DNA of 40,622 nt from Runella sp. (GTDB lineage: Bacteria; Bacteroidota; Bacteroidia; Cytophagales; Spirosomataceae), in contig NZ_JAIXST010000056.1 of assembly GCF_027484545.1 (NCBI RefSeq), positions 1-40,622 on the forward strand. Direction: 5' to 3'. Position 1 is the first letter of the stretch. Each line of letters begins with the position of its first letter. A program made the translations under genes and the position numbers. The notes under the pieces were generated by a model, which worked only from the letters and a program-made list of their open reading frames with translations, had not been told where the DNA came from and ran no database searches. Shown here one piece after another: positions 1 through 40,622 of the stretch.

Positions 1-501
1 GCCATTACACGCTATATTCCGCCACGTCAGGCTGGGAATTACTTCGTGACCCGAGGCGGCTCTTTAGGCGTCGGTTTTCCAGGAGCCATTGGGGTCAAAC
101 TCGCCAATTTAGACAAAACCGTGATTGGTTTTTCGGGCGATGGAGGAAGTATGTACACCATTCAAACGCTTTGGTCGGCGGTAAGACACAAAGCCGGGGC
201 AAAGTTCGTGGTTTGCAACAATGGTTCGTATAAATTGCTTCAACTCAACATTGACGTGTACTGGAAAGAACGCAACATTGAACAGCATCCCTATCCGTTG
301 CCTTTTGATTTGTCATATCCTGCCATTCGGTTCGACCTTTTGGCTCAATCGATCGGAGTAAACGCCGTTCGGGTTGAAAAAGAAGAGGATATTCTACCCG
401 CCATTGAGCGAATGCTCGCCGATGACGAACCCTTCCTGATTGATTTGGTACTGGAAGGCGATTATAAGCCGGATTGGGTAAAAACCAATTGCTCTCATTA
501 A
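1..501 (+). CDS. ThDP-dependent decarboxylase/acetolactate synthase-like enzyme, C-terminal part (5' end outside window)
   Basis: The reading frame is open from base 1, so this is the last 166 residues of a longer gene. It carries the thiamine-diphosphate-binding signature of the C-terminal Pyr/PP domain: GDGGS at residues 46-50 of the fragment, followed after about 24 residues by the NN pair (residues 73-74) that ligates Mg2+ and diphosphate. The preceding RGGSLGVGFPGAIG stretch is also typical of benzoylformate decarboxylase and acetolactate synthase relatives. The likely role is decarboxylation or carboligation of a 2-keto acid; the substrate cannot be told. It heads a long same-strand gene run, and the next gene starts 40 bases downstream. 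The internal ATG at 46 is not the true start. Confidence 0.85.
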   Translation, partial: AITRYIPPRQAGNYFVTRGGSLGVGFPGAIGVKLANLDKTVIGFSGDGGSMYTIQTLWSAVRHKAGAKFVVCNNGSYKLLQLNIDVYWKERNIEQHPYPLPFDLSYPAIRFDLLAQSIGVNAVRVEKEEDILPAIERMLADDEPFLIDLVLEGDYKPDWVKTNCSH

Positions 502-541
502 ACGAAAAAGACTGAAAACAATACATAAAACTCACACGTAT

Positions 542-967
542 ATGCTCACGCAAGAATCAATTGAAAAACTCGCAGTAGACTGGTACAGAAAACTAGACGT
601 ACACGCGCCGATGGTTGAATTATTACCCATGTTGATTGATGATGGGTTGGAGATGGTTTTTCCCGAAGTTACCGTCTATGGCTATGCCGGTTTTGAAGGA
701 TGGTTTCAGCGCGTTATCCGCATTTTTTTCGACGAAGTACATACCGTTAAGAAGGCAGAAGCCACCATCAACGGTGATACAGCCGTGGTAGATGTAATCG
801 TAAAGTGGGAAGCCAGTGTATGGAATGCACCGGAAGCCTACAGCAAGCGTATTACGCTGGATGCTTACCAAACGTGGGAAGTAAAAGCAGGACCCGACGA
901 TTCGGTATTGATTACCAAATATATCGTTGGTGATTTGAAATATTACGAAGGATCGGCAACGCTATAA
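542..967 (+). CDS. NTF2/SnoaL-like small protein (first of three)
   Basis: A 141-residue protein with the pattern of the SnoaL/NTF2-like cone fold: an N-terminal helix (about residues 1-25), a DDGLEMVFPEVTVYGYAGFE segment, and then curved beta strands with a TINGDTAVVDVIVKWEAS core. Members serve either as small enzymes (isomerases, dehydratases, cyclases) or as ligand-binding or dimerisation modules; no catalytic residues can be assigned here. It has no signal peptide and is presumably cytosolic. It lies 40 bases after the decarboxylase-like gene and 12 bases before the metallo-beta-lactamase-fold gene, so it is probably co-transcribed. Two more proteins of the same general type occur at 1862 and 6044. 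The fold call is by pattern and the function is unknown. Confidence 0.7.
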   Translation: MLTQESIEKLAVDWYRKLDVHAPMVELLPMLIDDGLEMVFPEVTVYGYAGFEGWFQRVIRIFFDEVHTVKKAEATINGDTAVVDVIVKWEASVWNAPEAYSKRITLDAYQTWEVKAGPDDSVLITKYIVGDLKYYEGSATL

Positions 968-979
968 TCCTACTATCAG

Positions 980-1819
980 ATGAACTTAGAATTTATTACC
1001 GTTAAAAAAGTAGAGAGTAGACCGGTCACTATTCACTGCGTTCAGGCTCCTGAATCGGGGGAAATAGCCAATGCCCAGATCATAGAAACTCCCAATAAGC
1101 TGTTACTTATTGATACCCTACTCTTAAAACCTCACGCCGACGAATTACGGACCTATATCGAAAGTCTCGGCAAACCTCTGGAGCGTATTCTTATTACCCA
1201 TCATCACCCGGACCACTGGATTGGGGCGGCTTCATTTGAGGGAGCTCATATTGCGGCCTTTCCGCAAGTGATTGGAATCATCAATGCGATGGCCGATTAT
1301 TTTTTGAACTTCCACCGTACCATGCACCCCGATCAGCCGGATGCCATCCCTACTAATAAAGTGCTTCCTACGGAGGCAGTGGAAGAGGGAGCGTTTGACT
1401 TCGACGGTGTGACCATCAATTTGATAAAAGTGTACGAAACGGAATGTCCCGTGAATATGGTCGTGGAGCTGCCCGAGCAAAAAATCCTGTTGGTACAAGA
1501 CCTCGTTTACCACAATTGCTACGGCTATTTTGGGGAGAGAACCCAATCGGGAGATTATTGCTTTGACAACTGGATTGCGGCCTTGAAATCGTTTGAACCC
1601 AAAGGGTATGAGCATGTTGTACCCGGCCACGGCGACCCTACCGATCCATCGGTCTTTCCGATTATGATTGGCTATTTGACGTTTGCCAAACAAAAGATAG
1701 CCGAGGGGCTTCGGGGTGATGACCTGCGTAACAGCATTATGGCTGAGTATCCAAACTATGGCCTTACCATGGCCCTTTGGATGTCCGATTTTATGCTGTT
1801 TACATTCAAGCCTCAGTAA
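980..1819 (+). CDS. Metallo-beta-lactamase-fold hydrolase
   Basis: A 279-residue cytosolic MBL-fold protein. The HxHxDH metal motif is present as HHHPDH (H74, H76, D78, H79), followed by an aspartate in LVQDLVYHN (D174) and a final histidine in VVPGHGDP (H217). In most dinuclear members another histidine comes between the first motif and D174, in a GHTPG-like turn. At that place this protein has ETECPVN (residues 153-159), so the first metal site may use Cys or Glu, or be incomplete. The family hydrolyses thioesters, lactones, phosphodiesters and similar bonds; lactonase or glyoxalase-II-like activity is possible but unproven. It sits between two NTF2-like genes in the enzyme block. Confidence 0.85.
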   Translation: MNLEFITVKKVESRPVTIHCVQAPESGEIANAQIIETPNKLLLIDTLLLKPHADELRTYIESLGKPLERILITHHHPDHWIGAASFEGAHIAAFPQVIGIINAMADYFLNFHRTMHPDQPDAIPTNKVLPTEAVEEGAFDFDGVTINLIKVYETECPVNMVVELPEQKILLVQDLVYHNCYGYFGERTQSGDYCFDNWIAALKSFEPKGYEHVVPGHGDPTDPSVFPIMIGYLTFAKQKIAEGLRGDDLRNSIMAEYPNYGLTMALWMSDFMLFTFKPQ

Positions 1820-1861
1820 ATCAATTGTTAAATCAAACAGTGAACCTCTATTACCAACCTC

Positions 1862-2254
1862 ATGAAAAACGTACCTGATACTAAACTGGGGAATATGTAC
1901 CGTGAGCATATTCAACACATTTTGGATAAGAATATAGAAGCTCTTCTTGACCAATACACGGACGATGCACTTCTCATCAGCAGCTTCATGAAAACGCCGG
2001 TCATTTACAAAGGGCGCGAGCAGGTAAATGAACACATGCAGGGCATTTTGGGCATTGACGGCTTAGAGTCCGACATTGTTTTTTGGGCTGAAACCGAAGA
2101 CCCCGAAACGCTCATGATCACCGAGCAGATTACGATGACTACCAAAGACGGAGTTAGTCAAATGCGCTTTGCCGATAGCTGGGTTTTGCGAGACGGCAGG
2201 ATTGCTATCCACTTTGCAGGAATGGTTCAGCACCCGGATGGTTCGCTGGCCTAA
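1862..2254 (+). CDS. NTF2/SnoaL-like small protein (second of three)
   Basis: A 130-residue protein with the NTF2-like layout: an N-terminal helix, the DQYTDDALLISS strand, YKGREQVNEHMQGILG (typical of SnoaL-like proteins, where a KGRE turn precedes a helix), and C-terminal strands ending in DSWVLRDGRIAIHFAGMVQ. This last pattern is common in DUF4440/SnoaL-like steroid-isomerase relatives. It has no signal peptide. It lies 42 bases after the MBL gene and 44 bases before the molybdopterin-type gene. It may be a small isomerase or hydratase, or a binding subunit for the neighbouring oxidoreductase-like complex; the sequence does not decide. Confidence 0.75.
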   Translation: MKNVPDTKLGNMYREHIQHILDKNIEALLDQYTDDALLISSFMKTPVIYKGREQVNEHMQGILGIDGLESDIVFWAETEDPETLMITEQITMTTKDGVSQMRFADSWVLRDGRIAIHFAGMVQHPDGSLA

Positions 2255-2298
2255 TTGAGTTTTCCCACAATTTGACATAACAAGACTGCTTTAACTAT

Positions 2299-5166
2299 AT
2301 GGACTTAAGTATTAAAATTAACGGAAAAGAATACGTCAGTGAGGTAGAGCCGCGTACGTTGTTGGTAGATTACCTGCGTGATTCCGCTCAGTTGACAGGA
2401 ACAAAAGTGGGTTGTAATTCCGGTATGTGCGGGACGTGTACCGTCCTTGTCAACGGAAAAGCGACTAAAAGCTGCCAAGTCTTGGCACTTGAAGCGGCCG
2501 GCAGCGAAGTTACAACCATTGAAGGCTTGGCCCAGGGAGGGGAGTTGCATCCGCTGCAACAGGCATTTTGGGACAATTATGCGGTACAAAACGGTTTCTC
2601 TACCCCGGGAGCCATCATGGCGGCCGTTGAACTGTTGGGTCTCAATCCCGATCCAACGGAGGACGAGATCAAAGAATGGCTTCAAGGTAACCTGACGCGG
2701 GAAACCGGCTATCAGCAGGTAGTGGAAGCCGTACAGGCGGCCGCGGCTGCCATCCGTGGCGAAGAAGCACCTGCCAAGGAAGATACCGGCCCGTCATTGA
2801 TTGGAAAAGCACAACAGACCCGAAAAACGAAAGAACTCGTTACGGGAAGCGCGGAATTTATTGCAGATATGTCGTTGCCGGGTATGTTGCACGCAGCTAT
2901 CCTGCAAAGTCCACATGGACACGCAAATATCCTCAGCATTGATACATCTGAAGCGGAGGCAATGCCCGGGGTAGTTCGGGTGTTTACATGGAAAGATACG
3001 CAACAGATTATGCCGATGCCCGTCATCTGGGTGCCGCCGTTTGCCGAAAGCCACTTTTTACCGCACCCTTCGGGCATCGTTCCGGGGTCGCACACTGTAT
3101 TTGCCAAAGACCGGGCGCGTTTTGCAGGCGATCAATTGGCTGCGGTTGTGGCCGAAACCCGTCAGCAGGCTTATGACGCGCTGGACAAAATAAAAGTCGA
3201 ATACGAAGCCCTGCCGGTGGTTTTAGACCCCGAAGAAGCTCTGAAAGAGGGCGCTCCGCTTTTGCACGAAACGGCTCCGAATAACTTGATGATTCATACC
3301 ATATTTGGAGATAAAGAAGCTGTAGATAAAGCCATTGACGAGTCTGAAGTGGTAGTAGAACAGCGGATTTATAACCAGCGGATGATGCACAACACGTTGG
3401 AAGTGCGCGGGGTATTGGCTCAACACGATCCGGCTACCAATCAGCACACGCTTTGGACCAATACGCAGATTCCGTATCCGCACCGGTTGCTGATTTCGCT
3501 CTATGTGTTGGGGATTCCTTATAACAAATTACGCGTGGTGGTTCCCTACATTGGTGAAAGTAACGGTTGCAAAGGGAACCTGTATCCGGATACTCCGCTC
3601 GTATTGTGGATGGCCCGGGAACTGGGTCGCCCTGTGAAATGGATAGATACCCGCGCCGGTTTTTCCCGCAACACGGCTCAATCCCGTGATCAGGTTCAAT
3701 ATGTAAAAATCGCAGGAACGAAAGACGGTAAAATCACCGCCCTCAGTTGCCGCGCGTTCAGTAACGTGGGTGCTTACCCGGTTATCAACGCACCCGGTCA
3801 GCCACTGGCATTGATAGGTAGGAGTATTACGGGAGCGTATGCCATTCCGAAGGCATCGTACGAGGTCAGCGTGGTGTATACTAACAAAGTGCCTACGGCT
3901 CCGATGAGAGGGTCGGGTAGGGCAGAAGCTATCTTTTTGATTGAACGTGCCATTGAACGTTTTTCGCGGGAAATCGGCATGGACTCAGCAGAAGTAAGAC
4001 GAAAAAATATGGTTCAAAACGACCAGTTTCCTTACGAAAACGGTTTGGGATGGACTTACGATTCCGGCAACTACGAGCAGGCACTCAACATGGCCCTGGA
4101 GAAAGCCAATTATTCAAAATTGGCTGAAATGAAGGCCGAAGCCAAAACGCGCAACAAGTTGCTGGGGCTGGGTATTGGCTCGTATGTAGCCGTAGCGGGG
4201 GTTGGTAATTCCGCCAAAATGGGAGGCGAAGGTTTAATGAGCGGTACGTGGGGAAGTTCCTATATCCACATTGCTCCTTCGGGCGAAGTAGCCATCACCA
4301 CGGGTGCTCAACCGCACGGACAGATGCAGGACACCACTTTTGCTCAGATTGCGGCGGCAGAGTTGCAAATTCCGATGGACTACATCACCATTCAGCATTC
4401 TGATACCGAATTGCCGCTGTATTACGGACAGGCCAGTTACGGAAGTCGCTCCCTGAGTGTAGAGGGAGCTGCAGTTCAGAAAGCCTGTCAAATGATGATT
4501 CAAAAGGCACGCGAGTATGCGGCGTATCTGTTCAAAATGCCGCTTGACCTCATCGAATACAAAGATGGAAAAGTGATCGGAATTCCTGCTCCCGAGCAGG
4601 CCGTCATGACCCTTCAAACGGTCGCTTTGATGCTTTGGTTTGGTTGGGACCTTCCCGAAGGTATGTCGCCAGGGTTGGAAGGAACGGCTTATTTCGACCC
4701 AAAAAACTTCAACTTCCCGTTTGGAACCCACGTCGCCATTGTAGAAATCGACAAAGATACCTGTGTGGTGGATTTGGTGAACTACGTGGCGGTGAATGAC
4801 TTCGGTGTGGTAGTAAATCCGGAAGTGGTACGCGGACAATCCTACGGAAACATCCTGCTCGGAATCAGTCAGGCATTGGCCGAAGAAACCCGCTACTCAC
4901 CCGAGACGGCGCAGGTATTGACCGATGATTTTGACACCTATTCCATTGCACGTTCCAATTGGATTCCTAAGATGGAACTTTACCGAACCGAAACACCGTC
5001 GCCGTCTAACCCGTTGGGTGCCAAGGGGGCCGGTGATGTGAGCAATCCCCCCGTAGCTCCTGCGATGGTCAATGCAATCTGTGATGCCTTGTCTGAATAC
5101 GGAGTTGAACACATAGATATGCCCGTAACCCCCGAAAAGATCTGGCAAGTCATTTATTCGGCCTAA
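2299..5166 (+). CDS. Fused [2Fe-2S]-molybdopterin protein of the xanthine dehydrogenase/aldehyde oxidase family, with several cofactor motifs altered
   Basis: A 955-residue protein joining a ferredoxin-like domain (about 1-80), the helical second iron-sulfur domain (about 80-155) and the molybdopterin-binding part (about 165-955), as in D. gigas aldehyde oxidoreductase. The plant-type [2Fe-2S] cluster is intact (C39, C44, C47, C59). In the helical domain the family motif CGFC is NGFS (N98, S101) and CRC is TRE (T133, E135), so all four ligands of the cluster nearest molybdenum are gone. The pterin loop GGxFGxK reads GESNGCK (419-425), and the catalytic Glu of the GxGE motif is Asp (D913, in GAKGAGDVSN). 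The APMRGSGRAEA and HGQMQDTTFAQ regions are well kept, and the frame is intact over nearly 3 kb, which argues for selection. It probably pairs with the FAD-type subunit 22 bases downstream. It may be a repurposed enzyme or binding protein; substrate unknown. Confidence 0.9.
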   Translation: MDLSIKINGKEYVSEVEPRTLLVDYLRDSAQLTGTKVGCNSGMCGTCTVLVNGKATKSCQVLALEAAGSEVTTIEGLAQGGELHPLQQAFWDNYAVQNGFSTPGAIMAAVELLGLNPDPTEDEIKEWLQGNLTRETGYQQVVEAVQAAAAAIRGEEAPAKEDTGPSLIGKAQQTRKTKELVTGSAEFIADMSLPGMLHAAILQSPHGHANILSIDTSEAEAMPGVVRVFTWKDTQQIMPMPVIWVPPFAESHFLPHPSGIVPGSHTVFAKDRARFAGDQLAAVVAETRQQAYDALDKIKVEYEALPVVLDPEEALKEGAPLLHETAPNNLMIHTIFGDKEAVDKAIDESEVVVEQRIYNQRMMHNTLEVRGVLAQHDPATNQHTLWTNTQIPYPHRLLISLYVLGIPYNKLRVVVPYIGESNGCKGNLYPDTPLVLWMARELGRPVKWIDTRAGFSRNTAQSRDQVQYVKIAGTKDGKITALSCRAFSNVGAYPVINAPGQPLALIGRSITGAYAIPKASYEVSVVYTNKVPTAPMRGSGRAEAIFLIERAIERFSREIGMDSAEVRRKNMVQNDQFPYENGLGWTYDSGNYEQALNMALEKANYSKLAEMKAEAKTRNKLLGLGIGSYVAVAGVGNSAKMGGEGLMSGTWGSSYIHIAPSGEVAITTGAQPHGQMQDTTFAQIAAAELQIPMDYITIQHSDTELPLYYGQASYGSRSLSVEGAAVQKACQMMIQKAREYAAYLFKMPLDLIEYKDGKVIGIPAPEQAVMTLQTVALMLWFGWDLPEGMSPGLEGTAYFDPKNFNFPFGTHVAIVEIDKDTCVVDLVNYVAVNDFGVVVNPEVVRGQSYGNILLGISQALAEETRYSPETAQVLTDDFDTYSIARSNWIPKMELYRTETPSPSNPLGAKGAGDVSNPPVAPAMVNAICDALSEYGVEHIDMPVTPEKIWQVIYSA

Positions 5167-5188
5167 AACCTTTTTTATTCAATTCACC

Positions 5189-6031
5189 ATGACAATCACC
5201 CCGTTTGAATACATCTCACCCAACTCCTTGGACGAAGTATTCAGACTTATCCAGCAAAGCGGCTCTCAAGTACTGGTGGGAGACCAGGCATTTGTAAGCC
5301 AACTGAAAAAAGGCTACCTCAGTCCCAAAGCTGTCGTAAGCCTCAAAAATATTCCGGATTTCAGTAAGGTCGTGCAAGAACAAACTCACTTAGTAATCGG
5401 TGCCACAACAACGTACGCCGATTTAGCTAAAGAGCAGGCAATCAGCGGTTATCCTGTTCTGAGCCAGGCATTGGCAGCTGTCGGCGACCCGCACGTGTCC
5501 AACAACAGCACCATTGGAGGCGCCTTTTACTTCGGCGGTAATCTCCACGGGCATGTTTTAGCGGCCCTGTTGGCCCTTGATGCCCAATTGGTGGTGGCCG
5601 ATGCGACTGCTGAGCACTTCGTACCCATTGCTACTTTTTACCAATTAGGAGGGGTGAAAAGTTTGGTACAGGGAGAACTGATTCGAGCAATACATATCCC
5701 GGCTCCCGGTGCAGGTGTGTCTGCTTATGAAAAGATGAGTTTTTTAGGCGGCGGACGAACCATCTGCGGAGTGGCGGTAGCGCTTGAAAAAACAGCAGGT
5801 ACAGTATCCGACATTCGAATCGTTTTGACGGGCAGTACGGATACTCCGGTACGCCTCGAAAAAGTGGAGAGTGTTCTGCTGGGAGCTTCCATTACCTCAG
5901 ATCAGGTAGAGGCAGCTCTTGAAAAATTGGAAGACGAAGTGCTTACATTCCAAAGTGAACCGGCTATTCACGAGGCATATCTGCGTCATCTGATTAAAGT
6001 TTTACTCAAAAAATCAATAATGAAACTCTAA
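5189..6031 (+). CDS. FAD-binding-type subunit of a molybdenum hydroxylase (CoxM/XdhB-like), altered flavin motif
   Basis: A 280-residue protein with the two-domain layout of the FAD subunits of CO dehydrogenase, xanthine dehydrogenase and 4-hydroxybenzoyl-CoA reductase. It has an N-terminal PF00941-like domain beginning FEYISPNSLDEVFRLI and a C-terminal CO-dehydrogenase flavoprotein domain (about 170-275). The second flavin motif, TIGG, is present (T108-G111, in NNSTIGGAFYFGG). The first, normally GGGTDL or AGGHS, reads GDQAF (31-35), so diphosphate binding may be weakened. It follows the fused iron-sulfur/molybdopterin gene by 22 bases and is the expected partner. Its motif drift parallels that of the partner, so the complex may no longer transfer electrons in the usual way. 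Confidence 0.85.
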   Translation: MTITPFEYISPNSLDEVFRLIQQSGSQVLVGDQAFVSQLKKGYLSPKAVVSLKNIPDFSKVVQEQTHLVIGATTTYADLAKEQAISGYPVLSQALAAVGDPHVSNNSTIGGAFYFGGNLHGHVLAALLALDAQLVVADATAEHFVPIATFYQLGGVKSLVQGELIRAIHIPAPGAGVSAYEKMSFLGGGRTICGVAVALEKTAGTVSDIRIVLTGSTDTPVRLEKVESVLLGASITSDQVEAALEKLEDEVLTFQSEPAIHEAYLRHLIKVLLKKSIMKL

Positions 6032-6043
6032 ATACAGACCACT

Positions 6044-6382
6044 ATGACCAACCGTGAATTTTACGACAACCACCTTAAATTGTTGGCAGACAATGATGTT
6101 AACGTTTTGGTGGATCACGACTACCACGATGACGCTGTCATGATTTTACACGTAGCCAAAGAACCCATTGTTTTAAGAGGGAAAGAAGCATTGGTAAAGC
6201 AATTGGGCGATTACCTCACCTACATCTACCGCGGATTTGTCTCGACCGAAAAACTCGCTATCACCGAAGACAGCATCTTTTTGGAAGCCACCATTAATAC
6301 TGCCAATGGTCCTTCAAAAGTATATGATGCCCTCTACATGAAAGATGGCAAAATTTTCCGTCACTATTCTGGACTCAAGTAA
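6044..6382 (+). CDS. NTF2/SnoaL-like small protein (third of three)
   Basis: A 112-residue protein, 12 bases after the FAD-type subunit. It shows the same NTF2-like plan as the proteins at 542 and 1862: an N-terminal helix (NREFYDNHLKLLADNDVNVL), the DHDYHDDAVMILH strand with an acidic/His-rich turn, VLRGKEALVKQLGDYL, and final strands ending in YMKDGKIFRHYSGLK. It has no signal peptide. The three copies are dissimilar in detail, which suggests old duplication or independent recruitment rather than recent copying. Function not recognised; a small enzyme or ligand-binding role next to the oxidoreductase-like complex is plausible. Confidence 0.7.
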   Translation: MTNREFYDNHLKLLADNDVNVLVDHDYHDDAVMILHVAKEPIVLRGKEALVKQLGDYLTYIYRGFVSTEKLAITEDSIFLEATINTANGPSKVYDALYMKDGKIFRHYSGLK

Positions 6383-6437
6383 AAACTCCTCAATCATTTC
6401 AATTAAATACAGTCTAAAAAGATAAAAAACGAGCATT

Positions 6438-7193
6438 ATGAGCAAGAAAGTTTTGATTTTGGCTTCCAATGTCGGCCTTTGGGCAGAAGAATTGCAAGCC
6501 CCTTGGGATGCCCTTAAAAAAACAGGATTTGAACTTACATTAGCAACTCCATTTGGCGTCACTCCGTTGCCGTTGGTTTTGAGCATGGACAAAGGATTTG
6601 TGGATCCAATGCAAAATTATAACGTGAACCCTCCTGAAGTGGTTGACCGCTGCAATGAAATCCTCGACACCGGTGAGTGGGATAGCCCCATCAAAATTGA
6701 AGACGCGGTCATGTCAGATTATGACTCGTTGGTGATTGTCGGAGGCCCGGGTTCGGCACTTGATATTGTGGGAAATCCGCATGTACATAAGCTGTGCGTA
6801 ACTGCGTACGAGCAGGGCAAGATTTTAGGCGCACTCTGCTATGCCGTAGGAGCGTTTGTGTGGGCACGCGAAAGCGATACGTTGCACCGCAGTATTATTT
6901 ACGGCAAAAAAATTGTGGCACACCCGCGCGAATGGGATTTTACCGGATTAATGGATTATCCGTTGGTACGGGCAAAAGAAGGCAATGCGGGTACAAATAT
7001 TGTAACTCAGGGATTTGCTTTCCCACTGTTGGTCATCGTGGAAGATGCGGTAGGACCCAATGGTCGTGTCTATTCTGATCCGGGTGCCAATCGCAACAAA
7101 CCTCAAGTGAACTACGACCATCCGTTTGTGACCGCCCTGTCGGTGGAATCATCTATTGCTTTTGGCCAAAAATTGGTAGAAGTTCTTTCGTAA
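6438..7193 (+). CDS. DJ-1/PfpI-family protein (Hsp31-like, long form)
   Basis: A 251-residue class I glutamine-amidotransferase-like protein. The nucleophile elbow is GALCYAVGAF with Cys134, and an N-terminal glutamate lies in LWAEELQAPW, where DJ-1 relatives keep an acidic residue that lowers the cysteine pKa. It is longer than DJ-1 itself and resembles the Hsp31 branch in length and in the VIVGGPGSALDI segment. The residue after the nucleophile is Tyr rather than the His seen in PfpI-type CHG motifs, so the triad differs from the classic form. Relatives act as glyoxalase III, deglycase or chaperone-like proteins; the substrate here is unknown. It is followed 16 bases on by a second, shorter DJ-1 protein. 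Confidence 0.85.
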   Translation: MSKKVLILASNVGLWAEELQAPWDALKKTGFELTLATPFGVTPLPLVLSMDKGFVDPMQNYNVNPPEVVDRCNEILDTGEWDSPIKIEDAVMSDYDSLVIVGGPGSALDIVGNPHVHKLCVTAYEQGKILGALCYAVGAFVWARESDTLHRSIIYGKKIVAHPREWDFTGLMDYPLVRAKEGNAGTNIVTQGFAFPLLVIVEDAVGPNGRVYSDPGANRNKPQVNYDHPFVTALSVESSIAFGQKLVEVLS

Positions 7194-7209
7194 TTTAAAT
7201 CAACACCTT

Positions 7210-7782
7210 ATGAAACTCAAGGGTAAAAAAATCGGGATTCTTTTTGAGGCTGATTATTACGAAAACGAAATATTTTATTACAAATACCGATTTCCGGAAG
7301 AAGGAGCTGACATTCATTTTCTGACGCGTTTGTGGGGACAGGACAAAATCACATTCCATGGGCACGAGTACAAAGTGCCGATGGATTGTTGGGAGAGTTT
7401 TGAAAACATGAGTGACGAAGAACTTCGCAGCTATTCGGCTATCATCGTACCGTCGGGCATGGTTTCAGACCGCCTTCGGTACACGGAAGATGTGGAGAAA
7501 ATCCCGCCGGCGACCGAATTCCTGAAGCGCGTATTTGCCGAACCAACCGTATTAAAAGGAATCATCTGCCACGGCTTGTGGCTGGTGGCTCCGGCTGCCG
7601 AATTGGTGAAAGGCCGCAAATTGGTTTGTCATAACAACCTCATCGGCGATGCCAAAGCCTACGGTGCCATTTATACCAACGAAGATGTGGTGGTGGACGG
7701 TGACTTGGTGACGGGACGCTCGGGAGGACATGCACACCTCTTTGCTAAAAAAATCATCGAAATTTTGTCTGAACAAGCTTAA
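7210..7782 (+). CDS. DJ-1/PfpI-family protein (short form)
   Basis: A 190-residue ThiJ/PfpI-like protein with the classic nucleophile elbow GIICHGLWL (Cys120-His121) and the C-terminal SGGHAHLFAKKII helix typical of the family. An acidic N-terminal turn (FEADYYENEIFYYKYRF) sits where the conserved glutamate is expected. It lies between the longer DJ-1 gene and the VOC gene, with gaps of about 15 bases. In the Synechocystis icfG cluster, as I recall it, a ThiJ/PfpI protein (slr1854) stands just before the AGE-like slr1855, the same order as here apart from the VOC gene. Possible roles are removal of reactive carbonyls or a redox-sensitive regulator. Confidence 0.87.
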   Translation: MKLKGKKIGILFEADYYENEIFYYKYRFPEEGADIHFLTRLWGQDKITFHGHEYKVPMDCWESFENMSDEELRSYSAIIVPSGMVSDRLRYTEDVEKIPPATEFLKRVFAEPTVLKGIICHGLWLVAPAAELVKGRKLVCHNNLIGDAKAYGAIYTNEDVVVDGDLVTGRSGGHAHLFAKKIIEILSEQA

Positions 7783-7796
7783 AACCACGCCTGATT

Positions 7797-8210
7797 ATGC
7801 TCCAAACATCATTTTTTCACGTGGCCGTTACGGTAAAAGATCTGAGTGCTTTTGAAAATTTTTACGCAAAATACTTTGGATTTAGTCGGGCGCGTACCAT
7901 TTCGTTGGGAGAGGGAAAAGAGCTGGTTTTCTTGAAAGACGCGGGCAATTTTTACTTTGAAGTATTTCCGCCCGACCAAGAACGCCCCGTGCCGCTCGCC
8001 GAAGGAGATGGCCCTCATTATCCCGGGTTTCGGCACTTGGCGTTTTCTGTCGATGACGTAGATGCCAAACTGGCCGAAATGGGCGAAGACGCCGTCATTA
8101 CGCTCGGACCTTTGAAGTTTGACGATTTTATTCCGGGTTGGAAAACTGCCTGGGTCAAAGACCCCGAAGGTAATATTATCGAAATCACCCAAGGATATGT
8201 TGACCAATAA
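7797..8210 (+). CDS. VOC-family protein (glyoxalase/dioxygenase superfamily)
   Basis: A 137-residue single-unit VOC protein made of two beta-alpha-beta-beta-beta repeats. The four positions that usually bind the metal are all filled: His8 (FFHVAVTV), Glu55 (FYFEVF), His80 (FRHLAFSV) and Glu129 (IIEITQ). The H/E/H/E set matches glyoxalase I-type and several isomerase or lyase members rather than the extradiol dioxygenases. It is cytosolic. Together with two DJ-1 proteins and an MBL protein it forms a group whose relatives often handle methylglyoxal-like carbonyls, but that pathway is an inference. It is the last gene before a 174-base gap containing an inverted repeat. Confidence 0.87.
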   Translation: MLQTSFFHVAVTVKDLSAFENFYAKYFGFSRARTISLGEGKELVFLKDAGNFYFEVFPPDQERPVPLAEGDGPHYPGFRHLAFSVDDVDAKLAEMGEDAVITLGPLKFDDFIPGWKTAWVKDPEGNIIEITQGYVDQ

Positions 8211-8245
8211 GGTCAAGGATAAGCACAAAGCAGTATTTAGTAGTA

Positions 8246-8325
8246 AGTATTTGGTATTTAGAATGAAATAGTTGACTAACTCGTTGTAAAACAGCTGTTT
8301 AATTGCTGTCTAAATACTGAATACT
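8246..8325. repeat. Imperfect inverted repeat with an inner palindrome, between the VOC and AGE genes
   Basis: Bases 8246-8262 (AGTATTTGGTATTTAGA) pair with 8309-8325 (TCTAAATACTGAATACT) at 15 of 17 positions. The loop contains a perfect 12-base palindrome, AAACAGCTGTTT, at 8289-8300. Short related words (AGTATTTAG, CTAAGTACT) flank both arms. It could fold in RNA, serve as an operator, or be a small dispersed repeat of this genome. There is no T-run after it, so it is not a normal terminator. Confidence 0.55.
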
Positions 8326-8384
8326 AAAATCTAAGTACTATCTGTTTCTATACAATTTAAACCTTTTAATAACCATTCGAATTC

Positions 8385-10208
8385 ATGAAACTTGATTTTA
8401 CTTTCTCCGACACCCTTGCTGGGTATGTAATAGAATATAATTCGGCCGAACGCTGGTATACCGTTGAAACTTCCGATAAACGGGTGTTCAAAGTCAATTT
8501 GATTCCCTCTACTTACGCCCGTACTTTCCGTAATTTGGAAGAGCCTTACCAAGATGCCTCGGGAGTAATGAACGATTTATTGGCAAAGCCAGGACAGTTT
8601 GTGTATTCATACGGTACCTTTTATCCGGCTACCGACGGAGGGGAAACTGTCTTTGAAGTACAATGGATCATCTTTCCAAGTACGGCTCCGCTCGAATACC
8701 GTCACGAAGCGCAGGACTGGTGGATCAATCAAATTTCTTCCATTGCCAGTAGCTACCTGAAATGGCAGTTTAACTACCCACAGGAAGAAATTAATTACAA
8801 GAACTACCGGACCATGCTGCATTTGGCGGGTTCTAAAAAAGGAGATTACCTACAGGAAACAGATACTATCTCACGGATGATCTACGGCTTTGCATCAGCC
8901 TATATGATTACGGGGAACGAAGGGTTTTTGGAAGGAGCTGAATTAGGAACGGAATACCTCCGCGACCACATGCGTTTTTATGACCAGGATGCCGACCTCG
9001 TGTATTGGTACCATGGTATGAAAGTAGAGGGAGAAAAAGAAACCAAATTGTTGACCTCTGAATTTGGGGATGACTGGGATTCTTTGCCGATGTACGAACA
9101 AATTTATGCGCTTGCCGGTCCTACTCAGACCTACCGTCTGACGGGAGATCCGCGCATTATGTGGGACATTGAAAAAACCATCGAACTGTTTGAGAAATAC
9201 TTCAAAGACAACGAGCAGGAAGGTTATTTCTCCCACATCGACCCCATCACGCTCGACCCGCGCGCCGAGTCGTTGGCTCACAACCGCGCCCGTAAAAACT
9301 GGAACTCCGTAGGTGACCACGCACCGGCATACCTTATCAATCTGTACTTAGCCACGGGCGAGCAGAAATACGCTGATTTCTTAGAATATACCTTCGATAC
9401 CATTACAAAATATTTCCCCGACTACGAAAATAGTCCGTTTGTTCAGGAGAAATTCTTTGAGGATTGGAGCAAAGACCAAACGTGGGGATGGCAACAAAAC
9501 CGCGCGGTAGTAGGTCACAACCTCAAAATTGCGTGGAACCTGATGCGGATGCAATCGTTGGTTCCGAAAGATTCGTACCTCGAATTTGCCAAAAAAATTG
9601 CTGAATTGATGCCGGAAGCCGGTTCTGACCCACAACGCGGCGGTTGGTATGACGTAGTGGAACGCGCTACCAAAACTAATGGACACCACCAGTTTGTATG
9701 GCATGACCGCAAAGCATGGTGGCAACAGGAACAGGCCATTCTCGCTTACATGATTTTACACGGTATTCTCAAAGACGATGAATACCTCAAATACGCCCGT
9801 GAGTCAGCGGCGTTCTACAACGCATTCTTCCTCGATACGGACGATGGCGGGGTTTATTTCAACGTCTTTGGTAACGGAATGCCGTACTTGCTTGGAACAG
9901 AGCGCTTTAAAGGAAGTCACTCCATGAGCGCGTACCACAGCACGGAGTTGTGTTTCCTTTCGGCAGTGTACACCAACCTGCTCATTACCAAGCAGCCTAC
10001 CTATTTCTACTTTAAGCCGTATCCAAACGGTTTCAAAGACAACAAGCTGTTTGTTTCTCCTGATATCCTTCCAAAAGATAGTGTATATATCAGTGAGTGC
10101 TACATTGACGATGTGCCTTACACTGATTTTGACGCGAGTGCCTTGACCGTGACTCTACCTCAAACGACAGAGCGCGTTCGGGTAAAAGTCCTCATTAGTC
10201 CTAAGTAA
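8385..10208 (+). CDS. AGE-family (N-acylglucosamine 2-epimerase-like) (alpha/alpha)6-barrel protein with added beta domains
   Basis: A 607-residue protein, longer than the usual AGE enzymes of about 400 residues. A central helical barrel (about 110-510) is preceded by an N-terminal beta-rich domain (about 1-105) and followed by a short C-terminal beta domain (about 535-607). AGE hallmarks are visible: GHNLKIAWNL with His378, at the position of the catalytic His in AGE and cellobiose 2-epimerase, and KAWWQQEQA with K443-W445-W446 and E449. The family epimerises or isomerises the reducing end of sugars. The neighbouring STAS-GlgX-STAS genes match the setting of the AGE-like gene slr1855 in the cyanobacterial icfG cluster. 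The role is likely carbohydrate-related, but the substrate is unknown. Confidence 0.83.
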   Translation: MKLDFTFSDTLAGYVIEYNSAERWYTVETSDKRVFKVNLIPSTYARTFRNLEEPYQDASGVMNDLLAKPGQFVYSYGTFYPATDGGETVFEVQWIIFPSTAPLEYRHEAQDWWINQISSIASSYLKWQFNYPQEEINYKNYRTMLHLAGSKKGDYLQETDTISRMIYGFASAYMITGNEGFLEGAELGTEYLRDHMRFYDQDADLVYWYHGMKVEGEKETKLLTSEFGDDWDSLPMYEQIYALAGPTQTYRLTGDPRIMWDIEKTIELFEKYFKDNEQEGYFSHIDPITLDPRAESLAHNRARKNWNSVGDHAPAYLINLYLATGEQKYADFLEYTFDTITKYFPDYENSPFVQEKFFEDWSKDQTWGWQQNRAVVGHNLKIAWNLMRMQSLVPKDSYLEFAKKIAELMPEAGSDPQRGGWYDVVERATKTNGHHQFVWHDRKAWWQQEQAILAYMILHGILKDDEYLKYARESAAFYNAFFLDTDDGGVYFNVFGNGMPYLLGTERFKGSHSMSAYHSTELCFLSAVYTNLLITKQPTYFYFKPYPNGFKDNKLFVSPDILPKDSVYISECYIDDVPYTDFDASALTVTLPQTTERVRVKVLISPK

Positions 10209-10222
10209 AATACACTATCACT

Positions 10223-10558
10223 ATGAAAGTAGCAGAAAATATTATTGAGAGTATTGCTGTCATTGAGGTCGAAGGCAACATTGACAGCAAAACTGCTCCC
10301 GAGTTTGAGAAGGCCGCGTTGGCCTCCATCAAAAATCAAGGGCAGGTCATCATTGACCTGAGCAAAGTTGAATTTCTTTCCAGTGCCGGCTTGCGGGTAC
10401 TTTTGATGATTTATCGTCAAATCAAGGTCCAAAGCGGTAAAGTAGTGCTCGTAGGAGTATCGGAAGAGATTCAGGAAGTTATGTCGAACACCGGTTTTAT
10501 CAACTTCTTTATTATCGTCGGAACCATCGAAGAGGGGATACAAACGTTAAAAAGCTAA
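10223..10558 (+). CDS. STAS-domain anti-sigma-factor antagonist (SpoIIAA/RsbV-like), first copy
   Basis: A 111-residue protein that is a single STAS domain. It has the expected EVEGNIDSKTAPEFE opening, a VIIDLSKVEFLSSAG strand-turn and a final helix. The serine that partner kinases phosphorylate is probably Ser54 in FLSSAGLRVLL. In the known scheme, the unphosphorylated STAS protein binds an RsbW/SpoIIAB-type ATPase and frees that ATPase's client; phosphorylation stops this and a PP2C phosphatase reverses it. Both partner types are in this gene run (ATPase at 13082, receiver-PP2C at 27811). It lies 14 bases after the AGE gene and 4 bases before glgX, so translation is tightly coupled to a glycogen enzyme. 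Confidence 0.93.
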   Translation: MKVAENIIESIAVIEVEGNIDSKTAPEFEKAALASIKNQGQVIIDLSKVEFLSSAGLRVLLMIYRQIKVQSGKVVLVGVSEEIQEVMSNTGFINFFIIVGTIEEGIQTLKS

Positions 10559-10562
10559 AAAT

Positions 10563-12680
10563 ATGGCAGATATACGGATTGATTATTACCCTACCCATGA
10601 GTTTGAGGGGATTAAATTCAGACGCGGACATCCCCTGCCATTTGGTGCGACGATGGTACCCAACGGTGTTAATTTCAGCGTGTATTCAAGCGCTGCCATT
10701 TCCTGCACGTTGGTACTGTTTGAACGCGGCGCTCCGGAACCTTATGCCGAAATTCCGTTTCCTGATGAATTTCGAATAGGTGATGTATTTTGCATGACGG
10801 TATTTGATCTTGATTTTGAGCGACTTGAATACGGCTATCGAATGGATGGCCCATTCAAACCTGAAGAAGGATATCGGTTCAACAAAGATGTTATCCTGAG
10901 CGACCCGTACGCCAAAGTACTGGGTGGCCGCGATACGTGGCGAGCTCAACCCAACTGGGACGATGTGTATCCGTACCGTTCCCGTTTGGCCTTCGAAGAT
11001 TTCGACTGGGAAAACGACCACCCGCTCGAAACCCCTATTGAAGACCTGTCCATTTACGAAATGCACGTTCGGGGTTTTACGAGCCACCCCTCGGCCGAAA
11101 CCAAGAATGCCGGAACATTCAGTGGGATTCGCAGTAAAATCCCTTATCTTAAATCGCTGGGTATCAATTGCATTGAGCTCATGCCGATCTATGAATTTGA
11201 CGAGTGGGAAAACAGTCGTACCAACCCGATAACGGGCGAATTGTTGGTGAATTATTGGGGCTACAGCACGGTTAACTTTTTCTCGCCCAAAGCAGGGTAC
11301 GCGGCTACCGGAAAGTTTGGAATGCAGGTGGATGAGTTGAAAACGCTCATCAAGGAGCTCCATAAAAACGGGATTGAAGTGTTTTTGGACGTGGTATTCA
11401 ACCACACCGCCGAAGGCGACCACCGAGGACATACCATTTCGTTTCGGGGAATTGATAACAAAACGTACTACATGCTGACGCCCGAAGGCTATTATTTTAA
11501 CTTCTCGGGAACCGGTAATACGTTGAACTGTAACCACCCCGTGGTACGGAATATGGTACTTGACTGCCTTCGCTACTGGGCTTCAGATTACCACATTGAT
11601 GGTTTTCGCTTTGACTTGGCCGCTATTCTTGGGCGCGCCCAGGACGGTAGCCCGTTGAGCAATCCGCCTTTGTTGGAATCTTTGGCGTATGATCCCATTT
11701 TGGCTAAGTGTAAGCTGATTGCCGAAGCGTGGGATGCGGGCGGGTTGTATCAGGTAGGTTCTTTTCCGGCGTATGGCCGTTGGGCTGAATGGAACGGAAA
11801 ATACCGCGATACCGTGCGTCGCTATCTGAAGGGAGACCCCGGCATGATAGGAGAAATGGCGCAGCGTGTTCAGGGTTCACCGGATTTGTATTCGTTGCGC
11901 GGGCCCACCGCCAGTATCAACTTTGTGGCCTGTCACGATGGATTTACGCTGTACGATATGTTTGCCTACAACGATAAACATAACGAAGCCAACGGCGAAA
12001 ATAATAACGACGGAGCTAACGACAACAATTCCTGGAACTCCGGATGGGAAGGCGAAACTGACGATCCGGAAGTCAATTTTCTGCGGCATAAGCAAGTCAA
12101 GAATGCCCTCACAATTTTGATGGTCAGTCAAGGCGTGCCTATGATTTTGATGGGCGACGAAATGGGCCATACCCAACACGGTAATAATAATACCTATTGT
12201 CAGGATACGGAATGGAACTGGCTGAATTGGTCTTTGCTGCAAAGCAATCCTGACCTGTTCCACTATGCACAGCAGATTCTGCGATTCAGACGCGCTCACC
12301 CCGTGTTGCGAAGTGCCAACCATTTCCGTCATTATGACTACGTAGGCAGTGGATTTCCCGACATCAGTTTCCACGGCACCTTGGCCTGGAGACCCGATTG
12401 GTCAGCAGAGAGCCGCACGTTGGCCTTTATGCTTTGCGGAAACCACGCCAAAGGAGGTACGATTCGTGACGAAACCATTTACGTAGCCATGAATATGTAC
12501 TGGGAGTCGTTACACTTCGAATTACCCATCTTGGCAGACGGCAGCAAATGGCACGTATTTGCCAATACGGACATGACTAATTCGCAGGATATTCATTTGA
12601 TCGGAGAAGAGCCTTTGCTCGAAGACCAATCCGGCTTTTTTGTAGGAGCCCGGTCAGTAGTTGTACTGGTCGCCAAATAA
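10563..12680 (+). CDS. glgX: Glycogen debranching enzyme GlgX (GH13 isoamylase type)
   Basis: A 705-residue GH13 protein with an N-terminal CBM48-like beta domain (about 15-150), a TIM barrel (about 155-580) and a C-terminal beta domain. The GH13 catalytic set is complete: nucleophile Asp351 in DGFRFDLA, acid/base Glu388 in LIAEAWDAGG, and the third acid in the CHDG motif (H458-D459). The GRWAEWNGKYRDTVRR and NGENNNDGANDNNSWN stretches are typical of GlgX/TreX. It hydrolyses alpha-1,6 branches of glycogen limit dextrins. Its placement between two STAS genes is unusual for a metabolic gene and matches the icfG cluster (slr1857 between slr1856 and slr1859). No other glycogen gene is in the window. 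Confidence 0.96.
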   Translation: MADIRIDYYPTHEFEGIKFRRGHPLPFGATMVPNGVNFSVYSSAAISCTLVLFERGAPEPYAEIPFPDEFRIGDVFCMTVFDLDFERLEYGYRMDGPFKPEEGYRFNKDVILSDPYAKVLGGRDTWRAQPNWDDVYPYRSRLAFEDFDWENDHPLETPIEDLSIYEMHVRGFTSHPSAETKNAGTFSGIRSKIPYLKSLGINCIELMPIYEFDEWENSRTNPITGELLVNYWGYSTVNFFSPKAGYAATGKFGMQVDELKTLIKELHKNGIEVFLDVVFNHTAEGDHRGHTISFRGIDNKTYYMLTPEGYYFNFSGTGNTLNCNHPVVRNMVLDCLRYWASDYHIDGFRFDLAAILGRAQDGSPLSNPPLLESLAYDPILAKCKLIAEAWDAGGLYQVGSFPAYGRWAEWNGKYRDTVRRYLKGDPGMIGEMAQRVQGSPDLYSLRGPTASINFVACHDGFTLYDMFAYNDKHNEANGENNNDGANDNNSWNSGWEGETDDPEVNFLRHKQVKNALTILMVSQGVPMILMGDEMGHTQHGNNNTYCQDTEWNWLNWSLLQSNPDLFHYAQQILRFRRAHPVLRSANHFRHYDYVGSGFPDISFHGTLAWRPDWSAESRTLAFMLCGNHAKGGTIRDETIYVAMNMYWESLHFELPILADGSKWHVFANTDMTNSQDIHLIGEEPLLEDQSGFFVGARSVVVLVAK

Positions 12681-12715
12681 ATTGATTCAATCTCAACATA
12701 AAAACACTTTATAAC

Positions 12716-13036
12716 ATGGATTTTACAATAAACTCTGAAGTAGTCGATAAAGTAGCTAAAATTACCTTGTCGGGCGAACTCGATTCGTTATCGGCTCGGG
12801 TTTTTCAAAAAGAAATCGAAAAAGTAGCGCTTCAGTCGCCTACTGAACTGGTCCTGGATATGGAACACTTGGCTTTTATGTCGTCGGCAGGATTGCGGGT
12901 GTTGATTTTCTCGAAGCAAAAAATGGGGGTAGGACTTACTATCTACGTGGTGAAGCCGCAGGAAGCCATTGTAGATACCCTCGAAAAAACGGGATTGCAA
13001 CACAGTGTGAACATTGTGGACCAATACCCAGCTTAA
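12716..13036 (+). CDS. STAS-domain anti-sigma-factor antagonist, second copy
   Basis: A 106-residue single STAS domain opening with KITLSGELDSLSARVFQKE and containing LVLDMEHLAFMSSAGLRVLI, where Ser57 is the likely phosphorylation site. It differs clearly from the first STAS protein, so the two probably answer to different kinases or phosphatases, or compete for one ATPase. It lies 35 bases after glgX and 45 bases before the RsbW-like gene. That adjacent pair is the standard arrangement of an antagonist with its anti-sigma kinase, so this copy is the better candidate for direct binding. Confidence 0.93.
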   Translation: MDFTINSEVVDKVAKITLSGELDSLSARVFQKEIEKVALQSPTELVLDMEHLAFMSSAGLRVLIFSKQKMGVGLTIYVVKPQEAIVDTLEKTGLQHSVNIVDQYPA

Positions 13037-13081
13037 CCCATTCGAGGAGCGCGAAATTCGCTATTACAAGGTAATAACCAA

Positions 13082-13540
13082 ATGAACTCACGTTCGTACT
13101 TTGTCTTTATGCAAATGGAATTAAAAACATTTCCCGCAACCGTTGACTCGCTGGACCCGCTTCGGCAGTACGTCAAAGATGTATCCCAACAAGCGGGATT
13201 AGATAAGAAAGCTACCTATAATTTGATATTAGCAGTGGATGAAATTGCCACCAATATTATTTTGTACGGCTACGAAAAGGCGGGTTTAGAGGGTTTTATT
13301 GATGTACTAACCGAAGTTTCGGACAATCGCCTCAAGGTAGTGTTTGAAGATGACGCAGCTCCGTTTGACCCCACAACCCGCGAACTTCCCGACGAAGAAG
13401 ACTTTGACCTACCTCTCGAAGAAAGACCGATTGGGGGGCTGGGTATCTATTTGACCATCAACGGGGTAAGTGAGTTTTCGTACGAATACATCAATAATCG
13501 GAATCGGAATATTTTCGAGGTAGATATTAAGAGCCCCTAA
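13082..13540 (+). CDS. RsbW/SpoIIAB-like serine kinase (GHKL ATPase)
   Basis: A 152-residue GHKL ATPase of the anti-sigma-factor kinase type. The N box is LAVDEIATNIILYGY (the Glu and Asn of ExxxN), the G1 region is EDDAAPFDP, and a GGLGIYL motif stands in for G2. No histidine-kinase dimerisation domain is present, which fits a serine kinase that phosphorylates STAS proteins. ATGs also occur at 13109 and 13115; starting at 13115 (MELKTF) would give the usual N-terminus, so the first eleven residues are doubtful. Expected partners are the STAS proteins at 10223 and 12716. Its client is unknown, because no sigma factor is encoded in the window. Confidence 0.9.
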   Translation: MNSRSYFVFMQMELKTFPATVDSLDPLRQYVKDVSQQAGLDKKATYNLILAVDEIATNIILYGYEKAGLEGFIDVLTEVSDNRLKVVFEDDAAPFDPTTRELPDEEDFDLPLEERPIGGLGIYLTINGVSEFSYEYINNRNRNIFEVDIKSP

Positions 13541-13560
13541 CCTGTTGGAAGGGCTGCTAA

Positions 13561-16500
13561 ATGACTGTTTTTATGAATATGGCTACCAAGCGACCGTATG
13601 TTAATCCTTTTCCGGGACTGAGAAGTTTTGACTCCAATGATGCGAATTTGTTCTTTGGGAGAGAAAGTCACGTCAAAAAATTAAGGAAAAAACTAAGCGT
13701 TTCAAGGTTTTTGGCAATTATTGGCTCTTCGGGTAGCGGTAAATCTTCGTTAGTCAAAGCAGGCTTAGTGCCTTCACTTGACAAGTATCAACTGGAAAAC
13801 ACAGATTTACAGGGCTGGCATATTTTGATATTCAAACCGGGAGGAGAACCCATAAAAAACTTGGTGAGTGCCTTTACGGACTACATCACAAAGTATACTA
13901 TTGGCGCTTCTTCTCCCGAAATTACCGCTAATATCGAATCGTTGCTTTTTGACGATTTTGACGGAATCAGTAAAGTGTTCGGAATGCTGAGCGACAAAAA
14001 CGTGTTGCTTGTCATTGACCAATTTGAAGAGATTTTCCGGTACCAACAAAAGGAGGCTACTTTCAAATCAGACCGTGACGAAACCGTCCTTTTTATTGAA
14101 TTTCTGGTAAGGGTGATCCATCAGCGTACCATTCCTCTGTACGCAGCCCTGACAATGCGGTCCGATTATTTGGATTATTGCACCAACTATAATGGTCTGA
14201 CCGAGGCCATCAATCGAGGGTATTTTTTGTTGCCCAAGATGAATCACGCCGAAATTGTATTGGCCATCAACGGCCCTTTAGAAACCATCGGTGTCGATAT
14301 AAAGCCATCTTTAGTAGACCGTTTGTTGGTGGACATTGGTGATAAAACCGACCAATTGCCTGTTTTACAGCATTCCCTCATGCGCACGTGGGAGCATTGG
14401 CAGACGACAAAAACCGCCCAACAACCCATTGACGAGCATGACTATGAGTCGATAGGGACCATGATTGATGCGCTCTCGCTGCACGCCGAAGAAATCTATC
14501 AAGATATTTTTGATTCCAAAAGAAAAGCAGTGACCGAAAAGCTGTTTAAGTCATTGACAATTTTGGGGGCAGGTGATGTCGGAATAATCAATCCCACAAC
14601 CCTGGCCAATATCAAAAAAGTAACCGGTGCTCCTGAGTTTTTGCTGCTGGATGTACTCGACCGGTTTAGAGAAGCGGGTACCTCTTTCTTATCACCTTCT
14701 TACACAACTCCCATACACGATGCTTCAGTCATAGACCTTACCCATGAGCGCATTGCTTTCCTGTGGAAACGCTTGAAAACGTGGGTAGACGAAGAGTCGG
14801 AATCGGCCAGATTGTACAAAAATCTAAGCTTTTCAGCAGGGTTGTATCAACAGGGTAAAACTGGTCTGTGGATTAACCCCGAATTACAAATTGGGTTGAG
14901 GTGGTTAAAGGAAAATCGCCCTACCAAAGAATGGGCTATGCGCTACGATCCCTACTTTGAACGCGCCATCAATTACCTGGAATACAGCCGCAGCCAATAT
15001 GAATTTGAGATGCAAAGCAAAGAAGCTCGCCACAAAAAGGAGGTAAAACGCGGGCGTCAGTTTGCTGTCTTTTTGGGAATCGGTTCTTTGTTATCCCTGC
15101 TTTTTTTGGTGGTGTCCATCATTCTGCGAACTCAGGCCAAACAAAGCGAAAAAGAATCCATTGAAAAGGAACAAATAGCCTTAGCGGAACAGAAAAAGGC
15201 CGAAATACAGAAAAGAGAGGCTATCTCGCAAAAACGGATTGCCCAACAGCAGGAAGAAATTGCGGAAGCTCAGAAAAAATTAACCGAAGAACAAAAGCTG
15301 ATTGCGGTTTCGGAACAGCGGAAAGCCGAGAACCAAAGACAGGAAGCGGTACAGGCCCAACAAACGGCCAACGAGCAACGAATCAGAGCGGAAGATGCCA
15401 AACGGGATGCTGAAAACCAGCGCACGAGAGCGGTGACTGCCCAAAATGAGGCGGAAAGACGTAAGGATGAAGCCGAAAAGGCTAAAAATGAAGCGGAAGC
15501 CCAAAAACGCATTGCCGACGAAGCCCGCAAGGATGCGGATCAACAAAAAATTAAAGCGATTGTGCGTTCAATCGCTATTCAGTCGTTTCAGATGCCCGAA
15601 AATACGCAGGATGGTTTACCTGCATTGCTGGCATTACACGCTAATAACCTCAACGTAAAAAATAAAGGCGAAGTAAATAACCCGGAGATTTTCAATGCGT
15701 TATCAAAAGCCGCCGGCTCGAATGCCAAGGTGATTTTGCGGAAACATACTGACGTAGTACGCTCGGTAGCGCTTGGAACAGGAACCGATGCAAATCTCTT
15801 TGCTTCCGGCAGTGAAGACGCTACTGTTAAACTTTGGGATGTAAACGCTCCCAATCAAACTCCCCGAACGTACAGTCGGCCCAAATCTACGGAAGGTTTT
15901 CGAGCCGTGGTATTTTCCCAAAACGGCCGGAAACTTTTGGCAGGAGGTGCTCAGGGTTCGATTTTGAGTTGGTCCGTAGACCAGCCTGCGGCAGCTCCTA
16001 CGGTGGTAAAGGGACATAAAAGTCCCATTAACTCCCTGCTTTTAACCAAAGATAATTCTAAACTTATTTCAGTCAGTGCAGATGGCAACATCAGAACATG
16101 GAATGTAGCGGGAGGAGGTATTGATTCGGTGGCGAATGCCAGAACGGGTTTCGATTTGTTTTGTGCTCAATTGAGTCCCGACGGTAAAAAATTGGTGTGC
16201 GGTTCCAAAGATAAGGTGGTGGTGTTTGATCTGAGTGATTTGAAAAAAGTGCCAGGAGTGTACAATTACTACGGCATGGGAAGTCGGGTAACGGCGTTGG
16301 CTTTCAGCCCAGATGGTAAAAAAATCCTGACTGGAAACGTAGCTGGGGTCATTTATCTGTGGTCTTTTGAGAATGACAAAATAATTGAACATACTGGCGT
16401 TTCGGTCGTTGGCCGTCACAATTCATCCGTGAGTGATATTGTCTTTTCACCCAACGGCGATTTGGTGGCCACGAGCAGTTTCGATTGGTCGGTGCATTTA

Positions 16501-16767
16501 TTCAATTACGATGAAATCACCCGTCAGCAACAACCTATTGTCATTGCTGATTTTCCTAATTGGGTAACGGGTGTGCGATTTACCAAAGACAGCAAGACAT
16601 TGATTGCCTACGGAGCCGATAAGACCGTGCGACTTTGGGATATAAACATCCGCGATCTTTATAACGAAGCCTTGAAAAAAATCACTCGCAATTTGACGAT
16701 TGAGGAATGGAATAAATACGTGGGGAAGGATATCGAATACGCGAAAATTTTGACAGAGGTGAAGTAA
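13561..16767 (+). CDS. Membrane-anchored nSTAND P-loop NTPase with coiled coil and WD40 propeller
   Basis: A 1068-residue protein. It begins with the nSTAND entry motif NPFPGLRSFDSNDANLFFGR (15-34), then Walker A GSSGSGKSS (55-63) and Walker B NVLLVIDQFEEIF (from 147), and a winged-helix-like region up to about 450. A single hydrophobic segment (about 501-523) is likely a membrane anchor. It is followed by a long Lys/Glu/Ala/Gln-rich coiled coil (about 530-665) and WD40 repeats (about 740-1050; for example SGSEDATVKLWDV and GADKTVRLWDI). STAND proteins are signal-driven oligomerising switches. The topology puts the NTPase and propeller on opposite sides of the anchor in chain order; which side is outside is unsettled. 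ATGs at 13573 and 13579 are alternative starts. It lies 20 bases after the RsbW-like gene and 14 before the TonB receptor gene. Confidence 0.88.
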   Translation: MTVFMNMATKRPYVNPFPGLRSFDSNDANLFFGRESHVKKLRKKLSVSRFLAIIGSSGSGKSSLVKAGLVPSLDKYQLENTDLQGWHILIFKPGGEPIKNLVSAFTDYITKYTIGASSPEITANIESLLFDDFDGISKVFGMLSDKNVLLVIDQFEEIFRYQQKEATFKSDRDETVLFIEFLVRVIHQRTIPLYAALTMRSDYLDYCTNYNGLTEAINRGYFLLPKMNHAEIVLAINGPLETIGVDIKPSLVDRLLVDIGDKTDQLPVLQHSLMRTWEHWQTTKTAQQPIDEHDYESIGTMIDALSLHAEEIYQDIFDSKRKAVTEKLFKSLTILGAGDVGIINPTTLANIKKVTGAPEFLLLDVLDRFREAGTSFLSPSYTTPIHDASVIDLTHERIAFLWKRLKTWVDEESESARLYKNLSFSAGLYQQGKTGLWINPELQIGLRWLKENRPTKEWAMRYDPYFERAINYLEYSRSQYEFEMQSKEARHKKEVKRGRQFAVFLGIGSLLSLLFLVVSIILRTQAKQSEKESIEKEQIALAEQKKAEIQKREAISQKRIAQQQEEIAEAQKKLTEEQKLIAVSEQRKAENQRQEAVQAQQTANEQRIRAEDAKRDAENQRTRAVTAQNEAERRKDEAEKAKNEAEAQKRIADEARKDADQQKIKAIVRSIAIQSFQMPENTQDGLPALLALHANNLNVKNKGEVNNPEIFNALSKAAGSNAKVILRKHTDVVRSVALGTGTDANLFASGSEDATVKLWDVNAPNQTPRTYSRPKSTEGFRAVVFSQNGRKLLAGGAQGSILSWSVDQPAAAPTVVKGHKSPINSLLLTKDNSKLISVSADGNIRTWNVAGGGIDSVANARTGFDLFCAQLSPDGKKLVCGSKDKVVVFDLSDLKKVPGVYNYYGMGSRVTALAFSPDGKKILTGNVAGVIYLWSFENDKIIEHTGVSVVGRHNSSVSDIVFSPNGDLVATSSFDWSVHLFNYDEITRQQQPIVIADFPNWVTGVRFTKDSKTLIAYGADKTVRLWDINIRDLYNEALKKITRNLTIEEWNKYVGKDIEYAKILTEVK

Positions 16768-16781
16768 CCTATTTAACGAAA

Positions 16782-19406
16782 ATGACCTGTGGCATGGGAA
16801 AATATCTACAATTATTCAGAATAATAGTAACGGTGGCGGTGTGTTTTCAAGCGGCTTTTTCGTACGGGCAATCGTGCGATGAGTCCGTGAACATACCAGA
16901 TGCCGAAAAGAAATATGCTACCGGCAATTTTGATGATGTATTTGGACTTCTGATACCGTGTTTAACAACCGGCTTCTCTTCCGATGCCAAAGTGCAGGCG
17001 CACAAGATATTGGCCATGACCTATTTGGCCTTGGATTCGACCCGACAAGCAGCGGAGGCTATCCAAAATATTTTGACACTCAACCCCAATTTTGACCCCG
17101 ACTTTTTGGCTTCTCCGCAATTCAGGGAGCTTTTTGTCCGCATTAAAGATTCTCAGGAACGCATTGTTCAGATTACATCCGTATCCAAAAGGGCGGAAAA
17201 TGTGCTGAAGGTTCCGGCCACGGTAATCGTTATTACCGAGAAAGATTTTATCAAACGCGGGTATCAAAACTTAGAACAACTCCTGCACGATTTATCAGGA
17301 TTTGACATTGCCAAAGGCAATGGCCCCGGCTATTCCAATTTCTACACCCGGGGCTATCGCTCTACTTCCAACGACCGGATGCTGATGCTTATTGATGGAG
17401 TGGAAGAAAATGATTTAGCGTCGGATAACATTCCCATTTCGCGCCAATACCCACTTTCGGAGGTGGAACGGGTCGAGGTTGTGTATGGCCCTGCCTCTAC
17501 TCTATACGGAAATAATGCCTTCACGGGGGTGATTAACATTATTACCAAAAAATACCGGGAGATTATAGATGGTAACAGTAAAGTTCGGTTCAATGGCCAA
17601 ACAAGGTACGGCACCTGGAACACTCGGTATTTTGACGGAACGGTAGCTGTCAAAATCAAAGAAGATGTCGCCGTTTCCGTCACCGGGCGCCTGTTTGAAT
17701 CCAATGAAATGAATCTGTCGAAATACCCGGAATGGAACTTTGATGCACGTACCCCTACGGACTACGGCAGTCGATTGGATAGAACAGAGACCGACGCCGT
17801 AAATTACATCAATAGTACCCAATTACTGACCAAATACCCCAACTCTGATTTATTCAATATCGAATATGCCAACGGGATTCCAACCGCGTTACGCCTTACT
17901 GCTAAAGGAGCCGAAAAAGCCGCTGGGTTGGACAATCGACTTTTTAACAGCACTGCCTTTGGTCAACCCGTTGAATTCAATGATTTTTCTAAGGATTGGT
18001 ACCTGAAAACGAAAATTGAATTTAAGGAATTTACGATTGCCGTTACGAACTGGAAAACCGACGAAGGCGCTTTGCCTTGGTACACTAATTTGTCCCGAAT
18101 CAGTACCTCCGAATTGGCTCGGTGGATTACTTATTACCGAAGTTTTGCCGTTACCTATAACAAAGTAATCAATGATAAATTTCAGATTCTTAACCTTTCC
18201 TCTTACCGCCTGCACGAAATAGACGGAGGGACTAATCTGCCCTCTTACCGGGGTTATTACAACAAAGGCCTGGGGATTGCTGACTTGGCCGCGGGCACTG
18301 GACCTACCTACTCTACTACCTATAATTACCGCGTTTCCAACCAATTTCGAAACGAATTTAGGGCCCTTTGGAGCCCTTTGCTCAACTTGGACATTAACGG
18401 CGGCATAGAATACCGTAACAGTATTATTCAGGGAAATTATGTTGCCTCCGGCGTGGGCAATCCCAATCCCGAAGAACTGGGATTGCCGGTTAATATTAAT
18501 TTTCCGGGGGGGAATAATTTCCGGGTTTTTGATATAGGAATCTACGCGCAGGCTACGTATCGTTATACCGAATCGCTCAGTTTGGTCGGTGGATTACGGG
18601 TTGACAATAACCGCGTCAGAAAGAGCGGCGGGTACGGAATGGCAGCAAACCCCAGATTATCGGCCATTTACAGTAAGGGGAATTTTATTTTTAAGGTTAT
18701 TTATGCCGAAGCCTTCAAAGATGCTTCGTACCTTCAAAAATACGCTACTACGGCCGACCGACTCTTAAACAACCCGACCCTGCAACCCGAAAAAGTGCGA
18801 AATGTAGAATTCAGCTTGTATTACAAGCCTATGAAGGATGTAAATATTTCGATTGCGGCCTATCGCGCCAATTACAGCAATGCGGTAGGGCTGGCTTCGG
18901 TCATAATGGAAAACGGCACCAAGACCAGTCAGTTTCAAGGCATTGGTCGTCAGCGGATTTGGGGGATTCAGGCAGAAGCAAATTATCAAAAAGAGAGACT
19001 CAACGTATGGAGCAATTTTACCTACACCAATCCACTCGATTTAACTTCCGATTTGCGTATCAGTGATATCGCCGATTTTTCATTTAACATCGGGGCTAAT
19101 TATCAATTTACTAAAAGCCTGAGGTTGAACTTAACTTCTCATTACGTAGGAGCTCGCAAAACTGGCGCGGGTACGTATGGCAGCAGAAACCCGATTCAAT
19201 TGTTTGACCCTTATTTTATCGTGGATGGCGCTTTGACCTACCACGATGTCATCAAAGGCGTATCGTTGCAAGCAACAAGCTATAATTTATTAAACAAAGA
19301 ATATTTTGTGCCCGGCATTCGCGAAGCTGACAATATTGTGGGAGCATCCCGGTTTCCGCAGGAGCGTCGTAATTTTTCGTTTGGCGTTTTATTTGATATC
19401 AAGTAG
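16782..19406 (+). CDS. TonB-dependent outer-membrane receptor with N-terminal TPR-like region
   Basis: An 874-residue protein with a signal peptide (hydrophobic core RIIVTVAVCFQAAFSYG; the start may be 16782 or the ATG at 16794). A helical TPR-like segment follows (about 35-125, with AHKILAMTYLALDSTRQAAE). The plug domain (about 135-260) has PATVIVITEKDF, FYTRGYRS, LMLIDGVEEN and VEVVYGPASTLYG, and the beta barrel reaches the C-terminus, which ends in Phe-rich strands. It is not a SusC-type protein (no carboxypeptidase-like domain, no SusD neighbour); the plug resembles vitamin/siderophore receptors. The TPR-like insert on the periplasmic side could contact other proteins. It starts 14 bases after the nSTAND gene, suggesting a surface-to-cell signalling link. 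Confidence 0.92.
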   Translation: MTCGMGKYLQLFRIIVTVAVCFQAAFSYGQSCDESVNIPDAEKKYATGNFDDVFGLLIPCLTTGFSSDAKVQAHKILAMTYLALDSTRQAAEAIQNILTLNPNFDPDFLASPQFRELFVRIKDSQERIVQITSVSKRAENVLKVPATVIVITEKDFIKRGYQNLEQLLHDLSGFDIAKGNGPGYSNFYTRGYRSTSNDRMLMLIDGVEENDLASDNIPISRQYPLSEVERVEVVYGPASTLYGNNAFTGVINIITKKYREIIDGNSKVRFNGQTRYGTWNTRYFDGTVAVKIKEDVAVSVTGRLFESNEMNLSKYPEWNFDARTPTDYGSRLDRTETDAVNYINSTQLLTKYPNSDLFNIEYANGIPTALRLTAKGAEKAAGLDNRLFNSTAFGQPVEFNDFSKDWYLKTKIEFKEFTIAVTNWKTDEGALPWYTNLSRISTSELARWITYYRSFAVTYNKVINDKFQILNLSSYRLHEIDGGTNLPSYRGYYNKGLGIADLAAGTGPTYSTTYNYRVSNQFRNEFRALWSPLLNLDINGGIEYRNSIIQGNYVASGVGNPNPEELGLPVNINFPGGNNFRVFDIGIYAQATYRYTESLSLVGGLRVDNNRVRKSGGYGMAANPRLSAIYSKGNFIFKVIYAEAFKDASYLQKYATTADRLLNNPTLQPEKVRNVEFSLYYKPMKDVNISIAAYRANYSNAVGLASVIMENGTKTSQFQGIGRQRIWGIQAEANYQKERLNVWSNFTYTNPLDLTSDLRISDIADFSFNIGANYQFTKSLRLNLTSHYVGARKTGAGTYGSRNPIQLFDPYFIVDGALTYHDVIKGVSLQATSYNLLNKEYFVPGIREADNIVGASRFPQERRNFSFGVLFDIK

Positions 19407-19997
19407 ATGAATATGAGTACTTTACCCAATGTGATTGATGTATTGGCGATGGAAAAGCACAAGACCACATTATTGCCCGATGGATTTGAACTCTCAGCAG
19501 GGCATTCTCCTGACTTGATAGAGGAAGTCGGCCGATTTAGAATCAAGGCTTGGCGGAATGAGAACGGAGTGGACCCGCTTTTTTTTTCAAAAGATGCCTG
19601 GATTGACTCATTGGATCAAAATGCCCGTCATTGGATTATTACTAAAAATCGAATCATTGTTGCGGCAGCCCGACTGAGTTTTCATGAGTATGTTGAGGAG
19701 GTGCCTTATGCCGATTTTTTACACGAAGAACACTTGCCTATTTTCAGTAGAAGTCCGATTGCGTCCATCAATCGATTGGTAGTAGACCCCATGTTTCGAG
19801 GAAGAGGTTTTTCCAAAATTCTGGACAATGAACGGATAAAGGCCGCATCGCAGCACGGATCAAAAGTGATAATTGCCTTTCCTCAGTTGTCTCGTTTGAA
19901 TTCACTGGAAAAACTTGGGTTTTCGTTGATTTCTCAACTTAAAAACATTCCTGAAATGCCCGAACGGCCCTTTTTTCTAATGAAATTAGATTTGTAA
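19407..19997 (+). CDS. GNAT-family acyltransferase-like protein
   Basis: A 196-residue protein starting at the base after the receptor stop codon. It carries the GNAT acyl-CoA-binding motif A as NRLVVDPMFRGRGFSKIL (the RxxGxG/A type, here R-G-R-G-F), preceded by a beta strand (ASINRLVV). The region VGRFRIKAWRNENGVDPLFF recalls acyl-homoserine-lactone-synthase-like GNATs, but only loosely. It probably transfers an acyl group from acyl-CoA to an amine; the acceptor is unknown. The abutting gene order ties its expression to the TonB receptor. A second ATG lies at 19413. Confidence 0.8.
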   Translation: MNMSTLPNVIDVLAMEKHKTTLLPDGFELSAGHSPDLIEEVGRFRIKAWRNENGVDPLFFSKDAWIDSLDQNARHWIITKNRIIVAAARLSFHEYVEEVPYADFLHEEHLPIFSRSPIASINRLVVDPMFRGRGFSKILDNERIKAASQHGSKVIIAFPQLSRLNSLEKLGFSLISQLKNIPEMPERPFFLMKLDL

Positions 19998-20058
19998 AGC
20001 ATTTTTTGGTGATTTATTTTTTGCCCTTTGCCTATTTTCCTTAAACTAATCCCATTGA

Positions 20059-22962
20059 ATGATTAAAAAACAGGAAATATTTGACCTCCTCAATCTGAAA
20101 CAGGGCGATATTGCTGTTGTCAGACCTTTCATGTTGTACTCCTTTTTTATGGGGGGAGCGGTAGCTATTTTTTATACGGCTACCATGTCACTGTTTCTGG
20201 ATAGTTTTGACCGAACGATGCTTCCCAAATCGTACATTGTCAGTGGAATCATTGTCTATGTATTGGGGTATGCAGTCTCTAAATTTCAAAAACGGGTCTA
20301 TTTTTCAAAAATCTCCCTTTCCTTGATTCTGTTTCTGATTGCATCGGTTATTATTCTGCTTATTGTGCATTTTGTGACTGGTAATAAATGGGTTTATTTT
20401 TTCCTTTTCATTTGGAATCGGGTCTTTGTTTTTGTCAATGGTCTTTCGTTTTGGGCGATTGTTTCCCGGATTTTCAATCATGAACAAGCCCGGCGACTCA
20501 TCAGCTTCATTACGACGGGGGACGTCGTTTCCTCCATTTTAAGTTATCTGTCAGTGCCTTTGCTGTTGCGTTTTACCACCACACACGGCCTGCTCTATGT
20601 TTCGCTGGGAGCGTTGATGATTTGTGTAGTATTGTCCATCCTTATTTCAAAAAAATACAATTCGGAGCTCTCCGTTGTAGCCCATTCACACGAGGGAAGG
20701 GAGGATAAAAACTGGAAATATTTTTTTAAAACGCCTTATTATACGGCGATTTTTCTACTGGCGATTTTGCCCGTTTTCGGCTTGTTTTATGTAGAATATG
20801 TCTTTGCCATTGAGTCAAAAAGTGTGTTTCCGGATAAAGAATTGCTGGCAGGTTTTTTAGGGGTATTTTTCAGTATGTGTGCGGAAATTGAATTGTTTAT
20901 TAAGTTCTTTTTGTACGGACGCATCATTGAAAAATACGGCCTGAAATTGGGATTGGTCATTTTACCCCTGTCCCTGACCGTCTTCTTTGCCTTTGCAGCC
21001 ATGTATGGGTCCTTTTACGGCGCCACCTACGTGTTTTTCGCGTTCATTGTCATGAGCCGGTTTTTTATGAGTGCTTTGCGAAAATCAATCAGTGAACCCT
21101 CCTTTCAGTTGTTGTTTCAACCCATTGAGCCCGTAGAAAGATTGGAGTTGCAAAGTCGAATAGAAGGAGGACCAAAAGCCATCGGCAGCATTTTGGCCGG
21201 GGTTTTTCTGCTTGCTCTTACCTATTTCACGTTTATTGATACCATTTACCTTTCCTATATTTTTCTCTTTATTTTGGTGGGATGGGTTTGGATTGCCTTA
21301 ACTACTCAAACGCTTTATCGGAATACGTTGAGAAATGTATTGGCCGGTACCAATACATTTTTGAAAAAACGTCGCAGGCAGGTAGAAGACGAACTCTTAC
21401 CGACGGTGGAAGAAGTAGTGCTGGAGATGCCTGTAAAACGCCTTGATTTTGAGTCTATTATCAAAATGGCTCAATCAAAAGACCCCGATGAACGATTGCA
21501 GGCGGTGTATTTGCTGGGAAAATCGGGACGCTATTTTGCGTTTAAATACTTGGAAGAACTTCTCCATGACAAAAATCATCATGTAAAACGGGCTGCTATT
21601 CTGGCATCAGGCTCGGTTCGGAAAAATGAGCTTTGGCCTCATTTGTTTAACAGCCTTTCGTCCAAATATTATAAACAACCCGTGGTTTTGGCGCTTGCGG
21701 AAATTGGTGAGCCGGTGATTCCCGACCTCGAACGCTTTTTTAATCGTCTGGAAAACGACCGCGCTTCTCAATTGAAAATTATTTGCGTGATTGAGTGCAT
21801 CAACAGTAATGCATCCATCAAATTTTTAAGAGCCAAAATGAATCACCCTGACCCACATATTCGAGATCGGGTATATGAGGCTTTGAAAAAATTGCATTAC
21901 CGGGCTACTGTGCTGGAACGCCCTCATATCACGGCCGAAATAGACGAAAAAGCGGCTTTAATGGTCTGGCTGATGGCTGCTCAAAAGGATTTGACTGGAC
22001 AACCCGAGACTGAGCAATTGGTAGAAGCATTGGAGGAAGAAAGCTATCAGACCACTCCTAAGCTTTTCAATCTATTGGCAATTTTGAACGGCGACCAAGG
22101 GTTTGATTTGATCAAAGAAATGTACGAAAACAAAAGCCCGGAGACACGCGGCTTTTTGCAGGAAATCTTCAATATGGCACTTACGGAAGATATGCGGGTA
22201 AAGCTGATGCCTCTTTTTGATGACTTACCTCTTTCGGACAAATTGCAAAAGTGCCAGGAGAATTACCCACAACAACATTTATCGGTTGAAGACCGGATCG
22301 TGGACATTGTTAACAAAGATTTTTCCCAAATTTCGAGCTCACTCAAAGCGGTAGGAATTCAAAATCTCTTGGATTTTCCGGAATCTGAATACGAATATTT
22401 GCTGGTTGCTTGTGCCAATTCGGGGGTGGAAATTATTGCTGAAACTGCTCTGTATGTGTTGAAAAAGCTATATCCAGACGCTTTGGCTGATTTTAAAGAA
22501 ATCGCCCAGTTTCGGGAAGTGACTCAGGAGATAGAGTATTGTCATACGATTGAAAACAGTGTGGATGGGGAGGAGTTGTTAGTCAATAAATTGAAATCAG
22601 TACGAAAGATAGAGTTATTGGCAAAGTTACCTCCCGACTCCCTTATCCCGGTGGCAGCTACCTTGCGATCGTTTCGTCTAAACCAAGGAGATGTTGTTGA
22701 GCTGAATTCGTATTGTGTGGACGGAATCCCTTTTCTGATTGTATCATACGGAACTATCGAACTCATCGAAACCGATGGTACCACCCATCCCGTAGGAGAG
22801 TGGGACTATTGGTATCATGCCCCTGAGCCGCCGCCCACTACGAAGTTAGAGTCTATCAGAGCCTTATCCAATGCCGAAATTATACTTTTAGACCCCTATT
22901 TAATTTATAACCTAATCGCCGATATCTTTTCTCACCGAGAAGAACGGGCCTTAGCGGCCTGA
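20059..22962 (+). CDS. Nucleotide-translocase-like (NTT/MFS-type) membrane protein with HEAT repeats and a cyclic-nucleotide-binding-like C-terminus
   Basis: A 967-residue protein with three parts. Residues 1-430 hold about ten to twelve hydrophobic segments in a pattern like the ATP/ADP translocase (NTT) and MFS-like families, starting VVRPFMLYSFFMGGAVAIFY. Residues about 455-620 look like HEAT repeats (SKDPDERLQAVYLLGKSGR; HDKNHHVKRAAILASGSVRK; HPDPHIRDRVYEALKKL). Residues about 845-967 have the strand rhythm of a cNMP-binding jelly roll (FRLNQGDVVELNS, GIPFLIVSYGTIELIE, ALSNAEIILLDP) but no clear phosphate-binding cassette. Similar NTT-HEAT fusions occur in bacteria with no parasitic lifestyle and are thought to be sensors or scaffolds. 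It is 61 bases after the GNAT gene and 12 or 33 bases before the sensor kinase, depending on which start is used. Confidence 0.75.
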   Translation: MIKKQEIFDLLNLKQGDIAVVRPFMLYSFFMGGAVAIFYTATMSLFLDSFDRTMLPKSYIVSGIIVYVLGYAVSKFQKRVYFSKISLSLILFLIASVIILLIVHFVTGNKWVYFFLFIWNRVFVFVNGLSFWAIVSRIFNHEQARRLISFITTGDVVSSILSYLSVPLLLRFTTTHGLLYVSLGALMICVVLSILISKKYNSELSVVAHSHEGREDKNWKYFFKTPYYTAIFLLAILPVFGLFYVEYVFAIESKSVFPDKELLAGFLGVFFSMCAEIELFIKFFLYGRIIEKYGLKLGLVILPLSLTVFFAFAAMYGSFYGATYVFFAFIVMSRFFMSALRKSISEPSFQLLFQPIEPVERLELQSRIEGGPKAIGSILAGVFLLALTYFTFIDTIYLSYIFLFILVGWVWIALTTQTLYRNTLRNVLAGTNTFLKKRRRQVEDELLPTVEEVVLEMPVKRLDFESIIKMAQSKDPDERLQAVYLLGKSGRYFAFKYLEELLHDKNHHVKRAAILASGSVRKNELWPHLFNSLSSKYYKQPVVLALAEIGEPVIPDLERFFNRLENDRASQLKIICVIECINSNASIKFLRAKMNHPDPHIRDRVYEALKKLHYRATVLERPHITAEIDEKAALMVWLMAAQKDLTGQPETEQLVEALEEESYQTTPKLFNLLAILNGDQGFDLIKEMYENKSPETRGFLQEIFNMALTEDMRVKLMPLFDDLPLSDKLQKCQENYPQQHLSVEDRIVDIVNKDFSQISSSLKAVGIQNLLDFPESEYEYLLVACANSGVEIIAETALYVLKKLYPDALADFKEIAQFREVTQEIEYCHTIENSVDGEELLVNKLKSVRKIELLAKLPPDSLIPVAATLRSFRLNQGDVVELNSYCVDGIPFLIVSYGTIELIETDGTTHPVGEWDYWYHAPEPPPTTKLESIRALSNAEIILLDPYLIYNLIADIFSHREERALAA

Positions 22963-22995
22963 TTCTGAAGTGTAATGAGCTATTTTTTTGAATTA

Positions 22996-25900
22996 ATGAA
23001 AAACAAATTGTCAACGTACCAACAACCGAAGAGGTATAAGCAAGCGTCAGTTTTTGTACGTGGCTGGTTTGCATTGCTTGCGGTACTGCTGTGGGGTGGG
23101 GGAGCATGGGGACAAAGCAATAAAAAAAAAAAAAAAAAAGGGATTCCACTCAGTAAGATGTACAATCCCAAAGAATACAATGCTCATGGTCAGAACTTTG
23201 CAGTGGCGCAGGACCAACGGGGATTGATGTATTTTGGAAATTTTGCGGGCGTACTTGAATACGACGGGGTTTCGTGGCGAACCATCCCAACCGGAACCAT
23301 CACCAAAGTGTCCGCTTTGTGCGTGAGTAAATTTGGACGGGTGTTTGTGGGAGCAAAAGGGGAATTCGGGTATTTGAAACCTGATAGCACCGGAACCCTT
23401 GGTTTTGAAGGCCTCAGTAAAGATGTGAAAGCTGAGTTTGGGCAAATATTGACTGTTTTTCAAACAGAGGCAGGGATTTATTTTGTGGCTCAACATCATA
23501 TTTTTCTGTTAGACTCAAAGGGTGTCAAGGAATTTCAGGTAGGCGGTACTATTTTGTCTTCCTTTTATGCCAATCAGAAAATCATTGTTTTGTTGAAAGA
23601 CGGAGGTCCCCATTTTTTTGAGGGACAAAGATTGGTACCCATAGAAAAGGCCCCTCTGACACCCGTTATTTTTGATATGACTGCCGTATTTCCAACTGCA
23701 GACGGCCAATTGTTACTCCTTACCAGCAGTCAGGGATTATTCAAATTAGCAAATAATACCATTCGTACGTTTGATTGCCCGGTCAATAGCTATTTGATTG
23801 CGAATCAGACTACGGCGGGACAGGTGTTGGAAAATGGTAATTTGGCCATTGGAACGCTCAAAGAAGGAGTTGTGGTAATAACTCCCAACGGGCAAATTGT
23901 CAATCGAATCAAAGACAATGATTATTTGCAGGATATGCAGGTCAATGCTATGTTCTGCGATCGGGAAGGAGCCTTGTGGTTAGCGCTGAATAACGGGATT
24001 GTATCCATCGATATATCTTCGCCCATTGAGCGATTCAATGAGTTTTCAAATCTTAAAGGAGAAGTGAAAGGCATTGCAAGAGCCAACGGACGGTTGTACG
24101 TAGGAACCCTTAACGGTCTTTTTTCCCTCAAAGATTTTACCGTAAATCCCATTCCAGCGGTCAATGCCAGTTGTTTTGATTTGGAAGTCGTGGGAGGAGC
24201 CCTGTTTGTGGCAACCAATAAAGGTTTGGTGCAGGTCTCAGAAAGCGGTGTTCAAAAAATCACTCCTTTTTACACGCTATGTCTTCAGGCATCGAGAGTG
24301 AATCCTTTTCATTTATACGTGGGCCAGCAAAGTGGGCTCGGTATGATAAACATGAAAAATGGAAAAGGCGGAGAGTACCGATTGATTGGAGCCATCAACG
24401 AGCAAATCATGGGCATTGCGGAAGACGCCGATGGCACGATTTGGCTCGAAACCCTGTCGGATGGACTTTTTAAAGTGAATGCGAAAACCTACGAAGTGAA
24501 AAAGTATGCTGCCAAGGAAGGTTTGCCGCCAATGTCGTACAACCGTGTCACCTATACATCGCAGGGATTGATTGCTTATAATCAAAAAGGAACGTTTAGA
24601 TACGATAATCAAAAAGACCGATTTGAACCTTACAATCTTTTTCAAACCGAAAACTCCTCTACCGTTTACTGGAAAGGAAATATCGTAGAAGACGATAAAG
24701 GGAATATTTGGACGACTCAGGGAGATGAAAAAATGGTGACGGCTTACCTTAAAACAGGGCAGGACAAAAAACCGTACCGAAAACTTACCTCGTCTTTTTT
24801 ACCCATTGCCGATATTCCTTTGAACGTCATTTACCCCGATAACAATAATTTGATTTGGTTTGGCGGTCCGGAAGGGGTCATTCGGTATGACCTTACCATG
24901 AGCCGAGATTATCAGCGTACGTATGCGGCTTTGATTCGGAAAGTGACCATAAAAGGAGAAAATGTACTTTACAACGGGTATCCGACTGATACCGCCGCTG
25001 CAAAGTCTGACTTGGCGGTTCAGGAAATAGATTTGGACTATCAAAATAATAACATTCGATTTGAATTCTCGGCTCCCAATTACCACGCAAGCGAGGTATT
25101 GGTGTTTCAATACTATCTCGAAAATTTTGATAAGGCTTGGTCAGAGTGGACATCGCAGTCGCAAAAAGAATATACCCACCTGCCGTCCGGCGATTATCGG
25201 TTTCGAGTAAAAGCAAAAAATATTTACGGGATACAAAGCGAAGAGGCCATCGTACAATTTACCGTGCAGACGCCCCTGTACTTAAAGTGGTGGGCTATCT
25301 TGCTGTATTTTATTTTGTTCAGTGCCATTATCTATTACGCAGTCCGGTGGCGATTGCGGGTGTTGGAACGTGAAAAAATGGAATTGGAAAATCTCATCAA
25401 AGAGCGTACCGAAGAAGTGGTGAGCCAGAAAGTCGAGCTCGAAAAGCAATCGAAAGAACTGACGACCAAAAACGACCAACTCGAAAAGATTGACATCATC
25501 GTGCAGGCGATTAATGCCGAAATCAATTTCGCCAATCTGTTTCAAACCGTATTGACGCGCCTGAAAATCATCCGAAACATGGACAATGCGAGCGCGTTGA
25601 TTTTTGATAAGGAAACCAACAGCTTTCGGTTCAAAGCACTGTACGGTTCCAATGCGCTAGGGTTGGTCGCCTCCGTTGAGTTGAGTCACGAAGAAGCCGA
25701 AAACCGCTATTTGTACGAAGCCCTCGAAGTATACGAAGATATCTATTTCAAAAATGACATTAAATACGATAAACTGAACAATGCGGTAGATCAATTGATG
25801 ACTCCGAAGTCAATGATTGCGATTGTTATCAAAGTCGATAGTCAAATCGAAGGTTTTATTACGCTCGAAAACTGCGCCCGTTCCAATGCATTTGATCAGC

Positions 25901-26811
25901 GAGATTTCAACATGATCAAAAACCTGAAAGAACACTTGATTGCGGCCTACATTAAAACCCGGATATTAGAAAACCTTGAAAAAACGCTTACCAATTTAAA
26001 AGACACCCAGGAAGAATTAATCAGGCAGGAAAGACTGGCTTCGGTCGGACAATTAACCAAAGGGATTGTCGACCGTATTTTGAATCCCCTCAACTACATC
26101 AACAATTTTTCGGAGTCATCAAAACTGTTGGTAGATGAGTTGAATGAAATGATTTCAAAAAATGAGAATTCGGTAGCGGATGAAATCAAAGATGATTTGT
26201 ACGATGTACTGGATTTGATCAAAAACAGTGTTTCAAAAATCTATGACCATGGCAACAGTACCACGCGCATTGTAAAAGACATGCAGAAGTTGCTGAAAGA
26301 AAAATCAAGCGACTTTTTTGAAACCGACCTCAACGCGTTTGTAGAAAGCCGGGCAAAAACCGCACTGCATGATTTTCAGGTAAACAATAAGGATTTTAAC
26401 GGAGATTTAGTATTCAATTTGGAAAAGGAATCGGTCAAAACCAAGATTTTGCCGCCTGAACTGGGTGATGTGATTTTGAGTCTTCTGGACAATTCTTTTT
26501 ACACGATTTATGAGAAAGGTAAGCTTAGTAAAACGTTTTCTCCACAGGTGCAGGTGTCTACTGAATTAGTGAAAGATGAAATTTACTTAAAAATAAAAGA
26601 CAATGGCAAAGGCATTCCGCGACGTGATTTAGAGAGACTTTTTAGCCCGTTTTTTACCACTAAGCCTACTTCCAAAGGCACTGGCTTAGGGTTATTTATG
26701 AGTAAAGACATTATTGAAATGCACAAAGGTAAAATTGAAATTTATTCCAAAGAGGGCGAATTTACGGAGGTAGTGATTGTTTTGCCAACGGTAAATAAGT
26801 TTCCTTCCTAA
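22996..26811 (+). CDS. Propeller sensor kinase (Reg_prop/Y_Y_Y/GAF/HATPase) lacking the phospho-accepting histidine
   Basis: A 1271-residue protein from this start (an upstream ATG at 22975 adds seven residues; 22996 gives a better signal peptide). Order: signal peptide with WFALLAVLLWGGGAWG; lysine run encoded by A18; two-component-regulator beta propeller (about 45-680); Y_Y_Y domain (about 680-765); membrane segment (WAILLYFILFSAIIYYAV); coiled coil; GAF-like domain (about 845-985); HisKA-like helix; HATPase. The H box reads SVGQLTKGIVDRILNPLNYI where relatives have GIxHEIxNPL, so the phospho-accepting His is Asp1026. The ATPase part keeps an N-box Asn (LLDNSFYTIY), DNGKGIP and GTGLGLFMS. 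It probably senses an envelope signal and works through the soluble kinase encoded next, 13 bases downstream. Confidence 0.92.
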   Translation: MKNKLSTYQQPKRYKQASVFVRGWFALLAVLLWGGGAWGQSNKKKKKKGIPLSKMYNPKEYNAHGQNFAVAQDQRGLMYFGNFAGVLEYDGVSWRTIPTGTITKVSALCVSKFGRVFVGAKGEFGYLKPDSTGTLGFEGLSKDVKAEFGQILTVFQTEAGIYFVAQHHIFLLDSKGVKEFQVGGTILSSFYANQKIIVLLKDGGPHFFEGQRLVPIEKAPLTPVIFDMTAVFPTADGQLLLLTSSQGLFKLANNTIRTFDCPVNSYLIANQTTAGQVLENGNLAIGTLKEGVVVITPNGQIVNRIKDNDYLQDMQVNAMFCDREGALWLALNNGIVSIDISSPIERFNEFSNLKGEVKGIARANGRLYVGTLNGLFSLKDFTVNPIPAVNASCFDLEVVGGALFVATNKGLVQVSESGVQKITPFYTLCLQASRVNPFHLYVGQQSGLGMINMKNGKGGEYRLIGAINEQIMGIAEDADGTIWLETLSDGLFKVNAKTYEVKKYAAKEGLPPMSYNRVTYTSQGLIAYNQKGTFRYDNQKDRFEPYNLFQTENSSTVYWKGNIVEDDKGNIWTTQGDEKMVTAYLKTGQDKKPYRKLTSSFLPIADIPLNVIYPDNNNLIWFGGPEGVIRYDLTMSRDYQRTYAALIRKVTIKGENVLYNGYPTDTAAAKSDLAVQEIDLDYQNNNIRFEFSAPNYHASEVLVFQYYLENFDKAWSEWTSQSQKEYTHLPSGDYRFRVKAKNIYGIQSEEAIVQFTVQTPLYLKWWAILLYFILFSAIIYYAVRWRLRVLEREKMELENLIKERTEEVVSQKVELEKQSKELTTKNDQLEKIDIIVQAINAEINFANLFQTVLTRLKIIRNMDNASALIFDKETNSFRFKALYGSNALGLVASVELSHEEAENRYLYEALEVYEDIYFKNDIKYDKLNNAVDQLMTPKSMIAIVIKVDSQIEGFITLENCARSNAFDQRDFNMIKNLKEHLIAAYIKTRILENLEKTLTNLKDTQEELIRQERLASVGQLTKGIVDRILNPLNYINNFSESSKLLVDELNEMISKNENSVADEIKDDLYDVLDLIKNSVSKIYDHGNSTTRIVKDMQKLLKEKSSDFFETDLNAFVESRAKTALHDFQVNNKDFNGDLVFNLEKESVKTKILPPELGDVILSLLDNSFYTIYEKGKLSKTFSPQVQVSTELVKDEIYLKIKDNGKGIPRRDLERLFSPFFTTKPTSKGTGLGLFMSKDIIEMHKGKIEIYSKEGEFTEVVIVLPTVNKFPS
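23122..23139 (+). repeat. A18 homopolymer inside the sensor-kinase coding sequence
   Basis: Eighteen consecutive A residues encode six lysines just after the signal peptide of the propeller sensor kinase. With this count the frame is open through the whole gene. Loss or gain of one base would truncate the protein right after export. The tract is a candidate site for DNA phase variation or transcriptional slippage. Confidence 0.95.
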
Positions 26812-26824
26812 TCACGAAACGTAC

Positions 26825-27724
26825 ATGGAAAAAGCTAACAAATTGATAGACGGGGAACAAAGCGATGCTTTGCTCCAACAAAAAGATGGGCAGCCAAATG
26901 AAGAGTTGGATGAGTTCAAAGAGCGTTTTGTGCAAATCAACAAATTGGCTGAAATCGGTCAGTTAACGGCGGGGATACTTCACGAAATTCAGAATCCACT
27001 CAATTTTATCAATAATTTTTCCCGACTTTCGGTCGATTTAGTGGGTGAAATAAAAGAAATTTTGGAGAAAAAACAGGGACAGCCGCTTACAGAAGATGAA
27101 CAGGAAGACCTTCTTTTTTTGCTCAATAAATTAGAAGGGGTTAATACGAAGGTAGGCGAAAACGGGGGGCGTATCGGGCGAATAATTCAAAGCATGTTGG
27201 CCCAGACCCGATCGGAAAACAAAACGGTTCAATTTGAGCCGGTCGATCTGAATCAGCTTTTGGAAGAGTTTACCAAACTGGCGTATCAGGGAATCAGGGG
27301 AGAAGATCGTTCTTTCAACGTATCCTTTCTTTTTCAACTGGACCCGGCCGTGGGTCTGGTCAAATTGGCAGCTACTGAAATAAGCCGGGTGGTGTTGAAT
27401 TTGGTCAACAATGCCTGCTACGCCATCAATGAAAAGCGTAAATTGGCGCTGGAGGGCTATACCCCGCAACTTGCCGTGAGTGCAGTGAGATTAACTGATC
27501 TGATTGAAATCAAAATCAGGGATAATGGGATGGGCATTCCGGATGCGGTCAAAGAAAAAATATTTACCCTTTTTTTTACAACCAAGCCCGTCGGCAAAGG
27601 TTCCGGCTTGGGATTGGCCTTGAGTCGAGACATTGTTACGGTCATGCACAAAGGTCACTTGAGTGTAGTCTCTGAACCCGGAAATTTTACCGAATTTACC
27701 ATTCAATTACCCCTTAATTTATAA
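26825..27724 (+). CDS. Soluble histidine kinase (HisKA-HATPase), likely partner of the preceding pseudo-kinase
   Basis: A 299-residue protein without signal peptide, membrane segment or sensor domain. The H box is intact: EIGQLTAGILHEIQNPLNFI, with His53. The ATPase region has the N box LVNNACYAINEKR, G1 DNGMGIPD, the F box LFFTTKPVGKG and G2 GSGLGLALS. Its H box and surroundings closely parallel those of the upstream sensor protein (INNFS follows in both), which suggests duplication followed by division of labour. It could form heterodimers with the sensor, taking the phosphoryl group that the sensor cannot accept. The receiver domain of the PP2C protein encoded next is the obvious phosphate target. 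Confidence 0.92.
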   Translation: MEKANKLIDGEQSDALLQQKDGQPNEELDEFKERFVQINKLAEIGQLTAGILHEIQNPLNFINNFSRLSVDLVGEIKEILEKKQGQPLTEDEQEDLLFLLNKLEGVNTKVGENGGRIGRIIQSMLAQTRSENKTVQFEPVDLNQLLEEFTKLAYQGIRGEDRSFNVSFLFQLDPAVGLVKLAATEISRVVLNLVNNACYAINEKRKLALEGYTPQLAVSAVRLTDLIEIKIRDNGMGIPDAVKEKIFTLFFTTKPVGKGSGLGLALSRDIVTVMHKGHLSVVSEPGNFTEFTIQLPLNL

Positions 27725-27810
27725 AAAGAACTTTATCTTTAATGATTAAATGACATAACCTACCTGTTGATTTAAAAAGTTAAGAAAACTCACCCCAAAT
27801 TAAAACGACG

Positions 27811-28992
27811 ATGAGCATCAAGATACTCAGTATGGATGATGAATTGGACATGGAAATGTTAATTCAGACCCGATTCAGAAAACAAATACGGGAAAAAAGA
27901 TTTGAATTTATTTTTGTGCACAATGGCTTTGAAGCATTGGAAGCCATTGAAGCCAACAACGATATTGACATTGTACTTTCGGATATTAACATGCCCGAAA
28001 TGGATGGTTTGACATTCTTGTCAAAACTGAACGAAATGAATAAAGCGCGACTGAAAGCAGTGATGGTGTCGGCCCACGGCGACATGGACAATATTCGCCG
28101 GGCCATGAACTTAGGTGCTTTTGATTTTATTAACAAACCCATCAATTTCGAAGACTTAGAGATTACCATCGATAAAACGGTGGGGTATATCGAAATGATT
28201 AATCAGCATCAGAAAGAGCGCGATCAATTGGTCTCGATCCAGAATGATTTGTTGATAGCCCGCGATATTCAGCAGGCGATGCTGCCCAAGATTTTTCCTC
28301 CCTTCCCGCAACGAAAAGATCTGGATTTACATGGTTTTCTGGAACCGGCAAAGTCAGTAGGCGGGGATTTGTTCGATTTCTTTATGATGGATGAAGATCA
28401 CCTGTTTTTTATCATTGGTGATGTCTCTGATAAAGGCGTGCCGGCCTGTATGTTCATGGCCATTACGAAAGCCATCTTCAAAACCCACTTTTTACACCGG
28501 AGTTTTGAAAATATTGCCGAAGAAGTAAAGCAGGTCAACGCATTTTTATCAGAAGACAACGACTCCTTTATGTTTGTAACTGCGTTTGTTGGAATATTGG
28601 ATTTGAAGACCGGTGTGGTGGAATACGTAGATGCCGGCCACGAGCCTCCTTTCATTATGAGAAAAGGTAAAGGAGTGGAAATCGTGAAAAAAACGATGGG
28701 AATGGCCTTGGGCATTGATCCTACGTTTGATTATCACTCGCAGCAACTTACCCTTCAACCGGGAGATACGCTGTTTCTATACACCGACGGAGTTCCGGAT
28801 GCCAACAATGCGGCGGGGGAACGTTTTGGTCTCAAAAACGCGGAACAAATCCTGACTTCGTTCATTAATGATGAATCTCCCCGCGAAATCAATTCCGTAA
28901 TCCGGGTACAATTAAAAGAGTTTATTGGCGAAAATGCTCAGTTTGACGACATTACAACCCTTACCATTCAGTACTACGGGGATGTAAAGTAA
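27811..28992 (+). CDS. Receiver-PP2C (SpoIIE-type) phosphatase, IcfG/RsbU-like
   Basis: A 393-residue response regulator with a phosphatase output. The receiver domain (1-125) has the acidic pair D9-D10, phospho-acceptor D58 (VLSDINMPEMDG), a Ser in VSAHG, and the Lys of INKPI. A coiled linker (about 128-155) leads through ARDIQQAMLP, typical of RsbU-like proteins, into the SpoIIE domain (about 165-390), which keeps the metal residues in SVGGDLFDFF, IGDVSDKG, DAGHEP and FDDITTL. It is expected to dephosphorylate phosphoserine on STAS proteins, with activity set by the upstream kinase pair. Its STAS partners are encoded about 15 kb upstream in the same run. It is the last gene before the terminator. 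Confidence 0.95.
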   Translation: MSIKILSMDDELDMEMLIQTRFRKQIREKRFEFIFVHNGFEALEAIEANNDIDIVLSDINMPEMDGLTFLSKLNEMNKARLKAVMVSAHGDMDNIRRAMNLGAFDFINKPINFEDLEITIDKTVGYIEMINQHQKERDQLVSIQNDLLIARDIQQAMLPKIFPPFPQRKDLDLHGFLEPAKSVGGDLFDFFMMDEDHLFFIIGDVSDKGVPACMFMAITKAIFKTHFLHRSFENIAEEVKQVNAFLSEDNDSFMFVTAFVGILDLKTGVVEYVDAGHEPPFIMRKGKGVEIVKKTMGMALGIDPTFDYHSQQLTLQPGDTLFLYTDGVPDANNAAGERFGLKNAEQILTSFINDESPREINSVIRVQLKEFIGENAQFDDITTLTIQYYGDVK

Positions 28993-29038
28993 ATCCCGGA
29001 AAAGGTAAAAATCGGTAAGCAATTTATCAATTATCAGT

Positions 29039-29067
29039 AAGCGGTCATCTATTTAGGATGACCGCTT
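29039..29067 (+). terminator. Intrinsic terminator closing the long gene run
   Basis: An 11-bp perfect stem (29039-29049 with 29057-29067, core GCGGTCATC/GATGACCGC) and a 7-base loop, followed by TATTTTTT. It lies 46 bases after the PP2C stop codon. Confidence 0.9.
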
Positions 29068-29177
29068 TATTTTTTAATGGGTGAGTTGAACCTTCCGGCT
29101 GTCTTCTGAATTCTACCTTTAAATAATTAAAAATCCTAAATCGCACTCTTTGATGGTAGGTTTTAATCAAATTAACT

Positions 29178-29185
29178 TAATTTTG
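29178..29185 (+). promoter_or_regulatory. Possible Bacteroidota -7 promoter element (TAATTTTG) for the LytTR/kinase pair
   Basis: TAATTTTG fits the TAnnTTTG consensus exactly. The nearest upstream TTTG ends at 29152, leaving a 25-base spacer against the usual 19-20, so the -33 element is weak. It lies 82 bases before the LytTR gene and after the terminator. Confidence 0.35.
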
Positions 29186-29267
29186 ACTTAGTACTTAGAT
29201 AAAGGGGAAAAACCTCAGGAAGCATACTCAGACCATACGTTAGAAAAATTATATTTTCAGTATCCAA

Positions 29268-30011
29268 ATGGATAAAACCCGAATACTCATTGTAGAAGAT
29301 GACCCAATTATTGCTGCCGACCTCGAAGACCGCCTACTGGAAATAGGATATTCTGTAATAGGGCCCTACGACCAAGGGGAGGAAGCTTTTGAAGTAATTA
29401 AGAAGGAAGTGCCAGATTTAGTGATTATGGATGTTCAGTTGGCCGGTAAATGGGATGGAATAGAAACGGTACGCCAAATCGATAAAGTAGTTCAGTTACC
29501 TATTATTTTTCTGACGGATAATACCGACGAATCTACTTTTATAAGAGCCAAAAGTAGGTACCCGGCCGCTTTTTTATCAAAACCTTTTCGTGGAAGAGAT
29601 TTAAAACATGCCATTGAATTAGCGATAAGTCAGTCGTCTCAGGAAAATAAAAAACTCACCACGGCTCCTGAAAATGAAAATACGTTCATCCTTCACGATC
29701 GAGTATTTGTCAAAACCAAAGACCGGATGGAACGGTTGTTTTATCAGGATATTCTGTGGATAGAAGCCGATGATTATTATTGTAAAGTTTGTACGAAAAA
29801 TCGGGAGATTCAGATTTTACAAACGCTCGGGAAATTCAATGAAACCCTGAAAAATCTACCAGAGTTTCTGCGGGTTCATCGCTCCTTTATTGTAAATTTG
29901 AAACATGTGGAGCAAATTGGAGATTTGTATTTGCACATTGCTAAAAAACAAATTCCCGTCAGTAAATCCATCAGAGAAGAAATAATGGGTCGTATAAAAA
30001 AAATAAGCTGA
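29268..30011 (+). CDS. LytTR-family response regulator
   Basis: A 247-residue response regulator. The N-terminal receiver (1-125) has the acidic residues E10-D11-D12, phospho-acceptor Asp55 in VIMDVQLAG, Thr in FLTDN, and Lys in LSKPF. The C-terminal LytTR DNA-binding domain (about 145-245) shows ILWIEADDYYCKV and FLRVHRSFIVNLKHVEQI, both hallmark stretches. Such proteins bind direct repeats upstream of a few target genes, often their own operon or surface-related genes. The stop codon is followed four bases later by the GTG start of the partner kinase, so the two are translated together. This pair is separated from the upstream run by a terminator and is probably independent of it. Confidence 0.95.
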   Translation: MDKTRILIVEDDPIIAADLEDRLLEIGYSVIGPYDQGEEAFEVIKKEVPDLVIMDVQLAGKWDGIETVRQIDKVVQLPIIFLTDNTDESTFIRAKSRYPAAFLSKPFRGRDLKHAIELAISQSSQENKKLTTAPENENTFILHDRVFVKTKDRMERLFYQDILWIEADDYYCKVCTKNREIQILQTLGKFNETLKNLPEFLRVHRSFIVNLKHVEQIGDLYLHIAKKQIPVSKSIREEIMGRIKKIS

Positions 30012-30015
30012 TCCC

Positions 30016-31902
30016 GTGAAAAATGTATTTCTGCTTCAATTGTTTTTAATAGTAGTATCCTGCCCTGTTTTCTCTCAGAAGGCAGGATTGGACAGTTTAT
30101 TGAAAGTAGTCAAGAATTTACCTGATGATACGGTTAAAATAAGAAGATTATATCAATTGTCAGAGGCGTACAGCAGCTTTGATTTGAAGCAGGAAAAGGT
30201 ACTTTTGCACCAATCGTATCATCTTGCAAAACAAGTAAATGCGGAAACCCGGATACCAGAATTGGAAATGGGTATTGGTCGCTCAAGTGCAAACCTAAGC
30301 CAGCCAGATTCTGCCTTGTTTTACTTCAATAAAGCGCTTCAGGGGTTCGAAAATCAGAACAATCAAAAATCCATTGCTAAAGTTTACAGCAAAATCAGGT
30401 GGGTTTATAATTACCTCGGAGATTTTGAAAAAGCTCTGAGATATGCGTTTAAAGCCCTCGAAATTTACCGAAAATTCAACGATTCCGTCGGTTTGGCAAG
30501 TGTATACAGTGATATTTCGGTCATTTTTTACTCACAGCAAAAGTTTGAAGATGCGGCAAACTACGCTCAGAAAGCGTATGACCTTCAGAAGAAACAAAAC
30601 CTTTTAGATAATCTTGCCTATTCGGCACAATCACTCGGCGATGCCTGGCTTCAATTGGGAGACTATCCTAAAGCCCTGAATTTTCAGAATGAAGGCTTGG
30701 CAATTCGGCGTAAATTATCTTCTGAAATTGATGTAGCGCTTTCGCTGAATAGCCGTGCTAATGTTTATAAATACTTGAAACGTTACGATCGGGCACTGGA
30801 CGATTATCGTGAAAGTTTAAAAATTGCCCGGAAAGCGGGTTTTACTGGGTTAGTGCTTTCCTGCCTTGGTAACATTGGACATGTCTATAATCTGGTAGGG
30901 AAATACAATAAAGCGTTGCCCTATCATTTTGAGAATCGGAGATTGATAAGGCAAACGCAGCAATTGGATAAGGCGGTCGAAAATTATCAGTTACTTGCAG
31001 AAGCCTATGGAGCTATCAGCAAATATGATTCAGCGTATTACTTCCAAAAATTGACGACAATTATGGGAGACAGCTTGCTGAATGAGCAGAACAATCTCCA
31101 AATGGCAAGACTGAAAACTCAGTTTGAAACCGAACAGAAAGAAGAGGAAATTAAGCGACAGCGTGATTTATTGGAAGAGGATCATAATAAGCTTTGGGCT
31201 TTAACTATTTTTCTGGCCCTCACCTTGTTGGTGGGGGCCATGTTGTTTATTCTGATCCGGACATTGCGAAAACGCAATCAGGAAAAAGAATACCTGATCA
31301 AAGAAATTCACCACCGAGTCAAAAATAACTTGCAGGTTCTGGCGAGTTTGCTTCATCTACAGGGACGCTATATAAAGGATGAGGCGGCATTGGACGCTGT
31401 TCGGGAGGGACAAAGTCGGGTGGAAGCCATGGGGTTGATTCACCAAAAACTGTACATGGGAGAGAATGTAGCGGCTGTTGATATGGTCGATTACATTCAT
31501 AATCTTGGAAATTCATTGCTTGATTCTTACGGATTATCTGATGATGATCGAATTCAAATTAGCTATAACCTTCAGCCGCTTCAGCTTGATGTAGATACGG
31601 CAATTCCTATTGGTTTGATTATCAATGAATTGGTGACAAATTCGTTGAAGTACGCATTCCCCGACAGGCGTTCAGGAATCATACAAATAGCGCTGTGTGA
31701 AGATGCTTCAAAAAAACTTTGCCTTCAGGTAAACGACGATGGAGTAGGGCGGCATCAAGCCCCTGAGTTAAAAAACAGCACTTCGTTTGGCACCAATCTC
31801 GTCAAAATTTTAAGCAAAAAATTAAAAGGGAGTTCACAGGTTTTGGAAACTACCCATGGCTATGCTACCTTGATTCGATTTGAACGTTATAAATTGGCTT
31901 AG
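30016..31902 (+). CDS. TPR-containing membrane histidine kinase (HisKA_2 type)
   Basis: A 628-residue protein starting with GTG at 30016. It has a signal peptide (MKNVFLLQLFLIVVSCPVFS), six or so tetratricopeptide repeats (about 60-370; for example ALFYFNKALQGFENQNN and ALRYAFKALEIYRKF), a coiled coil, one membrane segment (about 395-418) and a HisKA_2 domain with EIHHRVKNNLQVLASLLHLQ, where His433 is the likely phospho-acceptor. The HATPase that follows has the N box IINELVTNSLKYAF and VNDDGVGRH. The TPR part is periplasmic and may sense a protein or peptide. The partner is the LytTR regulator just upstream. This is a common Bacteroidota arrangement. Confidence 0.94.
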   Translation: MKNVFLLQLFLIVVSCPVFSQKAGLDSLLKVVKNLPDDTVKIRRLYQLSEAYSSFDLKQEKVLLHQSYHLAKQVNAETRIPELEMGIGRSSANLSQPDSALFYFNKALQGFENQNNQKSIAKVYSKIRWVYNYLGDFEKALRYAFKALEIYRKFNDSVGLASVYSDISVIFYSQQKFEDAANYAQKAYDLQKKQNLLDNLAYSAQSLGDAWLQLGDYPKALNFQNEGLAIRRKLSSEIDVALSLNSRANVYKYLKRYDRALDDYRESLKIARKAGFTGLVLSCLGNIGHVYNLVGKYNKALPYHFENRRLIRQTQQLDKAVENYQLLAEAYGAISKYDSAYYFQKLTTIMGDSLLNEQNNLQMARLKTQFETEQKEEEIKRQRDLLEEDHNKLWALTIFLALTLLVGAMLFILIRTLRKRNQEKEYLIKEIHHRVKNNLQVLASLLHLQGRYIKDEAALDAVREGQSRVEAMGLIHQKLYMGENVAAVDMVDYIHNLGNSLLDSYGLSDDDRIQISYNLQPLQLDVDTAIPIGLIINELVTNSLKYAFPDRRSGIIQIALCEDASKKLCLQVNDDGVGRHQAPELKNSTSFGTNLVKILSKKLKGSSQVLETTHGYATLIRFERYKLA

Positions 31903-32131
31903 TCCGAATGACAAATGAGCGAATGACGAGTTACGAATCTCTGCCCTTGTCTGTGTCTCCACATACAACCTTTGTTTCGTTTAAATCAATGCAGAATCCT
32001 TCATTATAAATTGCTTGAAAGAAATATTTACTAGGCAGAATATTTTCAAAATTGAAAAAAGTTTGTAAAATTGAATAATTGTTTGAAAATATAGTAAAAT
32101 AATGAGTTGTTGTAAGGTTTAAGCACGTTAA
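31903..32131. other. Intergenic gap, no gene seen
   Basis: A 229-base AT-rich stretch. It begins with a short imperfect tandem of AATGAC-like units (about 31908-31933). No clear terminator or consensus promoter was found, and no open frame with convincing coding character. Confidence 0.5.
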
Positions 32132-32866
32132 ATGAAAACTTTTCTGCTTATTCTCTTTTCGCTTTGTTGGGGATTGTCTTCTAATTCTCAGGAAAAAAAT
32201 GTCTATAATTACTTTGTGCAGGTCATTAAAACACCTGACAGCAATACGAAAATAGAAATCAATAAAAAAGGCGATACGGTTTTAGTCGCGTATTATAATA
32301 CCCAAGATTTAATAAATCGCACAAATCAAGAGTTTGTAAAAGTCTATAAAGGCACTCCTTTTTTTAAAAACGGTTGGTATAAAGGAGTACTTTTGACCGA
32401 TAACGGGGCGAGTTTAAATTTTACAATGGCTTACAATGTTCAGAAGGATGAAGTATATATGGTGAATAATCCTACTGAAAGTGCTGTTTCTATAAAACCC
32501 ATTGGATTCTCCATGGAAGGCCATACTTTCAGGCAATTCAAAGACAGGTATTACGAATCCATTTATGAAGGCAAAAGCCTGATTCTGAAAGAACATCAAT
32601 GTTTGCTGCAACTCAACAGGCCCATTCAAAAAACGGGCTACGAATCAGAAGGAGGCGAAAATGAGTATGAAGGCGAATTTATAAAATCAGTAAAATATTA
32701 CCTTATCAATGAGGGGAAATTTAAAGAAATACCCTTGAGCAAACGCATTTTTAGATTATTTGGTGAGCATGGCAAAACAGTGGAAGCGTTTGCAAAGACA
32801 AAAGAACTAAGCCCCAATAACGAAGGTAGTTTAATTGCGTTATTTAAATATTTTGAGTCTCTCTGA
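32132..32866 (+). CDS. Exported protein of unknown function
   Basis: A 244-residue protein with a clear signal peptide (MKTFLLILFSLCWGLSSNSQ, cleavage near residue 20). The mature part is rich in beta-strand-like stretches (EIKINKKGDTVLVAYYNTQD-type alternation, MEGHTFRQFKDRYYESIYEG) with many Lys, Glu and Tyr residues and no Cys pairs or known catalytic motif. The C-terminal 60 residues are more helical (SKRIFRLFGEHGKTVEAFAK). I do not recognise the family. It stands alone after a 229-base gap and about 60 bases before the DUF2911 gene. A periplasmic or surface role is likely from the signal peptide alone. Confidence 0.8.
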   Translation: MKTFLLILFSLCWGLSSNSQEKNVYNYFVQVIKTPDSNTKIEINKKGDTVLVAYYNTQDLINRTNQEFVKVYKGTPFFKNGWYKGVLLTDNGASLNFTMAYNVQKDEVYMVNNPTESAVSIKPIGFSMEGHTFRQFKDRYYESIYEGKSLILKEHQCLLQLNRPIQKTGYESEGGENEYEGEFIKSVKYYLINEGKFKEIPLSKRIFRLFGEHGKTVEAFAKTKELSPNNEGSLIALFKYFESL

Positions 32867-32927
32867 TAATTTTTTAAATCGAATATCGTTACCATAAAGT
32901 TCAATTTAACCAAATTTTAAGCCAAAG

Positions 32928-33434
32928 ATGAAAAATTCAGTATTCGCCCTCTTTTTGTCACTTATTGCACTCAATTTTGCCTGCAGCCAAAATCCCCCTG
33001 CCAGTCCCCATACGACAGTCGACGGGAAAGATGTTAAAATAACGTTTGGTCAACCTTCTAAAAAAGGACGGGTTATTTTTGGAGCTGAAGGGAGCCAAAG
33101 CCTTGAAAAATACGGTAAAGTATGGCGTACAGGTGCCGACGAAGCCACCGTTATTACCTTCAAAAAAGATGGTATGTTTGGCGGGAAAGCCGTAAAAGCA
33201 GGTGAATATAGCCTATTTACAATTCCGGGTGAGAAAGAATGGGTGGTTATTCTCAACAGCGAACCAAAACAGTGGGGTGCTTATAACTACAAGCAGGACA
33301 AAGACGTTTTGCGTGTAACAGTGCCTGCAGTTACAAACAAAGAATCGGCAGAGAAGTTGAATTTTAAAGTGGGAGACAATGCGCTTGTATTTGCATGGGA
33401 TACTTCAGGTTTCTCCGTCCCGTTGAAATTCTAA
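32928..33434 (+). CDS. DUF2911-family lipoprotein
   Basis: A 168-residue protein with a lipoprotein signal (LIALNFACS, lipidated Cys19). The mature part matches the DUF2911 pattern: VKITFGQPSKKGRVIFG, YGKVWRTGADEATVITF, KAGEYSLFTIPGEKEWVVIL and a final AFAWDTSGF-like strand (here VFAWDTSGFSVPL). The family is widespread in Bacteroidota, usually in the envelope, and has no proven function. It is followed 21 bases on by a strong terminator, and it may share a transcript with the unknown exported protein upstream. Confidence 0.92.
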   Translation: MKNSVFALFLSLIALNFACSQNPPASPHTTVDGKDVKITFGQPSKKGRVIFGAEGSQSLEKYGKVWRTGADEATVITFKKDGMFGGKAVKAGEYSLFTIPGEKEWVVILNSEPKQWGAYNYKQDKDVLRVTVPAVTNKESAEKLNFKVGDNALVFAWDTSGFSVPLKF

Positions 33435-33455
33435 AATTTTTGTATTAAATGCTTG

Positions 33456-33484
33456 AAGCCTGACCCTTAAGTCAGGCTTTTTTT
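33456..33484 (+). terminator. Intrinsic terminator after the DUF2911 gene
   Basis: A 9-bp perfect stem AAGCCTGAC (33456-33464) with GTCAGGCTT (33471-33479), a 6-base loop and a T-run continuing to 33484. Confidence 0.9.
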
Positions 33485-33596
33485 GTAATAAATAACAGGG
33501 ATTAGGATTCGTAAGCAAGTTTTTTAGCCATTGGAGCAATAAATTTTGATGTTAGAAGTCTTTAGTAAAATATCTGAACCTTATTTACTTATAATT

Positions 33597-34526
33597 ATGC
33601 CCACTTCCCGCCGCCAAGCCCTTGCTGTACTTGCCTCTACTGCCGGAGCAAGCCTTTTGCCCGAAACTTCAACTGCCGCTGTAAAATCACCTTCTTTTGT
33701 TCCATGCCTCAATATGAGCACCATTCGGGGGCAAAAGTTAGGATTTGTGAAAGAATTGGAAACGGCTTCCAAAGCGGGTTTTCGCTCCGTTGAAGTTTGG
33801 ATGGAGACACTTCAGGAGTTTGTGAAAAGTGGAAATACGCCTGCTCAAGCCCGAAAAATTGCGGATGACTTAGGTATTAAAATCGAAAATGCCATCGGTT
33901 TTGCCGCCTGGATTGTTGATGATGAAACAGCTCGCACCAAAGGCGTTGACCAGCTCAAACGGGAGATGGAACTGTTGGCCCAAGTGGGATGTATGCGGGT
34001 GGCTACGCCGCCTGTCGGTGCACAATCCCCCCAATCGCCTCGTATTGACCTGCTTAAAGCCGCAGAGCGTTACCGAACTATTCTCGAAATCAGTGACCAA
34101 ACCGGCGTCATTCCCCAGTTGGAACTGTGGGGGTTTTCTAAAAACCTTAATCTTTTGAGCGAGGTCATGTACGTAGCCATTCAAAGCGGTCACCCGTCGG
34201 CGCGCTTGCTGTTGGATGTGTATCATCTATACAAAGGTGGCTCCAGTTTAGACAGCCTGAAATTGGTAGGTAAACTTGGGATTGAGATTTTTCACATCAA
34301 TGATTATGCCGCTGGTTTTCCAAAAGAAACCATTGTCGATGCTGACCGTGTATATCCGGGCGATGGCATTGCACCGATTGGTCAAATCCTGAAAATTATT
34401 AAAAATCCGGATCGCCCGATTGTGCTGTCGTTGGAAGTATTTAACAAATCCTACTACGCCCAAGATGCGTTGCAAGTAGCCAAAACAGGCCTTGCAAAAA
34501 TCAACAAGGTAATTGCTGGAATTTGA
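33597..34526 (+). CDS. Exported sugar phosphate isomerase/epimerase-like TIM-barrel protein
   Basis: The ATG at 33597 is chosen because it gives a Tat-like signal (MPTSRRQALAVLASTAGASL) with twin arginines; an upstream TTG/ATG at 33546-33549 would add 16-17 unlikely residues. The 309-residue protein is an AP-endonuclease-2/xylose-isomerase-like TIM barrel. Acidic and His residues in the usual metal positions can be seen in PQLELWGF (Glu), LLLDVYHLYKG (Asp, His), IEIFHINDY (His, Asp) and VLSLEVFNK (Glu). Relatives isomerise or epimerise sugars or hydroxypyruvate, often as Tat substrates in Bacteroidota carbohydrate or inositol metabolism. It is preceded by the DUF2911 terminator and so probably has its own promoter. 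Confidence 0.88.
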   Translation: MPTSRRQALAVLASTAGASLLPETSTAAVKSPSFVPCLNMSTIRGQKLGFVKELETASKAGFRSVEVWMETLQEFVKSGNTPAQARKIADDLGIKIENAIGFAAWIVDDETARTKGVDQLKREMELLAQVGCMRVATPPVGAQSPQSPRIDLLKAAERYRTILEISDQTGVIPQLELWGFSKNLNLLSEVMYVAIQSGHPSARLLLDVYHLYKGGSSLDSLKLVGKLGIEIFHINDYAAGFPKETIVDADRVYPGDGIAPIGQILKIIKNPDRPIVLSLEVFNKSYYAQDALQVAKTGLAKINKVIAGI

Positions 34527-34600
34527 TTTTAGTGGTAATATAAACCGTTTGCACGATATTTGCGTTAGACATCTAACGACTACGCTAACACCAAACCTGA

Positions 34601-36658
34601 ATGCAGTTTCTTTTTCCGACCTTTTTGTGGAGTTTACTGGCCGTGGCGGTGCCTATCGCCATTCACCTGTTCAACTTCCGGCGTACACGACGCATTTATT
34701 TTTCTAACGTATCGCTTTTAAAAAGCGTCGAGATGGAAACCAGTTCGTTCCGACGTCTGAAACAATACCTTATTTTAGCAACGCGTGTACTGGCCCTTGC
34801 TGCTTTGGCATTTGCATTTGCTCAGCCGTATTTGCCGAGCCAAAACAAGTCAGGTACCAATGCGCAAAGTGTAACGAGTGCGTACATTGATAATTCGTTT
34901 TCGATGCAAAACGAAGAAAATAATCAACGCTACCTGGACATTGCAACGGGAAAGTTGGACCAATTGCTGACGTTGTTTCGGAATGCAACTCGTTTACAAC
35001 TGCTTACCAATGATTTTGATGCTCAGGAACAGCAACTCACAACCACCGACCGAATCAAAGACCGTCTGACAACGCTTAAACTGTCGCATACACCGCGTAC
35101 ATTACCCAGCGTTTATAAGCGACAAACCAATATTTTGGCCCGTCATGCGGGAAGTGGGAAGAATCAATTGTTTTGGTTTTCTGACTTTCAAAAAAGCACG
35201 TCAGGAGACCTTTCCACTATCAAAATTGATTCTACAAACCGACTTTTCATTGTACCTGTACAAGCCAAAGCGACTCAAAACGTGTATGTGGACTCGGTGT
35301 GGCTCAATACGCCTTTTGTGAGAGAGTTTCAGAATAACATTTTGTACGTACGTGTCAGCAACGCCGGAAACGACGATGTGCAGAATCTGGTGGTGAAGTT
35401 ATTTTTGGACGATGTACAGGTTTCAACGGCTCCGGTGAGTTTGGCCCCCAAAGGTTCGGCCACCACCGCTTTCAACTTCACCGTTCGCGGCAAAGGTTTC
35501 AAGCGAGGCCGCGTAACTTTCGACGACTTGCCGATAACGTTTGATAACGAATACTTTTTTGTCCTCAATGCTTCTCCTGTCATTCGTGTGTTGCATCTCT
35601 ATGGTCAAACCAATTCATCCAAGGCTGTAGAGAATGTATTTGACAACGACAGCCTTTTTACCTTACGCAGTCTCAATGCCGGTAATGCGGATATTGGTTT
35701 GCTAAAGCAATCTGATTTAGTGGTGCTTGAAAGTGTAGAGCGAGTGGAAGGGGCGATGCGTTCTGAAATAGAGAACTTTGTCCGTCGAGGTGGAAGTGTA
35801 ATGGTAATCCCGCCTTCCAATCCTGATTTGGCTACTTATGGCGGGTTCTTGTCTGCATTGGGGGTGTCAGGATTACTTGAACGTCCTTCAGAAGAGTCCA
35901 TTCCTTTGGCCAATCCCGAACGGAATAGTCCTTTCTTCAGTGACGTATTTGAACAATCCATTCGGCAGGAAAATCTCGAATTGCCTGTCTCAAAGCCCGT
36001 ATGGCAGTGGCAGGCGGGCGGAGCCAAGCTGTTGAATTTGCGGAGCGGTGATGTATTCCTGAGTCAATCTACGGCGCAACGCGGCAAAGTGTATGTATTG
36101 GCGAATCCTCTGACGGAGGCCTTTGGTAATTTTGCACAAAATGCTCTTTTTGTTCCCGTTATGTACAAAATTGCGGCGCAAAGCGTCCGTGAACAGCGCA
36201 CAGCTTATTCATTTGACGAAAATACCATTACGCTAACCGTACCCGAAGCGCCTCAAAATACGATTTATAAGCTTAAAAAAGACAAGATAGAACTGATTCC
36301 GGTGCAGCGTCTCAACGGAAACCAACTCATCATTGAACTTCCCAAAAGCAATCAACTGAATGTTGACCAGGAATTGGAGTCGGGCTATTATGAGTTGCAA
36401 AAAGACGGGCAAACGCAGCAGTTATTAGCCTTTAACCACGACAATCAGGAATCGCAATTGGACTATTATTCACCCGATGAACTGAGACGAATTTTTGCAA
36501 ATCAACCCAATGTTCAGATTTTTGATAATGTGGCCGACGGAGATTTTGTGAAAGAATTCCAAAAACAAAATGTGGGCGTTAGCCTTTGGAAATACTTTCT
36601 TTGGGCAGCTTTGTTGTTTTTGTTACTGGAGATTTTAGTGATTCGATTTATAAGATAA
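34601..36658 (+). CDS. BatA-type membrane protein with vWA-like domain
   Basis: A 685-residue protein starting with the BatA (aerotolerance regulator N-terminal) signature: FLWSLLAVAVPIAIHLFNFR, a first membrane segment followed by RRTRRIYFSNVSLLKSV. A second membrane segment covers about 57-77. A MIDAS-like DxSxS motif is present (D97-S99-S101, in YIDNSFSMQ), so the next part is probably a von Willebrand A-like domain, though degenerate further on. A large extracytoplasmic region follows (FMVIPPSNPD-type strands; about 250-650), then a C-terminal membrane segment (LWKYFLWAALLFLLLEILVI). Such proteins are common and often essential-looking in Bacteroidota; their function is poorly known. The neighbours give no further clue. 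Confidence 0.87.
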   Translation: MQFLFPTFLWSLLAVAVPIAIHLFNFRRTRRIYFSNVSLLKSVEMETSSFRRLKQYLILATRVLALAALAFAFAQPYLPSQNKSGTNAQSVTSAYIDNSFSMQNEENNQRYLDIATGKLDQLLTLFRNATRLQLLTNDFDAQEQQLTTTDRIKDRLTTLKLSHTPRTLPSVYKRQTNILARHAGSGKNQLFWFSDFQKSTSGDLSTIKIDSTNRLFIVPVQAKATQNVYVDSVWLNTPFVREFQNNILYVRVSNAGNDDVQNLVVKLFLDDVQVSTAPVSLAPKGSATTAFNFTVRGKGFKRGRVTFDDLPITFDNEYFFVLNASPVIRVLHLYGQTNSSKAVENVFDNDSLFTLRSLNAGNADIGLLKQSDLVVLESVERVEGAMRSEIENFVRRGGSVMVIPPSNPDLATYGGFLSALGVSGLLERPSEESIPLANPERNSPFFSDVFEQSIRQENLELPVSKPVWQWQAGGAKLLNLRSGDVFLSQSTAQRGKVYVLANPLTEAFGNFAQNALFVPVMYKIAAQSVREQRTAYSFDENTITLTVPEAPQNTIYKLKKDKIELIPVQRLNGNQLIIELPKSNQLNVDQELESGYYELQKDGQTQQLLAFNHDNQESQLDYYSPDELRRIFANQPNVQIFDNVADGDFVKEFQKQNVGVSLWKYFLWAALLFLLLEILVIRFIR

Positions 36659-36783
36659 TAATCTTACAAATGTGGGAGGAACTACTCATAATGGGTAAAT
36701 AATTCCACAATTATTTTGTAGTCATTGATGGGCTATTTTTTTGGAAGTACTCCTAATTTCTAATCATAAACAAACCCGAACAA

Positions 36784-36906
36784 ATGAATAACCTATTCAG
36801 AGGATTGCTTGCCGGCTACGGTGCTAAAAAATTGGGAGGCGGTTGCTTCAGTACTGTCCTTATATTTATTGTATTGTGGTATGTATTAGGTCAATGCAAT
36901 AACTAA
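36784..36906 (+). CDS. Small 40-residue membrane protein
   Basis: The ATG at 36784 opens a 40-codon frame ending in TAA at 36904-36906. The peptide starts MNNLFRGLLAGYGAKKLGGG and has one hydrophobic segment (STVLIFIVLWYVLG, about residues 23-36) and a polar end (QCNN). An upstream TTTG and a T-rich -7-like stretch around 36715-36740 could be a promoter, but the match to consensus is poor. It stands alone between the BatA-type gene and the convergent Uma2 gene. Small proteins of this shape (AGYGAKKLGGG followed by a membrane helix) look conserved-like, but I cannot name a family. Confidence 0.65.
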   Translation: MNNLFRGLLAGYGAKKLGGGCFSTVLIFIVLWYVLGQCNN

Positions 36907-36932
36907 AAATAGTAAGTATCCTGACAGGATGA

Positions 36933-37550
36933 TTATTCGGAAACAGGTGGCAAAATATCTTCGTCTTCTAAGATTTGTTGCAGGCAAAACGAATAATCAT
37001 CAAACAAAGGAATCGTTTCATTCCACTGAAAAATTTCTACAATTCGGTGAGATTTAATAACAATAATTCGGCGTCCTTTGGTCAAAATCCATACAATGCC
37101 CTCTACCCCAAAATCTAACAATTGCCCCGATTTCTCCAGGATGTAATCCATCTCCGTACCCGTGGGCGGTTCGTCTTGGTAATCTTTGGGGTCTATTTTT
37201 ATGTCAACTTCAATGATGAATTTAGGAGGCACGTTGCTGTATTTCTCTGAAAATGGGTCAATAAGTTTGCTTTTTTCTACAATGACAATGTCATTCGACA
37301 GGTTTTGCTTGTGGTTCAGATGTAAACCGGCTTCGTTGGTAGGTACCCAATACTGTTTTCTCGGAAGAATGGTTTTCAAATAAAACACAACTGCCTGTAC
37401 AATAAGTGATTGAAAAATACTGCTACCCATTATTTCTTCTTTTGTTTTAAGCCCTAATAATACCTGTCGATAGCCTCTCCGGTAATAGACTCGACCACCA
37501 AACTCTTCATAAATAAGGCTTTCAGGAATTTGCTGCGCTGTCGTTGCCAT
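36933..37550 (-). CDS. Uma2-family (DUF820) endonuclease-like protein
   Basis: A 205-residue protein with the Uma2/PD-(D/E)XK-like layout: IYEEFGGRVYYRRGYRQVL at the N-terminus, EEIMGSSIFQSLIVQAVVFYL helix region, the NDIVIVEKS strand holding the active-site Asp, and PPKFIIEVDIK with the E-x-K element. The family is abundant in cyanobacteria and some Bacteroidota; members are predicted nucleases with unproven biological roles. It is convergent with the + strand genes, 26 bases from the small membrane protein. A TATATTTG promoter element lies 20 bases upstream of its start. Confidence 0.88.
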   Translation of the reverse strand: MATTAQQIPESLIYEEFGGRVYYRRGYRQVLLGLKTKEEIMGSSIFQSLIVQAVVFYLKTILPRKQYWVPTNEAGLHLNHKQNLSNDIVIVEKSKLIDPFSEKYSNVPPKFIIEVDIKIDPKDYQDEPPTGTEMDYILEKSGQLLDFGVEGIVWILTKGRRIIVIKSHRIVEIFQWNETIPLFDDYSFCLQQILEDEDILPPVSE

Positions 37551-37570
37551 AGTTGTTGTGCTTTACTTTT

Positions 37571-37578
37571 CAAATATA
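37571..37578 (-). promoter_or_regulatory. -7 promoter element for the Uma2 gene
   Basis: On the minus strand these bases read TATATTTG, an exact TAnnTTTG match, 20 bases upstream of the Uma2 ATG. A TTTG at the correct -33 distance is not obvious; that place overlaps the purL terminator. Confidence 0.5.
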
Positions 37579-37601
37579 AGGATTTTCAAAACTTTGCCAT
37601 A

Positions 37602-37637
37602 AAAAACGCCGACAGGTTTTGTCCTGTCGGCGTTTTT
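37602..37637 (-). terminator. Intrinsic terminator after purL
   Basis: A 15-bp perfect stem (37602-37616 with 37623-37637, core CGCCGACAGG/CCTGTCGGCG) and a 6-base loop with A/T runs on both sides, so it works in either direction. It lies 27 bases after the purL stop. Confidence 0.93.
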
Positions 37638-37664
37638 ATTTCCTTGACTTTTAGATTGAAAGCT

Positions 37665-39914
37665 TTAATTCATCAGTTTCCCCAATGAATTATCGTATAA
37701 ATCTTTAGCTTCCGAAGTGGAGATAACGGATTCTTTATCAACGACAAAACCGGTTGAGGTAACTTTTCCAAGTAAGGCGTGAACGGTTTTTAATTCTCCT
37801 CCTACTACCTTCTGGAATTCAGCCTGCTTGTCAGGACTGACACTGACTACTACCCGGCTTTGGGATTCACCGAATAAGAAAGCATCTTTGCGGTAATCGT
37901 CCATCGTTACTACGTCAAAACCTAATCCGCGAGGCAAGGCTGATTCAGCCAAGGCAATGAACAAACCTCCGTCTGATACATCATGTACTGATTGCACCAA
38001 TTGCTTGCTGATTAGACTTCCAACGGCTTGTTGTAAATCAAATTCTTCGTTTAAATCAAACGCAGGGGCCGGAGAGGCTTTTAATCCACGATAAGAATAA
38101 AGGTATTCGGACGACGCAATGTCATTTTGTGACTGCCCTACGAGATAAATTAAATCCCCTTCGTTTTTGAAATCCAACGTCATTTGGTTCTCAGGGTTTT
38201 CAATCAAACCGATCATTCCAATGGTTGGCGTTGGAAATACCGGACCGTCGTCGGATGATTGATTGTAAAAACTTACGTTTCCACCCGTTACCGGCGTTCC
38301 GAATTTTTTACAGGCTTTTCCCATTCCCTGTACCGCATTTACAAATTGCCAATATACTTCAGGGACGTAAGGATTACCGAAATTAAGGTTATTGGTAACG
38401 GCCAAAGGTTCCGAACCAGTACAGACTAAATTACGGGCCGCTTCGGCTACGGCAATCTGAGCTCCTACAAACGGGTCTGCGTTGACATAACGGGCGTTGC
38501 AATCCACCGTCATGGCAATACTTTTTTGATAATGAGGGCGTTCCACATCACGAATTCGGACAACGCCTGCGTCGGAAGGGCGATTGGTCGTGCGATTGGC
38601 CGTTCCAACCGTTGAATCATATTGCTCATAGACCCATTTTTTAGAAGCAATGTTAGGGTGTGAAAGCAAATGTTTCGCAACAGCACTCACGCCTGAGGGT
38701 GAATTTGTATCAGGAACAGAGTTAATATCAAATTTCTTAAATTCTTGAAAATAAGCCGGCTCACGGTATTCACGGTGATTTTGCGGTGCTCCGCCACCTA
38801 ATACCAAGTCATGCGCAGGTACGTCAGCAATGATTTCGCCGTGTTGTAAGAAATGCAGGCGACCTCCTTCCACTACTTCTCCAATTTGGGCACAATGCAA
38901 ATCCCACTTATCAAAAATTCCTTTTATGATGTCTTCTTTGCCTTTTTCAACAACAACCAACATTCGTTCTTGCGACTCTGACAACAAAATTTCCCAGCCT
39001 TTCATATTGGCTTGACGAGTGGGAACCTTATCCAGGTCAATAACCATTCCGTGTTCGCCTTTGGCGCTCATTTCAGATGTAGAGCAGATAATTCCTGCCG
39101 CACCCATGTCCTGAATACCAATAACATACCCCGTACGAATGATTTCTAAGGAAGCCTCCAACAGTAATTTTTCCATAAAAGGGTCACCAACCTGTACAGC
39201 GGGCAGTCTTTCCGAAGATTTTTCTGAAATGTCTTCCGAAGCAAAACTTGCTCCGCCAATACCGTCTTTTCCCGTGGCAGAGCCAACAATAAACACAGGG
39301 TTCCCAACGCCATAACTGATGGCTTTCGCTACTTCTCCGACTTTTACAATACCTGCCGAAAAGGCATTAACGAGCGGATTGGTATTGTAACATTCGTCAA
39401 AAAATACTTCGCCGCCTACGGTCGGAATACCAAAGGCATTGCCATAATCGCCAATACCTTTCACGACTCCTTTCACAAGCCATTTGGTTTTGGCTAAATC
39501 CGGATTGCCGAAGCGAAGGGAGTTCAATTGGGCAATGGGACGAGCACCCATCGTAAAAATATCTCGGTTGATTCCGCCTACCCCCGTTGCCGCTCCCTGA
39601 TAAGGCTCAAGGGCAGAAGGGTGATTGTGAGATTCAATTTTAAAACTACAGGCCAATCCATCTCCGATGTCTACGAGCCCGGCATTTTCTTCGCCGGCTT
39701 TTGCAAGCATACGGTCTGAATCGCGCGGGAGGGTTTTGAGCCAAACAATGGAGTTTTTATAGGAGCAGTGCTCTGACCACATGACTGAGAAAATACTCAG
39801 CTCGGTGAAATTAGGCGTACGACCTAATATCTGCTTGATTTGTTCAAATTCTTCGGGAAGAATCCCTAATTTTTTGGCAGTTTCGACGGTTGGGAGTTGT
39901 TCGACGTGTTCCAC
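37665..39914 (-). CDS. purL: Phosphoribosylformylglycinamidine synthase, large subunit (small form) PurL
   Basis: A 749-residue protein matching the small PurL used with PurS and PurQ. It converts FGAR, ATP and ammonia or glutamine to FGAM in purine synthesis. Typical stretches are IFSVMWSEHCSYKNS, ESHNHPSALEPYQGAATGVG, GARPIAQLNSLRFG, YGNAFGIPTVGGEVFFDE, QDMGAAGIICSTSEMSAKGE and VHDVSDGGLFIALAESALPRG. The two AIRS-like repeats give the usual duplicated fold. Length and motifs are normal. The start at 39914 (MEHVEQLPTVETAKKLG) is supported by a good promoter about 85 bases upstream. It is a housekeeping gene and ends at a strong terminator. Confidence 0.98.
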   Translation of the reverse strand: MEHVEQLPTVETAKKLGILPEEFEQIKQILGRTPNFTELSIFSVMWSEHCSYKNSIVWLKTLPRDSDRMLAKAGEENAGLVDIGDGLACSFKIESHNHPSALEPYQGAATGVGGINRDIFTMGARPIAQLNSLRFGNPDLAKTKWLVKGVVKGIGDYGNAFGIPTVGGEVFFDECYNTNPLVNAFSAGIVKVGEVAKAISYGVGNPVFIVGSATGKDGIGGASFASEDISEKSSERLPAVQVGDPFMEKLLLEASLEIIRTGYVIGIQDMGAAGIICSTSEMSAKGEHGMVIDLDKVPTRQANMKGWEILLSESQERMLVVVEKGKEDIIKGIFDKWDLHCAQIGEVVEGGRLHFLQHGEIIADVPAHDLVLGGGAPQNHREYREPAYFQEFKKFDINSVPDTNSPSGVSAVAKHLLSHPNIASKKWVYEQYDSTVGTANRTTNRPSDAGVVRIRDVERPHYQKSIAMTVDCNARYVNADPFVGAQIAVAEAARNLVCTGSEPLAVTNNLNFGNPYVPEVYWQFVNAVQGMGKACKKFGTPVTGGNVSFYNQSSDDGPVFPTPTIGMIGLIENPENQMTLDFKNEGDLIYLVGQSQNDIASSEYLYSYRGLKASPAPAFDLNEEFDLQQAVGSLISKQLVQSVHDVSDGGLFIALAESALPRGLGFDVVTMDDYRKDAFLFGESQSRVVVSVSPDKQAEFQKVVGGELKTVHALLGKVTSTGFVVDKESVISTSEAKDLYDNSLGKLMN

Positions 39915-39999
39915 AGAAGGGGGAGTTGTGCGGGGCCGCCCGCGCGGTTGGTGATTTGTGATTGGTAGTTTGTTGTTTTGTAACTAACATATCGTGCTG

Positions 40000-40031
40000 C
40001 AAAGTTAGAACTTTGAGGCCAGAGGCTCAAA
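40000..40031 (-). promoter_or_regulatory. purL promoter (TTTG-N20-TAACTTTG)
   Basis: On the minus strand TTTG (40031-40028) is followed after exactly 20 bases by TAACTTTG (40007-40000), matching the Bacteroidota -33/-7 consensus. It lies 86 bases upstream of the purL ATG. Confidence 0.72.
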
Positions 40032-40123
40032 TCTATTTTTGTAATCTTGAGAAATGGTTGAAAGTATTTCCAGTAATCAAGAGCCATAAATTAATGAAGT
40101 AAACATTGCTTTTTACCAATTTT

Positions 40124-40492
40124 TTAATTTTTGAGCTTTTCATTAAGTATCTCAATTTGCCGTTGTAAACTCTCAATAAGCATATCTTTAGCCTTAAAAA
40201 GCTCTTGTTGAAGTTCTTGCATTCTATCATTCCGATTTTGCTGATGCAATATGTTGATATTATCTCCTTGTTCGTTGTGTTGTAGGGCAACAGGAGAGTT
40301 TTGCCCCAAAAGTTCCCCTACACCTACGTTCAGATTTTCGGCAATTTTTATTAAAAGATTAGGTTTGAAGCTGTTTATTTTGCAATTTCCAATCCTGTTG
40401 AGGGTGGAGACATCCATATCAAGCCTATTAGCAAAATCCTTTGGGCTAATCCCTTTTTCTTCTCTTAGTGCTCTAATCTTGTGTCCAATCAT
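40124..40492 (-). CDS. XRE-family helix-turn-helix regulator with C-terminal coiled coil
   Basis: A 122-residue protein with an N-terminal Cro/CI-type HTH (about 1-60: IGHKIRALREEKGISPKDFA, LDMDVSTLNRIGN, KPNLLIKIAENLNVGVGELL) and a C-terminal coiled coil (about 88-122, QELQQELFKAKDMLIES...). The coiled coil presumably dimerises it. This HTH-plus-coiled-coil form is common in Bacteroidota as a solitary regulator. The end of an IS30-type transposase gene lies only about 20 bases upstream of its start, so the insertion element occupies the promoter region. The targets are unknown. Confidence 0.88.
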   Translation of the reverse strand: MIGHKIRALREEKGISPKDFANRLDMDVSTLNRIGNCKINSFKPNLLIKIAENLNVGVGELLGQNSPVALQHNEQGDNINILHQQNRNDRMQELQQELFKAKDMLIESLQRQIEILNEKLKN

Positions 40493-40513
40493 CGTATTTT
40501 TAAGATGCAGGAT

Positions 40514-40622
40514 TCAAGTTACAAATGCAACTTCTTGATGGTTAGTTAATTGATTAAAAATTTGATTTGGTGTTTGAAAATCATGTCTTTTTCTTGGCCT
40601 GTTATTAAGTTCATTCTCTACA
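40514..40622 (-). mobile_element. IS30-family transposase, C-terminal end (rest beyond the window)
   Basis: Read on the minus strand from 40621, the frame gives 35 residues and a TGA stop at 40516-40514. The peptide includes VENELNNRPRKRHDFQTPNQ, the standard end of IS30-family transposases (LNNRPRKRLGFxTP). The element's terminal repeat should lie just beyond the stop, at about 40493-40530, next to the XRE gene; only one end is visible, so I cannot confirm it. Whether the transposase is intact cannot be told. Confidence 0.9.

Follow-up and report, generated by a model that had tools for sequence, protein, structure and literature searches.

The icfG-type gene cluster of Runella seems to be a variant with its input rewired to a two-component block

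Introduction

Hybrid two-component systems with Reg_prop/Y_Y_Y sensors are known in Bacteroidota. In Synechocystis, the icfG cluster is known to affect the use of glucose and inorganic carbon, and slr1854 and slr1855 presumably encode a PfpI protein and an AGE protein. According to the available text of PMC12329169, the icfG operon of this organism (slr1856-slr1861) groups the genes for STAS, isoamylase, STAS, PP2C and an RsbW-like kinase; Slr1861 acts through Ssr1600 as an anti-SigC factor, and the sigma targets of the two STAS proteins of the operon, Slr1856 and Slr1859, are described there as not known. SiaABCD of Pseudomonas aeruginosa is likewise a partner switch, made up of a PP2C phosphatase, a kinase and a partner protein that is phosphorylated (PMC7647112, available text), and SiaC activates the cyclase SiaD (PMC8457831, available text); its target differs from the enzymes of the locus described here, and the likeness is one of organisation. 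In the open-licence PMC literature, as far as its text was available, we found no icfG cluster from outside the cyanobacteria.

Here we analysed a window, i.e. the whole stretch of 40,622 nucleotides of Runella sp. DNA (Spirosomataceae; contig NZ_JAIXST010000056.1 of assembly GCF_027484545.1). The gene run in it seems to be a variant of the known icfG-type cluster, and its novelty seems to lie in an input rewired to a two-component block.

Results and Discussion

The gene run

Every gene named in the original prediction was found on the + strand at its predicted coordinates (Table 1), and the proposed run of DJ-1, AGE-like, STAS, glgX, STAS and RsbW-like genes with a phosphatase at the end was recovered in an order beyond chance. 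The AGE-like gene is adjoined by the STAS-GlgX-STAS-RsbW set, as in the icfG-type cluster, and the STAS, debranching enzyme, STAS, PP2C and kinase genes are together as in Synechocystis. This comparison with PCC 6803 was made through the available text of PMC12329169 and the cyanobacterial loci L287 and L288 in place of PCC 6803 sequences. Both loci read DJ1-AGE-STAS-GlgX-STAS-PP2C-RsbW, which agrees with the order ascribed to the icfG operon; in the window, by contrast, the PP2C gene comes last, 14.3 kb behind RsbW with six genes between, so that the predicted distance of about 14 kb stands.

Table 1. Features of the gene run in the Runella window; block genes are those between RsbW and the phosphatase.
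Feature	Position	Strand	Evidence
DJ-1/ThiJ-like (DJ1a)	6438..7193	+	Pfam DJ-1_PfpI 40 bits, ThiJ_like 39.6
DJ-1/PfpI (DJ1b)	7210..7782	+	Pfam 62.5 bits
VOC/glyoxalase-family	7797..8210	+	Pfam Glyoxalase 43.6 bits
AGE-like enzyme, 607 aa, additional N- and C-terminal beta parts	8385..10208	+	Pfam GlcNAc_2-epim
STAS1	10223..10558	+	STAS 75.4 bits
GlgX/isoamylase-type debranching enzyme	10563..12680	+	TIGR02100 679.5 bits (cut-off 640.9)
STAS2	12716..13036	+	STAS 64.2 bits
RsbW/SpoIIAB-like kinase	13082..13540	+	HATPase_c_2 67.3 bits
Block gene 1: nSTAND1 NTPase and WD40 propeller	13561..16767	+	nSTAND1 272 bits; position conserved
Block gene 2: TonB-dependent receptor (TonBR)	16782..19406	+	Plug 74.3, barrel 103.3 bits
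Block gene 3: GNAT-like	19407..19997	+	Acetyltransf_1 24.2 bits
Block gene 4: MFS/NTT-like membrane part and HEAT repeats	20059..22962	+	HEAT_2 47.7, MFS_1 25 bits (below cut-off)
Block gene 5: Reg_prop/Y_Y_Y sensor and HATPase (PropHK)	22975..26811	+	Pfam; H-box Asp-Arg, not His-Glu
Block gene 6: histidine kinase (HK), HisKA-HATPase, no recognised sensor domain	26825..27724	+	His-Glu H-box
REC-PP2C (SpoIIE-type) phosphatase, final gene	27811..28992	+	REC 78.6, SpoIIE 155.9 bits
Terminator-like hairpin	29039..29067	+	12-pair stem, then T run; consensus match alone

Three genes of the run had gone without mention in the prediction, namely the second DJ-1 (7210), VOC (7797) and GNAT (19407) genes. 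Intergenic gaps measure 0-86 bases within 10223-28992, and one larger gap of 174 bases lies 5' of the AGE gene. Terminator-like sites in the window (7) are no more frequent than in shuffled sequences (mean 6.3), and a search of the window for a Bacteroidetes-type promoter motif led nowhere.

Conservation and origin of the cluster

The order DJ1b-VOC-AGE-STAS1-GlgX-STAS2-RsbW-nSTAND-TonBR-GNAT-NTTHEAT-PropHK is kept in 18 of the 19 family loci long enough for judging, a count that excludes L062 (genome G086), which stops within GlgX; VOC and GNAT are unrecognisable in Arsenicibacter (L068). Downstream, PropHK-HK-REC-PP2C is unbroken in 20/20 family regions, nine of which also carry GlgA at the phosphatase or one small ORF off. 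STAS1, GlgX, STAS2 and RsbW are all present at 55 of 80 named AGE loci, these being the best 80 of 539 confirmed relatives in a selection that favours the Nostoc query, placed first; of the others, 16 hold part of the set, in some cases because the contig ends there, and nine are of a fused type. By BLAST against a small panel, weak matches included, a DJ1b-type gene accompanies 95 and a VOC gene 54 of 110 unfused-type loci, and a DJ1a/GAT1-type gene occurs at 40 of these and at 6 of 18 fused-type loci. Duplicate genomes occur in the whole set of 128 loci, at least as the pairs L062/L178, L068/L158, L069/L162 and L065/L102. The Acetivibrio record (L170) bears the title UNVERIFIED_CONTAM, and records headed Deltaproteobacteria bacterium were assigned by the tree tool to 'Myxococcota'.

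The trees agree with this recurrent synteny. All 39 tested rows of cluster GlgX, the cyanobacterial ones included, form one clade with support 100, in which the window's protein branches with Bacteroidota and then with Nitrospirota. Across 15 genomes searched, identity to the window GlgX is 66-82% for cluster-type, 43-47% for ordinary and 48-49% for fused-type proteins; one of seven ordinary rows (L095, on a long branch) was placed beside the fused type. The GlgX motifs DGFRFDL, AEAWDAGG and HDGFT, which we take to be the catalytic motifs of isoamylase, align with plant isoamylase 1. In a tree built on a short alignment, STAS1 and STAS2 form distinct lines (support 99 for STAS1), and the STAS2 line is shared with STAS domains fused to AGE. 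Both GlgX and STAS1 of L287 fall in the clades of their window counterparts; its STAS2 is misplaced, joining the STAS1 side basally in this weakly resolved tree. The neighbourhood and the GlgX and STAS trees thus turned out as the original prediction had expected of a relative of icfG-type clusters. Its wording of a 'Bacteroidota version of the cyanobacterial cluster' does not hold, since AGE-STAS1-GlgX-STAS2-RsbW is, as judged from sequence comparison, a cross-phylum cluster that includes cyanobacteria. On the GlgX tree, we reject the idea that Bacteroidota acquired the cluster from cyanobacteria.

Switch proteins and their target

Kinase, STAS and SpoIIE-type phosphatase domains are common to the window and to the RsbU-RsbV-RsbW and SpoIIAA-SpoIIAB systems, and the window carries both the RsbW kinase motifs and the STAS phospho-Ser of a sigma-B/sigma-F-type switch. 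The phospho-Ser column holds Ser in 108/108 rows of STAS1 and 89/89 rows of STAS2, and the E, N, D and two G motif columns of RsbW are invariant in 89/89 rows; the window RsbW is the sole RsbW match in its genome (E 0.001). We give about an even chance to a conserved partner switch directed at enzymes, whose input was replaced in the Spirosomataceae/Hymenobacter lineage. RsbW would phosphorylate the conserved Ser of STAS1 and STAS2, with the PP2C phosphatase undoing this; unphosphorylated STAS proteins, STAS2 above all, would bind to the AGE-like enzyme, perhaps also to GlgX, and bound STAS would set the activity or assembly of the AGE-like enzyme. Glucan debranching and sugar epimerisation could in this way be tuned without a sigma factor.

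Alternatively, the switch may control transcription, with RsbW holding RpoD or an ECF factor, STAS1 and STAS2 freeing it and the enzymes being regulated genes, which we consider unlikely. The RsbW motifs are canonical, the genome has 49 Sigma70_r2 matches and the anti-SigC role of Slr1861 indicates that this kind of kinase can take a sigma target, so that RpoD or an ECF factor could be the target here too. However, in contrast to the RsbW and SpoIIAB systems, no cognate group-3 sigma factor was found in the genome by a region-3 search, nor a SigC-like one as in Synechocystis; its single region-3 sigma factor (287 aa) is RpoD-like. One such factor each was also found in 20/20 other family carriers tested (out of 26; counts are matches, not proteins) and in genome G550; Hymenobacter G548 has two, both with the size of RpoD. 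Region-3 sigma factors of Bacteroidota carriers are thus RpoD-like only and single in 22 of 23 genomes; five cyanobacteria have 6-10 matches per genome. Furthermore, a sigma-like ORF was found at none of the 128 cluster loci with 14 queries (13 distinct), each recovered by all others; 28 small ECF-type queries found none at these loci either, the same queries having recovered 0 of 12 known sigma regions.

The transcriptional reading is also at odds with a sister form of the enzyme, in which a STAS2-like domain is joined to AGE in one protein. The best matches of the fused tails are STAS2-type proteins in 17/17 cases, and the 18 fused-type loci (365 kb) hold no RsbW match, no PP2C-domain match and no separate STAS gene. 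Their phospho-site column reads 1 Ser, 9 Thr, 4 Glu, 2 Ala and 1 Pro (n=17). The RpoD-like region-3 factors and these fusions outside any switch together favour direct control of the sugar enzymes. Against this weighs that the fused domains represent few lineages (11/17 are cyanobacterial, mostly Nostocales, and four belong to a single family) and that nine carry Thr, which could be phosphorylated. Two exceptions add to this: the fused tail of Gemmobacter L105 matches STAS2 by BLAST and is not called STAS by Pfam, and the GA-type AGE of L109 has no tail.

As to the enzyme itself, the GHN..AW and WQQ motifs of the window AGE align with glucose 2-epimerase 8h1k, and its predicted model has a pLDDT of 82.7. 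The model of a fused relative (L165, 61% identical) matches AGE-superfamily epimerases by fold, the best Foldseek matches being cellobiose and glucose 2-epimerases (E near 1e-12). The predicted (alpha/alpha)6 fold of L165 and the motifs of the window protein place the enzyme in the AGE superfamily.

The six-gene block and the signal input

The nSTAND-WD40, TonB receptor, GNAT, MFS/NTT-HEAT, PropHK and HK genes lie between RsbW and the phosphatase in Spirosomataceae and Hymenobacter; at one locus of Nitrospirota and four further loci of Bacteroidota the phosphatase directly follows RsbW. On the PP2C domain alone and among cluster PP2Cs only (L117 left out), the distal phosphatase groups with the RsbW-adjacent Nitrospirota PP2C (support 97). 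The REC-PP2C of Bacteroidales contig L166 appeared as its sister in a full-length tree; this grouping was lost on the PP2C domain alone, hence its signal lay in the receiver columns. The Asp motifs of both receiver and PP2C domain are invariant in 23/23 rows of REC-PP2C. The receiver, taken beforehand as a novelty of this locus, is shared with Chloroploca L130 and with L166, which are also REC-SpoIIE, and phosphatase input domains vary across cluster loci, with dCache-HAMP on the L287 enzyme in place of the window's receiver.

PropHK has the Reg_prop, Y_Y_Y and HATPase domains of the hybrid two-component systems; unlike these it lacks a receiver and an HTH, and its H-box reads Asp-Arg, with Asp at the phospho-His position, in 28/28 rows. 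The HK has His-Glu in 23/23 rows (one Runella rosea plasmid is counted twice in each set). Asp-Arg also occurs in four paralogous loci of G142 and G548 (L343, L348, L349 and L354) and in the second PropHK-like gene of the Hymenobacter cluster (L361). It is kept even where no HK adjoins, so the pairing of PropHK and HK is not obligatory. In many relatives the phosphatase is itself a sensor or adjoins RsbW; in Spirosomataceae and Hymenobacter, given the intervening block and the receiver, the input may run from HK to REC-PP2C, with PropHK, which has ATP-binding motifs and no phospho-acceptor His, as a putative sensory partner of HK.

A longer chain had been proposed, in which an outer signal passes from the TonB receptor or a periplasmic propeller through PropHK and HK to REC-PP2C and so sets STAS phosphorylation. 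Block and phosphatase are indeed contiguous and co-oriented in 20 family regions and in Hymenobacter L295. Nevertheless, the proposal is partly contradicted by five Spirosomataceae genomes (genus g17) that hold five of the six block genes with no AGE gene beside them: TonBR and PropHK persist there with 0 RsbW matches in the genomes, no full-length REC-PP2C among the matches listed and no HK in the surroundings of the block. The 'surface' genes are thus able to persist in the absence of the switch. The missing phospho-acceptor His of PropHK also speaks against the chain, as do the Pfam matches of the window, which include no STN or FecR of FecA-type surface signalling; no Sigma70_r2 match lies anywhere on its contig. 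We therefore hold the full chain to be improbable, and the step from HK to REC-PP2C to be the better supported link.

Possible, though with less than even confidence, is that the block forms a separate nSTAND/transport module sharing the operon for co-expression alone, with HK to REC-PP2C as the sole added input. Five of the six block genes survive alone in g17, nested within the linked forms, and other groups have MFS/NTT-HEAT-like proteins near AGE while lacking the remaining block genes; the near-perfect conservation of order across genera and in Hymenobacter suggests, on the other hand, a joint function. Since the free-standing g17 forms nest inside linked ones in the tree, loss is the simpler reading and insertion of the block from a free-standing module was rejected. 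A defence island around nSTAND was likewise set aside: PADLOC gave only weak partial matches to five proteins of the window (mad3 21.1, HEAT-ARM 20.3 bits), and the genes are syntenic across genera. In the label 'NTT-HEAT' the HEAT part stands (HEAT_2) and the NTT part is weakly based, as Pfam gives only a sub-threshold MFS_1 for the membrane part. The N-terminal extension of the TonB receptor (residues 29-120) is about as conserved as the barrel (28 rows) and looks TPR-like by eye.

Returning to the enzyme-directed switch, we tentatively suggest, at somewhat below even confidence, that the primary role of the icfG-type cluster, across about ten phyla, is to switch sugar-polymer enzymes post-translationally. 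The STAS proteins would serve the AGE-like enzyme and GlgX as regulatory subunits, the cyanobacterial sigma role would have come later, and in Cytophagales the sensor would have given way to a histidine-kinase pair whose sensing member lacks the phospho-acceptor His. In that case, glucan metabolism in many phyla would be under a direct layer of control by partner switching. The Cytophagales form is a clear case of a swapped input on a conserved output module. Moreover, the lack of group-3 sigma factors and the natural AGE-STAS fusions without a switch make STAS action on enzymes testable. Accumulibacter and Contendobacter are among the organisms that such glucan control would concern.

Conservation of the locus in Spirosomataceae

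The icfG-type partner switch is distributed across phyla, is rewired in Cytophagales and is probably directed at an enzyme. All genes named in the original prediction were found in the window, together with a VOC protein, a GNAT protein and a second DJ-1 gene that it had not mentioned. Close gene spacing continues to the end of the receiver-bearing SpoIIE-type phosphatase gene (REC-PP2C), 3' of which lies a terminator-like hairpin.

Coordinates of the features in the window
Feature	Position	Strand
End of TPP enzyme (truncated by contig start), SnoaL-like, metallo-beta-lactamase-fold, molybdenum hydroxylase and FAD subunit genes	46-6382	
icfG-type cluster	from 6438	+
VOC protein	7797	
GNAT protein	19407	
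PropHK (propeller kinase)	22975-26811	
REC-PP2C	27811-28992	
Terminator-like hairpin	29039	
LytTR response regulator and TPR-HisKA_2 kinase	29268-31902	

The window is one contig (40,622 bases) of a genome that comprises 7.12 Mb in 354 contigs. Its AGE-like protein is 90.9% identical to a homologue that Runella rosea carries on a plasmid of 88 kb, which places the genome in Runella or near it, within Spirosomataceae. AGE orthologues with at least 77% identity were present in 27 of 150 Spirosomataceae genomes, including that of the window. Twenty of these loci were fetched and 19 were long enough for gene order to be read; the complete order from DJ1b (DJ-1) to PropHK was found in 18, the remaining locus, of Arsenicibacter, lacking recognisable VOC and GNAT genes. 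PropHK, the histidine kinase HK and REC-PP2C adjoin one another in the downstream regions of all 20 genomes, and Hymenobacter (L295) carries the same block and phosphatase plus an additional PropHK-like gene. Among the downstream regions read, Runella alone has the LytTR regulator and TPR-HisKA_2 kinase 3' of the phosphatase, and parts of the gene run at the start of the window recur near AGE clusters in several phyla.

Distribution across phyla and phylogeny

The predicted recurrence of the neighbourhood was borne out in the family, in Hymenobacter and beyond Bacteroidota. Among the best 80 of 539 loci confirmed in an AGE-alignment scan of named genomes, 55 had STAS1, GlgX, STAS2 and RsbW near AGE, 16 were partial and nine were of the fused type, in which AGE bears a C-terminal STAS-like tail. 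By record titles, with several phyla resting on single MAGs, the 55 complete loci belong to Cyanobacteriota (21), Bacteroidota (14), Pseudomonadota (6), Chloroflexota (5), Thermodesulfobacteriota and Myxococcota (2 each), and Acidobacteriota, Nitrospirota, Omnitrophota and Bacillota (1 each, the Bacillota record being titled UNVERIFIED_CONTAM), with one unclassified. A Streptomyces plasmid carries all genes of the set together with SpoIIE, and on a Deinococcus plasmid the set is present apart from an annotated RsbW.

An AGE match was found in 14 of 194 sampled cyanobacteria. Two of their loci (L287 and L288, genomes of 3.8 and 4.0 Mb) have the order DJ1-AGE-STAS-GlgX-STAS-PP2C-RsbW which, judged by gene numbers, fits the Synechocystis icfG operon: slr1856 STAS, slr1857 isoamylase, slr1859 STAS, slr1860 IcfG and slr1861 kinase (PMC12329169). 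In some Nostocales (L110, L113) the STAS2-RsbW-PP2C part is inverted and lies at a distance of a few kb, and GlgX is followed by MinD/ParA and CHAT-domain genes; in L293 the cyanobacterial AGE frame is split in two with other ORFs in between.

In the GlgX tree all 39 cluster rows, that of the window included, fell on one side of a branch with support of 100, apart from both fused-type (n = 9) and ordinary GlgX (n = 7), as had been anticipated. Within this clade the window groups with Bacteroidota, then with Nitrospirota and Pararhodospirillum and away from cyanobacteria, which speaks against a Bacteroidota version of the cyanobacterial cluster. STAS1 and STAS2 form two lines (STAS1 side support 99). 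On the same short alignment, the fused STAS domains join the STAS2 line (fork 80, fused group 82) and the STAS2 of L287 branches basally on the STAS1 side; the best BLAST matches of the fused tails were STAS2-type proteins in 17 of 17 cases.

Six genes separate RsbW from the phosphatase in the Spirosomataceae and Hymenobacter regions; at L155, L159, L161 and L164, likewise of Bacteroidota, the PP2C gene adjoins RsbW. In a PP2C-domain-only tree of cluster-linked phosphatases, that of the window groups with Nitrospirota L160 (support 97), where PP2C lies directly 3' of RsbW, followed by Pararhodospirillum, Accumulibacter and Contendobacter (support 98). From these groupings, the distal phosphatase is best read as the cluster's own, displaced by the block. 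Its receiver had been regarded as new, yet the phosphatases of L130 and L166 also carry one. Other cluster phosphatases scanned have dCache-HAMP (L287, L135, L170) or HAMP (L148), and no named domain besides the phosphatase was found in L159, L160, L182 or the short frame of L112.

Sigma factor or enzyme as the target

Three findings make a sigma factor less likely as the target of the switch. First, the window's genome encodes one Sigma70_r3 protein (287 aa, RpoD-like). The same number was found in Bacteroidota genome G550 and in each of the 20 further carriers tested from the family, against two of RpoD size in Hymenobacter G548; five cyanobacteria gave 6-10 matches each and four other carriers 3-6. 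Second, no sigma-like ORF was detected in 128 cluster loci, either with Runella ECF queries or with a set drawn from cyanobacteria, Chloroflexota, Proteobacteria, Bacillota and Runella whose members all detect one another. Third, AGE is longer by about 100 residues or more in 17 of 18 fused-type (GlgX-AGE) loci, and of six long proteins scanned, five have a tail identified as STAS by Pfam. No RsbW or PP2C-domain match was found in these 18 loci, and the serine that we take, from known STAS proteins, to be the phosphosite is retained in 1 of 17 fused STAS domains versus 108 of 108 STAS1 and 89 of 89 STAS2. The existence of an AGE-fused STAS domain that no longer needs the switch suggests AGE as the normal target of STAS2. 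On the contrary side, Slr1861 controls SigC via Ssr1600 in Synechocystis, according to PMC12329169, and sigma and enzyme roles may both hold. The absence of extra sigma factors and the natural AGE-STAS fusions make the target of the STAS proteins testable. In many fused-type loci (L104, L165-L184; domains scanned in L104) the AGE-STAS gene is accompanied by genes for a REC-glutaredoxin-pyridine nucleotide reductase and for a cNMP-binding histidine kinase.

The predicted model of the window AGE (pLDDT 82.7) has alpha/alpha barrel helices and additional beta parts, and that of fused homologue L165 (pLDDT 77.0) matches cellobiose 2-epimerases and the Runella slithyformis glucose 2-epimerase. The window GlgX retains its motifs, its nearest PDB match being plant isoamylase 1 (616 bits versus 418.6 for 2wsk); no second full-length GlgX match was found in its genome. 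GlgX, the presence of GlgA at the phosphatase or one small ORF away in 9 of 20 regions, and carriage in Accumulibacter and Contendobacter, both known for their glycogen physiology, suggest a link to glycogen.

The inserted block

In the H-box PropHK has Asp-Arg in place of the histidine kinase His-Glu in all 28 rows, with ATP-lid motifs (checked in PropHK alone) intact; all 23 HK rows keep His-Glu. Of 30 loci of relatives 25 could be read: His-Glu occurs in 12 and Asp-Arg in four paralogous loci from G142 and G548, and the remaining nine are PropHK genes of the cluster itself, readings that overlap such genes, or Hymenobacter's second PropHK-like cluster gene. Since it is found also in paralogous loci, Asp-Arg is, judged by sequence, the mark of a subfamily. 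Besides the window gene, this Cytophagales HATPase subfamily includes L343, L348, L349, L354 and L361, and it extends outside the cluster.

An NTT-HEAT orthologue (at least 30% identity) was present in 27 of 121 family genomes, of which five, each belonging to genus g17, lack an AGE orthologue. These five (L280-L284) keep a free-standing block of nSTAND-WD40, TonB receptor, GNAT, NTT-HEAT and PropHK genes, with neither HK nor REC-PP2C beside it and no RsbW match in the genome; among the matches listed, the REC-PP2C query gave receiver-region matches only. Occurrence of the TonB receptor and the propeller protein is thus possible without the switch; HK and REC-PP2C without the switch were not seen among the loci and matches listed. 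The g17 blocks nest within cluster-linked forms, which points to an origin of this state by loss. The proposal that a surface-sensing module sets STAS phosphorylation is weakened by these blocks, not refuted. Other Bacteroidota families, Chloroploca and Deinococcus likewise have proteins of MFS/NTT-HEAT-like or MFS/TLC-like type in the vicinity of AGE (L087-L091, L130, L106); at L089 there are in addition an ankyrin-glyoxalase protein and a protein with a pullulanase X25 domain.
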